Shown here in pieces: positions 1 through 64,000 of a stretch of DNA of 64,000 nucleotides. The DNA lies in assembly GCA_030407315.1 (NCBI GenBank), contig JALQPE010002749.1, positions 1-64,000 of the forward strand. The letters are read 5' to 3'. This DNA is from Asparagopsis taxiformis (Eukaryota > Rhodophyta > Florideophyceae > Bonnemaisoniales > Bonnemaisoniaceae). The position numbers and the translations under genes are program-made. Each line of letters opens with the position of its first letter. Positions within the stretch are counted from its first letter, which is position 1. Under the pieces are notes generated by a model, which saw only the letters and a list, made by a program, of their open reading frames with translations, ran no database searches and had not been told where the DNA came from.

Positions 1-175
1 TCTGCCCTCTGCACAACTCCTCGTTCCCGTCTGGCACCATAACGCTATTCCAGCAACTCGGTGACACAGCTGCCACAAGCGTTCCTCACCCTCGCTAGAC
101 TGCGCGCCACGGCAGAAGGCCCTCCAATAACAGACATGGACATTTCCGTCACCCGTGGTAAAGTCCGCCTACGTC

Positions 176-742
176 ATGGGAGGGTACGTCCCAGATGCCG
201 ACGACTTTGACCCGCACAGTGGCATGCTTCGCCCCACAAACGTGTCGAGGCACAAGCAGCAGCGCGTGTCTTTGCAACTTCATCGTTCGGCCCCCGCAAA
301 GAGATCGCAGTACTCCTTTGTCGTCTCCGGAACTGCCGATGACTACAGAACCATATGGGTAGGGCGCGTCCTGGCACTGGTACGCCTGCAGTCTCCAAAC
401 CTGTTTCAACCTGTAGAACTCGCTTTCGTTCAGTATATGACCTGCTTTGCCCCAAAAACCGCTGTGGAAAAATCACTTGGGTGCATTTGTTTAAAGTGGT
501 CCACATGGGACCCGGACAACGGATCCGTTGACAGCAATGACACTGCATCCCACAGTGCAGGTGGTCCTTGGTTTGACCTCATTCCTGCATCTACTATATC
601 TGGCACCGTGCACATCGTACGAAGTAACTTTCCAGTCAAGCCATTTACGAAACAAATGCACTGGTCGGACCACCGTTTCTATCTCAACCGCTTCTACACC
701 AACACTGATTACCAATTCACAGATGATAATGAAGAAGAATAA
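176..742 (+). CDS. Unknown protein, probably the C-terminal part of a transposon-type ORF
   Basis: The frame is open from about base 131 to the stop at 742. The first ATG is at 176, and a GTG at 155 would add seven codons. The ~188-residue product has no motif I can name with certainty. It has a globular middle (YSFVVSG, IWVGRVLALV, ELAFVQY) and then VHIVRSNF and FYLNRFYTNTDYQF, ending in an acidic tail (DDNEEE). The arrangement of a 'GRV' strand, 'LAFVQ' and a final 'FY-NR' block is reminiscent of the C-termini of large eukaryotic DNA-transposon proteins. That is a memory-based resemblance, not proof. Another frame just upstream (about 41-175) is also open and could join by one frameshift, so the gene may be truncated or broken. 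Function unknown. Confidence 0.4.
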   Translation: MGGYVPDADDFDPHSGMLRPTNVSRHKQQRVSLQLHRSAPAKRSQYSFVVSGTADDYRTIWVGRVLALVRLQSPNLFQPVELAFVQYMTCFAPKTAVEKSLGCICLKWSTWDPDNGSVDSNDTASHSAGGPWFDLIPASTISGTVHIVRSNFPVKPFTKQMHWSDHRFYLNRFYTNTDYQFTDDNEEE

Positions 743-921
743 ATCTAAATCGCAGCACTCTATTGATAATGTACTACATGAAACCTTCTAGTCAACGTCA
801 CATTTACTGCACTAATTTCAACCATCCTCCATTACGCCAAAACCGTTATCAGCAGTGGCTGCATGGCGCCGCTCCATGCCCCCATACTGTGGGGCATTGA
901 TTTCGACATTCAGGTTTGCAC

Positions 922-3103
922 TCAGGTGTCCAGCATATGGTCAACGACGAAAAGTTCTGCGCCAATTAGTCCTTGCGCAATCACACAATCCATTACAGCA
1001 CCGAGGTTTGACGTAATATGCGATTGAATCCAATCCTCGGACACTAGAACAAGTGATGAGCAGCGGTTTACATCATCAACGACATGAACAATTCCAGACC
1101 CCTCTCCGCTTTGCCACACTTCAACAGCCTCTCTCGTCACAGTACGGCTTGCAAACACATGCCGTGACTGTGCACTAGTCCGCTGTTCGCTCTCGACAAC
1201 GTCCGTTTTTTCCTTGCTTGCGAGCCTTGGAGACAAGACATGCAGTACACCACCATACCAACTAATTGCTGAAAAGCTACCCCCACATATTGACTGTACC
1301 GCCTTGTAAACTCCTTCTGCCGTGCACCTCCTTTCCCCTTCGGTTCATCCAAACACTCCACAGTAGTCACTAGCCAAGCATCCAGGCGCGCCAGCGTTAG
1401 TATGCTCGTCTCTATGTCCATTACTTGTTCTGGTCGTATCGAATAACCCTGAAGATGTCCAGCACATTCACAGCTACTCGGTTGTTAAACCATGCATCAC
1501 CATTCACTTCCATTTCGAAGCTGTCAGGAACCAAGCCTTTGCTGTATCGCAGCTCTGAGAACGGTGCCGTTCGCCACCTCCCCATATCCAAATCACCGTT
1601 ACTTTCCCGTTTCAAAAGCTTCTCAGACGCTTCGCGCTTTTGTTCCTCTCGCTCGTCCATCTCAGCTCGCGTCGTCAGCATCGTGCATCTAGACATTAAT
1701 TTCGTGTACCCCAGCGAACCGAACAATCTGTCCCTCGCATTACGCTTCCGTGCACTCATCACGTCGGACAGTTTCTGCGTCACCTTCACTTTCAATTCCT
1801 TGCTCCCCGCCACAGCCTCTTGACAGCACACACGCTGCTCCTCATCGGAAAACACATCACACCACGGACTTTGACGCAGTACGTGTCGCACCAAGTCATT
1901 CAGCAGATCACTCTCGTCCCTGTACGAAGGTGTATACCACTGCAGATTCTTGATGATATAGCCCGGAGGGGTAGCAATATATCCTACACCGTTTTCGCTC
2001 CAAAGTGTCCCTTCTACCGGCTCTACCTCGATGGTACGTCCAGTCCAACGTCTCTGCGTTTGTTCCGCTATAGGGTCCAGCTCCATAGTCTCGTTCTTGC
2101 ACCACTTTGTCAGGTTTTCCTCAACCGCCCTAAGAACTCCAAGGTATTTCACAGGAATGGCTTTCTGTATTTTCGACTTACCGCCACCGTGATCACTGAT
2201 TCTACCTGTTCTCGCAATTGCAGTAAGGCTGGCATTTTCCGCCTGCAGAGTCTTCACCTTAGCCTCCAACGCAACTATCTCCGTGGTGAGCGCCTTGTTT
2301 GCTATGTCCTGGCTAAACACTTTTTTTCCAGCTCCGCGATCTTCTTCTTCTGCGCATTGATGCGACTCGCCATTAAATCGATGGATTCCGGCGGATGCAA
2401 CCTCTCTGCCCTCACCGTCCCCCCATCTCCCACGCTATCGGGAATATGATGTCCTCCATCGCCAATAGCCTGACGTCGCGGGGGCGTTACGCGCATATTT
2501 GGCACCAATGACAGTCTGTTGTGACGAGGCCCGCACTCCGGCTGCTCTCTCCCCTCAGTACCACCTGACCGCCGATGATAGTTGGCATCCTGTGAACGTT
2601 GCTCTCAGAAACAACATCCCTTGCCGCTATCCTCGGGTCCCTGACTGCATTACCTGCTGGGGCTGATGTACTCGGCATAGTTGGCGCAGTGGGGGTCACA
2701 GCCTCCAGTGTGTCTCGCGAACCCCCGGCTGGGACTCCGTCTGCAGCACCTCCGCATCTGCCAACCCGGGAGGAACTACCTTTGCCATAGCACTCTGCCG
2801 CAATTCCAACATGTTTTGAGCCACTATCATGTCATCATCATGATGTTCACTGTCCCTGCGAGCACGCTTGCCTCGGTCAAGCCCCATCTCTCTCCGCGCC
2901 GTTCCTCCTTCCTCACTTTCTCGCTGCGGATCCCCAGTTCTGCGCCGGTCCGTCTTGCGACTACCGGACCGCGGTTCAATGCTGCCGGTAGGCCCAGACC
3001 GCTTCTTCGCACGGGATTGTCGGGCACTCGATACAGCAGCTGCTGACCGGGTTTTCTGGAGGCCCGGAGGCTTTGGAGCTTTCTTCGCAATACGCGGCGG
3101 CAT
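922..3103 (-). pseudogene. Frame-broken gene of unknown function with basic N-terminus and coiled coil
   Basis: Six minus-strand open segments follow one another end to end: 3103-2696, 2699-2487, 2508-2302, 2320-1421, 1421-1137 and 1236-922. Each overlaps the next by a few to about 100 bases and sits in a different frame, as expected for one gene hit by small indels. The N-terminus is rich in Lys, Arg, Ser and Pro (MPPRIAKKAPKPP...), like a nuclear localisation region. The middle has a heptad-like coiled coil (INAQKKKIAELEKK, then EIVALEAKVKTLQAENASL). The best-preserved piece, 299 codons at 2320-1421, contains a globular core (GYIATPPGYIIKNLQWYTPSYRDESDLL) and a charged helix (EMDEREEQKREASEKLLKRE). 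I recognise no family. It shares its orientation and neighbourhood with the methyltransferase-SET gene and may belong to the same class of mobile element. Confidence 0.5.
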
Positions 3104-3337
3104 AATGAAGCTTTCCCGGAAGCGATGGAACGATTGAGTTGCACGAGATACAAAAAAGATTGCTGTATAGTGTCGGTAACCACAACGGTCTGCGATGAAC
3201 GTTCAGGTCAGGTCAAGTACCGGATAATACGCCAACAGCCCAGATTGTATACGGTAGGCAGTCATCAACAGTATTTAATGAGGTACAATTACAGCTGTAG
3301 AGCTAGGCCGCGAGCACCCCTATGTCCGGAAGACGTC

Positions 3338-3575
3338 CTGATTTGAATTAAAATTTGGGCTATTCTCAAAAACATGCACATGTGAACATGTTTTGAGATG
3401 GGGGTGTGCCGTACGGCACTTTCGACCGCCCAAATCGATGTTTTTTGCAATATTTTTTTCTGCCCTGAATTGTAGAATTTCTGGGCCGGACAGCAATGCA
3501 ACTGAGCTGGACATCCACCGGGCGTCCATTTCAACTTGGTCGTGTATTTTGCATCTGCACGCATAACAGCATCCA
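3338..3575 (-). repeat. Palindrome-bearing repeat, minus orientation (candidate left terminal inverted repeat)
   Basis: From 3338 the sequence is the reverse complement of the block that ends near 7468 and of the repeats at 8.5-9.5 and 14-16 kb. Landmarks in order are a CTGATTTGAATTAAAATTTG edge, ATTCTCAAAAACATGCACAT, a CCCCC/GGGGG tract, the perfect palindrome GTGCCGTACGGCAC at 3406-3419, an A/T-rich stretch, and inner 'GGACATCCACCGG...GTCCATTTC'. Being inverted relative to the 7285-7468 copy, it could be the left end of the element carrying the methyltransferase-SET gene. Confidence 0.75.
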
Positions 3576-3761
3576 AGCAGTCAGGTTCACTGCTCGGACG
3601 AAGTGCATCTAGAGTGTGAACGATTGGTTTTTGACAGGCGAGTACTGCTCAATAGGTTTCACCCTGGACTAATGGTGGCTGGACATGCTGCATTATATGA
3701 TATACTTCAACTCTGGAACGTAGCTTTATTTGTAGTCGAAATGAAAACATCTTTCGTGACC

Positions 3762-4373
3762 CTAATTCCATGCTCTAAACGCTGTCCCATAATGAACGTA
3801 GAGCTCCTGCCCCGGACGGATATCGCGGATTGCACGTACTACAATGATCTTCGGATTTTCTAGGTCCTTCGCCTTGAGCTTCTTCCCCGTCGAACCGCTG
3901 CTGTAGTTCTCGACAAACTCGACGTTGGCCATCCGCCTGGTGTCTTCCGCCGGAGTGTCCTCACCTCGCAAATACCGCGGGTCGTTGATGAACTGCGCCG
4001 AACAGAACGGAGCCGGAACAATCCAAATTGGATGCTCGATGTTTTCGTCGTCCTCCGCTGTTGCATACAGCTTGATGGCATACATCAAGAATGTTTCCTT
4101 CGTTATCGCCATGTGACCCTCTCCGTACGCGAACCTCATCGACTCCTTGCTCATATCAGAGTACACAACAGTTCCGTAGTATGCACATACTTCGTCGCCA
4201 ACATTAAATGTCTGTTCAGCGAAGAGCCCTCTTCCTGCATTTGGATGCTTAATCAGCGATGGTCGAACGCTCAATTTTTTCGCAACACAATCGTGTGCCC
4301 GCATCACGCGAGGGTTTTCAGTTTGCAACCAGCGGCGCAGGGAAGGTGGCCAATAATGTACCGGTTTTTCCAT
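3762..4373 (-). CDS. SET-domain protein lysine methyltransferase module
   Basis: The 203-codon frame from the first ATG contains a compact SET domain. Landmarks are GRGLFA at residues 47-52, YYG at 65-67, QFINDPRY at 127-134 (the place of the usual Asn-His pseudoknot motif), NVEF at 150-153 and the closing AIRDIRPGQELYVHYG at 181-196. SET domains transfer methyl from S-adenosylmethionine to protein lysines, often on histones. There is no pre-SET or post-SET cysteine cluster, so this is a minimal SET. The frame stays open upstream of the ATG and reads as sensible protein (EVPEIYRQYLWQLCPES), overlapping the end of the methyltransferase frame by 70 bases. I therefore think the SET domain was the C-terminus of one methyltransferase-SET polypeptide, now separated by a small indel near 4440-4460. 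A separate protein starting at 4373 remains possible. Confidence 0.75.
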   Translation of the reverse strand: MEKPVHYWPPSLRRWLQTENPRVMRAHDCVAKKLSVRPSLIKHPNAGRGLFAEQTFNVGDEVCAYYGTVVYSDMSKESMRFAYGEGHMAITKETFLMYAIKLYATAEDDENIEHPIWIVPAPFCSAQFINDPRYLRGEDTPAEDTRRMANVEFVENYSSGSTGKKLKAKDLENPKIIVVRAIRDIRPGQELYVHYGTAFRAWN

Positions 4374-5863
4374 GTGCTCGTGCGACGCAATCGACTCTGG
4401 GCACAGCTGCCAGAGGTACTGCCGATATATTTCGGGAACCTCTGGTACAGGGGAAGGCCAGGTGGGGGTTCGATGATCCTGCGTTCCCTCTGCGTACGCA
4501 TCGTGACAGAGGGGGACGCCAAGAACTTCTCAGCACTCTGTTTCGCTTCTGTCGTGACCCTCATGTCAGTGTTGTTTGAAAGAATTACACGTGACATGAC
4601 TGCACACAGCTTTGGAAGCGATCGTGCCACACACAATTTGTCCATGTCACTGCCGACGAAAACACGGTGCTCAGGCAAGCTCATAGCTGCTTTTCCCGTT
4701 GCGAAAGTGCCAGAGAATGGATCGACAACAATATCACCAGGCTGTGAATGCTGGCTGATCAACTCCATCATGAGAGCGACGCTCTTCTGCTCTGCACGAA
4801 CTCTGACCGTAGCACCGGTTGTGCTCCTTGTTCGCCACACCATCTCATTCGAATCGATGGCGGGCATATTGATGGTGACGTTGCACCACGCCGGGTACGT
4901 GCCGTCCATGTATCCGTGGTTCCTATAGGCCACCATCTCGCTTCCAGTCTTGAACGGAACACCTCGCTTCCAGAAGTGGATAGCGACCTCTGCCATGTTC
5001 ATGCGTTGGTACCTCTTCCGCCCCGGCATTTGATAGAGGTGCCCAGGTAGTCGGACAAACAACAGAGGTACCTCGTCAACGAAGAAAACTGAATTCCGAA
5101 CGACGTCCTCCTCCTCCTCGTCCTCCTCCTCATCCGCACTTTCTTCGCCACTGTGCTGCGATGCTTCGGAGTCCGAATTCATGGACGTAACCTCTTCTTC
5201 ATCCGACCCGTCATCACTGGCAGCAGCATCGGTTGGGCCTTCTGACTGCGGTCCTTTGTACGTTTCCAAGTAATGGAACCATTCGTAGAACTGCAAAACG
5301 GAGCAGAACACGATGCCGTGGCCACCGGGGCGCAACAGCTCGTCAAACACTTCGATGCTAGCCTGCATATCTTCTGCAGTTAGCCTGTCGTACGAAGAGT
5401 TGGAATCGTTCCTCTTACGACGAACATTGTAGGGCGGATCTGTCAGAATGAGCTGAACGTTGCCCGTGATGGGCACGTGTTCTCGGCTCTCGTCGGCACT
5501 GACCAAATCTTCGAAAGGGACGTCGTACACCCGGCAATACTGACTCATTTTCGAAAGAAAGTCCTTTGCGAGAGCCTGCCCTTCACTTTCCTGCTCTTCT
5601 GTCGCATGGGGTGACGGTGACGGGGGAGACGGCCCTTGGGCAGTAAGACTGGTCCTCCCAGGTCCAAGTTGAAGCCTGGTTGTGTGTCTTGTCGACGGAA
5701 CCAAACCTCTCCCTCCTGTGTTGCGACGAGTGGGAGTGTCATCAACCGGCTTGGGGACCTTTTCTGCGTCCGCGGCTTGTGGTGCCGGGCGGAGGACAGC
5801 CATAACGTCTTCGTCGAGGGTGTCAAAGTACGCTGGCAGCTTGTCCGGATTTCCGCTTGACAA
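4304..5863 (-). CDS. DNA adenine/cytosine-N4 methyltransferase, beta-type, with acidic insert
   Basis: This 519-codon frame carries catalytic motif IV as TDPPYN (DPPY at residues 142-145) and the S-adenosylmethionine motif as VVDPFSGTFATG (381-390), preceded by the PGD turn. Motif IV before motif I is the beta arrangement of the N6_N4_Mtase family. DPPY favours N6-adenine over N4-cytosine as target. An acidic Asp/Glu/Ser run lies inside the catalytic domain (about 215-253), which is unusual and may be a chromatin-contact or disordered insert. The first ATG of the frame is at 5863, but homology-like reading continues upstream in other frames (LVRKFFDRLQFLIVNPDLYTW near 5960-5895). The true protein therefore starts further 5', probably at 6955. 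The last ~50 codons after about 4450 look frameshifted, since the alternative frame runs into the SET domain. The gene is broken as it stands. Confidence 0.8.
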   Translation of the reverse strand: MSSGNPDKLPAYFDTLDEDVMAVLRPAPQAADAEKVPKPVDDTPTRRNTGGRGLVPSTRHTTRLQLGPGRTSLTAQGPSPPSPSPHATEEQESEGQALAKDFLSKMSQYCRVYDVPFEDLVSADESREHVPITGNVQLILTDPPYNVRRKRNDSNSSYDRLTAEDMQASIEVFDELLRPGGHGIVFCSVLQFYEWFHYLETYKGPQSEGPTDAAASDDGSDEEEVTSMNSDSEASQHSGEESADEEEDEEEEDVVRNSVFFVDEVPLLFVRLPGHLYQMPGRKRYQRMNMAEVAIHFWKRGVPFKTGSEMVAYRNHGYMDGTYPAWCNVTINMPAIDSNEMVWRTRSTTGATVRVRAEQKSVALMMELISQHSQPGDIVVDPFSGTFATGKAAMSLPEHRVFVGSDMDKLCVARSLPKLCAVMSRVILSNNTDMRVTTEAKQSAEKFLASPSVTMRTQRERRIIEPPPGLPLYQRFPKYIGSTSGSCAQSRLRRTSTWKNRYIIGHLPCAAGCKLKTLA

Positions 5864-6142
5864 GTATATTTCCAGCGCCCCCAGCGGTCGGACTCCGGCC
5901 AGGTGTACAGGTCCGGGTTGACGATAAGAAACTGCAACCGGTCGAAGAACTTCCTCACAAGGTCCCTAAATACACTGTGCTGCGCACTGGTTCTTGTCTC
6001 TACTTTTCCACCATATCCATCAGGATGAGATAGGGGAGCTTTGTCGTGGTAGAGATCTAGCTTCTGCTCATCGGTGCGAATAGACCTTCATCGAGCACGT
6101 CAAACCAATGCTCACTGCTGTCGAAAATGATGTACGGCGCCA

Positions 6143-6955
6143 TCAACTCTTCGAAGCTGGAAAACTTTGCGGCGAAGGCCACATCGGTCCAAGCATGGTA
6201 TAAAACTTGAACCACGTAACAAGCTCGATTAGTGCTTTTCCGATGGGCTGGGACGCGTGCGGCTTCGTTCCCCTCTCGGCCGCGTCGCCTATTCGGCGAC
6301 GCGGCAGGTTCTTGTTGTGATTTCGGATGATAGACAACGCTTGGAAATACATCAATACCTCGAACGTTTCCGGTGGAGCAAGAACGAAGGCGCTTGGTTC
6401 CCCGCGCTGCGGCGCCTGTAGTGGCGAAGGAAGCATGTTACATCCAATAAGGAAGGTCTGCGGCACGATCCCAGAAAGGATGCAGTGCTCAACCCATTGC
6501 CCGATACGCTCATCCTGTCTTGAAAACTCGGCAATCGGTAATGCCAGACGAACAATCTGCTTGGCTCGCTCAACGTTCATCTCTGCCATGACGATTTCGG
6601 CAACATCCGCCTCGACTCCAGCATTCTTCGAACGACCGCTGAAGGCCATGCTGAGTCGACCTTGCAGCGCCAGAAATTGTTCTTCCGTGCCCTGCGCAAC
6701 CCAAGCGCCAAGGTCCGCGTATGTGAAACCTCCCGGCTTGTCCGTCAAGTCTGCGAAACTTGAGTGGGCGAACAAATCCAGCAAGAGGCGGAGGAAGTCT
6801 TTGCCAGCGAGAGTAGTTTCGCGGGCGGCGCGACCTACGTTTCGACGTGTACCCATGTCACTAGAATCCTCCCAAGGGCTAGCGGGTTCGCGCAGAATTG
6901 GCACGGTTGCGTCGTCAACGATCGGATTGCTGTTGCGCCTGCGCTTATTCGTCAT
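6143..6955 (-). CDS. N-terminal region of the methyltransferase-SET gene (unknown domain)
   Basis: The frame of 270 codons starts at an ATG at 6955 with a short basic, NLS-like run (TNKRRRNSNP). It continues as a mainly helical domain without a family I recognise: LAGKDFLRLLLDLFAHSSF, GFTYADLGAWVAQGTEEQFL, ERAKQIVRLALPIAEFSRQ. It ends out of frame at FKFYTMLGPMW. Directly after, other frames continue plausible protein toward the methyltransferase: VAFAAKFSSFEELMAPYIIF (about 6185-6125), then QKLDLYHDKAPLSHPDGYGG (about 6065-6005), then VRKFFDRLQFLIVNPDLYTW. I read 6955-3762 as one ancestral gene of about 1,060 codons (unknown N-domain, methyltransferase, SET) with at least three or four small indels. 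The N-domain might bind DNA or direct the enzyme, but nothing in it proves that. Confidence 0.6.
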   Translation of the reverse strand: MTNKRRRNSNPIVDDATVPILREPASPWEDSSDMGTRRNVGRAARETTLAGKDFLRLLLDLFAHSSFADLTDKPGGFTYADLGAWVAQGTEEQFLALQGRLSMAFSGRSKNAGVEADVAEIVMAEMNVERAKQIVRLALPIAEFSRQDERIGQWVEHCILSGIVPQTFLIGCNMLPSPLQAPQRGEPSAFVLAPPETFEVLMYFQALSIIRNHNKNLPRRRIGDAAERGTKPHASQPIGKALIELVTWFKFYTMLGPMWPSPQSFPASKS

Positions 6956-7284
6956 AATGGAATGAGTGGAAATTCGGTACAGGATGGCGACCGCTCGGCG
7001 AGACAGTCAAATTTGACGACGTATCTCGTGACGTTTGCACTCTTTCGTGAGGAACACTGGTTGATATCGAACGGAACAGAGTATACGGGTACACAGCACT
7101 GGAAAGGTCTTGAAACCCGTAACCGGTGTAGGTAATAAGTTGTGACGGATACGTGGTAGACAAAAATTTTAAAAAGATTGTGATTCCCTGTCTTTGAGGG
7201 TTGTACTGCACGGCCGCCATGGCGGCTGTGACTGCAGTCACATAGGTTGTCACAGGTGCATCACGCTTACCAGGTGAGCGACAT

Positions 7285-7468
7285 CCGGACGGCCACTGGA
7301 CATGGGGATGTCCAGCTCAGATGCATTGCTGACCAGATTCCAGAAAAAATATTGCAAAAAAACATCGATTTGGGCGGTCGATTGTGCCGTACGGCACACC
7401 CCCATCTCAAAAACATGTTCACATGTGCATGTTTTGAGAATAGCCCAAATTTTAATTCAAATCAGGAT
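7285..7468 (+). repeat. Palindrome-bearing repeat, plus orientation (candidate right terminal inverted repeat)
   Basis: The block runs from the 'GGACATGGGGATGTCCAGCTC' region through CATCGATTTGGGCGGTCGAT, the palindrome GTGCCGTACGGCAC at 7384-7397 and ACATGTTCACATGTGCATG to AATTTTAATTCAAATCAGG. It mirrors the 3338-3575 block in inverted order with its outer edge facing outward. The inner third is more diverged than in the tandem copies. Confidence 0.7.
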
Positions 7469-7492
7469 GCAGATATTCGTCTTCTAGCATTG

Positions 7493-8219
7493 TCAGAACA
7501 CATTCGTATAACCACATTTGGAGAACCTGAGCCCAGAGCTATCGGTTTTGGCGGGAGCTAAGCCATATCTCATATAATCAGTAACTACTTCCCGCCAGCT
7601 GAGTGGTGGAACCCCTGCTATTTCTACCAACGAGACATACGGGGTGTCAACTCGGCAATCGTATATGATTTGGGTGCTAAATTTATTCAAGAGACGAATG
7701 GGCTTCGAAAAGGAGCCCAACAACGTCTTCTTGTGATCCATGGGTATAGGACTACTCTCTATCTTCTCCAGGCTTCCACCATAGCCTCCTCCACCACCTC
7801 CGTTAATGGATCGAATATCCGAACCGCACCTCAACATGCTTTTCTTCTCATCCATGGGTACTGACATCTGCGAGATGTGAGTCACATGTTCTCCAGGCTT
7901 GCACCATAGCCTCCTCCACCACCTCCGTTAATGGCAACATGTGAGATGTCAGTACGGACAAGTTCTCCAGGCTTCCTCCGTAGCCACCTCCTCCACCTCC
8001 GTCTGTGGGAATCAACACAACATCACCACTGCGTCTTACCTCACATCCACATCTCTCCGGATGAAAACGGACGGACGACATAGGGTTGTAGACGTTTAGA
8101 ATCTTGTTAGAAAAAAGTAAACGAAAGAGAAGTTCTCTTTCATGGAATGATATCTCGTCCCTGTCGCAATATGTTCCATTTTCATTTTCTCGGGTTGCAC
8201 ACCCATCATGGGTGATCAA
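7493..8219 (-). pseudogene. Relic with repeated Gly-rich peptide GGGGGGYGGSLE
   Basis: Two overlapping minus-strand frames (8219-7848 and 7885-7493) each contain the peptide GGGGGGYGGSLE. A third copy lies between them in another frame (plus-strand coordinates about 7890-7940). At DNA level the unit 'TTCTCCAGGCTTCCACCATAG...CCTCCACCTCC' recurs three times at spacings of roughly 70-120 bp. The sequence between the repeats includes a second small repeat (PMDEKKSML / PMDHKKTLLG). Open frames switch at each repeat, so this is most likely a decayed gene or non-coding tandem repeat. I know no family with this signature. Confidence 0.35.
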
Positions 8220-8494
8220 GGCCTGGATCGAACCCTCCGAGGGTCTTCGATGGATAGGACAGATAGTGGAAGGCTTTTAAGCCTGTGACCAAGCGGCTAT
8301 TGATGGTTGGAGGAGGAGGAAATTACAGAGGAAATATAGCTGAGTACGGTGCTCGCGATAGCTGTTAGGTTAAAGTCAAATATGTTTTCGATTATTTTTC
8401 GTACGGAAATGGCTTCGAAAAGACGATGGGAGCATCGTCATGAAGGAGAGGATTCTTTCTGCTTGTTAGAATCGGTTTAGAGGAGATAGCTAAT

Positions 8495-9565
8495 GCATTA
8501 CTGGCCAGCCCAGAACTTGTAGAATTTCGGGCAGGAAAAAAAATTGCAAAATTTTATCGATTTAGGCGGTCGAAAGTGCCGTACGGCACACCCCCATCTC
8601 AAAAACATGTTCACATGTGCATGTTTTTGAGAATAGCCCAAATTTTAATTCAAATCAAGGTGTCTAATTTGGCCAGAACGGCCCAGGCACCGGCCGCCGC
8701 CCCGAGTGGGGTTGTCACTGGCTTCTGAGCACTAACTGTAAGGCTAAATGGCGTCTGACGAAGGGTCAATTTCAGGCTCAATACGCCAGGGACAGGTCTT
8801 GGTCCTTGTTCCATCATGGTCCCGCCTCACTCTCTCACGACCAACCTGAAATGGACGTCCGGTGGATGTCCAGCTCGATTGCACTGCTGGCCAGCCCAGA
8901 AATTCTAAAAATTCGGGCACAAAAAAATTGTAAAAAATCATCGATTTGGGCGGGTCGATTGTGCCGTACGGCACACCCCCATCTCAAAAACATGTTCACA
9001 TGTGCATGTTTTTGAGAATAGCCCAAATTTTAATTCAAATCAGGGTGTCTAATTTGGCCACAACGGCCCCAGGAACCGGAGCCGCCGCCCCGAGGGGTCA
9101 TCACTGGCTTCTGTAAGCACTAACTGTAAGGCTAAATGGCGCCGAAAGATGGGTCGATTCCAGGCTTCAAGCCTAAGTTATGCTAGGTACGCATCTTCTT
9201 CCGTGTTTCATAATGGTCCCGCCTTACTCCCTCAACACAAACACTACTCACCCATCACGTTACTCATATTCCGTGCACTTTATATTAGTAGTGATCCCGC
9301 CTGCTTAGTTACTGCAATGCGTGGATGTAGGCAGCACACGATCAACCTGAAATGGACGTCCGGTGGATGTCCAGCTCGATTGCACTGCTGGCCAGCCCAG
9401 AAATTCTAAAATTTCGGGCACAAAAAATCTTGCAAAAATCAACGATTTGGGCGGGTCGATTGTGCCGTACGGCACACCCCCATCTCAAAAACATGTTCAC
9501 ATGTGCATGTTTTTGAGAATAGCCCAAATTTTAACTCAAATCAGGGTGTTCCCGGATAAAGGGGT
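8495..9565 (+). repeat. Tandem array 1 of the ~500-bp palindrome unit
   Basis: Three copies in direct orientation, the first truncated on its left, occupy this stretch. Palindromes GTGCCGTACGGCAC lie at 8576-8589, 8961-8974 and 9462-9475. The block beginning CAACCTGAAATGGACGTCC starts at 8842 and 9343, a period of about 501 bp. Each unit also has GGCCCCAGGAACCGG, a CACTGGCTTCTGTAAGCACT block and a GGGTCGATTCCAGGCTT block resembling a Pol III B box. The array ends about 330 bp before the ParB-like gene. Confidence 0.85.
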
Positions 9566-9891
9566 GCTCGCAGCCGCCCCAAAAGCCGCCTAGCTTGACA
9601 GCTGTAATTTTAACACATTACACATCAAGGACACTGCCTGCTTCACGCCACCTCGTCAGGTTTCGAGAGCCCGACTCGGGCCCGTTCCGAACGGACACTC
9701 ACATCTCGATTGCCTGTCTTGCATTCCAGCGGTCACGATAGGTGTGTACCTAACAAAATTTCGGTTGTATTGTGTTATTATTTCCAGCGATTGGCGTTCA
9801 CGACCATTCTTCAAGCAACGTGAAACCTACCATCCACATCACTCGAATACGTCAACGTCAACCATCTCTTTTACTTTCCAACTCAACAATC

Positions 9892-12800
9892 ATGGCGGAT
9901 ACGCATTTCAGCAGTTTGTTTTCAACGGTTTGCGGCGATCAAGTGAGCGCGTCAGCGGAGTCGCGCGGACTCAAGCGCGGCGTCGATGTCAATTTGTTTG
10001 CGGACGTGGACGGTGCGGCTGTGCATATTGGGACGGCTTCGGTGAGCACTGCTGGTGGCGATGTTGGCCTTCCGCGCACGCTGCACAACCACAAGCTGCC
10101 GGAAACCGACGAGGCCGACTACATCGTCGTGCGCAACATTGCGACTAAGGACAAGTTCAAGGACCTCCCGTTCCCGTACATGTTTGATGGCGCCGAGGGA
10201 CCGCCGGAGACGATGGGTGGAGCATACGCCGCGGCGTTTTACCCTTGGGATACTCGGATGATGCGCCCCGCTGCGGAGGATGGCCCTAGCGACATTCGTA
10301 CCCCTGCTGCAGCGTCAAACTTCAACGCAGCGACGAACCAGGCCAGCTCGGGACGGATGCCCAGTACCGGTCCGGCAGGCGAAATCACTGGTTCGGGGGG
10401 TACGAAGCATCCAGCACGCTCCGTCCCGGTTTCGGGAGGCACGAAGCGCCCTGCTCGCTCTGCAAGACCCTCCAGTGGAGGCACGAAGCACCCTGCTCGC
10501 TCCAACGTCACCGAAGCTACTACGCAGGACGTAACCGAAGTGGACGACGAACCGGAGGTGGCGGAAAGCATTCGTGAGCAGCAGGGGACGCAAATTACGG
10601 TGCCCAAGTTTGTGACGTCGGATTACGTCGGAGAAGGAGCGACTGTGCTGGTGAGGCAGCTAGTGGAACCGGCCGTGACCCTTCGGGATGTGAAAGAAGA
10701 CCACGTGGAGGACCTGCGCAACAATATGTTGGCTGTGGGGTATGTGAGCTCTTCGCGTATCACTGTGACGGTGCTGAGGTCGCAGAACACGCATCTGCCC
10801 GCCGACACGCGTCTGTTCCAGAATGGCAAATTCCATGCCAATGCGAACGTGACCGTGATCGACGGACTGCATCGTCTCAATGCTATGCATAGCATTGCCG
10901 ATGACTTCACGCGCCTCACCCGTATGCACAGAACCAAGCTGCCACAGGACGCAAACCGCTTGCGCTGGGTTACTCAGCCTCTGGATGTGTACTACCTTCG
11001 CCGCAAGGACGACAGTGATCTTCAGCCTCATGAGATCATCCACAAGAGTGCAGAGTCGAACCATACGACTGGGACGCAACTGACGGAGCGCTCCCTGGTT
11101 CGAATCTTGTCGTCCATCCAGCAGTTCATCCGTACGATTGCTGTTGCAAATAACGTGGAAAACGCTGGCGACTTGCGTGAGTCTGATGTCATCCGAACAT
11201 TGTTCGAGGCGCAGTTCATGGGGATGATGAATTCAACGAACACGGCCCGGCGGTGGACGCGTTTGGCTATAGCAACGCTGAAGCATCCTGTTCTCGACGA
11301 AGTGTTGCGTGAGCTGAACAATTCCGAGCGCCGCAACGAGATTGGGATAACGCACCTGGACCACAAGATAGTGCGCGAGTTGCTGGAAGAAAACTTTGTC
11401 TTCGTCTTGCGTGGTCTTTCGGAGTACTTGAACCCTGCTCATGGTGGACGTCCGGATGGACGCTTTGACGTGAACGACTTCTATACATACGTCCGTCGCG
11501 TGACTGCAATAGCAAATTCTCTGTACGCTGCGTATGGGCGCCCAAAGAGTATTATGCGCAAGTCATTTCTGAGCACAGAGATGGCAATTGGGTCGGTTAA
11601 GCAGCCGAAGGAGTTGCAATGGCATCTCACCAATGCCATTGCAATGTATAGAGGGGACGACCGGAGCAGTGAGGTTCGAATGCGACGGAGAACCACGCGT
11701 TTACAGGATTTGGAAACGAACTTGAAAGAGTTTTTCAATCCGACATTGAAGAAGAAGACTAAGGCTCGACGCAAACGCCGCCCTTCTGCTGCCAATGTGA
11801 GACTCACTCACAAGAAGCAGCGGAATGTCGAACATGAGCCTGCTTCGCATGGCATCCGCCGCCGTTCACAGCGACTTCGCTCGACGGGGAGCACACGCCT
11901 CGAGGAAGAAGAGCCGGTTGTGGTACAACAATCCGCCGGGGAAGAAGAGCAGGCCGTTGTTGATAAACCCACCGATCAACAACAAGCCACTGCTTCCGGT
12001 GATGAGGTTGACGAAGACTCCGCCCGTTCCCCCGATTCTGCCGTTGAGATTGTCCCCCAAGATAACCAACGTGCTGGTGCGACTCCCTCCAACCAAGAAT
12101 CTGTCCATAACGTTTCGGACGAGGAAGAAAACAACAGTGCAGACGAGGGCCAAGTCGAAAGCAAGGGGGTCCGCGAAGTGACAATTACATTCACTGTTCC
12201 GGAAGGAGTCGAAGTCGATGAAGACGGTTACATCATTCGTGACTCTCCTTCTGAACACGACCTCCTGTTCGACGACCGGATGCCATCTCTTCCCGACGAT
12301 TTCGAAGTCAAAGACCGAGCTGAAGGGCATCATCTGGCGCAGCGTCCCGCGGACGTCATCGCATCGGTGAGGGTTGGTTGTCTGCCCCCGATTGAGCTCA
12401 GGTTGTTATTGGAGAGTGTGGAAATCGATGAGGAGGGCAGAGAGGTGAGGTATTTGAAGCAAGTGGCGATGGACCCTGTGTTTGAGGGGCTGCATATTCC
12501 GGAACAACATCGGGCTCGTCATCTTGTTTTCGAGATCGACACCATCTATCCGATGTTTTTCGCAGCGTGGAAGATGGCTGCCAAGGCGATGTGTGAGCCT
12601 ACATCGACGTTTCTACCCTCGAGGCTGGACTTCGCCCAGGTTGCGCGAATGTCTACAAGCTGGAAGGATTCGTATGAGGCCGGCACTGGTATGGCGTACT
12701 TCCACAATTGCCGAACGGAAATCAACGAGCGAGGGTATACGGTGATGCACAATTTCGCGGATGTAAGCTACCTCGATGCGTCGGACAAGTTCCCATTTGA

Positions 12801-13164
12801 CTTGGGTCTCATGGAAGAAATTCCTAACCAGGAATTGTTTCGGTACTTTTGGGAACATGGGAGGGGGAGGAGGTGCACAAGGACCCTGGGAAACCGGCAG
12901 CTGTGGAGTCCCATTGTCAATACTGGGGACGATGAAACAGATGAGAAGAACCGGAATGAGGGGAGGGCTCGCTTCACGTCTACGCGCCACTGCCTGGTTG
13001 ACTATGCCGAGAACGATGAGACGCATATCGACCGGTTCAAGTTTGTGACGCGGCGAGCCCTGCTGGATGTGTGGTTGGGAATCCTTGTCCGGCTGATAGG
13101 GCTGGAGGAGTGCGGTTTACGGGAGAAAAACTTGTCATGCCGGCATCTGGGGGACGGTTTTTGA
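9892..13164 (+). CDS. ParB-like domain protein, N-terminal part of a ParB-dioxygenase gene
   Basis: The start is taken as the ATG at 9892 (context CAATCATGG). The frame upstream has no better ATG. Three GGTK(H/R)PARS repeats near residues 165-205 look like short basic DNA- or chromatin-contact peptides. A ParB/sulfiredoxin-fold domain spans about 245-400, with IDGLHRLNAM around residues 323-332 matching the D-G-x-H-R box of ParB-like nucleases/NTPases. Next come a helical region and then a highly basic stretch (KKKTKARRKRRP) and acidic low-complexity stretch (about 620-780). After about residue 820 comes a globular domain (FRYFWEHGRG, FTSTRHCLVDY) that leads into the dioxygenase core in the next frame. 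The frame ends at 13164 after ECGLREKNLSCRHLGDGF. Continuing sense lies in another frame from about 13128, so one base was probably lost or gained in the AAAAA run near 13123-13128. Confidence 0.7.
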   Translation: MADTHFSSLFSTVCGDQVSASAESRGLKRGVDVNLFADVDGAAVHIGTASVSTAGGDVGLPRTLHNHKLPETDEADYIVVRNIATKDKFKDLPFPYMFDGAEGPPETMGGAYAAAFYPWDTRMMRPAAEDGPSDIRTPAAASNFNAATNQASSGRMPSTGPAGEITGSGGTKHPARSVPVSGGTKRPARSARPSSGGTKHPARSNVTEATTQDVTEVDDEPEVAESIREQQGTQITVPKFVTSDYVGEGATVLVRQLVEPAVTLRDVKEDHVEDLRNNMLAVGYVSSSRITVTVLRSQNTHLPADTRLFQNGKFHANANVTVIDGLHRLNAMHSIADDFTRLTRMHRTKLPQDANRLRWVTQPLDVYYLRRKDDSDLQPHEIIHKSAESNHTTGTQLTERSLVRILSSIQQFIRTIAVANNVENAGDLRESDVIRTLFEAQFMGMMNSTNTARRWTRLAIATLKHPVLDEVLRELNNSERRNEIGITHLDHKIVRELLEENFVFVLRGLSEYLNPAHGGRPDGRFDVNDFYTYVRRVTAIANSLYAAYGRPKSIMRKSFLSTEMAIGSVKQPKELQWHLTNAIAMYRGDDRSSEVRMRRRTTRLQDLETNLKEFFNPTLKKKTKARRKRRPSAANVRLTHKKQRNVEHEPASHGIRRRSQRLRSTGSTRLEEEEPVVVQQSAGEEEQAVVDKPTDQQQATASGDEVDEDSARSPDSAVEIVPQDNQRAGATPSNQESVHNVSDEEENNSADEGQVESKGVREVTITFTVPEGVEVDEDGYIIRDSPSEHDLLFDDRMPSLPDDFEVKDRAEGHHLAQRPADVIASVRVGCLPPIELRLLLESVEIDEEGREVRYLKQVAMDPVFEGLHIPEQHRARHLVFEIDTIYPMFFAAWKMAAKAMCEPTSTFLPSRLDFAQVARMSTSWKDSYEAGTGMAYFHNCRTEINERGYTVMHNFADVSYLDASDKFPFDLGLMEEIPNQELFRYFWEHGRGRRCTRTLGNRQLWSPIVNTGDDETDEKNRNEGRARFTSTRHCLVDYAENDETHIDRFKFVTRRALLDVWLGILVRLIGLEECGLREKNLSCRHLGDGF

Positions 13165-13817
13165 TAACGGGAAAGGGGTGTCCTCGGCAGGTCCCACACA
13201 ATGATTTCCCTGTTCCTCCTCGCGACCGCAAAGATCAACTTCCGGGTTACTTTGTTATTGCCAACGGAGATGACCCATTCCCTATCTGGGTGTGTCCAGG
13301 GTCCCACAAGTACGTCTTTTCCAAAGCGCTGGAATTAGATATGTACGCCAAGACGATGAAGCTGAAGAAGGTAATCGTTCCGCCACGTTCAGTCTTCATC
13401 GGTCACGGCCATGTACAACATGCCGGGGCAGGGCATGTCGACAGAGTTGTGTCACACACGACAACGAGGTATCACACGTATTTCAGGAATGCGTCGTATC
13501 CGATTCCCGACAATGTTTCGTTTGGTTTCATCAGGCGGTTGGGATTCGAAGAAGAAGTAATCGCCAATGCTCCGCGCCGGTCTGCCAGGCAAAGTCAACC
13601 GGCACCTGTCAATGTTCGCCACAAGACAGTTGTTCCCATCCCGGTCAAGAAAGATCGTAGGCCGAAGACAGGGCAGCTCGGAATGATGCGGATGAAGAAG
13701 ACAGAACCACGCAAGGATATAGCCTACACAATTAGAGGGGTCCCGATAGTGCCTATTCTGCCGGGAGATCCTGAATATAGTGAGGACGAAGACGAAGAAG
13801 AATTTTCCGACGGCTAG
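13071..13817 (+). CDS. 2-oxoglutarate/Fe(II) dioxygenase-like domain, C-terminal part of the ParB gene
   Basis: This frame carries the signature of a double-stranded beta-helix dioxygenase. An H-x-D pair occurs as QVPHNDFP (His codon 13197-13199, Asp codon 13203-13205). A core strand GYFVIANGDDPFPIWVCPGS follows, then the distal His in FIGHGHVQHAGAGH and a basic residue in RYHTYF that could hold 2-oxoglutarate. Enzymes of this fold oxidise nucleic-acid bases, protein side chains or small molecules. Its fusion to a ParB-like domain points to a DNA or chromatin substrate, which is inference. The tail is basic and then acidic (YSEDEDEEEFSDG). The nominal start at 13071 is a GTG inside the upstream gene, so I regard this as the 3' half of one ~1,309-codon gene starting at 9892, separated by a 1-base frame break near 13125. 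Confidence 0.7.
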   Translation: MVGNPCPADRAGGVRFTGEKLVMPASGGRFLITGKGCPRQVPHNDFPVPPRDRKDQLPGYFVIANGDDPFPIWVCPGSHKYVFSKALELDMYAKTMKLKKVIVPPRSVFIGHGHVQHAGAGHVDRVVSHTTTRYHTYFRNASYPIPDNVSFGFIRRLGFEEEVIANAPRRSARQSQPAPVNVRHKTVVPIPVKKDRRPKTGQLGMMRMKKTEPRKDIAYTIRGVPIVPILPGDPEYSEDEDEEEFSDG

Positions 13818-14084
13818 ATAGCTTAACAACTACTACTTTGGTAAACAATTATCGAGAATATAATCATCTCCTTTATCACTTCCAATCTATGAACCTAGTA
13901 TAATGTACTTCCGTTCCATGCTTTCAAACTAGATTGTCCATTCCCTCGTGGGTTGGAGCATGATTTCCAGGACGATTCCCTCACATCTCTAGACTCGATG
14001 GTCTATGCTAGAAATAGCAGAACAATTGGGTTTGTACGTGCTTCATCGCCTACTTGCTTCCGGTAATGGGTGGACGTGCACGAT

Positions 14085-16115
14085 ACACGATCAACCTGAA
14101 ATGGACGTCCGGTGGATGTCCAGCTCAGATGCATTGCTGGCCAGCCCAGAAACTCTACAATTCGGGCAGAAAAAAATATTGCAAAAAACATCGATTTGGG
14201 CGGTCGATTGTGCCGTACGGCACACCCCCATCTCAAAAACATGTTCACATGTGCATGTTTTTGAGAATAGCCCAAATTTTAATTCAAATCAGGGTGTCTA
14301 ATTTGGCCATAACGGCCCCAGGAACCGGCCGCCGCCCCGAGCGGGGTCATCACTGGCTTCTGTAAGCACTAACTGTAAGCCAAAATCGCGTCTTACGAAG
14401 GTTCGATTCCAGGCTTGAAGCCTAAGTTATGCTTGGGTGACATCTTTTTCCCTGTTTCATCATGGTCCCGCCTTACTCCCTCAACACAAACACTACTCAC
14501 CTATCACGTTACTCATATTCCGTGTACTTTGTATTAGTAGTGAACCCGCTGGCTTAGTTTCTGCAATGCGTGGATGTAGGCAGCACACGACCAACCTGAA
14601 ATGGACGTCCGGTGGATGTCCAGCTCAGATGCATTGCTGGCCAGCCCAGAAATTCTACAATTTCGGGCACAAAAAAACTATTGCAAAAAACATCGATTTC
14701 AGCGGGTGGATTGTGCCGTACGGCACACCCCCATCTCAAAAACATGTTCACATGTGCATGTTTTTGAGAATAGCCCAAATTTTAATTCAAATCAGGGTGT
14801 CTAATTTGGCCACAACGGCCCCAGGAACCGGCCGCCGCCCGAGCGGGGTCATCACTGGCTTCTGTAAGCACTAACTGTGAGGCTAAATGGCTCCGAAAGA
14901 TGGGTCGATTCCAGGCTTCAAGCCTAAGTTATGCTGGGTGACATCTTTTTCCCTGTTTCATCATGTCCCGCTTTACTCCCTCAACACAAACACTACTCAC
15001 CTATCACGTTACTCATATTCCGTGTACTTTGTATAGTAGTGAACCCGCTGGCTTAGTTTCTGCAATGCGTGGATGTAGGCAGCACACGACCAACCTGAAA
15101 TGGACGTCCGGTGGATGTCTAGCTCAGATGCACTGCTGGCCAGCCCAGAAATTCTAAAATTTCGGGCACAAAAAATCTTGCAAAAATCAACGATTTGGGC
15201 GGTCGATTGTGCCGTACGGCACACCCCCATCTCAAAAACATGTTCACATGTGCATGTTTTTGAGAATAGCCCAAATTTTAATTCAAATCAGGGTGTCTAA
15301 TTTGGCCACAACGGCCCCAGGAACCGGCCGCCGCCCCGAGCGGGGCCATCACTGGCTTCTGTAAGCACTAACTGTGAGGCTAAATGGCTCCGAAAGATGG
15401 GTCGATTCCAGGCTTCAAGCCTAAGTTATGCTTGGGTGACATCTTTTTCCCTGTTTCATCATGGTCCCGCCTTACTCCCTCAACACAAACACTACTCACC
15501 TATCACGTTACTCATATTCCGTGTACTTTGTATTAGTAGTGAACCCGCTGGCTTAGTTTCTGCAATGCGTGGATGTAGGCAGCACACGACCAACCTGAAA
15601 TGGACGTCCGGTGGATGTCCAGCTCAGATGCACTGCTGGCCAGCCCAGAAATTCTAAAATTTCGGGCACAAAAAATCTTGCAAAAAATCAACGATTTGGG
15701 CGGTCGATTGTGCCGTACGGCACACCCCCCATCTCAAAAACATGTTCACATGTGCATGTTTTTGAGAATAGCCCAAATTTTAATTCAAATCAGGGTGTCT
15801 AATTTGGCCACAACGGCCCCAGGAACCGACCGCCGGCCCCGATCGGGGGCTATCACTGGCGTCTGTAAGCACCAACTGTAAGCCGGAGCCGGCTGCCGCC
15901 CCGATCGGGGCTATCACTGGCTTCTATTAGCACCAACTGTAAGCCAAAATCGCGTCTCACGAAGGGTCGATTTCAGGCTCAACACGTCAGGGAAAGGTCT
16001 TGGTCCTTGTTTCATCATGGTCCCGCCCCACCCTCTCGCGACCAACCTGAAATGGACGTCCGGTGGATGTCCAGCTCGATTGCATTGCTGGCCAGCCCAG
16101 AAATTCTAAAATTTC
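14085..16115 (+). repeat. Tandem array 2 of the ~500-bp palindrome unit
   Basis: The CAACCTGAAATGGACGTCC block begins at 14092, 14592, 15091, 15591 and, truncated, 16043. The first four units repeat every 499-500 bp in direct orientation with few differences. Palindromes GTGCCGTACGGCAC lie at 14210-14223, 14713-14726, 15209-15222 and 15710-15723. The last unit stops before its palindrome. A short extra copy of the CCGCCCCGATCGGGGCTATC block occurs near 15885-15950. The orientation matches array 1, so the ParB-dioxygenase gene is bracketed by direct copies of one satellite-like repeat. Confidence 0.9.
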
Positions 16116-17484
16116 CGAAAAATCAATTTGGTGGCCCAGCATCTCCTGTGCCGAAAATTCCCGCACTCAGTTCTGATATACGTCTAGACTTGTTTCCCAC
16201 TTGTACGCATCAGGGAAGGCGTCACGGAAGGTTGACACTACGCTACTTGTGTACCGCGTCGTCTGAAATAGCGAGTAGTGTTTGTTGTATAGTTGTGGAG
16301 TATGCGTCTAGTGGTTTGTAAAGCTTGCAGAACGGGATAGGGATGTGGGTGGCCCTATTTTATGAATACATGAGTACCAATATTCAGGGTTGACAAAGCG
16401 GAAAGGCATAGGCTCATACATGTTTGAGATTGCATAGTAGAGAAAATATTTTCATCGAAATTTACATGGAGCTGATGGAGGTTTTAAGGATGAGGTATGA
16501 GAGGAAGAAAATTCTTCTGTGGTATGAGGATGTGTTCTGTGGGGGGATGGAATCTTGGGATGGTACAGGGGGAGGTGGAAATGTACGGAGTGCGGGTTTA
16601 GAATGGATTGTGATTCGGAGAGGAGTGCCGACAAGCATATTATGGGGATTGGGAGACGCTGCGGGTGTTGGGGTAGTGAGGGCGGAGGAGGTGTTTAGGT
16701 GGGACCGTAGGAGGGTGCGGTTGAAGGCGCCGAGAGGAGGGGTTTTTAGGAAAGTGAGGAGAAAGAAGGGGAGGGGTGGCGTCTGTTCTGGCTGTGGTGA
16801 GTGGGGATGTGATGGAGAAGAAGGGGTTATTGTATTTGGGGAGGGAGGGGAGTGGGAGGAAGGGTGCGAAGTGGGGGGTTGATATGTGTTTCAGAGCGGG
16901 GAGGTTTCTGGGGATACGGCGGGGAGCCACCCCGCAGTGCGGGAGCGTGGGCCGGTGGTGGTGGTGTATACGGTATCGAAGATGCGGATGGCGTGGGGGC
17001 ATGGAGCAGCTGAGGGAGGGAGGGGTGGAGCAGGTCGGGTACGGGATGGGGAGTGAGAGGTTTTGGAAGAGTAAGCTGCAGGGGAAGTTTGTGTAGAGGG
17101 CGAAGGAGAGGGGTTGAGGGTAGAGGAGAGAGGGTACTGAAGAACAATACGTTTCAAAGGTGATGGGGGAGAGCATGGTCGAGGAGATAGGGGGTGTTTT
17201 GCCCTATTCTGAGGTAGTATGAGGACTGGTTATACGAAATCTGTACGGTAGAGCAGAAAAGTAGGTATGGAATGGAGGTGTGCACCGTGGAAGCGGGGAT
17301 AGGTATCTGAAAATGCGTGCTAGAGTGGTATTGGGGGTGTTTGAGGTACAGTACGGGGAGGTGAGCACCAACAGGAAGGGGGTGTGAGCGAGAGGATGAA
17401 AAAATTAAAGACGAAATTGGAGTCGACCGACAAGGAAAAATAGAGTGGTCGCCGTGATGGATGCGGACATCCATGTCGAGCACG
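16116..17484. other. Gene-free, strongly strand-skewed stretch
   Basis: From about 16,420 to 17,480 the plus strand is dominated by G with A/T and very little C. On the minus strand it therefore reads as Pro/Ser/Leu/His-rich peptides with no domain. The skew resembles the Pyr-rich leaders upstream of the NLR genes (in reverse orientation), so this might be a remnant of such a leader. I see no homologous block that proves it. Confidence 0.35.
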
Positions 17485-17750
17485 GCGGCAGAAATTTCTG
17501 GGGTCGAAATTTTTGAATTTCTGAACCGGCGCCCGTCCTAGGTGGACATAGACATGGCGGAAGTCCATCCCGAGGGGGACATCCGTGGTACTAGAAACAT
17601 TGAATGTCGCCCTAGTAATACTAGACGTACTAGACCGCATGGACGTCCAGTTCTAGGCGGACATCCAAAAATACTGGAGAACATGGACGTCCGCCTAGTA
17701 ATACTAGGTGTACTAGAGGTTGTGGACGTCCGCGTCCATTTCCGAGAACA
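17485..17750 (+). repeat. Short tandem repeats at the 5' edge of the DIRS-like element
   Basis: A unit containing CCTAGTAATACTAG, a TGTACTAGA/CGTACTAGA block and TGGACGTCC occurs at about 17612-17655 and again at about 17692-17735, a period of ~80 bp. Further short GGACATCC/GGACGTCC motifs are scattered from 17468. The motifs are near-palindromic (CTAGTAATACTAG, GGACGTCC). They sit immediately upstream of the reverse-transcriptase relic and could be part of its terminal or internal repeats. Confidence 0.6.
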
Positions 17751-17829
17751 CAGACGCTTCCGCTCCTGGGTAGCGGACCCTGTCGGTGAATATTTCACCC
17801 AACCATTGGTCGACGCGGCCGCTTCAGGC

Positions 17830-18535
17830 TTCCCTTTCCCCAAACCCTGCGTGCACGCGCTAGAGGGGCACTACCCTACTATCCTGGATAAGGCATACGC
17901 AGTAGGAGTTGTATCATGGTCCGATCCGAAATCGGAAACTCCACAATACAATGAATTAGCGACAAAACTAACGATGACATCGTTCGCCGTCCGCAAGGAT
18001 GCCCAAAGTGACAGAATGATCAGCTGGCCTAGATTCCAGAACGAATTTATGCCTGAGCCACCTCTCATCCAGCTACCCAGCCCAGACTTATTCAATCACA
18101 TTCGTCTCCCTACAGACTCCAAGCTGTCAGGGTTTATTTTGATATAGAAAACATGTTTCACAACATACGATTGCCGCTGGCTTTGTCTCGGCTCATGCCC
18201 CTCTCACCTGTAAGAGCTTCCACTCTCAGTACTACTACGCTTGAAAACTCAGAACGGCGTTTGACAGGCAGATTTCTCCTGACGAATTCATTCGCCCGCT
18301 GCAAGCTACACTACCAATGGGATTTAAATGGGCTGTTTACATTGCCCATACTATCGCAAAACGCTGCATGGAGCGTGCATTCGGCATTCTGCGCCTTTCT
18401 TCAGTGTCAGTTACCATACCGAAAACAACACGCTTGGTACCCTTACAACGAGCAAATGGCTTAATCCGGCTTCACTTGGAGATGTACTGCTACTTCACAT
18501 CCTAGATGACATTAACCCCATATGCATTAATTAGA
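17830..18535 (+). pseudogene. Reverse transcriptase relic of the DIRS-like element
   Basis: The order of motifs is that of a reverse transcriptase but lies in three frames. MTSFAVRKDAQSDRMISWPR comes near 17970-18030. FDIENMFHNIRLP (the first catalytic-Asp block) follows from about 18137, in a different frame from the preceding LPTDSKLSGF. LPMGFKWAVYIAHTIAKRCM starts near 18312, and HILDDINPI, equivalent to the Y-x-D-D box, near 18497. The frame breaks near 18135, 18300 and 18490 make this non-functional. Confidence 0.7.
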
Positions 18536-18623
18536 GCCTGAAGCGATAATAGAGTTTAACCGAGTCTGTGACCACGTTTTCCAATCCTTCGGACTTCCGC
18601 GCAAAGCGTCTAAATCATCACCT

Positions 18624-19452
18624 ATGGGAAGTGTAATTACATCATCTATGCCGTTCATGGGATGGATGGTTCACCTTGATAGACAGGCTATGAGACCAAT
18701 GGCGAGCAAACTCCGATCAGCTGTTGCGCACACATTGCGTGTCATATCCGGTAACCGCATTTCTCCAAGCGAGTTGCAGTCCACGATTGGACGCTTGGTA
18801 TGGATTGCGTTGGGAATACGCCCATTGCTCTCCACACTCCTACACTCCTTTCATTATGTCAACAACGGCAAATCGCAAAACAGACCTTTAGCCCCAGTGG
18901 TAAAGCGCGAATTGTTCACAGTGGTGCGCCTCCTGCCGATGTCTTCTGTCCGTCTCCAGCGCCCTACGTGGAATATGATTGTCGCCTTCGATGCATCTAA
19001 CACCGCAGCAGGGGTCTGCTTCGCACGACTAAACGAGCGGAAACAGTAAGGCCCTCGAGGACTATGTTTTATCCGATCCTGCACATCGCAGCACCCTCGA
19101 GCAGGTGAAATTACATGCACTCGTTAAAAGCCTGGATTGGTCAGTCGCATTCTCGCATAAATGGAGCCGTCATGAACACATCAATGCCCTAGAAGCACAC
19201 GCCGCCGTCCTGGCCATCGACTGGGCGGCATCTTACCCAATCACTGGTAACCGCCTGTTAATTATCTCCGATTCATTGGTTGTCATAGGTGCTCTACAGA
19301 AAGGGAGATCTTCATCACTAGATCTCGCCCTTCCTTGCCGCCGCTTCGCTGCACTCGCTATTGCACACGACATACAACCTCTTTTCATACACGTCCCATC
19401 CGAGAGCAACCCCGCCGACGGCCCGTCCAGACATCGCAGTTCGCGGACGTAG
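18624..19452 (+). pseudogene. RNase H relic of the DIRS-like element
   Basis: The first frame (18624-19049) reads from MPFMGWMVHLD, the post-RT 'F-x-G-W' block, to IVAFDASNTAAGVCFA, which holds the first RNase H aspartate. After a frameshift near 19050 the second frame (to 19452) continues with INALEAHAAVLAIDWAASYP, LLIISDSLVVIGALQKGRSS and VPSESNPADGPSR. These are the Glu, Asp and terminal blocks of a DIRS/Ngaro-type RNase H. The enzyme would remove template RNA during reverse transcription. The frameshift disables it. Confidence 0.7.
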
Positions 19453-19579
19453 CTTCCCTAGCCGATATCTACATCGGAAGGGCGTGTCAGAAGGGAATCG
19501 TCCAGGTAAGAAATAATTGTTCGGCAATAGTATTGCCGCCTGCGATACAAGTGAGAATCCGAAGAACGTTTGGTGCTCC

Positions 19580-20703
19580 CCCACCTCTTCTTCTCCCCAT
19601 GGAACCTTCATATCCGGGCTCTGATTTTCTCAAAGGGCTATGGAAAAGCGGCCATAATATATTTGACCATCACCCTCTCATACGCGACACTCTCAAACCA
19701 GCTACGCGCGCCAAGTATCTTTCAGCCTTCAAACGCTTCCAGAAACACATCTCTCACGAACCATCTACGCCTTATGAGCTGGATATCGCTTTGCGCGAGT
19801 ACATCGAGACAAGAGCGCTCGAAGACGCGTCAGCCGGCCGCAAGCAAGACATAGCTAATCTGATATCTCACCTTTCATTGGTTGTCCAGAGCTCAATCGT
19901 ATGCTTCCTCGAGCTAGGAGGGCACTCAAGGGATGGAAAAATGGACTCCATCCCACTCCGCCCTTCCCCTCACCCATCACATCATGCTTGCCATTGTCCA
20001 TTTCCTCCGATCTATTAATGAGCCAATCGTAGCAGGAGCAATCCTTACAGCATGGGGAGGATACTTGAGAGCTTCAGAGGTACTTAAACTGGATTGGAAG
20101 GACGTTGCATTACGAGGAGACACACGGACAAGACACCTATCACAGTCGATAGTCGGTGTGAATATCAGGGATGCGAAAACAGGACCTCTACAGTTCACAG
20201 CCATCCGCGAGGAGTCGGTTATAGACCTCCTACATCGCTACGCAGAGACCAGTTCAAAAACCGGCCGTGCATTTCCAATTCCGTACTCCAGGTACCTTGC
20301 CAAGCTTAAGGAGGCGGCTGGTTTCTTCGACCTTCCCGACACCCTCACCCCGCATTCTGCTCGAATTGGCGGTGCGTTGTACGACTACTGTAATGGAACA
20401 GAAGCAGCTACGATTGCCATACATGGTAGATGGGAAAGCATACAATCTCTCCGACATTATCTTTCCAACGGCCGTGCGATCATTCAGAAACTACAGCTCA
20501 CTACCGTACAAGAAGAAAAGATTTCTAGCTACGCGCAAGCTTCTTGTGATTTCCTTGATGGTAATCAGCCATTCCAGACCATCGCCCGACCTCCGGAAGT
20601 TTTTAGCATTGTTTCCCTCTCTTCGACCGATCGTCCTCGCACAAAAGGCCGATTTAGATCCCCTTCGCGACATACCTGCTCCTATTCCAAGCAAACCACA
20701 TAG
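19580..20703 (+). pseudogene. Tyrosine recombinase relic of the DIRS-like element
   Basis: An N-terminal SAM-like domain (LKPATRAKYLSAFKRFQKHI, LDIALREYIETRALEDASAG) is followed, after two frameshifts near 19890-19940, by the catalytic domain. That domain keeps the expected residues: Arg in GGYLRASEVLKLDWKDV, Lys in DAKTGPLQF, HSAR as the His-x-x-Arg box, HGRW for the second His/Trp position, and Tyr in SLRHYLSNG. The catalytic half (19933-20703) is still one open frame. The linker reads LPRARRALKGWK in a third frame, as is usual for DIRS recombinases. The enzyme would join the circular cDNA to the genome. Confidence 0.8.
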
Positions 20704-20810
20704 AAAACAAGAAAAAAGTCTCACGGACGCCATCGTCGCCCGGTACGACCCCGCAGCCGGACAACACGGATCAGGAAGTCCCCAATACGAGTATATCTAA
20801 TTCACATGGG

Positions 20811-23185
20811 AAGCGGGACTGGACCTTGGTTTGTCGCTCGACAACGGTCACACTGCCAACTATCCTCAACAAAAGATCCTTAATCGCGGAAGACGATAAT
20901 CTTAAAACCGTCTTCCCACTATGCCGCCCGGTGAAACGGAGGAGATGGGATGAAACTTGCAGATAACGACAGAATAATTGCACTCCTTGTATCCGAGAAA
21001 TTCCGGATTTGTCAGCCACAGTCAGCTTTTCACTGACTTCTCCTGGCTACTCAAACGTATGAAAACTTTCAGAGAAATATCTCGCAGAGCAGAACCCGCA
21101 AGATCTCTCAGGACGTGGGTTTGAGGGCCTTTCAGCTAAATGCACAGGCAGGCTAATCACCTGAAGGACTACAGGACTCCTACCCCCCTCGGTTTGGACT
21201 GGTTCGATATCCACCAGACCTAGCAGCCACTCTGCGTTCTCTAAACTAAACATGTTTCGATTTCAATCGAGTTCTGTGCCTAGTACGGCAGTGGGCGGAT
21301 GTTAATATATCGTGTGTGTACTCAGTCGAATCGAGTCGATGATCGATGGTTTGAGATCGACATGCGGATCAGAATTTTATAATTTTTTCAATTTCTGTCC
21401 CAACTGTCGGTCTCGATTTCGGAGCACCATTCTCTCAGACACCTCAGTTATCAGTAGACTCTTCCGCCGGCGCTCCGCAAGTGCTCCGTCAGCCATGGAC
21501 AGGCGTGCGGATACATGAACTGAGGTGGGCACAATGCACGCTGGGTGAGGGTTGGACACAACTTTCATGTCTCAATGATACCGAGCGATGCGTTGTACTA
21601 TTGACTGGGCACATTTGTTCGGCAGCGATGACACCGTTCTTCGTACTACCTGTTTGTTGTGCTGAGGCAGAGATTCCGGAAGGCAGTTGGGGAGCGTGTG
21701 AGGTCGTGATGGTGTTGTAAAGGCCGGTAGGATATATGTTTTGCATGCGATGGGGATCTGGTGCGTCTGGAAGTAGTGGTACATGCCAAATGAAGTCTGT
21801 ATCGGTTCCGCTATACGTCACCGCTGTGTGTCGCATTGCTGAGCTACACACGAGCATATACATATGTACATTTCATCGCTGCTGCGTCGCGTCGCATTGG
21901 GTCCCACTGAGTGCACACAACCCATACATCTGGTATGTGTCATTGGTGCTCACAAATGGCGCTTGGTACATTTGATTTAACTAGGCCAGGTTTGAGCGTG
22001 AGCGCCAGCTCCTTCACATGGCCGATCTATTTGTTTCATCTGGTGTGTGTTGAGTAATTGTGCAGGTGCACGCGTTCGCCAGCTTGTGTACAGAAACGCT
22101 GGCAGGTGCATGATCTATTCCACGCTGCGCAGTGCACTCCATCAACTTATCGTTGCACACATTCACTCTACTACTATTGTTCCGCCTTTCTAGACAGATG
22201 GTATTAGAAGCCGGATCATCGCCTCGTAATTCTAGGGTTTATTTAGATTGCAGATGATGGCATGGGAGCCAGATGACGGGCTGTCATTTTCGGAGACAGT
22301 GGCGGCTCTTACGGGCATGTAGGCCAATGAAGAGACACTGTCTGGGTAATACCTCAGCTGGATGGTGACGACCATCAAGGAGCGTGAGGACTGGCCGGGC
22401 ACACCAGTAGCGACCGACCCGGGCAGGTCCGGGGTATCTCCTGTGCAAGGAGATCGCACTCACTGTCGCTTCCTCCACCTGGAGGGAGATCACCTCGGAG
22501 GACGCGAAGAAGGCGGAGGCGCCTTTAGGACTCGGAACTAGGCTTTACGGATCTAGGCTATGCGATAATTAGTACTTAAAGGTGCGGCTACTTCCTCAGA
22601 AGGAAATGGGAAGCAGCAGCGTACCGGCACTAGTCTCTCCTGACTCCTACACCCCTTTTATGCGCGGAGCGGAACGAAGCTCGCCTCGAAGAGTTGGAAC
22701 AACTATTTCCTCATGCACTATCGTCGCTGTGCAGAAACTTGTTTCACTATTTGTCAAGTAGAGCACTAGCTTAGTTTACTCGGAGAGGCCAGAGTCATCT
22801 GTTCCCTTCCTTCTTCGCATGCACGCTGTAAACGCAAATAAATCTGAATATCAATCTTCATGAAACTCTACCACCCAGTTGTTCTATAGTCTCGCTCCTG
22901 CAATCATGCCTGTGTTCACCGCCCAACTGCTTCCATCTCGCCTCCATCCTTCCCTCCTGAATCGACTGACAATCCGCCGATCAGATCCCAGATCACGAGC
23001 ATAGCTCAACAGCGTGCCACTTGGCAGATGATCATTGCACCGACCCTCTCCTCTCGATTGAGTTGATGACAACAATGCACACGCTTCTACTGTCTCTACA
23101 GGGCTCTATCTACACATGCACCACATCCCTGAAAAACAAGACTCGAACGTCATCGCTCATCCACACCATCGTTTGCCATTGCCCT
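20811..23185. other. No gene seen; degenerate copies of the NLR-cluster flank
   Basis: No convincing coding frame is present. About 21310-21420 matches the block at 47420-47500 and 60405-60490: GAGTCGATGATCGATG, GACATGCGGAT and AGAATTTTATAATTTTT in the same order. About 22090-22180 matches 28999-29060 (CAGGTGCATG...ATTCCACGCTGCG and CCATCAACTTATCGTT). The ancient array of NLR units therefore begins upstream of the first intact gene. A block at 22230-22600 with CTTACGGGCATGTAGGCCAA is unique in this window. Confidence 0.55.
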
Positions 23186-23513
23186 CAACGACAAACACCT
23201 CCTCTCTGCAATTCTGCGCACCGCCGACCTTTTCACCCTCGTATCGCCGAAACCTTCCGTACCACTGCCTCCGTCCTTATCTCTTCTCGTTGAAGACTTC
23301 AACGTCATCGCCCTTCGACTGACCCCAACGACAAACATATTTTCTCTCCACTTCTACGCACACCGCCGACTCTTCCACTCTTGCATCTCCGAAACCTTCC
23401 GCGCAGCCGCTTCTGTTCTTACCGCTCCATTTGTTCTACTCGTTTCCTCTACTAACGCTCCTCTCTCTCTCGCTCTCTCCACTGTTCTCACACCACGCCT
23501 ACCGTATCGCACC
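23186..23513 (+). promoter_or_regulatory. Pyrimidine-rich leader of NLR gene 1 with internal direct duplication
   Basis: A module starting CAACGACAAACA occurs at 23186 and again at 23327, a period of 141 bp, with matching downstream blocks (CACCGCCGAC, TCCGAAACCTTCCG). The last 80 bases are almost pure C/T with A (CTCTCTCTCTCGCTCTCTCC). They run into the start codon in ACCATGG. No TATA box is evident. A long pyrimidine-rich stretch just before the ATG is shared by all three intact paralogues, so it probably holds the promoter or 5' UTR. Confidence 0.5.
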
Positions 23514-26500
23514 ATGGACAATTCCTTCTCTGAACCAAACTCTTCCGTTCCTAATCCCACATCCTCCACCCCACCGTCTTCCAATGCTCCTGTTTCTAGC
23601 GACACAAACCAACCCACACCTCAAACGACGCCTCAACTGACCACCGACTCCCCCGCCTCATCCTCCACACCAGCACCAGTCTGCGCACTGCCCGTCTCGT
23701 TAACACTCCCGACGTCCTCACCGTCACCACATTCTTCCCCAACACACTCTACTGCTCAACCCCCACACTCTGCTCCACCGGTGCACCTCGTCCAAAGATC
23801 CCATTACGTCCCACCTATCCAGCGACCCATACTCGACCTGTCACCGTCCTCCACCACCCCCGAGAGTGCTGTGAAGCGCGCCCTTCTGTCCGACGATCCA
23901 TCGACAAACTCTATCGCACTCGTCGGCATGGGCGGCGCAGGCAAGACCACCATCCTGTGCGCTCTTGGCAATGACGGCGAGGTCATGGGCAAATACCATG
24001 ACGGTGTGTGGTTCTTTGAACTTGGTCACGACGTTACGCTCTCCTCCTTTGTCCAGCAACTACAAGCATTTGTCAAATCCACACTCCCAGAATTTTCAAA
24101 AGTTTTCACTGAACTGGCCGCTTCCGAGCACACGCACCGCACAATGGTCACCCAACTCATGAAGCACCTCGTGACCAAACATGTCCTGTTGCTCTTTGAT
24201 GATGTCTGGGATACCAATGCGAGTGTGTACAAGTTAGTGTGTGTGATGTGCAATGTGGTGCAATGCAATGACAATGGTTTGTTGAAAATGCTGACATCGA
24301 CACGGAGCAGTGATATGGCCGATGATCTTGCAGACGTCACAGTACCACTCAATCCCGAGGAATTGGACGCGGAAAAGGCGCTTGCTATATTCTGCCGCAA
24401 TGCCAAAATCGATACCTCCGATGTCCCGTCGCTCTCTGCTGAGAACCAGCACTCGCTGCACTGCATTATCGAAACGTGTGCTGGATTGGCGCTTGCCCTG
24501 AGTGTTGCTGGCTCTGGAGTGAGGCAGGCGATGGACCGGAGGCTGGGTCGGTGTGACGAGAGTGCCATCAGTGTGTACTGGGGGCGATTGAAGACGAAGC
24601 CTCGACAACTCGGCGGTGCCGAACGAGGAGGACACCCTGGCCTGACCAGTGCAGTGGAGACAAGTGTGCAGTTTCTGGAGGAGAGGTGGGAGTCGTTAAA
24701 GAGCACAGAAGAACTGGCAGATGAGCTGAGTGCTAGAGACATGTTTCGATCGCTGTGCATTGTGCAGAAGCAGATGATTGTGCCGGTGAGTGTGCTTGAG
24801 CGAATGTGGGGTGTGGGAGATGTGCAGGCTGGAGTGACGATGTTGTCACGAAACAGTCTAGTATCCGAAGTTTGTGAGGAGGGCCAAGGGATTGTGGGAG
24901 TGGGGGTGCACGATTTGGTGCTGGATATGAGTGTGAAGATGAGTGAGGGAGAAGGTGGAGTGGAGAAGTGGCATGGGAGGCTAGTGGATGCATACGTGGA
25001 GTCGGCAAATGGAAGCAATGGAGAGAGGGATATGAAAGAAAACGAATGGTGGGAGCTGAAGAAAGATGACAAGTACATGAGGGAGAACGCGGTGCGACAC
25101 CTGCTCGGAGCTGGGCGGGTGAGTGCAGCACTGAAGCTGTTGACGGATTATCGATGGGTCGAGAAGATGAATAAGGACGAAGAGCGAGCGCCGTTCCAGA
25201 AGGTCATGAGCGAGCTGGAACTGGTACGAAGGCATTTAGGAGAGAAGACGGAAACTAGAAGAAGAATAGTCCATGATTTGGGCGTTGTTGCAAGAGCAAT
25301 GGAGCTTTGTATGGTACCGTATTGCATGAAGAACCGAGAAGAATGTACGTTTCAACTATTTGGACGATTGCGCGATGTTGAGAGCGAGAGTGGGTTGGTA
25401 GAGCGAATAGTATGTAGTATTGAGAGATATGCGAAGCGGCCTTGGGCTCGTTGTGGGCCTGGGGTGTTGACGAATGGGAGGAGCTCGTTGCGACGTGTAC
25501 TGGAGCTGGAGGATGAGGGACGATGCATGTGTGTGAGTGGGGGAGGGGAAGAAGTGATAGTGGGAAGGGGGAAGGTATGGGTGTTGGATGGTCGAAATGG
25601 GAGGGTGAAGAGGACGCTGGCTAGAGAAGAAGATGGTGCTATCGTCGGTGTGTTTTTCGACCGCACTTCGGGGTTGATATATTCATGCAGTGGAAGAGGA
25701 CAAGTGACAATCTGGAAAGAGGAGAAGAAGTTGCGATCAATGCAAGCCGAAGTAGGAGACGAAGAAGATTTGATCGGTTGTATGCAAGTGTTACCGTCGT
25801 CGAAGAAAGTGATTGTAGGAACTACTGACGGACGACTACTGGTTTTTGATACAACGAGCGGGGGAGTAGTTCGAACTGTCGCTGCGCATTCTGCTGGAGT
25901 GATATCGCTGGCAGTCGGAGGAAGCGAAACTGTGATGGTGTCTGGATCGTGGGATGGGACGATTCGTGCATGGGATACGACAAGCTTCGACGACAGTGGC
26001 GCTGTATTCAAGGGGCTCACGAGATGGGTGACCAGTGTGGCATTGAGTGCTGATGGGAGACTACTGGCCTCAGGGTCGTCGTCGGATTACAAAAGCGTTC
26101 AGCTCTGGGACGTGCCGAGTGGTGAGCCACTATGGACATCACCTCACGAATATCACAATGTTGTGGTTTGTGTCCTGTTCAGTAGCGATGAACGCTTGTT
26201 GTATTCTGTGGGCCTCAAGGGAACAAACGTATGGCAGGTGGGGAACGGTGGTCGTGACGTGTCACTGGCGCACACTCTCCCTATTTCGTCACCTTTATTT
26301 TTCAATTCGTTCGATCTGGGAGACGGCCCAGAACTATTCATATTGAGAGGCGATCGAGTAGAGGTTTGGGATGCGCGACAAGTCGACTGCAGCGACGATT
26401 CGTCCGGTGCATTTCTTCAGCAGGTCAGGAGATTTGGAGTTTCCGAGAATGGGACAACAATGGTGACGTTGAATCGCAGTTCGAAACGGATGGAGATACG

Positions 26501-27908
26501 CGACGTGTGTGACGTGTGTGATCACATCGATCGCGTCATTTCCAGTTTCGAAATACCCGTTTATGATAGTTGGCATCCCCCAGACTCACTGGCCATATCA
26601 AACAACCAGCGATTCGTCGCCTATTCTATTGATGGTAGTTGTGTTGTTCACATCGTTGACGCGCGGAATGGAAATGTTTTGCACTCGCTCTTTGATCTTG
26701 ATAAATGGGCGTTGTCGTTGACACGTCATGAACAGGATGACGCATCAATTCTGACGAGTTGCAGTCATTTGAATAACACGGCAGGAGTTCGACCTTTCCG
26801 AGAAGCTGGAATACTGTCGTTCAGTTCAGACAGTACGGTTATTTCAGCTTTCGCAGCCGCAAACCCAAACCCAAATGACGACAATGCGACGACTGTCGTA
26901 ACAAAGTCTGTGTCTTGGAATATATCGTCAGGAGAACCCATGGACGAAACGCATCTGGACGCCGATAGTACCGCAACGAGTAGCACACCATCCCCTCGCT
27001 TGGTCTGCAATGCGGAGTTTGACGGATGGTTCTTCCGATTTCCACGAAATGTCAAGTACGAACACGGCCAATCGTCTTTCACTATAGCCACCATGGAGGA
27101 TTATGTGTATGGAGCCCATTATATCTCTGATGCTTCCCGATTACACATTTCAATACATGACAGGGGTATGTGTTATGTGGATCTAATCACTGACAACACC
27201 AAACTCCCGCCACGCAACCCACCTCCTCTTTCACTCCTCAAACCTCATCCACCCCCACCACAGCACACAATCACAGATTCCGAACCAGATCAAGTATACG
27301 ACGTCTTCATAAGCCACGCCGGCCCCGACAAGTTCACCATCGCATTGCTGTTGTACAACCTACTCGTCGCACTTGATTTCAAGGTGTTTCTAGACCGGGC
27401 AGAGCTGCGGCCCGGGGAGAATGCACCCGAGAAGATGATCAAGGCGATGCGAACAGCGAAGATTGCAGTTGTGATACTGTCGCCAGAGTATGCTGCGCGG
27501 AAATGGACGCTGAAGGAGTTGATGTGCTTTATGGAGCGATTCCGTGCTGGCGGCGATAGAGAGATAATCATTATTCCGGTGTTCTACCGATTGACACTGG
27601 ACGACTGTCGAGACGAGAATTCGCTGTTTGATGCAGTGAACGATAAGGGAAAGAATGTGTTTCTGGCTGAAGGGTTTTTGAAGTGGATGTCGAAGCAGAA
27701 GGAGCTGACGATCGAGAAGGTACTGCAGGAACTACAGTCGCTGAGGGGAGTGACTGGTATCGAGAATGAGGCGAAAGTGACGAATGGAGAAAGTGAAGAG
27801 GAGAAAGCGGCGCAAATGCAATTAGCCGAAAAGATCCGAGACGCTGTTGTGGAGGCGAAGAATCGTCAGAATAGTGGGCGGGCTGCAGGTCCTAGTAGTG
27901 CACGGTAG
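23514..27908 (+). CDS. NLR-like receptor 1: NB-ARC / WD40 / C-terminal TIR
   Basis: The 1,464-residue protein is encoded without introns, with start context ACCATGG. Residues 1-~115 are Pro/Ser/Thr-rich and probably disordered. NB-ARC follows: P-loop GMGGAGKTT at 138-146, Walker B HVLLLFDDVWD near 222-232, sensor-like TSTR near 262, a GLPLA-type CAGLALALSVAG near 322-333, and a winged-helix region ending in VHDLVLD. A helical linker (AVRHLLGAGRVSAALKLLTDYRW) is like that of apoptosome-type ATPases with WD40 repeats. A beta-propeller of WD40-type repeats covers about 655-1230, most regular around SGSWDGTIRAWD and LLASGSSSDYKSVQLWD. The TIR domain starts at VYDVFISH (1261) and keeps the catalytic Glu of RKWTLKEL (1335). 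The likely role is a cytosolic sensor, with recognition by the propeller, ATP-driven assembly, and NAD hydrolysis or signalling by TIR. TIR at the C-terminus is the reverse of the plant order. Confidence 0.92.
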   Translation: MDNSFSEPNSSVPNPTSSTPPSSNAPVSSDTNQPTPQTTPQLTTDSPASSSTPAPVCALPVSLTLPTSSPSPHSSPTHSTAQPPHSAPPVHLVQRSHYVPPIQRPILDLSPSSTTPESAVKRALLSDDPSTNSIALVGMGGAGKTTILCALGNDGEVMGKYHDGVWFFELGHDVTLSSFVQQLQAFVKSTLPEFSKVFTELAASEHTHRTMVTQLMKHLVTKHVLLLFDDVWDTNASVYKLVCVMCNVVQCNDNGLLKMLTSTRSSDMADDLADVTVPLNPEELDAEKALAIFCRNAKIDTSDVPSLSAENQHSLHCIIETCAGLALALSVAGSGVRQAMDRRLGRCDESAISVYWGRLKTKPRQLGGAERGGHPGLTSAVETSVQFLEERWESLKSTEELADELSARDMFRSLCIVQKQMIVPVSVLERMWGVGDVQAGVTMLSRNSLVSEVCEEGQGIVGVGVHDLVLDMSVKMSEGEGGVEKWHGRLVDAYVESANGSNGERDMKENEWWELKKDDKYMRENAVRHLLGAGRVSAALKLLTDYRWVEKMNKDEERAPFQKVMSELELVRRHLGEKTETRRRIVHDLGVVARAMELCMVPYCMKNREECTFQLFGRLRDVESESGLVERIVCSIERYAKRPWARCGPGVLTNGRSSLRRVLELEDEGRCMCVSGGGEEVIVGRGKVWVLDGRNGRVKRTLAREEDGAIVGVFFDRTSGLIYSCSGRGQVTIWKEEKKLRSMQAEVGDEEDLIGCMQVLPSSKKVIVGTTDGRLLVFDTTSGGVVRTVAAHSAGVISLAVGGSETVMVSGSWDGTIRAWDTTSFDDSGAVFKGLTRWVTSVALSADGRLLASGSSSDYKSVQLWDVPSGEPLWTSPHEYHNVVVCVLFSSDERLLYSVGLKGTNVWQVGNGGRDVSLAHTLPISSPLFFNSFDLGDGPELFILRGDRVEVWDARQVDCSDDSSGAFLQQVRRFGVSENGTTMVTLNRSSKRMEIRDVCDVCDHIDRVISSFEIPVYDSWHPPDSLAISNNQRFVAYSIDGSCVVHIVDARNGNVLHSLFDLDKWALSLTRHEQDDASILTSCSHLNNTAGVRPFREAGILSFSSDSTVISAFAAANPNPNDDNATTVVTKSVSWNISSGEPMDETHLDADSTATSSTPSPRLVCNAEFDGWFFRFPRNVKYEHGQSSFTIATMEDYVYGAHYISDASRLHISIHDRGMCYVDLITDNTKLPPRNPPPLSLLKPHPPPPQHTITDSEPDQVYDVFISHAGPDKFTIALLLYNLLVALDFKVFLDRAELRPGENAPEKMIKAMRTAKIAVVILSPEYAARKWTLKELMCFMERFRAGGDREIIIIPVFYRLTLDDCRDENSLFDAVNDKGKNVFLAEGFLKWMSKQKELTIEKVLQELQSLRGVTGIENEAKVTNGESEEEKAAQMQLAEKIRDAVVEAKNRQNSGRAAGPSSAR

Positions 27909-30900
27909 AATGATGATAAAAAGATGATGAGATTGAAACTGGGTGACTACAGATGTAGATAGGAGTCGTGGTGTTAGAGTTCAATGGGCTGGAATTGAAA
28001 CGGATGAGCTGTGATGATGGCGGTGGGCGACACAGATAGTATATTTCGAAATGGAGTGAGATGTGCACGACGGGATGATAAGCGGATTTCGACTTGCAAG
28101 AATAATGTGCAACCTTTTCATTGTGGACCCAAGGAGGCTGGTAAGCGCATTTGGTGAATTCGCATGGAGGCTGACAAAGTGGAGCGACTCTATACAGCGC
28201 ATCTCGCAATGTTTCGCTATTCACACCCACTCGTTCACATTTCATACACCCATCGCAACGCGCAGTCTACACTACACATCTTCGCAAACGGCAGCTGCAA
28301 GTGTCGAGCCAGCCCGGTCAAACCGATCTGCGCTCGACGCGATGCTCATCCCTGCACGACGTGCAATGATATATTCGATGTGTGAAGCAATCAAAAGTCA
28401 GACATGAAGTGGCTCACATGAGGTGGAGAACACTCGGTCAGCGCGACGACCAAGGCTGCGAGTTGTACATGAGCGACAGTGAGTTGAAGTGGCTGCGGAG
28501 TCGTGAGAAAATAAGAAAATTGAGTATCAGAAATTGAGAGGGATAAATCGCTAATGCTCGTACAACCACCAAGTCACACCGCACATGTGGTATGGTACAA
28601 TGCTTTCTACACTCATCGACTACGGAATGGCAGGAGAGTATCGAATCGTTCAGCATCACACACGACGCTTCACTCGACCATACGTGCTTTCCGATGATGT
28701 GACCCGTGGCGGTGTTGGGCGCAATCGATATGTGCGCCTCAACGTTGTGGCGATGGGCGGGGACTCGGCAAGTGCTGGTGTGTGACAGTTGGGCGTGTTG
28801 ATAGTAGAATTGTGATGCCGGTGCACTTGCGGCCGTTGTGCGCATCCATTTGCCCGTCGCGTGGCGTCCACAGCAACATGTGGTATGGGTGATAAATAGG
28901 TAAAGCGTTTGGTGCATTTGTTGCGACTGCGTCACATGACCATAATTGTTATGTGTGTCGGTCGGTGTCATTGTGCCGATACATGCGTTTGTCAACTTCC
29001 GCAGGTGCATCGTGTATTCCACGCTGCGTATGTTCCATCAGCGTATCGTTAGACACATCCACTCGTGAACTCGTTCCACATGCGATTTGCTCGCTTGCTC
29101 TTTTGTTCTCTCAGCGCTGCACTGGTTGCAATACAGAACACCATGAACGAACGGAAATGGTCTGTCACTACGTACAGCGTCATCTATTCAAGCATCCATT
29201 GGAGCCACAGGGCGATACAACCAAACTGTCGTAGCGCTGTGCAGGATACACGCAATACGCAGCGATGAATTGCGTTTCAGAACAGATCAGGTATTTGGCC
29301 GCATCGCGATCGACTGTTGACTTTGCAATGAGCAACAAGGTATCGAGCGCGACAGGTTGGCATGAATCGGTTGTGGTTTGACTGCGATCGTGCGCATCGT
29401 TCAAAGTTGGCCAAGCGGTCTTTACCATGTCGATGTGTAGAGCTCGAAATGCGGATGGGAATTTATAATTTCAACAATTTCTACTGGAATGCGCTCAACT
29501 GTAGTTGTGCATTACAACGATGTAGACATTCCAACTCCAAAGCGGCAATGGTGAGTGGCACAAATATGCATTTATCGGCGATCGGTGTCTTGCAACATGG
29601 GGCGCACGATGTGGATTAGATGTGGTGAGAATGCGCGTCATCAATCCGTCTCCGGGCGCTAGCGGGTAGCATCAGTCCAATCCTCGGAGGAGAAAGTAGA
29701 GAAACCGCCGAAATGCCAGATGACGGGCGAGTTGTCCTGCGCAACTCATGCACACCACTGCGACGTATTATGTCTGAAATAGTAGCGAATTGTGGCAGAT
29801 GGATTGGTGCGGAAAGATGTTTCGATCCTATAGCGTGTAATGCGGTGCGATAGAGAAAGAATAATCAACTACGAACTCGTACATAAGAAGAGAGCTGGAG
29901 ATTGGAGAGGGGCGTCTGTCAATGGATTGCGAGGCGATTTAAAATTTGGGAAGTAGAATAGAGCAACTGAGCATTTAGCGAATGATGCCGGGCTATAAGA
30001 TATGTTTGGATCATTTAGGATTACGGGGAAATAGATGTGCGTATGAGTAGGTAGGCTTAGATTGAACAGCTGCGGGTTACGAGGGATATTCATGCTAGCG
30101 GAATAATAATGTTGCGAAACAGTTTGACATCGAAAGTTCAGGAAGAGCGAATAGAATATGTATTGTGGAAATGGGTGCGACTTGAAGTCCGGAAAGAATC
30201 GATAGTGGAATTGGAATATCGCAGAAGATGAAGGAAACACAGGTCGTGGACGACGCACGGAGAGATCAAAGTTCTAGCTTCTGCACAGCATCTCAAACAA
30301 TCTCCCCGCCTACTTTCCCACAGGCTGTGTCAGACACGCGAGCTGAACGCAAACCACAACTGCAAACGATGTGTCCACATGCGCGCGCAGTCACACAATG
30401 ATCAATCGCCCCTATTCCAGAGCTCCGGAAAAAGTACGAGACGATACCGTTAATGTGCAGAATCTGGAGCCGTTGCTACTAGGCTGCAGAATGGATATGC
30501 GACTCGGTCAGGTGACGGATACTGTCGGGACTGCATACAGACCGCGCGATGCAAACACAGACATCGAGCGCAGCATGTCACAATGTTTCGGCTGCGATGC
30601 AAGTGCATTTGGCATGATCGACAGCACCAGCGTCACGTTGGCAACAATCGAAACGCGACCACACAGATGAACGACTCGGTCTCGGTCTCGGCTGGTGACA
30701 GTGTTATCGGAACGTGGCAACGTATGGTGGACTGCGCCAAATCATGTTTTTCGTGCGCCCGAGTGTAACAATTCAAACCAGTATGATACACTACTCTCTG
30801 CAATTGGCGGCAGTGTACACGACCCGTGGTCCGGTACTTGTTTGCACATACAGTAAGGAAAGGATGTACTGAAAGACACATCCAATAGAAACATAGAATG

Positions 30901-31130
30901 TTCTCTCTCCGCAAACGGGTTGCAGACACGTGGACGACTGTTGACACGTCTTATTGGTCCATCAGCTTGAATTGTACCCAAGACGCTTCACTCGCAGTTT
31001 TGCGCATAATCTATGAACGTCCCCTCATAGACGTGTGCATATTCGATGACAACAAGGCGTTATTCCGTTCCCCGTCTCACGTCTTGCTGACTAATTGTTG
31101 GCATCGATCCATCTGCTTCCGCTCCGATAC
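27909..31130 (+). repeat. Duplicated 3' flank and spacer of NLR unit 1
   Basis: From the stop codon onward this spacer matches the one after NLR gene 2. Shared landmarks are AAAAAGATGATGAGATTGAAA after the stop, GTGGGCGACACAGATAGTAT, the ACATGTGGTATGGGTGATAA block near 28875, ATGAATTGCGTTTCAGAACA near 29262, and the 29869-30258 block. Compared with unit 2 it lacks about 650 bp around 29110 (present at 37430-38090), a clean deletion or absence. I find no convincing gene in it. Confidence 0.8.
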
Positions 31131-31594
31131 TTCGTTCTCCGCACAACACTTGCAGTAACACCGCATAGCGCACCACAACGCCGCACCTCATTCTCCTCAC
31201 AGCACACACCACTTCTCGACTCGCAACTCTTCCGCGCTCCAACCGTCCATACGCCCATCGTCCAACTCCTCCATCCTTTCCTCTGCACGTACCATTCGCC
31301 TCGCCGACTAACAATCTTCTCCCCACTAGCTACTTCAACTTTCCGAATCGATCCATCCTCTTTCGCTTTGTCACTTCGCTCTCCATACCATCCTCGCAGC
31401 AACACCGCGTAACGCCCTACCTCAGATCATTACAGCACACAGCGCACACCACTCCTCCACTTCTCGACTCGCAACTCTTCCCCTCCCGTACCGTCCATAC
31501 GTCCACCACCTCCATCCTTGCTTCTCCGTCCGTACCATTCAGCTCGCCGACTAACAATCTCCTCTGTCTTCCCTCCGCGCACACTTCTAGTACC
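31131..31594 (+). promoter_or_regulatory. Duplicated pyrimidine-rich leader of NLR gene 2
   Basis: The block ACTTCTCGACTCGCAACTCT occurs at 31211 and again at 31459, 248 bp apart. Each copy is followed by an ACCGTCCATACG block, then by GTACCATTC and CTCGCCGACTAACAATCT. The coding ATG at 31595 lies just after the second copy (CTAGTACCATGGG). The same doubled module precedes NLR gene 3. Confidence 0.55.
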
Positions 31595-34500
31595 ATGGGT
31601 CATTTCCTCTCTCAACCAGACCACCCTGTTCCCAACTCCGCCCGCTCCAACACTGTCACTCCACCGCCCCATCCTGTCCTTACATCTGACCACGCCCATC
31701 AAACGACCTCTGACTCTCCCGCCGTATCCGATTCCGCGCCCATCGAGTCCTCTCCACCGTCGCTATCCCCACCATCTTCCCCACTTCATCCAGTGTCCCA
31801 CCCATCTCACCCGCTTCCCCACTCCACTCCCGCATTGTCTCCCGCCCAACCATCACGTACCCCACAGCCCGCTGCCTTCTACGTCCCCCGAAACTCCCGC
31901 CAGATTGTCCTAGACTTCTCCAATGACTCCCGCACTCCAGAAAGCAAGGCCAAGCACGCACTCCTGTCCGATGACCCAAACAATAACGCCATAGCTCTCG
32001 TCGGCATGGGTGGTGCAGGCAAAACCACCATCCTGCGCGCCCTCGGCAGACGTGCAGATGTTTGGCAAAGGTTCCCAGACGGCGTGTGGTTCATTGAACT
32101 CGGTCACGACGCTAAAGTGCAGAGGCTGTTGAACCAGCTGAAGCAGATTGTCGCTAAAGCATTCCCAGATTTCCTCCCCAAATTCGCTGAACTCACCGCA
32201 AAGGACAACACTCATGTCAACATGATGGAAAAACTGGTTGACCTACTCGGTTCGAAGCGCTTTCTCCTCATCTTTGACGACATGTGGGATCTCGATTCCA
32301 TTGTCTACAAGTTGGTAGACATTACCTGCAAAGGTGTCCAGGAAATGGATGGAGGAAGTTGCAAGGTGCTGACGTCGACGAGGAATGAGGCGATAGGTCG
32401 TGTACCTACGCATGATGTGTCAATTGGAGTGAGTCCTGGAGATGTGCGTAGGGAGACATGCATCGCAATTCTGTGCGGGTATGCTGGGATCGACTGTACC
32501 AGGCTTGTGTCGTGGTCATCGGGCAATCGTGATGCACTGGAGAACATTGTTGACCTATGTGCAGGACTACCACTGGCACTGAGTGTAGCTGGATCTGGGA
32601 TGCAAGAAGTGAATGGTCGATGCACAGATGCGAGTGGGCCGAATGCAATTGTGCAATACTGGGAGAGTCTGAAGCGGAGGAGTGTAGAACTTCGTGATGC
32701 AGAGAGTGGTCGTAGACATGGGGGGCTGGATGCAGCTATCCAGACGAGCTTAGGGTCGCTGGAGAGAGGGTGGAAGGGGAAGAGCATGGGGGTGGGAGAG
32801 ATGTTTCGATCGTTTTGCGTAATGGAAAAGCAGATGTGTGTTCCATTGTGTGTGATCGAGAAGATGTGGGGCGTAGACGATGGGCTAGCAAGGGCGAGGA
32901 TGTTTTCGAGACACAGTCTAGTATCACTGGACGAAGAGGAGGGAGGGCTAGTGAGGGGGATCCAACTTCATGATCTTGTCCACGACGTGTGTGTCCAAAT
33001 GGCGGAGGGGAAGGAGGGGGTACGAGGGTGGCATAGCCGGCTCGTGGATCGGTACCGGGGATCACTACGGACAAGTCAAGGGGCAGCTGGAGATCATGCA
33101 GAGGACAATGAGAGTGCAGCTGACAAATGGTGGGAACTGAAGAAGGAGAAGTACATGAGCGAGAACATTGTGCGACACCTGCTCGGAGCTGGGCGGGTGA
33201 GTGCGGCATTGAAACTGTTGACGGAGTATCGATGGACCGAGAAGATGAATAAGGATGAAGAGCGACCGCCGTTCCAGAAGGTCATTGGCGAGCTGGAACT
33301 GGTTCGAAGGCATTTAGAAGAAGAAGAAGAAGAGAAGAGATCGGTTGGAAGAAGAGTAGTCCGTGATCTGGACGTTGTCATGAGGGCAATGGAGCGTTGC
33401 ATGGCGCCGTACTGCGTAGAGAATCGAAAAGAATGTACTTTTCAACTATTTGGGCGACTGCGCGATGTCAAGAGCGAGAGTCGGTTGGTAGAGCGAATAG
33501 TATATAGTATTGAGAGATATGCGGAGCGGCCTTGGGTTCGTTGTGGACCTGAGGTGCTGGAGAGTGGGAGGAGCCCATTGCGACGTGAACTGAATGTGGA
33601 GAGTCGTGGAACATGCATGTGTGTGAGTGGGGAAGGGAAGGAAGTGTTTGTGGGAGGGAGGAGGGGGGAGGTATGGGTGTTGGATAGTCAAGATGGGACG
33701 TTGAAGAGGACGCTGGCTGGGAAAGAAGATAGTGAGATCGTCGCTGTGTTTTTCGACCGCATTTCAGGGTTGATGTATTCATGCAATTTACGAGGAGAAG
33801 TGATAATCTGGAAAGACGAGAAGAAGTTGCAATCGATGCAAGCTGTAGAAGACGAAGAAGAGAAGATCTCTTGTATGCAAGTATTACTGTCGTCGAAGAA
33901 AGTGGTTCTAGGAACTTATAAAGGGCGACTACTGGTCCTTGATGCAACGAGCGAGAGAGTAGTTCGAACTGTCGACGTGCACGGGAAAGGAGTGAAATCG
34001 CTGGCAATCGGAGGAAGCGAAACTGTGATGGTTTCTGGATTGTGGGATGGGACGATTCGTGCATGGGATACGACAAGCTTCGACGACAGCGGCACTGTGT
34101 TCGAGTTGCACGAAGAATATGTGGTCAGCGTGGCGTTGAGCGCTGATGGGAGACTACTGGCCTCAGCGTCGAACAATGGAAACATTGGGCTTTGGGACGT
34201 GCAGAGTGGCGAGCAACTGTGGACATCACCTTCCAAAGACCTCAATCCTGGGCATTGTGTGCTCTTCAGTGCCGATGAACGCTTGTTGTATTCTGTGAAC
34301 TTCAGAGGAACAAGGGTATGGCGGGTGGGGAACGGTGGTCGTGACGTGTCACTGGCGCACACTCTCCCCATTTCAACTTCATTTTCCGATTCGTTCGGTC
34401 TGCGAGACGGCCCGGAACTATTCATAATGAGTGGTAGTCGAATACAAGTTTGGGATACGCGACAAGTCGTCTACAGCGACGATTCGTTCGGTCTGGGAGA

Positions 34501-36088
34501 CGGCCCGGAATTGTTCATGTTGGGTGGTCGTCAAATACAAGTCTGGAATTCGCGACCAGTCGTCTACAGCGACGATTCGGTCGGTGCATTTCTTCCGGGC
34601 GTGTCGAAATTTGGAGTTTCTGAGAATGGGACAACAATGGTGACGTGCAATTCCAAGTCGAAACGGATGGAGATACGCAACGTGTGTGACGTGTCGCAGC
34701 GCAACGATCGCGTCATTTCTAGTTTTGAAATACCCGCTTATGATCGTTCGTATCCGCCAGAATCACTGGCCATATCAAACAACCAGCGATTCGTCGCCTA
34801 TTCTATTGATGGTAGTTGTGTTGTTCACATCGTTGACGCGCGGAATGGAAAAGTTTTGCACTCGCTCACTGACCTTGAGCAAAGGGCGTTATCGTTGACA
34901 CGCGATGAACAGGATAACGCATCGAATTCCGGAGACTCAAGTAGTAGGGCACGAGTTGAAGAACTGAACAAGAATGTTGGGCCACTGTCGTTCAGTTCAG
35001 ACGGCAGTGTGATTTCAGCTTTCGCAGCCGCAAACCCAAACCCACTTGACGAAAATGATACAAATGTCGAGAAAAAGTCTGTGTCTTGGAACGTATCGTC
35101 AGGAGAACCCATGGGCGAAACACATCTGGACGCCGATAGTACTGCAACGGGTAGCACAGCAACCCCTCGCTTGGTCTGCAATCCGCAGTTTGATCGATCG
35201 CTCTTCCGTTTTCCACCAAATGTCAAGTACGAACACGGCCAATCGGCTTTCACTATAGCCACCATGGAGAATGTTGTGCATGGAGCCCATTACGTTGCCA
35301 ATTCATCTCGATTACTCTTTTCAACATGGCACAGGGGTATGTGTTATATCGATCTAATCACTGACAACACCAAACTCCCGCCACGCAATGCACCTGCTTT
35401 ACCCCTCCTTCCCCAACCTCACCCATATCCAACCCCATCACAGGACACAATCACAGATTCCGAAGCCGACGAAGTATACGACGTCTTCATAAGCCACGCC
35501 GGCCCCGACAAGTTCACCATCGCATTGCTGTTGTACAACCTACTCGTCGCTCTCGGTTTCAAGGTATTTCTGGACCGGGCAGAGCTGCGGCCCGGGGAGA
35601 ATGCACCCGAAAAGATGATCAAGGCGATGCGAACAGCGAAGATCGCAGTTGTGATACTGTCGCCAGAGTATGCTGCGCGGAAATGGACGCTGAAAGAGCT
35701 GATGTGCTTCTTGGAGCGATTCCGTGGCGGCGGGGAGAGAGAGATAATCATTATTCCGGTGTTCTACCGATTGACACTGGAACAGTGCCGAGACGAAAAA
35801 TCGCTGTTTGGGGTCAAGAACGACGAGGGAGAGAATGTGTTTGTGGCTGAAGGGTTTCTGGAGCGAATGGTGAGTGAGCGGGAATATGAATTACGTGATG
35901 TATTGCAAGTTCTACAGTCGCTGAGGGGAGTGACAGGTATCGAGAACGAGGCGAAAGTGACGAATGGAGAAAGTGAAGAGGAGAAGGCGGGGCAAATGCA
36001 ATTTGCCGAGAAGATCCGAGACGCTGTTGTGGAAGCGAAGAATCGTCAGGATAGTGGGCGGCCTGCAGGTCCTAGTAGTGCACGGTAG
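31595..36088 (+). CDS. NLR-like receptor 2: NB-ARC / WD40 / C-terminal TIR
   Basis: This 1,497-residue paralogue of receptor 1 is intact and intron-free. The Pro/Ser/Thr-rich N-terminus ends in a segment with FYVPRNSRQIVLDF just before NB-ARC. The P-loop GMGGAGKTT is at 137-145, Walker B FLLIFDDMWD near 221-231, TSTR near 261, CAGLPLALSVAG near 324-335 and the MHD-like LHDLVHDV near 462-469. The linker has IVRHLLGAGRVSAALKLLTE. The propeller runs from about 680 to 1265 and includes SGLWDGTIRAWD. It contains a 31-residue in-frame duplication relative to receptors 1 and 3. TIR begins at residue 1294 (VYDVFISH), with the catalytic Glu of WTLKEL at 1368. The TIR and tail are almost identical to receptor 1 at DNA level, whereas the propeller differs far more. 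This suggests homogenisation of the output domain and diversification of the sensor. Confidence 0.92.
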   Translation: MGHFLSQPDHPVPNSARSNTVTPPPHPVLTSDHAHQTTSDSPAVSDSAPIESSPPSLSPPSSPLHPVSHPSHPLPHSTPALSPAQPSRTPQPAAFYVPRNSRQIVLDFSNDSRTPESKAKHALLSDDPNNNAIALVGMGGAGKTTILRALGRRADVWQRFPDGVWFIELGHDAKVQRLLNQLKQIVAKAFPDFLPKFAELTAKDNTHVNMMEKLVDLLGSKRFLLIFDDMWDLDSIVYKLVDITCKGVQEMDGGSCKVLTSTRNEAIGRVPTHDVSIGVSPGDVRRETCIAILCGYAGIDCTRLVSWSSGNRDALENIVDLCAGLPLALSVAGSGMQEVNGRCTDASGPNAIVQYWESLKRRSVELRDAESGRRHGGLDAAIQTSLGSLERGWKGKSMGVGEMFRSFCVMEKQMCVPLCVIEKMWGVDDGLARARMFSRHSLVSLDEEEGGLVRGIQLHDLVHDVCVQMAEGKEGVRGWHSRLVDRYRGSLRTSQGAAGDHAEDNESAADKWWELKKEKYMSENIVRHLLGAGRVSAALKLLTEYRWTEKMNKDEERPPFQKVIGELELVRRHLEEEEEEKRSVGRRVVRDLDVVMRAMERCMAPYCVENRKECTFQLFGRLRDVKSESRLVERIVYSIERYAERPWVRCGPEVLESGRSPLRRELNVESRGTCMCVSGEGKEVFVGGRRGEVWVLDSQDGTLKRTLAGKEDSEIVAVFFDRISGLMYSCNLRGEVIIWKDEKKLQSMQAVEDEEEKISCMQVLLSSKKVVLGTYKGRLLVLDATSERVVRTVDVHGKGVKSLAIGGSETVMVSGLWDGTIRAWDTTSFDDSGTVFELHEEYVVSVALSADGRLLASASNNGNIGLWDVQSGEQLWTSPSKDLNPGHCVLFSADERLLYSVNFRGTRVWRVGNGGRDVSLAHTLPISTSFSDSFGLRDGPELFIMSGSRIQVWDTRQVVYSDDSFGLGDGPELFMLGGRQIQVWNSRPVVYSDDSVGAFLPGVSKFGVSENGTTMVTCNSKSKRMEIRNVCDVSQRNDRVISSFEIPAYDRSYPPESLAISNNQRFVAYSIDGSCVVHIVDARNGKVLHSLTDLEQRALSLTRDEQDNASNSGDSSSRARVEELNKNVGPLSFSSDGSVISAFAAANPNPLDENDTNVEKKSVSWNVSSGEPMGETHLDADSTATGSTATPRLVCNPQFDRSLFRFPPNVKYEHGQSAFTIATMENVVHGAHYVANSSRLLFSTWHRGMCYIDLITDNTKLPPRNAPALPLLPQPHPYPTPSQDTITDSEADEVYDVFISHAGPDKFTIALLLYNLLVALGFKVFLDRAELRPGENAPEKMIKAMRTAKIAVVILSPEYAARKWTLKELMCFLERFRGGGEREIIIIPVFYRLTLEQCRDEKSLFGVKNDEGENVFVAEGFLERMVSEREYELRDVLQVLQSLRGVTGIENEAKVTNGESEEEKAGQMQFAEKIRDAVVEAKNRQDSGRPAGPSSAR
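34394..34579 (+). repeat. 93-bp in-frame tandem duplication in the propeller of NLR gene 2
   Basis: A block starting TTCGGTCTG is found at 34394 and again at 34487. Each copy is 93 bp (31 codons) and encodes a strand pair ending in YSDDS: DGPELFIMSG...QVWDTRQVVYSDDS, then DGPELFMLGG...QVWNSRPVVYSDDS. Receptors 1 and 3 have only one such segment. The copies have already diverged at several codons. Confidence 0.9.
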
Positions 36089-39000
36089 AATGGTGATAAA
36101 AAGATGATGAGATTGAAACTGGGTGACTAAAGGTGTAGGTAGGAGTCGTGGTGTTGGAGTTTATTGGTCTGCAACTGAAACGGACGAGCTGTGATGATGG
36201 CGGTGGGCGACACAGACAATATATTTCGAAATGGAGTGAGAAGTGCACGACGGGATGATAAGCGGATTTCGACTTGCAAAAATAATGCGCAACCTTTTCG
36301 TTGTGCATTTCGTGATTTCGCACGGAGGCTGGAAAAGTGGAGGCAGTCTATACAGCGCATCTCGCAGCGTTTCGCTGTTCATACACACTGGGCAACGCGC
36401 GGGCTACAGCAGACATCTTCGAAAACGGCAGCTGCAAGGGTCGAGACAACTCAGTCAAACCGATGTGCGCTCGACTCGGTAACCATTACTACACTGGGCG
36501 CAATGATATAATCGACGTGTAAAGCAATCAGCAGCTAGAAATGAAGTGGCACAAACGAGTTTGTGGAGAAATGCCAAGCGAGATGTATGGGCTGCTGGCG
36601 AAAGACAACTGGCGGTGATGGGGTGATTGGGATGTCGGCGGAGGATGGATGTTCACTCGGGATGACGCTTAGATGGGAAATGGGGTGGACTCTGTCGAAA
36701 CATGGTAGATGCGCGGTGGTGAACGGAGGTGAAAGTCGAGAGCGGTCAGCGCGATGATCGAGATGAAGAAAAGTGTATGTCGGCGGGCAGCGCGACTGGG
36801 AGTTGACGTGGCTGTGGGAGAGTGTGAAAATGAGAAAAATGAGCATCAGAAATTTAGAGACATCAGCAAGACATTCAGTGCCCTCCATGGACTATGGAAT
36901 GGCAGGAGAGTATCAAATCGTTCCACAACACACACGACGCTTCACTCGACTGGACGTACTTTCCGATAATGTGACCCGTGGAGGTGTTGGGTGCAATTGA
37001 TGTGTGCGCCGCAACGTTGTGGCGATGGACGGAGGCTCGGGGAGTCCTCGTGTGTGACAGTTGGGCATGTTGATAGTAGAATTGTGATGCGGGCGCACAC
37101 GCGCCAGTTGTGCGCATCCACCTGCCCGTCGAGGCGCGTCCACAGCAACATGTGGTATGTGCAATGAAAAGGTAAAGCGTTTGGTGCGACTGCGTCACAT
37201 GACCAGAATTGTTATGTGTGTCGGTCAGCGTCATTGTGCCGATACATGCGTTTGTCAGATTTTGGAGGTGCATCGTCCATTCCACGCTGCGCACTACGTT
37301 CCATCAACGTATCGTTGGACACATCCGCTCGCGAACTAGTTCCACATGCGCTTGTTCTTTCGTTCTCAGCGCTGGTTGGTATGGATTCAACAGCACAGTT
37401 GTAAGACATTCATCGCCGTTCCTCGACAACGAATAGTTAATCAACACTGTTTTAACACAAGTATCCTTCCTACTACCTCATCCACGTACTACGCAACATG
37501 GTACTGAGGTGCTATCCATGACCGTGCTTAATGATGAAAGCTATAGTGGCACGGGTAGTCTATAATTGGTCATGGGTTTCAGTGTGTCCTAAACCTGTAC
37601 AACACTCCAGTTCCATGCTTCCTTTACCATGAGTACGTACAGGCTACCTGGCAGTTTCATCTCCGACATCAATCCTCCCCAACTCTCTAGAACCTCATCT
37701 CCATCGCTTCCACCCTCGCTGTTCCACCTCTTCCATTCAACTCCATTGATCCAATGTTCCATTGCGGTAGAACACAATCGCCTACCCAACTGATCAGGTG
37801 CATTGGCGTGCTCCATCATCGCCCGATACTCAGTTCAATATCTGCTACTCACAACCCGTCCCCAAACCGTGGACACGCTCAATGCATTCTTCCTACAATC
37901 CCTAGCAATGTTTGCGAGATGGGATGTACGCTGCCCATCCACTCACTGCGTTCGTTCATGTGCAACGTACAAGAGGGATGGTTGCCAAAATAAACTGGAT
38001 CTACCTCGCAACTGCAAGCACTATCTCATGCCATTCATCCTGTACAAACGCCGCTTCAGCTGCCTCACTGTGCACGTCACGCCTACGCAGAACACCATGA
38101 ACGGACGGAAACGATCTCTCACTATGCACATCGCCATCTATTCAAGCATCCATTGAAGCTATACAGCGATACAACTAAGCTGTCGCGACACTGTGCGGGA
38201 TGTATGCAATGCGCAGCGATGAATTGCGTTTCAGAACAGATCAGCTGCTTGGCCGCATCGCGATCGACTGTTGACTTTGCAATGCGCAACAAGGTATCGA
38301 GTGCGACATGTTGGCATGAATCGGTTGTGGTTTGACTGCGATCGTGCGCAACGTTCGAGTTGGTCAAGCGGCATTTACCATGTCGATGTGTAGAGCTCGA
38401 AATGCGGATGGGAATTTATAATTTCAACAATTTCTATTGGAATGCGCTTCGACTGTAGTTGAGCATTACAACGATGTAGACATTCCAACCCCAAAGCGGC
38501 AATGGTGAATGGCACAAATATGCATTTATCGCCGATGGGGGTCTTGCAACTTGGGGCGCACGATGCGGATTAGATGTGGTGAGAATGCGCGTCATCAATC
38601 CGTCTCCGGGTGCTGGCGGGTAGCATCAGTCCAATCCTCGGAGGAGAAGGTAGAGAAACCGTCGAAATGCCAGATGATACGGGTGAGTTGTCCTGCGCAA
38701 CTCATGCACACCACTGCGACGTATTATGTCTGAAATAGTAGCGAGTTGTGGCAGATGGATTGGTGCGGAAAGATGTTTCGATCCTATAGCGTGTAATGCG
38801 GTGCGATAGAGAAAGAATAATCAACTACGAAGTGGTAGATGGCAAGAGAACTGGCGATTGGAGAAGGGCGTCTGTCAATGGAGTGCGAGGTGATTTAAAA
38901 TTTGGGAAGTGGAATAGAGCAACTGAGCATTTAGCGAATGATGCCGTGCTACAACATATGTTTGGATGATTTAGGATTATGGGGAAGTGGATCTGCGTAT

Positions 39001-40130
39001 GAGTAGGTATGCTTAGATTGAGCAGCTGCGGGTTACGAGGGATATTCATGCTAGCGGAATAATAATGTTGCGAAACAGTTTGACATCGAAAGTTCAGGAA
39101 GAGCGAATAGAATATGGATTGTGGAAATGGGTGCGACTTGAAGTCCAGAAAGAATCGATAGTGGAATTGGAATATCGCAGAAGATGAAGGCAACACAGGT
39201 CGTGGACGACGCACGGAGAGATCAAAGTTCTAGCTTCTGCACAGCATCTCATACAATTACCACGGCTACCCGCTCACAGGTTGTGTCGGACACGCGAGCT
39301 GAACGCCTACCACAATTGCAAACAATGTGTCAATACGCGCGCGCAGTCACACGATGAACAATCGCCCCCATTCCAGGGCTCCGGAAAAAGCACGAGACAA
39401 TATAGTTAACATGCGGGATCTGGAGCCGTTGCTACTAGGCAGTAGAAGGGAAGTTCGACTCGATCGGGTGATGGATGCTGTCGTGATTGCCTGCAGACGC
39501 AGATTTCGAGCGCAACATGTCGTGATTTTTCGGCGGCGATTGGAGCGGATTTGGCATGATCGATAACACCAGCGTCACATTTGCAACCATCGGAACGCGA
39601 CTTTGGAACGGGAAGACCTAATCTCGCTTGTTGGCAGTGTTGTCGGGAGGTGGAAACCAATTAGTGCTGCGTCGAATCAAGCCTTTCATCCACCCGAGTG
39701 CAACAGTTCAAATTAGATGAGTACACTACTGGATGAAATTTGCGCAAGTGTGTTATACGATACACTGGGTACCATACACCGTGAGGCAGTGTACACGAAC
39801 CATAGTCCCGGTGTACTTTCCGCATGATACATCGACTTCTTACTACCCGAATACATCCAATAGAAATATAGAATGTTCAATCTCCGCAAACAGGGTGCAG
39901 ACACGTGGACGACTCTCGACACGCGTATTGCCCTTCAGCACGAGTTGGAACCGAGATATGTTACGAAACTAGCAGCTCTGCCTTCAATTTTAATACGCCT
40001 CCTCCCTCGTGTACAGGTGTATATTCGATTACAGCGAGGCGCGACCCCGTTCCCCGTCTCGCAACTTGCCGAATAAACTGTTCCTATCGATCCATCTACC
40101 TGAACTCCGTTTCTTCGCGCAGCACACGAC
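36089..40130 (+). repeat. Duplicated 3' flank and spacer of NLR unit 2
   Basis: It aligns with 27909-31130 over most of its length: after the stop, around 36890-37430, and from about 38090 on. It adds the block 37430-38090, which instead matches 46440-47190 and 59640-60200 (CAACCCGTCCCCAAACCGTG and CAATCCCTAGCAATGTTTGC). Several short frames are open here but differ between copies without a coding pattern. No gene is called. Confidence 0.8.
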
Positions 40131-40604
40131 ACTCGCATCCACCCCGCGCAGCCCAACACCGCACCGCATCTCACCAGCACCACATCCCATACCACGCACC
40201 ACTCTTCCACTTCTGAACTCACAATTCTTCCGCGCTCGAACCGTCCATACGCCCACCGCCCATCACCTTCTCGATCGTTGCCGCCCCATCCGTACCATTC
40301 ACCTCGCCAACTGACATTCTTCTCCCCACTAGTAGCCTCACCTATTCGTATCAATCCATCCTCTTCAGTTCTGTTACTTTGCTCTCCATACCACCCTCGC
40401 ACCAACACCGCGTAACGCCCTACCTCAGATCATCACAGCACACAGCGCACACCACTCCTCCACTTCTCGACTCGCAACTCTTCCCCCCTCGTACCGTCCA
40501 TACACCCACCGCTCACCTCATCCATCCTCGCCTCTCCGTCCGTACCATTCAGCTCGCCGACTAACAATCTCCTCTGTCTTCCCTCCGCGCACACTTCTAG
40601 TATC
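40131..40604 (+). promoter_or_regulatory. Duplicated pyrimidine-rich leader of NLR gene 3
   Basis: The two-copy module of gene 2 is repeated here, with ACTTCTGAACTCACAATTCT at 40209 and ACTTCTCGACTCGCAACTCT at 40462 (253 bp apart). The final ~170 bp are nearly identical to those before gene 2. The start codon at 40605 has ATCATGGG, a slightly weaker context than in genes 1 and 2. Confidence 0.55.
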
Positions 40605-43600
40605 ATGGGTCATTCCTTCTCTCAACCAGACCATCCTGTCCCTGCATCTGACCACGCCCATCAAACGACTTCTACTTCTCCCGCCGTAGCTGGTTCTGCG
40701 CCCATCGAGTCCCATCCACTGACACAATCCCCACCATCTTCCTCACTTCATCCAGTGTCCCAGCCATCTCACCCGCTTCCCCACTCCACTCCCACATTGT
40801 CTCCCGCCCAACCATCACGTACCCCACAGCCCGCTGTCTTCTACGTCCCCCGAAACTCCCGCCAGATTGTTCTCGACTTCTCTGATGATTCACTCACTCC
40901 AGAAAGCAAGGCCAAGCACGCACTCCTGTCCGATGACCCAAACAATAACGCCATAGCTCTCGTCGGCATGGGTGGCGCAGGAAAAACCACCATCCTGCGC
41001 GCCCTCGGTAGACATGCAGATGTTTGGCAAAGGTTCCCGGACGGCGTGTGGTTCATTGAACTCGGTCACGACGCCAAAGTACAGAGGCTGTTTGACCAAC
41101 TGGAGCAGATCGTGACCGACGCATTCCCAGATTTCCTCCCCAAATTCGCTGAACTCACCGCAAAGGACAACACTCATGTCAACATGATGGAAAAACTGGT
41201 TGACCTACTCGGTTCGAAGCGCTTTCTCCTCATCTTTGACGACATGTGGGATCTCGATTCCATTGTCTACAAGTTGGTAGACATTACCTGCAAAGGTGTC
41301 CAGGAAATGGATGGAGGAAGTTGCACGGTGCTGATGTCGACTCGGAATGAGGCGATAGGTCGTGTACCGACGCATGATGTGTCAATTGCAGTGAGTCCTG
41401 GAGATGTGCGTAGGGAAACATGCATCGAGATTCTGTGTGGGTATTCTGGGATCGACTGTACCAGGCTTTCGTCGTGGTCATCACCCAACCGTGGTGCACT
41501 AGATAAGATAGTTGACCTCTGTGCAGGACTACCACTGGCACTGAGTGTTGCAGGGTCTGGGATGCAAGAAGTGATTGGTCGATGCGGAGATGTGAGTGGG
41601 CCGAATGGGATTGTGCAATACTGGGAGAGCGTGAAGCGGAGCAATGCGGAACTGCGTGATCCAGAAAGTGGGAGTAGGCATGTGGGGGTGGGTGCAGCTA
41701 TCCAGACGAGTCTGGAGTCGCTGGAGAGAGGGTGGAAGGGGAAGAGCATGACGATGGGGGAGATGTTTCGGTCGTTTTGCGTAGTGGAAAAGCGGACGTG
41801 TATTCCATTGTGTGTGATCGAGAAGATATGGGGCGTAGAAGATGCGCTCGCAAGGGTGAGGATGTTTTGGAGACACAGTCTGGTATCACTGGATGAAGAT
41901 GAGGGAGGGTTAGTGAGGGGGATCCGACTCCATGATCTTGTTCACGATGTGTGTGTAGAAATGGCAGGAGGGAAGGAGGGAGTACGAGGTTGGCATTGCC
42001 GGCTCGTGGATGGATACCGGGGATCACTACGGACAAGTCAAGGAGCTGCTGGAGATTGTGCAAAGAATGAAGGAGAGAGCACCGAGAGTGAAGATGAATG
42101 GTGGAAACTGAAGGAGACAGAGAAGTACATGAGCGACAACGTGGTACGACACCTGCTCGGAGCTGGGCGGGTGAGTGCGACGCTGAAGTTGTTGACGGAT
42201 TATCGATGGACCGAGAAGATGAATAAGGATAAAGAGCGAGCACCGTTCCAAAAGGTCATCGGCGAGCTGGAACTGGTACGAAGGTATTTAGAAGAAGATA
42301 AGACAGAAATTGGAAGAAGAATAGCCCGCGATTTGTACATTGTCACAAGGGTAATGGAGCTTTGTATGATACCGTACTGTATGAAGAACCGAGAAGAATG
42401 TACGTTTCAACTATTTGGACGATTGCGCGATGTTGTGAGCGAGAGTGGGGTAGTAGAGCGAATAGTGTGTAGTATTGAGAGATATGCGGAGCGGCCTTGG
42501 GCTCGTTGTGGGCCTGGGGTGTTGACGAGTGGGAAGAGCTTGTTGCGACGTGTACTGGAGGTGGAGGGATATGGAGAATGCATGTGTGTGAGTGGGGGAG
42601 GGGAAGAAGTGATTGTGGGAGGGCGGAGGGGGGAGGTGTGGGTGTTGGATGGTCGAGATGGGAGGGTGAAGAGGACGCTGACTGGAGACGAAGATAGTGC
42701 TATCGTGGGCGTGTTTTTCGACCGCATTTCGGGGTTGATGTATTCATGCAATCGGAGAGGACAAGTGACAATCTGGAAAGAGGAGCACAAGTTGCGATCG
42801 ATGCATGCAGAAGTAGAAGACGAAGAAGAGAAGATCTGGTGTATGCAAGTGTTACCGTCGTCGAAGAAAGTGGTTCTAGGGACCAGTAAAGGGCGACTAC
42901 TGGTGATGGATGCAACGAGCGGAAGAATAGTTCGAACTGTCGCCACGGATTCTGATGGAGTGACTTCGCTGGCAATCGGTGGAAGCGAAACTATGATGGT
43001 GTCTGCATCTTTATCGTGGTACAACACGATTCGTGCATGGGATACGAAAAGCTTCTACGACAGCGGCACTGTGTTGAAGGGGGACCTAGAATGGGGGCCC
43101 AGCGTGGCATTGAGCGCTGATGGGAGACTACTGGCCTCGGCGTCGGAGAATGAAGGCGTTCGTTTTTGGGACATGCAGAGTGGCGAGGAGCTAAGGACAT
43201 CACCTCCCAACTATTTCGAAGAAGAGGAAAACGTACTGTTCAGTGCCGATGGGCGTCTGCTGTATGCTGTGGGCACTTACGAAACGAGCGTATGGCGGGT
43301 GATGAACGGTGGTCGTGACGTGTCACTGGCGCACACTCTCCCCATTCCAACTTTTGATGTCAAATCGATCGGTCTGGGAGACGGCCCGGAACTGTTCTTG
43401 TTGAGTGGCGGTCGAGTACAAGTTTGGGATGCGCGACCATCGGGCAGCAGTGACAATCCGGACGACACATTTCTTCCGCACGGGTTGAGATTTCGAGTTT
43501 CTGAGAATGGGACAACAATGTTGACGTGGAATCACCAGCCCAGACAGATGGAGATACGCAACGTGTGTGACGTGTCGGAGCGCATCGATCGCGTCATTTC

Positions 43601-44975
43601 CAGTTTCAAATTCCACCGGCGTAATCACGCAGAGGTTGGTTTTCCATATTCTCTGGCCGTATCAAACAACCAGAAATTCGTCGCCTATTCTTTTGTTCGC
43701 AGTTGTGTTGTTTACATCGCTGACGCGCTGAACGGAAATGTTTTGCATTCACTGTCTCATCTTGAGCAATGGGCGTGTTCGTTGACACCCGATGAGCAGG
43801 ATGACGCATCGAATTCTTCGAGTAGCACGGCAGGAGTTAATCCATACCGAGATGTTGGAATACTGTCGTTCAGTTCAGGTGGTAATGTGATTTCAGCTTT
43901 CGCAGCCGCAAATCGGAACCAGAACTGGAACCGATATGACGGGAATCCACCGATTGTCGAGACAAAGTCTGTGTCTTGGAATGTATCGTCAGGAGAACTC
44001 ATGGACCAAACACATCTGGACGCCGATGGTACCGCAACGAGTAGCACAGCAACCCCTCGCTTGGTCTGCAATGCGCAGTTTGACGGAGATCTCTTCCGTT
44101 TTCCACGAAATGTGACGTACGAACACGGCCGAACATCTTTCACCATAGCCACCGTCGAGGATCATGTGTATGGAGCCCATTACGTCGCCGATACATTCCG
44201 ATTAATATTCTCATCAGTGTACAGGGGTATGTGCTATGTCGATCTAATCACTAACAACACCCATCTCCCGCCACGCAACGCACCCCCTCTTCCACTCCTC
44301 AAACCTCATTCACTTCCACCCCCACCACAGCACACAATCACAGATTCCGAACCAGATCAAGTATACGACGTCTTCATAAGCCACGCCGGCACCGACAAGT
44401 TCACCATCGCATTGCCGTTGTACAACCTACTCGTCGCTCTCGGTTTCAAGGTGTTTCTAGACCGGGCAGAGCTGCGGCCCGGGGAGAATGCACCCGAAAA
44501 GATGATCAAGGCGATGCGAACAGCGAAGATTGCAGTTGTGATACTGTCGCCGGAGTATGCTGCGCGGAAATGGACGCTGAAGGAGCTGATGTGCTTTTTG
44601 GAGCGGTTCCGTGCCGGTGGGGAGAGAGAGATAATCATTATTCCGGTGTTCTACCGATTGACCCTAGATGACTGCCGAAACGAAAATTCGCTGTTCGGTG
44701 CAGTGAACGACAAGGGAGAGAATGTGTTTGTGGTTGAAGGGTTTTTGAAGTGGATGTCGAAGCAGGAGGAGCTGACGAACAAGAAGGTACTGAAGGGACT
44801 ACAGTCGCTGAGGGGAGTGACTGGTATCGAGAACGAGGCGAAAGTGACGAACGGAAAGAGTGAAGAGGAGAAAGCGGGGCAAATGCAATTTGCTGAGAAG
44901 ATCCGGGACGCCGTGGTGGAGGCGAAGGATCGTCAGAATAGTGGACGGGCTGCTGGTCCTAGTAGTGCGCGGTAG
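40605..44975 (+). CDS. NLR-like receptor 3: NB-ARC / WD40 / C-terminal TIR
   Basis: The 1,456-residue paralogue is intact and intron-free. The NB-ARC half is close to receptor 2: P-loop GMGGAGKTT at 121-129, Walker B FLLIFDDMWD near 205-215, CAGLPLALSVAG near 308-319 and LHDLVHDV near 446. The sensor strand reads VLMSTRNEAIG, with Met for the Thr seen in the others. The propeller has diverged: the SG(S/L)WDGTIRAWD repeat of receptors 1 and 2 is replaced by SASLSWYNTIRAWD. TIR starts at residue 1253, with the catalytic Glu of WTLKEL at 1327. In TIR this copy has HAGTDKFTIALPLYN where the others have HAGPDKFTIALLLYN. The tail again ends AGPSSAR. It lies head-to-tail with genes 1 and 2 and probably arose from the same duplication as gene 2. 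Confidence 0.92.
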   Translation: MGHSFSQPDHPVPASDHAHQTTSTSPAVAGSAPIESHPLTQSPPSSSLHPVSQPSHPLPHSTPTLSPAQPSRTPQPAVFYVPRNSRQIVLDFSDDSLTPESKAKHALLSDDPNNNAIALVGMGGAGKTTILRALGRHADVWQRFPDGVWFIELGHDAKVQRLFDQLEQIVTDAFPDFLPKFAELTAKDNTHVNMMEKLVDLLGSKRFLLIFDDMWDLDSIVYKLVDITCKGVQEMDGGSCTVLMSTRNEAIGRVPTHDVSIAVSPGDVRRETCIEILCGYSGIDCTRLSSWSSPNRGALDKIVDLCAGLPLALSVAGSGMQEVIGRCGDVSGPNGIVQYWESVKRSNAELRDPESGSRHVGVGAAIQTSLESLERGWKGKSMTMGEMFRSFCVVEKRTCIPLCVIEKIWGVEDALARVRMFWRHSLVSLDEDEGGLVRGIRLHDLVHDVCVEMAGGKEGVRGWHCRLVDGYRGSLRTSQGAAGDCAKNEGESTESEDEWWKLKETEKYMSDNVVRHLLGAGRVSATLKLLTDYRWTEKMNKDKERAPFQKVIGELELVRRYLEEDKTEIGRRIARDLYIVTRVMELCMIPYCMKNREECTFQLFGRLRDVVSESGVVERIVCSIERYAERPWARCGPGVLTSGKSLLRRVLEVEGYGECMCVSGGGEEVIVGGRRGEVWVLDGRDGRVKRTLTGDEDSAIVGVFFDRISGLMYSCNRRGQVTIWKEEHKLRSMHAEVEDEEEKIWCMQVLPSSKKVVLGTSKGRLLVMDATSGRIVRTVATDSDGVTSLAIGGSETMMVSASLSWYNTIRAWDTKSFYDSGTVLKGDLEWGPSVALSADGRLLASASENEGVRFWDMQSGEELRTSPPNYFEEEENVLFSADGRLLYAVGTYETSVWRVMNGGRDVSLAHTLPIPTFDVKSIGLGDGPELFLLSGGRVQVWDARPSGSSDNPDDTFLPHGLRFRVSENGTTMLTWNHQPRQMEIRNVCDVSERIDRVISSFKFHRRNHAEVGFPYSLAVSNNQKFVAYSFVRSCVVYIADALNGNVLHSLSHLEQWACSLTPDEQDDASNSSSSTAGVNPYRDVGILSFSSGGNVISAFAAANRNQNWNRYDGNPPIVETKSVSWNVSSGELMDQTHLDADGTATSSTATPRLVCNAQFDGDLFRFPRNVTYEHGRTSFTIATVEDHVYGAHYVADTFRLIFSSVYRGMCYVDLITNNTHLPPRNAPPLPLLKPHSLPPPPQHTITDSEPDQVYDVFISHAGTDKFTIALPLYNLLVALGFKVFLDRAELRPGENAPEKMIKAMRTAKIAVVILSPEYAARKWTLKELMCFLERFRAGGEREIIIIPVFYRLTLDDCRNENSLFGAVNDKGENVFVVEGFLKWMSKQEELTNKKVLKGLQSLRGVTGIENEAKVTNGKSEEEKAGQMQFAEKIRDAVVEAKDRQNSGRAAGPSSAR

Positions 44976-47900
44976 AATGATGGTAAAAAGATGATGAGAT
45001 TGAAACTGGGTGACTATAGATGTAGGTAGGAGTCGTGGTGTTGGAGTTTATTGGGCTGCGATTGAAACGGACGAGCTGTGATGATGGCGGTGGGCGACAC
45101 AGATAATATATTTCGAAATGCAGTGAGATGTGCAAGACGAAATGATAAGTGGATTTCGACTTGCGAGAATAATGTGCAACCTTTTCGATGTGGACCCAAG
45201 GAGGCTGGTAAGCGCATTTGGTGAATTCGCATGGAGGCTGCCAAAGTGGAGGCAGTCTATACAGCGCATCTCGCAACGTTTCGCAATTCACACACACTCG
45301 TTCACATTCCATACACGCAAGGCGACGCGCGGGCTACAGCAGACAGCTTCGAAAATGGCAGCTGCAAGCGTCGAACCAACTCGGTCGAATCGACGTGCGC
45401 TCGACAAGATGCCCATTTCTACTCTGGGTGCATCAATTTGTTCGACGTGCGTAACAATCAAAAGTTAGACATGAAGTGGCACACATGAGGTAGAGAAGAC
45501 TCGCCCTCGCAAGATGTATGGGCCGCTGGCCAAAGGCAACTGGCGATGATGGGGTGGTTGGGATGTTGGCGGAGGATTGATGTTCACTCCGGATGGGGCA
45601 TGGATGGGAAATGGCGTGGACTTTGTCGGAGCATGGCGGATGGAAATCGACAGTGGTCTGCGCGATGACCAAGATTGCGAGTTGTGCATGTGAGTTACTT
45701 GAGCGACTGTGAGCGAAAATCGGCGTAGAGATGCGTGGAAATATGAGTAATGTATTGGTGTAATCGCCGGAGGCGCTTCTACTGATCCCGGTCTCCGCCA
45801 GTTCTGCGTCCAGTCGAGGTACAATTTGTATGGTACTGTGGCGCTATTGGTGTAATGCTGTATGATCACCCGACAGGCGCATCAACTGAGACACTGGGAT
45901 CAACACATACACTACTGGATGGCCAGGGAGTGTCGAACTGTTCGGCGTGACACTCGACGCTTCAATCGGCCATTCGCACTTTCGTTGATGTGACACGTGT
46001 CGGCGCTGGGCGCGATCGATGAGCGTGCTGCAGACTGGACCTCGGCTGGCAATGTTGTGGTGACGGTCGGAGATTCGCGCAGTGTTTATGAGCGATGGTT
46101 GAACTTCTTGCTAGTGGATGTGCGATACCGGTGAACAGGCGAAAAGTGTGTGCATCCATCCGCCCGTCGCGCGGCGTCCGCAGCAACATGTGGTATGTGC
46201 GGATAGTAGATGAGCAAGGCGCTGGGTACATTTGTTGCAACGGCGTGTGAGGGCGGATGCCGATTGCGTCACGTGACCATGATGGTCATGTGTGTCGGTC
46301 GGTGTCATTGTGCCGATACATGTGTTTGTCAGCGTTTGCACTGCAACACTTGCTGCTGTATTGTCTGTTCCACATGCGCTAGTTTATATAGATCCAACAG
46401 CGCAATCTTAATATACGCATCGTTGTTCCTCGGGAACGAATAGTTCATTCACACTACGCTAGCATCAATTTCTTCCCAGTATCCATACAAGTACTGCGCA
46501 TGATGGTACTGAAGTGCAATCCATAACCATGTGTAATGATGACAGCTACCGTAGCACAAGCACTCTGTTAATGACGACAGCTTCCAGTCCATCCTAAACT
46601 TCTTCAACACCCCAGTTGCATGCTCGTATGGCCATCAGTACGTACACACTACATGGCCGTCTCATCGCCGCTCACCCACTCTCTGGACCCCATCCCCATC
46701 GCTTCTACCCTCGCCACCCTACCCCTTCTACCCATCTCGATGTAGGTACAGCTCCATTGCGGTGCAACACAACCACGTAACCAACTAATCAGGTGCATCC
46801 GCTTACTCCATCATCACACCCTTCCCTATTCAATATCTGCTGCTCACAACCCGTCCCCAAACCGTGGACACACCCAATGCATTTTTCTTCCTCCCATCCC
46901 TAGCGATGTTTGCAAGATGGGATGTGCGCTAGCCCCTCGCTCACTGCGCTCGTTCATGTGCGACGTACGCGAGGGATGATTGCCAACATAAACTGTATCT
47001 ACCCCGTACCTACATTCAGAGCCAGAAAACGGTTCCACAACCATAGTGGTCTGCATTGATGGACATGTCACCTACGAACGCACCAACGCATGCCATTCAG
47101 CCAGTGCAAACACCGCTTCTGTTGCTTCATTGTGCACATCACGCCTGCACACAGCGCTACGGACGTATGGAAATGGCCTTTCAATGCGCATATCATCTTC
47201 TGTCAAAGCATCCATTCAAGTCATACGGCGATACAACCAAGCTGTCGCGACGCCGTGCGGGATATGCGCGATATGGGGCTATGAACTGCGTTTCAGAGCA
47301 GGTCAGGTGGTTGGCGCCATTGCGACCGACAGCAGACTGTGCTACGCGCACGCAGGTGTCGATCGAACGCGAATTGTCGGGATGAATCAGTTATGAGTCG
47401 CAACAATGCAATCGATTGTGTGTGCACACAGTCGCTTCGAGTCGATGATCGATGTTTTGGGACCGACATGCGGATGAGAATTTTATAATTTTTACAATTT
47501 TTGACATCTCACACACTATCATGATACTGCCTTGGCTCCAGAGCTTGATATTAATTTAGTATCAAAAGTAACAAGGAATCGGAGATGAGAACGACGCAGT
47601 ATTCACTGCAGGGCTGGCTGAAAATTATCGCAGGCTCAACCCGGGGATAGCAGTATGTATTCCTTCGGGTAAATTAACCTGCCAATGCGAATAGAAAAAC
47701 TGGGTTGCAGAACAATACCTGAGGAGCGATCCGGAACGCAGTTGCGATCTTGCAATGCGCTTGTATCTTCGACAAGACAAACGCGTGCCAGTGATCTGCT
47801 GGGTAATGACGCATGGGGTGGCGCACAACTTTTCACATACGTTCACTGTCGCCCCCGCCGCACGATGCGTTTTGATTGCATCCGACTTGGCTAGTTTCGT

Positions 47901-48436
47901 CCTAATAATCTTGGCTGCATACGGTATCGGAAAGCGTGTGCGATGTCGAAGTTTTGACGCGCGGAAATCGAGCCGTGCCTCAGCTATCGTTCTCAAGTTG
48001 AAATATCTTCTTCGTGCCTTGAAATCCTGTCGTTTCAGCCGTCGCAACATTCACATCACTTGCGTGCGATCAACCTCCCTCCGTTACTCGAGACCACTCA
48101 CTTCGCGACGCTGCGAATCAAGCAAATCATGGTCGCCTTGCAAACACTCACCGCTGCGGCGCACAGAAGCAGAAGCACACCTTCCATGTGCTGCGCACCA
48201 ACAGTGTCGCGATCGGCGTCAATATATTGTTGTCCCTGCCGACCGCTTGCGTCCAGATCGAACGTGCCATCTTCTACACATCTGCATGGTATTCTGTACT
48301 CGCGTTGGCCGATGCTCTGGCGGGGTATCTCGTGTTCTGCAAAATTTAGTAGTGCTGGCTGGTCACCGCAGTTCCCTGCCGTGCAATCAACTAACAGTCA
48401 TCATGAATCACTCTGTATTTATTAAACTGCGGTCTC
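44976..48436 (+). repeat. Duplicated 3' flank of NLR unit 3 and non-coding junction to NLR 4
   Basis: Bases 44976-47540 carry the same ordered blocks as the other spacers, down to TTTTATAATTTTTACAATTT and CATGATACTGCCTTGGCT at about 47484-47538. Homology to the 60-kb copy stops exactly there. From 47540 to 48436 I see no known gene. A 45-bp motif near 47990 (GAAATATCTTCTTCGTGCCT) recurs at 54275, 58680 and 59270. Confidence 0.75.
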
Positions 48437-50848
48437 CTAAACTCTCACTCTTGCGAACCGCTGGGTCCAGCAGCTCGTCCACTCTCTAATCGCCTTTTCA
48501 ACGGCATCCCCGATGCTCTCGACAAACTCCTTCCGCTCGGCGACCTCTTCAGCACTACCCCCATTCGTTACCCTACCTCTATTCTCAATCCCCGTCATTA
48601 CAGTCACAGCCTGTAGAGCGCCCATAATCTCCTCCATTTTGTAGTGTCCTTTCCCAATCCGCTCTAGAAAGCCGTCCGCTGCTAGTGCATTCTCGCCAGC
48701 ATCGTTCTTCAGTCCAACAAGCAACTTTTGGTCCTTGCACTCATTTAGCGACAATCGATAGAAAACAGGAATGATAATCACTCCCCGTTCCCCACCCGCA
48801 TTATATCGATCCAGGAAACACATTAGTTCCCTCATCGTCCATTTCCTCGCCGCAAACTCCGGCGACAGAATCACCACGGCAATCTTGGCGGTCCGCATCG
48901 CATGGATCATCTTCTGTGGTGCGTGCTGCCCTGGCTTCAGCTCGGCCGTGTCCAGAAACACTTTCAAGCCTAGTGCAACTAGTAGATCGTAGAGGGGCTT
49001 TGCAATGGTCCACTTGTCGGGGCCGACATGACTGATGAAGACATCATACACCTCTTCTGCTTCAGTGTCCCTGTCTCGGTCTGTGTGCTTGGTAGCGTCT
49101 TCTGATGGGGGTGGATCCAGTTGCGGGAGGGGTGGGCGATTGTCGTACAATTGGAGTTGATTGTTGTCAGTCATGAGATCAATGCGAAATACACCTCCAT
49201 CCCTACTCGCGTACCACAGGCGAGCCTTGTTGTGGGAATAATGCCAACATTTGACCCAATCCTCCAGGGTGGCTATGGTGAAACATTTACCGTCATGCTC
49301 ACACCTCACCACGCCGCCCCGGTCGACGCTGAGAGCCGAAGATTGCTCTCCACCATTTGTTCCCGAGCTGGCAGAGCTGTTCGATGCATTCGTCTCGCCT
49401 TCAACTTGTAGCTCGTCCAGAATTGCTCCTGAACACACATTCCAGCATATGCGTTTGCTCTTCATCCAAGTCATCTTACCATCTTCTCCCCGTATCCCAA
49501 CATTTGCGACAACAGAGATAGTGGACCCATCTGCGCTGAACCGCAATGAATCAATTTTTACATGTGGCTTGTATCTAGCTGAACCACCAGAATCTCCCAA
49601 CCCTCCATCTGATGCCGAGTTTCCTCGTTGATAGCCGATTGAAGCCAACGCCGATTGTTTCACATCTGACAGTGTGCGCAGCGGAACTCCTTCGCTTGCG
49701 TCATAGATATGCACTACATGAGAATACCGACTCTCCGGGAAAGCGGCATATTTTCGATCATTCGACACGGCGAATTCTAATGGCGGAATTCCATAATTTG
49801 AAATGTCGATACTTGAAAAAACGCGATCGATACACTCCGACACGTCACACACGTCACGTATCTCCAAACACTTCAAACGCCAATTCCTTGTCAACATTAT
49901 CGCCTCATCTGCAGAGAGCGCAAATATGTCCACGTCGGGCAGAAATGTAGCAACTTGATTGTCACCGTTCTGCACATGTCGCGCGTCCCAAACATGTACT
50001 CGCCTTCCGTTCAGCACGAACAATTCCGACTCATCTCCAATGCACAGCGTTTTGATATCCCGCATTGTCGAATGGCGGAGCGTACGCAACAGTGACACGT
50101 TTTGACCATCACTGCTCAATTTCCACACATGTATCGTACCGTCCCAATCTCCAGAATACAACAAACTTGCATCTTCGCTGAACAAAACACATTTCACCGA
50201 ACTATAATGAGCAGTAGAAGACGACCATAGATGCTCGCGTCTCTCCAAATCGAATATTCGTACACTTCCATAATTCGATGCGGATGCCAGCAGTCGCCCA
50301 TCACCGCTCAACGCTAAACTGTTCACCCAATCTTCGTGCCCTTCCAACTCATTTTCGGTGTCGGCGAAATTCTCCGCGTCCCATACCCGAATCCTTCCGT
50401 CCCACGATCCAGACACTACAACATCTTCACTCGGCCCCGCCGCTAGCGACGCCACATAGCTGTCATGCGCATCGACAGTTTGGAATGCATTCTGAGCACT
50501 TCTGCCCTCGTCTTCCATGTCCATCACCAACAGTCGTCCTTCGGTAGTACCAAGAACAGCTCTCCTTCGCTTCGGTAATACCTCCATGCACTCGATCTTC
50601 TCATCTTCTTGCAATTCTGCGGCCTGGACACAATAGCACATCTTGTACTCCTCCCATACTACTACCCTTCCTCTTGAACTGCACGAATATATCCTTCTTG
50701 ACAAACGGTCATAGTACACATCCACTGCCCACCCTTCTTCTAGTCCGACGAGCGACATCTTCTTCGATCCATCCCGCCTATTGTATACCCCCACCTTCCC
50801 TTTCCTCCCCCCACAACCATCTCTTCTCCGGCGACAACACACATGCAC
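48437..50848 (-). CDS. NLR-like receptor 4, C-terminal half: WD40 propeller and TIR
   Basis: This 803-codon frame holds the propeller and TIR of a fourth paralogue. Clear WD-type repeats include VVVSGSWDGRIRVWD, LLASASNYGSVRIFDLE and LLYSGDWDGTIHVWKL, which are more regular than in receptors 1-3. TIR starts at VYDVFISHVGPDK (about residue 601) and keeps the catalytic Glu in RKWTMREL (about 673). The C-terminal tail differs from the other copies (ending RFARVRV instead of AGPSSAR). The first ~30 codons overlap the upstream NB-ARC frame and appear out of register. The real continuation begins near GKVGVYNRRDGSKK, so the nominal ATG is not a true start. The gene is tail-to-tail with receptor 3. 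Confidence 0.85.
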   Translation of the reverse strand: MHVCCRRRRDGCGGRKGKVGVYNRRDGSKKMSLVGLEEGWAVDVYYDRLSRRIYSCSSRGRVVVWEEYKMCYCVQAAELQEDEKIECMEVLPKRRRAVLGTTEGRLLVMDMEDEGRSAQNAFQTVDAHDSYVASLAAGPSEDVVVSGSWDGRIRVWDAENFADTENELEGHEDWVNSLALSGDGRLLASASNYGSVRIFDLERREHLWSSSTAHYSSVKCVLFSEDASLLYSGDWDGTIHVWKLSSDGQNVSLLRTLRHSTMRDIKTLCIGDESELFVLNGRRVHVWDARHVQNGDNQVATFLPDVDIFALSADEAIMLTRNWRLKCLEIRDVCDVSECIDRVFSSIDISNYGIPPLEFAVSNDRKYAAFPESRYSHVVHIYDASEGVPLRTLSDVKQSALASIGYQRGNSASDGGLGDSGGSARYKPHVKIDSLRFSADGSTISVVANVGIRGEDGKMTWMKSKRICWNVCSGAILDELQVEGETNASNSSASSGTNGGEQSSALSVDRGGVVRCEHDGKCFTIATLEDWVKCWHYSHNKARLWYASRDGGVFRIDLMTDNNQLQLYDNRPPLPQLDPPPSEDATKHTDRDRDTEAEEVYDVFISHVGPDKWTIAKPLYDLLVALGLKVFLDTAELKPGQHAPQKMIHAMRTAKIAVVILSPEFAARKWTMRELMCFLDRYNAGGERGVIIIPVFYRLSLNECKDQKLLVGLKNDAGENALAADGFLERIGKGHYKMEEIMGALQAVTVMTGIENRGRVTNGGSAEEVAERKEFVESIGDAVEKAIREWTSCWTQRFARVRV

Positions 50849-52734
50849 ACTCCATGTTCCTCAACGTCTAGCACACGTTTCAGCATTCCTCCTCCACCAG
50901 TCAACACTCCAGGCCCTGCACGGGCCCATGGTACACGCCCATACCGTTCGATACTACTCAATAGCCGCTCTACAATACCGCTCTCGCTTTTCACATCTCG
51001 CAATCGTCCAAACAACTGGAATCGACATTCGTCCCGATTCTTCATGCAATACGGTACCATGCACAGTACCATCGCCTTGACTATAACTTCAATATCCCTT
51101 GTCACCTTCATGGCCATCGTCGTCTTCTCATGTTCAACTATATACGATTGCAACAGCCGCAGTTCAGCAATAACCTTCTGGAATGGAGCACGGTCATTGT
51201 CTTCATTCGTTCGCTCCACCCACCGATAGTCGGTGAGCAGTCCCATGGCCTCGGTAACCTTTCCAGCACCAAGTAGGTGCCGTACTACATTATCAACGAT
51301 GTACTTGTCATCGCTGTCTACCTTCCACCATCCAACTTCTCTACTACCACTTCCCACATTCATCCCACTACTTTCACCATCTCTACTGCTTCCACTCGCC
51401 TGGATCGATGCTCCATATCCATCAACTACTCTCTTGTGCCAAAATCCTACGCCCTCGCTCCCCAAAGCCTGCTCAACACACATGTCGTGAACCAAATCGT
51501 GCAGTACCACTCCTATCTCCAGTCCGCACTCATCTTTAACAAGCGATACAAGACTGTGCCGTGAAAACATCCTCACCCCACACAGCCCATCCCTCACCCC
51601 CCACAGTTTCTCAATCGCCCGCAACGGAAGCATCTGCTGCTTCTGCACAATGCAAAACGACCGAAACATTTCTCCCACTCTCATCCCCTCTCCCCTCCAC
51701 TTCTTCTCCAGCGACCATAAACTCGTCTCCACTGCCACCTTCAGTCCACCATGCCTACTCCCACCTTCCCCAACTCCAAGTTGTCCAGACCTCGCCCTCA
51801 GGCTCTTCCAGTATTGCTCGATTCCATCCTCCCCACACCCACCCGCTCCTCTCCCCACCACATCTTGCAAACCACACCCAGCAACACTCAGCGCCAATGG
51901 CAGTCCAGCACACATATCAATTATCCTGTCCAGCGCATCACGATTTCGAGCTCCAAGTGTCCCAATGCTCTCTCTGTCGATCCCGGCGTAGCAGCACAGA
52001 ATATCAACACATCTATCTCCCCGCCAGTCTTCAGCACTCACCCCGATCGACACATCATGTGTGGGCACACGCCCAATCGCCTCATTTCTTGTCGACGATA
52101 ACACCTTGCAACCTGTTCCCTCCATCTTTTGGACACCCGTGCAGACCGCATCCACCAGCTTGTATACACTGGCGTCGAGGTCCCACACGTCATCAAACAT
52201 AAGTAGGAAGCGCTTGCAGGCGAGATGCTCGACCAGCATGTTCATCAATCTGAGGTGCATATTGGGCTTGGCTGCGAGTCGGGTGAAGTCGGAAACGAAA
52301 TCTGGGAGTGTTTTAGCGACAACTTCTTCCAGCTCGTCTAGCACCGTTTGCACAGTGGCGTCATGACCGAGTTGTACAAACCACACGCCATCGCGGAACT
52401 TGGCCCACACATCTTCATGTCTCCCGAGGGCGCGCAGCATGGTTGTTTTGCCTACGCCACCCATGCCAACCACCGCAATGGCGTTTTGGTTTGGGTCTTC
52501 GGATAGAACAGCTGTCTTGACTTGGCTTTCTGGGGTGCGCGAGTTTCGGGAGAAGTCGAGGACCTGGCGGGCATTGGGGGGAACATAAAAGGCGGGTGGC
52601 TGGGGGATGCGGGCTGGATGTTGGTGGGACAGTACGGGAGAGGAGTGCGGCTGCTGGAGATGGGGATGAACGGAGGACGAGGGCATGGGTAGAGTAGAGG
52701 GCGATTGGTTGGATGGGGGAGTACGGGTATGCAT
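50740..52734 (-). CDS. NLR-like receptor 4, N-terminal half: NB-ARC and helical linker
   Basis: The 664-codon frame starts at an ATG at 52734. A Pro/Ser-rich N-terminus is followed by FYVPPNARQVLDF and NB-ARC: GMGGVGKTT at 90-98, FLLMFDDVWD near 176-186, LSSTRNEAIG, CAGLPLALSVAG and the MHD-like LHDLVHDM. The linker VRHLLGAGKVTEAMGLLTDY and the start of the propeller (VCMCVVAGEEMVVGGG) follow. The frame then runs out at 50740 in a tail that matches nothing in the paralogues, while the correct continuation is in another frame. A single indel in the G-rich stretch near 50800-50815 explains this. Either the gene is a pseudogene or one base of the sequence is wrong. It is the most diverged copy and is inverted. 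The frame also stays open upstream of 52734, so the N-terminus may be longer. Confidence 0.87.
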   Translation of the reverse strand: MHTRTPPSNQSPSTLPMPSSSVHPHLQQPHSSPVLSHQHPARIPQPPAFYVPPNARQVLDFSRNSRTPESQVKTAVLSEDPNQNAIAVVGMGGVGKTTMLRALGRHEDVWAKFRDGVWFVQLGHDATVQTVLDELEEVVAKTLPDFVSDFTRLAAKPNMHLRLMNMLVEHLACKRFLLMFDDVWDLDASVYKLVDAVCTGVQKMEGTGCKVLSSTRNEAIGRVPTHDVSIGVSAEDWRGDRCVDILCCYAGIDRESIGTLGARNRDALDRIIDMCAGLPLALSVAGCGLQDVVGRGAGGCGEDGIEQYWKSLRARSGQLGVGEGGSRHGGLKVAVETSLWSLEKKWRGEGMRVGEMFRSFCIVQKQQMLPLRAIEKLWGVRDGLCGVRMFSRHSLVSLVKDECGLEIGVVLHDLVHDMCVEQALGSEGVGFWHKRVVDGYGASIQASGSSRDGESSGMNVGSGSREVGWWKVDSDDKYIVDNVVRHLLGAGKVTEAMGLLTDYRWVERTNEDNDRAPFQKVIAELRLLQSYIVEHEKTTMAMKVTRDIEVIVKAMVLCMVPYCMKNRDECRFQLFGRLRDVKSESGIVERLLSSIERYGRVPWARAGPGVLTGGGGMLKRVLDVEEHGVCMCVVAGEEMVVGGGKGRWGYTIGGMDRRRCRSSD

Positions 52735-53624
52735 GATGGTGGGAGATAGGTTGGAAGTGGGGTTCTTATCGCTGTCAACGTGAGGAAGAGAGCAAGTAGG
52801 TGGGGGAGATGATTGGAGTGGACACGGATGTGGGGGTGGCGAGGTAGTCGGCGGTTCAGACGAAGTAGGTGATGTGGGGGAGATGATTGGAGTGGAGACG
52901 GATGTGAGGACGAGGAGGTGGTCAGTGATTCAGAGGAAGCAAGTGATGTAGGGGATGCAACGGGAGGTTCGGCGAGGGATTGAAATATCGGGTAGTTGGA
53001 GTGGGATAGATTGAGGAGGTTACTGACGTGAAGATGTGCTAGAGACAGAGACAGGATTGGAGTTGGAGCGGTTAGATCGGCCGAAGCAATTTGTTCTAGC
53101 TAGACAAGTGTGTGGAGAGAAGAGGGGAGGAAGAGGGTCAGTTGTGGATTGGGATGGTGGATGGATGGAGCGGATGGAAAGGACGGACGGGAAGAGTGGA
53201 GCAGAAGCAGTAACGCTGGGCGGTGTGCGTGTGCGGTGCGCGGATGGCAGAGTCGAGGAGTCGAGACTTGGACGGTGAATGGGTCGGGGCACGTTGGTGC
53301 GATGGTGTGGCAGTTGGTAGAAGGAATTGTTGCTAAGACGTGGGGTGAATAGAGACGGGTTGGCGACTTGGGAACGCAGAGGCTGCATGAAGAGTGTTGT
53401 TGACAATGATCGACTTGAGACGTCGGTGCGATGTGATACAACAGTGCTGCAATAGCGCATTGCTGGCAGAACGGCACGTTGGTGTAAATGTGACGATATT
53501 TCGCGACCGATCCGGATCAATGGACCAAGCTGTAAGGTCCGTGTCGCAGCTATCTACTGTAATTCCCTTGACCCGCCGTCCGGGAGAGCCGGCCGTCGGT
53601 GAGTCGCTCGCTTGTGTAGGTTAC
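52735..53624. other. Leader region of NLR 4 (minus strand); no gene seen
   Basis: On the minus strand this is pyrimidine-rich, as before the other NLR genes. A module containing GTGGGGGAGATGATTGGAGT (plus strand) occurs near 52802 and again near 52874, a ~72-bp direct duplication. The duplication parallels the doubled leaders of genes 1-3. Short open frames at 53020-53520 lack any recognisable domain. Confidence 0.4.
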
Positions 53625-53742
53625 TAAAAAAGTCGAACACAGATACCGAAACAATTGAAAAACTACAATTTCTTGTAAAGATTATCAGCAAAATACGATT
53701 CTGGGAAAATCAAATTCTTTCGTTGACTGTGTTCGACTTTTT
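53625..53742. mobile_element. Small foldback (MITE-like) element
   Basis: AAAAAGTCGAACACAG at the left edge is matched by CTGTGTTCGACTTTTT at the right edge, a perfect 16-bp terminal inverted repeat. Weaker pairing continues inward (CGAAACAATTGAAAAA against AATCAAATTCTTTCG). The interval is about 118 bp, A/T-rich and non-coding. The size and structure fit a miniature inverted-repeat element. I could not define a target-site duplication with certainty. Confidence 0.55.
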
Positions 53743-54389
53743 AAATTCAACATCCTTACCACCACCGTTTTCGGCCCAAAACAACACTTGACACTTTGAG
53801 GCGAAAGAATTGAAAAACACAGTTCTACCGCAAGGTTTGCGGGAAATTCACCTGGCCAACCCTGGGGGTAGGAGTGCTGTAGTCTTTCAGGTGTAACCCT
53901 GCCTGCACATGTCGCAAATGGCCCCACAGAGGTGCCCAGGGTGACTATAAATTCTACAAGGTCAGCGGGATGGAGAGAGGGTTTTCAACGGGAACGGAGA
54001 CGGATGTATGGGGAAATGCGCGATGTAATTTGGTTGGTGGGAGCTGGGAGGCGAGTCTGCTTGCTCCTTGACCTGGCGTCAGTGATCGGGTGCTGCTCGG
54101 CGACTGCCTCTGTCCTGTTATTGTCGCCGTCGATAATTGGCATTGCAGCTGCAGCCGTGATTCAATCAATCCCAGCCTCGCTACAGTGACTGCCCCTCCA
54201 ATTTTAGGTTGCATACTGTACTCGATACGGACAGAGGCCCCGCCAACTACTCATCGTGTCTGCACTATCGTTTCGACGTTAAAATATCTTTTGCGTGTCT
54301 TGAAATTATAGTACATGGTGTAGTATAGGTTGCAGAGCTTGATGGTGTAGCTTGATTGACGACGACGATCCGACGATACAACAAGAACT
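53743..54389. other. No gene seen
   Basis: The stretch separates the foldback element from the truncated fifth NLR copy. It contains the recurring 45-bp motif (TTTCGACGTTAAAATATCTT near 54275). A block at 53840-53905 (CCAACCCTGGGGGTAGGAGT) resembles 47625-47685. No coding frame is supported. Confidence 0.4.
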
Positions 54390-54686
54390 AAAAAACGAAA
54401 ATTCGCTGCTGTGAACGACAAGGGAGAGAATGTGTTTGTGGCTGAAGGGTTTCTGGAACGAATGGTGGGTGAGCGGGAATATGAAGTACGTGATGTGCTA
54501 CAAGTTCTACAGTCGCTGAGGGGAGTGACTGGTATCGAGAACGAGGCGAAAGTGACGAATGGGAAAGGTGAAGAGGAGAAAGCGGGGCAAATGCAATTTG
54601 CTGGGAGGACCCGGGGCGCTGTGGTAGAAGCGAAGAATCGTGAGGATAGTGGGTGGGCTGCAGGTCCTAGTAGTGGACGTGGATGA
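54390..54686 (+). pseudogene. Truncated fifth NLR copy: C-terminal tail only
   Basis: The frame begins inside what is the end of TIR in the paralogues (NDKGENVFVAEGFLERMVGE) and runs to the shared tail (VLQSLRGVTGIENEAKVTNG, then AGPSSGRG). It is closest to the corresponding part of receptors 2 and 3. All of NB-ARC, the propeller and the TIR core are missing. Just upstream, 54390-54405 still reads like the NENSLF region but has lost bases. The 3' flank typical of the cluster follows, so this is the right-hand remnant of an NLR unit. Confidence 0.9.
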
Positions 54687-57085
54687 GAGGGTGTAGGGTA
54701 GGAGGTAGAATGATGGTAAAGGGATGTCGAATTGAAGCTGGGTGACGAAACATGTAGATAGAAGTCATGGTGTTGGAGTTTATCGGGCTATGATCGAAAC
54801 GGACGAGCTGTGATGATGGCGATGGACGACACAGATAGTTCATTTCGAAATGCAGTAAGATGAATACAGCAGGATGATGAGCGGATTTCGACTTGAAAGA
54901 ATATTACGCAACCGTTTTGATGTGAACGGAGGGAGGCAGGAGAATGCACTTGGTGATTTCGCTCAGAGGCTGACAAAGTTGGGGCAGTCTATTCGACGCC
55001 TCTCGCAACGTTTCGCCATTCACTCACAAACACTCGTTCACATTCCATACTCACAAGGCAACGCGCAGTATACGGCGACAGCAAGCGTCGAACCAACTCG
55101 GTCAAATCGATGCGCACTCGACTCGATAACCATTCCAACTCTGGGCGCAATGATATATTCGACGTGTGCAGCAATCAGCAGTTAGACATGAAGTGGCACA
55201 AACGAGGTAGAGAAGACTCCCCACGCGAGACGCATGGGCTGCCGGCCAAGGACAGTCGGCGATGGCGGGGCGATCAGGGTGTTGGCCGAGCACAGATGTT
55301 CACTTGACATGGCGTATGGATGGAAAATAGCGCGGACTTTGTCAGAGCACTGCGGATGCGCGGCGGTGGAGGCGGATTCAAGTGGAGAGCGGTCTGTGCG
55401 AGGATCGAGATCGTGAGTTGCACATGTAGGCGGGGAATGTGATTGGGGGTTGGCGTTGTTGCGTGCCGCTACGTCAAACGAGATTTGGCGAGAGCTTATT
55501 CATACGTGCCTTGCGCCATGATAGGTGTGTTCGAGTTTCAATCCGCGCGCGATACAGCTGTGATGCAGCTGTGTAGAATCTGGCTGGCACGCAATGAAGG
55601 CGGACGGTGTTTGGCGAAGGAGGTTGGCGAGCGAATGAGATTCAATCATATAACAATCGGTACGCCGATTGCATGACGACGGCGGGATGATGGTGCCATG
55701 GTCGGGTGCATAATTGTAATGGAGATCCGAAGCTTTTCGACGGAATCGGTGGGATTAGTGCTGAGCGTCATGCCACGTCGTACCGTGTCTCAAGATTGTC
55801 GTGTATATCTCCGGCGTCTGTCAGACGGTATTTGGACAGCTGTCGAAAATAATGGCGAGCGATTGCGGATCGAGGGAATTGATTCATTCCTGTGCATTGC
55901 TGGAGGCATCCAAAGTGGCTCACGGAGATCGCCCACTCTGCCAATGGAACTCCACCACGTGTGGGTACGGGCAATATCGGCGTAAACTCACGAGAATGCG
56001 GCCGGTCGAGTATCGTATATGGCATCGGTCGTGTAACGAACACCGTGGTTCCATATTCACACATCAGTGTCCAACATCACACAGGTGCTGGTAGATTGTG
56101 CCGAACAGGATACGTCGCAAGGAAGCTGATTTCTGCTGTCCGTCGTATCGCCAGCGACAACTAGTGTTTCATCAACCCTGCAACTTCTTGTTTCTGCCCT
56201 GTCGCGTTGATAAGAAGCGTCACTCCCGGTCTGTTCCGAATCCCAATGCAAGAGAACGCCTCCAACCGTTCTGTAAGGGCGCACTTCTGTCGAGTCGTGT
56301 AGACCACGGTCTGGTCGCGCCAAAGAGGAGACGACTCTGTCACTGAGCAACGGAAAGTCCCATATATCCCATCCGCATTTCTACAGAAACTATCTAAATT
56401 TAATATTTCGATACTATCGTCGACAACGCTGTCTGTTATAACTGTTGTCCACCATGTCTCTTTATAAAGCCGACAGCAGTTCAATCTATTAAAAGCTACA
56501 GTATTTTGAGGTGTAATTCCTGTACGTATTGAGTTGTATGTTTGGCATCCTGACGCGGCCGAAGTATTAAGTGAATTGGGTACGTATTACGACTCGTCAT
56601 ATGTTGGGGTATTCATATAACCAGGCGACATGCCACCTCTAGTGTCTGCGCAGGCACAACATTCTTCACAGTCTAGCACTATCTGGTAACACAGAAATGT
56701 CATAAAAACAAACAGTCACCAATCAGTCCCATTGCATGTAGACGGGCGTACCAAGAGACTCAGATCTCCGATACAGTTCACTCCTCGCGCAATAATGTGC
56801 CCGTCAGCTTTGTTCGCCTTGCTGTGTACAGCAGCTTTCCCAAATCTGCCTGCATACATTGGTGCGACCAATTTGGTCGACATATGTTTGGCTGCTTGCC
56901 ACCACTTCATCTTGTCATTCTTCAATAAGTGTTGTAGCCTCGTTATGACGCCACCTCTTTCACCTATAAGCCACACACATTTTCATGCGTTCTCTCATGT
57001 ATTCTGGGGATATCCTTCTCGTACATAGTTGCATCATCATCTATATCTAGAAATTTCGTCGTCTGATGATCCGTTCAGCACTGCT
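54687..57085. other. Cluster 3' flank copy followed by unique DNA; no gene seen
   Basis: Bases 54700-55440 match the flanks after NLR genes 1-3: GTAGATAGAAGTCATGGTGT, GACGAGCTGTGATGATGGCG, and ATGATATATTCGACGTGTG near 55150. From 55440 to about 57080 I find no repeat of the cluster and no convincing gene. Several 60-100-codon frames exist on both strands without domains. Confidence 0.5.
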
Positions 57086-57090
57086 TATAA
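57086..57090 (+). promoter_or_regulatory. TATA-like box upstream of the secreted-protein gene
   Basis: CTTATAAGC has TATAA at 57086-57090, 110 bp before the chosen ATG. Spacing to the start codon is reasonable for a short 5' UTR. This is a weak motif-level call. Confidence 0.3.
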
Positions 57091-57199
57091 GCTACCAGTT
57101 ACCACTCATCGACTCAAATCTTCTCTGCACAAGCACAGCTTCCCATCAGATACCTTCTACTCTTTCCAATTCTTCCCTACGTTTTCTTCCCCCACTACG

Positions 57200-58618
57200 A
57201 TGCACAACCTTTTTCCATTTCTCACCACCACTCTCGCATTCGTCCTTTGTCTCCTTTCTCCAGCATCATCTGTTGCTACTCCGAACAAGTACACTGCTCA
57301 CAATGGAGTTCTCAAACGTCTCTACACCAAAATATCTCTCCATCACCCACCTGTTCTCCGCCAAAACAACCCGTTATATCTCGTCAGAGATGTCGCGAGA
57401 ACCCTGACACATAGTCCACAATCGCGTATGGTCAGTTTCAAATATTCAAAGCTCAACGCAAATGCACGACCCCTTCCGCCAGGTAAAACATTGCGTGTGA
57501 AACACGGCTCCAGTGTCGGTTCGAAAATGTCGACCAAACTGAAGAAAGTGGTCCCAGGTGCATTACCAATTAATGGAGATGAACGATTGAGTCGGCGGGT
57601 GGAAGGAGGTAACATTCCAACGTATCAAAGACAGAGTTCTGGTGGACTTTCTTTTGAGGAATGCAATACATCCTCGGATTGTGCTGAAACTCACTTCTGT
57701 AGCTTCAGGGATGTGAGAAATGTTTGGGTACCATGTGACGGAGAATCTGAGTGTCGATGTTTTCCGAATAGTTTCGACGACGTTCTATGCTCATGTAGAT
57801 ACCCCGAGTGTCTCCCAGGAGAAATCTGTTTTCAAAATTCTTTGAGTGGGTATTTTGCATGTGTTTCATCCGTGTTTGATGTTCCTGCCTTGGATTGTCC
57901 CCCCGAAACAACTTCTCCGCCACCGGGAAATGGAACTGGAGGTACCTTCGACTCATGCATGTCGTCCTCTGATTGTGCTGAAAGTCACTTTTGTGGTTTT
58001 ACTGACGATAGAAATACAGAATATTGTGATGGAGAGTCCAGTTGTTTCTGCGAACCCGATTTTGCAAAATATTACAGATGTTCATGTGACGAACCTGATT
58101 GTCTTCCTACAGATGTGTGCTCAGACACTGAAGATTCTATTCGGTGTGTATCAGCTTCACTTGGATTTCTTCCGGTTGAATGTCCACCCAACGAAGGGAG
58201 CCCTACAACCATTCCTCCAACTACCACTCCAAGCCCTTCAACTACATCACTAGTTGTAAGTCCGACACCCGATCCAACTGAACAAGTGTGCATTGACGCC
58301 AAAGCACTTTCTCATCTGCAAACGCATCAACTCGTCTATGAACAACACGCAGTTAGCAGAGTGCTGTGTGACAAATTTGGAAGCTGTGCTACTCCGGGAC
58401 ATATTGTTCATTTCAATGGATCTACAATGATGATGATGAAGTATTGCGAGAGAGCCGGATGTGAGGAACGAGTGATGGAGGTGAACAGTCCTCGGTACAA
58501 GAAGGGCATGCGTGTGGCATCGAAGACTGATGGACTGGAGTATACAGTGTTCGCAGCTCGGTACGGGACGAGAGCTGAAGAAGCTGTGTTAGCGACAGCT
58601 GTTCGTATGGGACTTTGA
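57200..58618 (+). CDS. Secreted cysteine-rich protein with two related Cys modules
   Basis: The start is set at the ATG at 57200 because the next residues form a signal peptide (MHNLFPFLTTTLAFVLCLLS, then ASSVA as likely cleavage site). The frame is open further upstream but has no ATG or secretory signal there. The 472-residue product has a basic, propeptide-like stretch (about 25-145) and then two homologous Cys-rich modules at about 152-232 and 252-332. Both begin C-x5-C-x5-C (CNTSSDCAETHFC, CMSSSDCAESHFC) and share the order CDGES-C-C, CSC, ECLP/DCLP, C, C and a final CPP. A Pro/Thr/Ser linker (TTIPPTTTPSPSTTS) leads to a C-terminal domain with six Cys (CIDAKALSHLQ, CDKFGSCATPGH, KYCERAGCEERV). 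No catalytic motif is visible. An extracellular or cell-wall role, perhaps binding a polysaccharide, is plausible but unproven. Confidence 0.75.
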   Translation: MHNLFPFLTTTLAFVLCLLSPASSVATPNKYTAHNGVLKRLYTKISLHHPPVLRQNNPLYLVRDVARTLTHSPQSRMVSFKYSKLNANARPLPPGKTLRVKHGSSVGSKMSTKLKKVVPGALPINGDERLSRRVEGGNIPTYQRQSSGGLSFEECNTSSDCAETHFCSFRDVRNVWVPCDGESECRCFPNSFDDVLCSCRYPECLPGEICFQNSLSGYFACVSSVFDVPALDCPPETTSPPPGNGTGGTFDSCMSSSDCAESHFCGFTDDRNTEYCDGESSCFCEPDFAKYYRCSCDEPDCLPTDVCSDTEDSIRCVSASLGFLPVECPPNEGSPTTIPPTTTPSPSTTSLVVSPTPDPTEQVCIDAKALSHLQTHQLVYEQHAVSRVLCDKFGSCATPGHIVHFNGSTMMMMKYCERAGCEERVMEVNSPRYKKGMRVASKTDGLEYTVFAARYGTRAEEAVLATAVRMGL

Positions 58619-60529
58619 CGTGGAACAAGTAGTTGTATATGACCGGATGGCCGATAGATGGAAGGGAGTAAGTTGGATAAAATACCTTTTGCGTTGCTTA
58701 AAATCCTAAATTCAGAGACATCGACGAGACACTGAGGAACACATACACTACGGAATGACAGGAAAGTGTCGATCGAAACACACACGACGCTGCACTCGAC
58801 CGTACTTTCCGATAATATAACTTAACATCCTCTCCACTTTCCGCTAGTCGACCCAGAACTTCGGGTACCGAAATCACAATAGTAGTGCCTATAAGAACGC
58901 ATGTTTAATGCAGGTTTTGCCAGTAATAACTTGGCTAAGCCAGGGGCTTGCGGCTCTTTCAGCATCGCTTTGACCATTGCATATGATGGGTGCCCCAGGG
59001 TAGCCAAACTATGTGAAAAGGTAAGCTAGGGATGGAGGGAGGGTGTCAAAAGATAGTTACGTGTGGACGATGCGGACTGTGCTGCGCTGCTGGGGAGGTC
59101 TGGAATGGAAACCTCGACCAGATGAGGCTTCCCGCCGGCGGAGCTCGATGGCTGCGGCAGACTCGCGCCAACATAGATCAGTATCTTTTCCCATCTGAGC
59201 AGTTCTGGTGGTACATACTGTACAGGAACACTTCTGCACCCGCCAAAAATTTCGTTTCTTAGCTGACGTTTCGAAGTTAAAATACTTTCTGCGTGCCTTG
59301 AAAACCTATTCTTAGCTGACGTTTCGAAGTTAAAATACTTTCTGCGTGCCTTGAAAACCTACAATGCCAATGTGGGGCGTAAACAATGTGCGCGCCGCAG
59401 CGATGTGGCGATGGGCAGAGACTGGAGGCACGTGTGCCAGTTGTGAGCATCTATCTGCCCCTCGAGGCGTCGCGTCCATAGCAACATGTGGTATGTGCGA
59501 TGAATAGGAAAGGCGTTTGGTGCATTTGTTGCGACTGCGTCACATGACCATAATTGTTGTGTGTGTTTGTCAGTGTTTGGAAGTACATTGTCCATTTCAC
59601 GCTGCGCACTGCCTTCCATCAAGGTATCGCTAGACAGTACGTACACACCACATGGCCGTTTCATCTCCGACATCACCGCTCCTCTCTGTAGACCCACATT
59701 CCCACCACTTCCAATCCAGCAACTCTTCCCCTTCCATTGGTCTCGGTTGATGTAGTGGCCCATCCCGGCAGAATACATCCGCGCACCCCACTAATCAGGT
59801 GCATCGACATACTCCATCATCACACCCTTCCCTATTCATTATCTGCTGCTCACAACCCGTCCCCGAACCGTAGACACACCCAATGCGTTTTCTTCCTCCC
59901 ATCCCTAGCGATGTTTGCAAGATGAGATGTGCGCTGCCCCCTCGCTCACTGCGCTCGATCATGTGCAACGTACGCGAGGGATGATTGCCAACATAAACTG
60001 TATCTACCCCGTACCTACATTCAGAGCCAGAAAACGGTTCCACAACCATAGTGGTCTGCATTCATGGACATCTCACCTACGAACGCACCAACTCATGCCA
60101 TTCAGCCAGTGCAAACGCCGCTCCTGTTGCCTCACTGTGCACGTCACGCCTACGAATAGCACTATGGACGTATGGAAATGGTCTTTCAACGCGTACATCG
60201 TCTTCTGTCAAAGCATCCATTCAAGTCATACGGCGATACAACCAAGCTGTCGCGACGCCGTGCGGGATATGGGGCGATGAACTGCGTTTCAGAGCAGGTC
60301 AGCTGGTTGGCGCCATTGCGACCGACAGCAGACTGTGCTACGCGCACGCAGGTATCGAACGCGATTGTCGGGATGAATGAGTCGCAACGATGCAATCGAT
60401 TGTGTGTGTACACAGTCGCTTCGAGTCGATGATCGATGTTTTGGGACCGACATGCGGATGAGAATTTTATAATTTTTACAATTTTTACAATTTTTGACAT
60501 CTCACACACTATCATGATACTGCCTTGGC
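58619..60529. repeat. NLR-cluster flank copy; no gene seen
   Basis: Blocks matching the other spacers appear in the same order: CACTACGGAATGACAGGAAA and CACACGACGCTGCACTCGAC near 58750-58800, ACATGTGGTATGTGCGATGA near 59483, CTCACAACCCGTCCCCGAAC near 59847, and from 60050 to 60529 a close copy of 47040-47537. The NLR gene that once accompanied this copy is not present. It marks the right end of the array before the copia insertion. Confidence 0.75.
59256..59362 (+). repeat. Two tandem copies of a recurring ~50-bp motif
   Basis: TTCTTAGCTGACGTTTCGAA begins at 59256 and again at 59309 (period 53 bp). Each copy continues GTTAAAATACTTTCTGCGTG and CCTTGAAAACCTA. Single, more diverged copies occur near 47990, 54275 and 58680. 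Confidence 0.85.
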
Positions 60530-60651
60530 TGTTGAGAAAGTGACGAATAACTCACCTCTTACACTAGTCTTACAGTATGATCACACTACTTAAGCGTCTC
60601 ATCGCCGACGATCTCCAAGGAATAAAGATAAGGACTCTGACTTCTTCAACA
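60530..60651 (+). repeat. 5' long terminal repeat of the Ty1/copia element
   Basis: The block begins TGTTGA and ends TCAACA, the short inverted ends expected of an LTR. It contains AATAAAG as a possible poly(A) signal. At 122 bp it is short for a copia LTR. Its left edge coincides exactly with the point where homology to 47040-47537 stops (CCTTGGC in both). The internal sequence begins GGTTATCGGCCCAG, a plausible primer-binding site loosely like the initiator-Met tRNA end used by many copia elements. The 3' LTR lies beyond the window. Confidence 0.75.
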
Positions 60652-60873
60652 GGTTATCGGCCCAGACGTTCCACTGCGCAGCCCACCCGCCACCCATCTC
60701 TCCAGTGAAACAATTCCCGCTCAGGCGACGCAACACTTCCCGATCCAGCGACGTACCACCTCCCGCTCCGGCGACGTACTATCTCCCGCTCCGGCGACGC
60801 AACAATTCCCGCTCCGGCGACATACCACCTTCCGCTCCGGCGACGCAACAATCACCACCCCGTCTCACTCACA
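60652..60873 (+). other. Copia leader with ~24-bp tandem repeats
   Basis: After the presumed primer-binding site the leader contains five to six imperfect copies of CCCGCTCCGGCGACGCAACA between about 60715 and 60850. Variants are CAGGCGACGCAACACTTC, CCAGCGACGTACCACCTC and CCGGCGACGTACTATCTC. The gag start codon follows at 60874 (CACAATGTCA). Confidence 0.7.
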
Positions 60874-63800
60874 ATGTCACACAATCCTTCATCCCCCTCT
60901 CCTATCCAAGCCGCACGCCCGTCTCCAATCCAGCATCAACTGGAGATACCCTCTCTGACTCACACGAACTACATCCCCTGGAAAATTAGCGTGGAGCACT
61001 TCGCACACGCGCAACAAGTCCATGACTACCTCCTTCATCCCATTCCACCCTCCCCAGACCTTGCCATCAACAGCGCGCACCGAGAAAAACACACTCAGGC
61101 ACAACTACTCGTTGTGTCTACTCTCTCTCCTGAAATAATGGAGCAATTCACCGACGATACACTGTCCGGACCCATACACATCCTCTGGGCAGCGATCAAA
61201 GATCTCCTCACAGCAAAAAATCCCGCCCACACTCCTGAACACCTCCGAAGACAAGCCCGCGCCATCAAGTGGCAATCCTCCATGACGGTTATGGACTACA
61301 TCACACAACATCAAAGTGTACGCAAGCTGATGATCCGTGCGAATTACCCCGAGATTGCTAACGAGAACACAACTACCAATTTCATACTCGAACGTCTTGA
61401 AGACCATTCGGACTGGACATCTCTGCTACTCACTATCTCCGCGCACAATGATCTTCATCCCACTGCTCCGATCTCTCAGGCTCACCTCATCACATTAATG
61501 TTTAAGCATGACGAGATCAACAAGCGCTCAACGTCATCAGCAGGACCAAGATTTCGCAAACCAAACCCTCGTCAATTTCACCGTGGCAAAACCTCCCCCC
61601 GTCCCACTCGCAATGCACCCTCATTTCATTTTCACCCCAAGAACAATATCCAGACACCCTCTGGCTATTTTGGCCAATGGTGCAAATACCATGGTTCTAC
61701 TGGACACGACACGGACGCCTGCCGCTCATATGCAAGATCAACGCGCCTTACCAGCCCCTTTCCCAGGCAATCCCGCAAATACAACACCAAACCACAGCCT
61801 ACCGCACACTACACTGAGCAGTACTCCCGTGATGACACCCAAGACAGTGACGATGAGGACGTACGTGACCAGTCATCCTCCTTCCTCCTCGACTCTGCCG
61901 CTAATCCCTCGCACCTAACCTCTCCACCCCCCGGTTTCGAAGCAGTATCCTCTTGCACAATAACTGCGGATGGCCACCCTGCCACTTCCACACATCGTGG
62001 TAACCTAACAATAGAGATGGACGATGATAATGCTCTCCCAACACACCCAGCGATAGTAGCCCCTGGCCTGAGGGCAAATCTTCTCTCTGTAGGGCAACTT
62101 ACTAAAACAAATGACGTCGTCTTCCAGCGAAACCATGCGTTTATCACAGAACCAGCTCCTCCTCCACCTATTGACACAATTGTTGCCACTGCTCACCGTC
62201 GCAAAGACAACATGTTCGAACTTGTTGCCAGGTCTCCACCGAACACTAAAATGACTAGCACGTCCACTGCTAATACTGCACGCGCCTTCCCTGTCCGCAC
62301 TTCAACATCATCTCAAAAGATGCCAGTCCCGAAGAAACCCCTCCACAAACCATTAATCGCTCGAAACAAACGAGTTACTCCAGTAACTCGCAAATCCACT
62401 CGCGCACCCAAGTCCCACCCCCGTATCAACACGCGAGCACGCTCCCGCATTCATGTCGAATTACCCTCGACAATCCGTGATTACCATTTCTGGCACTTGA
62501 AACTTAACCACATCCACCCCCACAAACTCCACCAAATGGCAAAACATCGCCTCGTTCCCAACCTGCCTCGCAGTCTCCTACGCACGCCCCCTCATTTGAC
62601 ATGTTCCGGCTGTGCTGTCGGAAAAACGGCTGCAGCCCCCTTTCGCAAGCACCCGCGTCGTGATCCCATAGGCTCACATCTCCACTCTGACATTTATGGG
62701 CCCCTTCCTGTAGACTCTATTCATGGTAACAAATACGTTGCCACCTTCCTCGACCAAGGCAGCCGATACCTGCACATATTCTGTGCCCCCTCGAAGTCCC
62801 TCGCCGCTGCTCATACAAGCACCCACGTTGATCATGTCCATGCTACTACCCCTCATCGCATCCGACACTTCACCTCGGACAACGCCAAAGAATATTACAC
62901 TCACGACCTCACCAATTTCTTTGCAGATTTACACATATGCACTCATCCAAGCGTTCCACATACACCACAAGAAAACGGTCTTGCAGAACGCATAAACCGC
63001 ACTCTGTCAAATGACGCACGATCCTGTCTACTCACTTCCAATCTCCCAGCATCACTTTGGGAATATGCTTTCCACTCATGCGTGGACACTTACAATCATA
63101 CTATTCACACAGCAACAGGACGAATTCCACACTCCTTGTGGACAGGCACTACACCTGAAATACACACCCTGCTCCCATTCGGAACCGCTGGACATGTGCA
63201 CACTCGGGCACCGCGAAACAAACTAGAGCCCCGCGCCATTTTCGCGCATTATGTCGGTCGTCAAGACTACTATCACTACTATGTATACGACCCTATTAAT
63301 GACAAAGTTTTTCGATGTAGGATTGCCGACTTCCAGGTGTACTATCCCGTCGATGATCCCGTCTGCACCTCTAGCCCACCATCGGTTCATCACACATCTA
63401 CTCCGTACACCGAACCGAACTCCATCAACCAAGCCCGCCGAGCACCTGATGCTCCACAATGGGCACTTGCCTGGAATTCTGAATTAGACAGCCTTGAGGA
63501 ACGTGGCATTCTCACCTACGTACCGAAATCAGACCTCCCTTCCGACACCAAATTACTACCAACCACTATGGTTTTGAAGCTCAAAAAGGACAAGGACGGT
63601 ACCCCCCTCCTGCGCAAGGCACGTTGCACCATACGTGGCGACAGACAAGTACCAGGAGTGCACTACGACCCTACACAGCTCTCCAGCCCTGTTGCCCACC
63701 GCGATGCTATTCGCACATCCATCGCTCTAGCAGCCGCTCACGGCTACCACATACACCACTGGGACCTTGAGTCCGCTTTCCTTCATGAGCTGTTCACTGA

Positions 63801-64000
63801 CGACATCAACATATTTATTCGCCAACCCAAACGTTTTGATGGCAGTGAAAAACACCCTGGCAAAATCGCAAAGCTTACTGGTAACATGTATGGCAGTAAA
63901 CAAGCCTGTACCATATTCACCTCCGGTTTAGCGAAATTTCTCACGCTCTCCAACTTTGAGCGTCTATCATCAGACGCCTGCTCATTTGTCCTCCGCAGCC
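60874..64000 (+). CDS. Ty1/copia gag-pol polyprotein, 3' end beyond the window
   Basis: One frame is open for 1,042 codons from the ATG at 60874 to the last base with no stop. Gag contains copia-type helices (NYIPWKISVEHFAHAQQV) and a zinc-knuckle variant C-x2-H-x4-H-x4-C at 61681-61722. The protease motif is DSAANPS at 61891. The GAG-pre-integrase zinc module is HLKLNHIHPHKLHQ ... CSGCAVGK. Integrase has HSDIYGPL, TSDN (Asp codon 62878-62880) and NGLAER (Glu codon 62986-62988), a D-x35-E spacing. Reverse transcriptase begins KARCTIRGDRQ and contains HWDLESAFLHELF and IFIRQPKRF. The YVDD box and RNase H would lie outside. Integrase before RT defines Ty1/copia. No internal stop is seen, so it may be young, although GNMYGSKQACTIF differs slightly from the usual LYGLKQ block. 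Confidence 0.93.
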   Translation, partial: MSHNPSSPSPIQAARPSPIQHQLEIPSLTHTNYIPWKISVEHFAHAQQVHDYLLHPIPPSPDLAINSAHREKHTQAQLLVVSTLSPEIMEQFTDDTLSGPIHILWAAIKDLLTAKNPAHTPEHLRRQARAIKWQSSMTVMDYITQHQSVRKLMIRANYPEIANENTTTNFILERLEDHSDWTSLLLTISAHNDLHPTAPISQAHLITLMFKHDEINKRSTSSAGPRFRKPNPRQFHRGKTSPRPTRNAPSFHFHPKNNIQTPSGYFGQWCKYHGSTGHDTDACRSYARSTRLTSPFPRQSRKYNTKPQPTAHYTEQYSRDDTQDSDDEDVRDQSSSFLLDSAANPSHLTSPPPGFEAVSSCTITADGHPATSTHRGNLTIEMDDDNALPTHPAIVAPGLRANLLSVGQLTKTNDVVFQRNHAFITEPAPPPPIDTIVATAHRRKDNMFELVARSPPNTKMTSTSTANTARAFPVRTSTSSQKMPVPKKPLHKPLIARNKRVTPVTRKSTRAPKSHPRINTRARSRIHVELPSTIRDYHFWHLKLNHIHPHKLHQMAKHRLVPNLPRSLLRTPPHLTCSGCAVGKTAAAPFRKHPRRDPIGSHLHSDIYGPLPVDSIHGNKYVATFLDQGSRYLHIFCAPSKSLAAAHTSTHVDHVHATTPHRIRHFTSDNAKEYYTHDLTNFFADLHICTHPSVPHTPQENGLAERINRTLSNDARSCLLTSNLPASLWEYAFHSCVDTYNHTIHTATGRIPHSLWTGTTPEIHTLLPFGTAGHVHTRAPRNKLEPRAIFAHYVGRQDYYHYYVYDPINDKVFRCRIADFQVYYPVDDPVCTSSPPSVHHTSTPYTEPNSINQARRAPDAPQWALAWNSELDSLEERGILTYVPKSDLPSDTKLLPTTMVLKLKKDKDGTPLLRKARCTIRGDRQVPGVHYDPTQLSSPVAHRDAIRTSIALAAAHGYHIHHWDLESAFLHELFTDDINIFIRQPKRFDGSEKHPGKIAKLTGNMYGSKQACTIFTSGLAKFLTLSNFERLSSDACSFVLRS

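Follow-up and report, generated by a model that had tools for sequence, protein, structure and literature searches.

We have characterized a large and clustered family of proteins in the red alga Asparagopsis taxiformis in which NB-ARC, helical linker, WD40 propeller and TIR follow each other in this order and the motifs, including the TIR glutamate, are intact. The proteins are probably membrane-tethered, nucleotide-gated intracellular STAND immune receptors that sense by a variable double propeller and carry a NADase-competent TIR. The window, the whole stretch of 64,000 nucleotides that was analyzed, contains three uninterrupted tandem open reading frames, all on the plus strand, that span positions 23514-44975 (Table 1). 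As the original prediction had claimed for the tandem copies, Pfam finds NB-ARC, WD40 or beta-propeller models and TIR in the same order in all three intact frames, far beyond chance: for copies 1, 2 and 3 the E-values are 7.6e-23, 9.8e-21 and 2e-21 for NB-ARC and 1.4e-16, 3.9e-16 and 2.7e-17 for TIR (PF01582; residues 1262-1395, 1295-1402 and 1254-1392). The N-terminal 80-115 residues are of low complexity and Pro/Ser-rich. The NB-ARC of copy 3 shows the P-loop GMGGAGKTT, the kinase-2 motif LLIFDDMWD and GLPLAL; an MHD-like LHDLVHD lies downstream, beyond the NB-ARC match, around residue 443. In the same copy a Pro-rich linker joins the second strand-rich stretch to the TIR. A fourth, inverted copy and a TIR relic, both absent from the original prediction, adjoin copies 1-3.

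Table 1. Features of the receptor-like genes in the window
Feature	Position	Strand	Basis
Copy 1, NB-ARC/linker/WD40/C-terminal TIR, 1464 aa, start MDNSFS (without Gly2)	23514..27908	+	
Copy 1 NB-ARC, in a half from a subfamily other than that of copies 2 and 3 (dS above 2, amino-acid identity 43-47%)	23868..24521	+	
Copy 1 TIR	27297..27698	+	Pfam
Copy 2, architecture as copy 1, 1497 aa, start MGHFLS	31595..36088	+	
Copy 2 NB-ARC	31946..32605	+	Pfam
Copy 2 TIR	35477..35800	+	Pfam
Copy 3, architecture as copy 1, 1456 aa, start MGHSFS	40605..44975	+	
Copy 3 NB-ARC	40908..41567	+	Pfam
Copy 3 first propeller, residues ~644-947, fits seven-bladed propellers	42534..43445	+	AlphaFold2 model
Copy 3 second strand-rich stretch, residues ~960-1215, probable second propeller	43482..44249	+	
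Copy 3 TIR, then conserved TGIE-containing tail	44364..44780	+	
Codon of putative catalytic Glu1327 within WTLKEL, copy 3	44583..44585	+	
Copy 4, inverted, two frames (NB-ARC in 50743-52734, WD40 and TIR in 48440-50848)	48437..52734	-	
TIR-end relic, 67% identical over 106 residues to residues 1351-1456 of copy 3 (end of the TIR plus tail)	54363..54680	+	

The genome is almost certainly that of A. taxiformis lineage 6, with a plastid SecA 96% identical to that of the species. It holds at least 114 NB-ARC frames and at least 150 TIR frames, lower bounds that include haplotype copies and come from scoring 114 of 414 NB-ARC and 150 of 275 TIR candidates. Many of the listed frames are short, and in the other haplotype copy 2 carries a MULE-type insert. 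The nearest same-strand TIR lies 2.55-4.80 kb downstream (median 2.785 kb) of 65 of the 114 listed NB-ARC frames, while 45 have no TIR within range on either side. In four frames the nearer TIR is upstream, although two of them (C2479 and C1008) have a TIR 2.7-2.8 kb downstream as well; C2479 is the one frame with a TIR within 1.5 kb upstream, which we read as the C-terminal TIR of its tandem neighbour. The NB-ARC-then-TIR order holds outside the window too. Clustering is evident: 35 of the 87 TIR contigs have at least two TIRs each and together account for 98 of the 150 listed TIRs. When one protein and then the family alignment served as query in homologue searches, each scoring about 8000 candidates, two relatives of the same architecture came up, P0004 (47%) and P0005 (36%), both with the source code lgn, taken to be Logan. 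P0005 is nearly identical to the Asparagopsis paralogue L022 in both the TIR and the NB-ARC tree, and the two relatives may come from the same genus as the query.

By structural modelling the sensor half has an Apaf-1-like fold. Full-length Apaf-1 is the first PDB row returned by Foldseek (E 1.4e-24, 873 columns), with low whole-chain TM-scores (0.34 and 0.25, rmsd 18.4), and the first propeller matches a solved prokaryotic WD40 domain at a TMt of 0.89. The AlphaFold2 propeller model was built on 8 rows only and has a mean pLDDT of 69, mostly below 50 in the first 120 residues; the VIA-align rows cover only the first propeller. An NB-ARC and a single seven-blade-like propeller stand out clearly, a second propeller is probable, and the helical arm is modelled at low confidence. 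The NB-ARC and a propeller are shared with Apaf-1, and the arm and a second propeller may be, whereas the low-complexity and often MG-starting N-terminus and the added C-terminal TIR set the algal proteins apart. Of the 37-46 Pfam families per protein in copies 1-3, the 25 listed for each include neither a CARD nor an LRR, and propeller models fill the sensor region.

The propeller is the fastest-changing part of the protein. Its dN/dS in the three tandem pairs is 0.76-0.87 against 0.35-0.42 for linker, TIR and tail, and among 2000 shuffles 1, 0 and 0 attain a difference this large; because the propeller value stays below 1, relaxed constraint is possible. Copy 1 is an NB-ARC chimera: compared with copies 2 and 3, dS is above 2 in the NB-ARC half and 0.14-0.43 from linker to tail, with the switch point near residues 447-500. 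One might suspect a decaying family of little function, shaped mainly by expansion in tandem, disrupted frames and inserted DNA, given the frame-split copy 4, the TIR relic, the MULE-type insert and the many short frames. However, three window copies stay open across 1456-1497 codons, six pairwise comparisons of the NB-ARC give a dN/dS of 0.10-0.29, the window copies hardly differ in the TIR core, and decay appears very improbable to us.

A start with Met-Gly and a Ser, Thr or Cys at position 6 is the rule for an N-myristoylation signal. An upstream Met is present in 10 of the 11 P-loop frames (L009 has none ahead of its P-loop) and 7 of these 10 begin MG. In keeping with the rule, Ser occupies position 6 in six of the seven (copies 2 and 3, L010, L011, L022 and L026); the seventh, L024, starts MGNCCA, its two Cys likewise fitting an acylation signal. 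Gly2 is missing from copy 1, L025 and L023, the frame of which runs off its locus. P0004 and P0005 also start MG. Judged by their first residues, most of the N-termini seen may be myristoylated.

The modelled fold of the TIR is plant-TIR-like: the first 31 PDB rows of the Foldseek search are plant TIRs (among them 7xoz, which we take to be one) and bacterial TIRs come next. The putative catalytic Glu aligns with that of WCLEEL in Roq1, and all algal rows but one (17 of 18) keep the motif, the exception being a 100-residue fragment, as do 7 of 7 Amoebophilaceae rows. NADase TIRs such as AbTIR match the algal TIR by sequence, and we predict that it is NADase-competent; since Thr or Pro replaces the Cys before the Glu of Roq1, plant-type products should not be assumed. 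C-terminal TIRs of animal receptors are mostly protein-binding, and the algal TIR could likewise be no enzyme but a scaffold to which further TIR proteins are recruited. The replaced Cys would agree with this, as would a second TIR half that differs between copies and is not strongly constrained (residues ~1334-1396; dN 0.25-0.28 and dN/dS 0.62-0.67 in two of three pairs). Against it stand the retained Glu motif, the match to NADase TIRs and the TIR core at residues ~1276-1334, whose dN of at most 0.01 is the lowest of the listed 60-codon windows in each of the three pairs, so that we consider a pure scaffold unlikely. EDS1_EP (PF18117) had no match in the genome, nor in control genomes of which none is known to carry the EDS1 family; RPW8 had none in a search run without a control genome known to carry it. 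A PADLOC scan gave resemblances at the level of TIR, NB-ARC or propeller (best PDC-S66, E 1.4e-21, TIR level), and NCBIfam matches at these levels were all under the curated cut-off. Viral, phage and plasmid TIRs among the matches listed are 24-37% identical to the algal TIR.

If the proteins are receptors, as we favour, the N-terminus would be anchored to the membrane by N-myristoylation, in some copies with palmitoylation, and the Apaf-1-like helical arm together with the double WD40 propeller would keep the NB-ARC shut. Ligand binding on the fast-evolving propeller might open the NB-ARC, after which the opened protomers would assemble and the C-terminal TIRs, on their flexible Pro-rich linkers, would be brought together to cleave NAD+, leading to cell death or a local defence response. 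We predict the lipidation, the gating, the oligomerisation, the NADase activity and the immune role. In the Apaf-1 wheel the propellers occupy the rim, and it is therefore not obvious how TIRs would come into contact after assembly. The absence of Gly2 from copy 1 and L025 and the broken copy 4 count against the receptor reading. The same receptors might distinguish self from non-self, in the manner of fungal HET-E/D with their variable WD40, or serve recognition in development or general stress signalling, and not anti-microbial defence. Large, chimeric and allelic families would fit this, and, in the available text of PMC10197012, fungal allorecognition is governed by NLRs with variable WD40 sensors. 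In Pyropia yezoensis, however, three NB-ARC+WD40 genes, listed without a TIR, are up on oomycete infection according to the part of PMC6928737 available, and a role outside defence seems rather improbable.

The original prediction suggested a possible separate lineage of eukaryotic immune receptors, and our trees agree in that neither domain nests among plant TIR-NLRs. In the NB-ARC tree the algal rows form their own group (100/100), separate from plants (98/93), and in the TIR tree the algal and Amoebophilaceae TIRs stand together (85/88), separate from the plant group (95/96). The trees contain neither animal nor fungal rows; rows covering fewer than 75 (TIR) or 150 (NB-ARC) model positions and identical sequences were removed beforehand, and the TIR tree has 12 of 52 rows filling less than half of the columns and four long branches. 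With plant TIR-NB-LRR proteins (ROQ1, RPP1, L6, RUN1) the family shares the TIR fold, the catalytic Glu motif, the NB-ARC motifs and large clustered families. In contrast to them, the TIR is C-terminal (residues 1254-1402 of 1456-1497), the sensor is built of WD40 in place of LRR, the trees put both domains outside the plant groups, and kinase-2 ends in W, which is typical of non-TIR plant NLRs. A clearly plant-like NB-ARC was considered and dropped, as it had rested on a two-domain score. The best single-domain NB-ARC scores, 65 bits for plants and 54 bits for bacterial-type proteins, are too close to decide between them. The likeness to bacterial STAND proteins that had also been proposed stands for the modules and not for their order, the TIR being N-terminal in 27 of 27 non-family TIR proteins among the matches listed. 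Five bacterial-type TIR-NB-ARC-WD40 proteins (P0209, P0230, P0234, P0242 and P0273) have the same three modules but an N-terminal TIR (Pfam TIR_2, residues 9-133) of low similarity to the algal one. The algal helical linker gave 14 weak non-family matches (best 29.8 bits); the three named are actinobacterial.

The closest TIRs found belong to the Amoebophilaceae, a family of intracellular symbionts (L027 = L038, L039-L042, L048 and L049). They come from ten loci of one 1.1-Mb MAG, SS36425bin_2, and no such TIR appeared at E 1e-10 in the 20 other genomes of the family. Under a model from 7 algal rows the MAG TIRs reach 112-163 bits (7 rows), against at most 64 bits for other bacterial, phage or plasmid rows and at most 62 bits for plant rows (whole-sequence maximum 65.5). 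Seeds of the bacterial scan were the two exact strings FISHAG[PT]D and IIPVFYRL from the TIR, so that it can have missed other bacterial relatives. L027 shares the TGIE tail with the algal TIRs; however, the MAG TIR is near the N-terminus, with a NACHT behind it in L027, and L042 is a 380-residue frame with a TIR alone by Pfam. A lipobox-like LQGC occurs in L038-L040 and LQSC in L041. A tentative reading, compatible with any of those above, is a transfer of the TIR module between an alga-like host and a symbiont of the Amoebophilaceae. The symbiont may employ its TIR-STAND proteins as mimics of host receptors or to disturb them. The bit scores, the restriction to one MAG, the shared tail and the joining of algal and MAG TIRs in the tree argue for such a transfer. 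However, the tree gives no direction, a branch at 60/93 having just the algal rows to one side; the branch that joins them to the MAG carries no star, a grouping of alga and plant that leaves out the MAG passes the AU test (p-AU 0.396), and besides the seeding of the scan, the sampling is without other red algae and other eukaryotes. More speculatively, and with some doubt on our side, the membrane-tethered STAND with a TIR behind its sensor, in some 100 or more variable red-algal copies, could be a third eukaryotic NLR geometry whose TIR was exchanged with TIR-STAND-bearing intracellular Amoebophilaceae, possibly in a host-symbiont arms race over one TIR type.

The combination of NB-ARC, WD40 and TIR is itself not new, and the idea of an unrecognized third arrangement has to be given up to that extent: it was already published for Chondrus crispus, where the available parts of the sources give 58 NB-WD40 genes, 23 of them with a TIR (PMC7145615), and call the proteins TIR-NBARC-WD40 (PMC9806590). 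The Asparagopsis copies, too, have the NB-ARC, WD40 and TIR in one protein that define the red-algal NB-WD40-with-TIR group, and both are red-algal families of many paralogues. However, the published name suggests an N-terminal TIR in C. crispus, as far as that text goes, and the Asparagopsis family looks larger (by lower bounds that include haplotype copies). A C. crispus relative of this kind was not among the matches listed, with about 8000 candidates scored per search, which is weak evidence of absence. New here are the C-terminal TIR, the MG N-termini, the fast propellers, the chimeric copy 1 and the TIR kinship with Amoebophilaceae. The 2025 genome paper on A. taxiformis L6 reports, in its available text, that WD40 genes have expanded to 186 and that 391 genes are potential pathogen receptors, and lists an SGT1 orthologue and WD40 genes as potential defence genes; NB-ARC and TIR do not occur in the available part of its main text (PMC12115072). 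We think that much of that WD40 expansion may be the family described here. According to the same source, the alga is under development as a methane-reducing livestock feed (PMC12115072), which gives its disease resistance practical weight. Should the link to Amoebophilaceae hold, it would offer a testable example of immune-module sharing with a symbiont. Land plants, animals, fungi and bacteria are the groups in which NLR-type immunity is best known. Because red algae are a deep branch of the plant supergroup, a large and variable red-algal NLR-like repertoire with another domain order is relevant to the way in which TIR, NB-ARC and sensor modules came together.

The tandem array of NB-ARC, WD40 propeller and C-terminal TIR genes proposed at 23514-44975 was borne out, as we found three intact open reading frames there, copies 1 to 3, and in every one of them Pfam models match an NB-ARC, a propeller region and, at the C-terminus, a TIR. 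The features of the window are collected in the table. A 1130-codon ORF at 9772-13164 (+) had no Pfam match at E 0.01, and the phage-integrase-type match possibly marks a tyrosine-recombinase element.

Gene copies and neighbouring elements in the window
Feature	Position	Strand	Remarks
ORF with N6_N4_Mtase DNA methylase domain	4307-5863	-	E 4.5e-16
Phage-integrase-type match	19933-20703	+	weak, E 0.001, under curated cut-off
Copy 1 ORF	23514-27908	+	1464 codons, uninterrupted
Copy 2 ORF	31595-36088	+	1497 codons, uninterrupted
Copy 3 ORF	40605-44975	+	1456 codons, uninterrupted
Copy 4	52734-48437	inverted	two overlapping frames
Relic of TIR end	54363-54680		beside copies 1-4
Copia-type retroelement	60874-63999		gag pre-integrase, integrase, RVT_2; runs past window end

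The second haplotype of the cluster lies on contig C2602, with 99.9% identity across alignments of 17.2 kb and 10.6 kb. Both meet near window position 34590 and leave a gap of ~4.4 kb in C2602, hence an insertion within the copy 2 allele. Within the insert (C2602 near 48511-52940) an 845-codon ORF encodes a MULE transposase domain. The C2602 allele is broken by a MULE-type DNA transposon, and open and interrupted alleles of copy 2 exist side by side. C2602 also holds a 1409-codon frame with NB-ARC (17358-21587), beyond the stretch aligning to the window at ≥98%.

Between the tandem copies the propeller evolves fastest: dN/dS was 0.87, 0.76 and 0.77 for the three pairs, compared with 0.42, 0.35 and 0.36 in the linker, TIR and tail, a difference matched in 1, 0 and 0 of 2000 codon shuffles. 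The TIR core (residues about 1276-1334) showed dN of at most 0.01, and in the 60 codons after it dN reached 0.28, 0.08 and 0.25. The NB-ARC half of copy 1 shares 43-47% identity with copies 2 and 3 (dS >2) and its linker-to-tail part 67-93% (dS 0.14-0.43), with the switch near residues 447-500; in the NB-ARC tree copy 1 grouped with loci from contigs C2108, C2109 and C415. The simple reading is that copy 1 arose when subfamilies exchanged domains.

The assembly searched (141.5 Mb, 3156 contigs) includes a plastid contig on which rbcL spans 488 codons; plastid SecA is 96% identical to that of Asparagopsis taxiformis, and Ahnfeltia plicata, the named species that follows, reaches 71%. The published lineage 6 draft has 142,472,235 bp in 3308 contigs (PMC12115072). 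Genome-wide we counted, haplotype copies included, at least 150 TIR matches (150 scored among 275 candidates) and at least 114 NB-ARC matches (114 scored among 414). The nearest same-strand TIR lay 2.55-4.80 kb downstream in 65 of the 114 NB-ARC frames; a nearer one lay upstream in 4, two of which also have a TIR 2.7-2.8 kb downstream, and 45 had neither in range. One frame, on contig C2479, had a TIR <1.5 kb upstream. The TIRs are clustered: of the 87 contigs that carry any, 35 carry at least two, and these hold 98 of the 150. All six paralogues taken for this comparison from elsewhere in the genome carry the TIR C-terminally, according to Pfam for L021, L022, L024, L025 and L026 and to the family model for L023. 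In a pool of 307 proteins, 120 of them SecA matches, 27 outside the family had a TIR match, and in every one of these the TIR starts at or before residue 137.

The TIR structure model (mean pLDDT 81) retrieved 31 plant TIRs first from the PDB, then bacterial ones with a few further plant rows among them. The Glu aligned with WCLEEL of the plant TIR-NLR Roq1 is present in 17 of 18 algal rows, and the Cys of this motif is replaced by Thr or Pro. Upstream of the P-loop, 10 of 11 distinct algal frames have a Met, L009 being the exception. Seven of these ten start with MG (MGHFLS, MGHSFS, MGKCFS twice, MGHSTS, MGNCCA, MGCCFS); two others start with MDNSFS and MMITNP, and the third is L023, in which the frame continues beyond the locus. 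Under the acylation rules, an MG start points to N-myristoylation and a nearby Cys to palmitoylation. This suggests that the N-termini may be myristoylated, and palmitoylated where Cys is near, and the pattern is only suggestive because paralogues are not independent.

A single scan across bacterial and archaeal genomes, for which two exact TIR strings served as seeds, gave as best match a TIR of the Amoebophilaceae MAG SS36425bin_2 (45% across TIR and tail, E 5e-30); the five other matches had E values of 9e-10 or weaker. Most Amoebophilaceae are symbionts that live inside cells. The gene of the best match, at locus L027, encodes a TIR-NACHT protein (Pfam), flanked by pheS-like and ndk-like genes as read from the translations. 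The 1.1 Mb MAG has 11 TIR matches at 10 loci, one locus being split in two; none was found at E 1e-10 across 20 other genomes of its family, and 146 other genomes of its order gave one weak match at 1e-15, all with a model that included the L027 row itself. A model of the seven algal rows alone still scored seven MAG rows at 112-163 bits; other bacterial rows reached no more than 64 bits and plant rows no more than 62. A lipobox-like LQGC lies close to the start in MAG loci L038 (the same locus as L027), L039 and L040.

The trees are unrooted, biased by word-based retrieval and composed without animal and fungal rows. The TIR tree, of 52 rows, joined the algal with the Amoebophilaceae rows at 85/88, on a branch not starred; the branch with algal rows alone on one side had 60/93, the plant group 95/96, and algal, Amoebophilaceae and plant rows together were set apart from the remaining bacteria at 95/85. 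A grouping of algae and plants alone was not rejected (p-AU 0.396). The NB-ARC tree (44 rows) separated algae (100/100), plants (98/93) and bacterial-type rows (88/78). The original prediction of a separate receptor lineage stands in part: in the trees the algal NB-ARCs separate as one group and the algal TIRs join those of Amoebophilaceae, both apart from the plant groups. The combination of NB-ARC, WD40 and TIR is already published for a red alga. Chondrus crispus is reported to have 61 NB genes, 58 of them NB-WD40 and 23 of these 58 with TIR (PMC7145615); these last have been named TIR-NBARC-WD40, and their NB-ARCs described as sister to those of plants (PMC9806590, citing Gao et al. 2018). 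Pyropia yezoensis has genes that combine NB-ARC with WD40, three of which go up on oomycete infection (PMC6928737). The A. taxiformis paper reports WD40 expansion, with zero occurrences of NB-ARC and TIR in its main text (PMC12115072), and in the open-licence literature searched we found no description of a C-terminal TIR on NB-ARC-WD40 proteins. The function of the Asparagopsis proteins is something we infer. In conclusion, our findings add to the red algal NB-ARC/WD40/TIR proteins a C-terminal TIR, a likely membrane tether, variable propellers, a chimeric copy and a TIR link to Amoebophilaceae.
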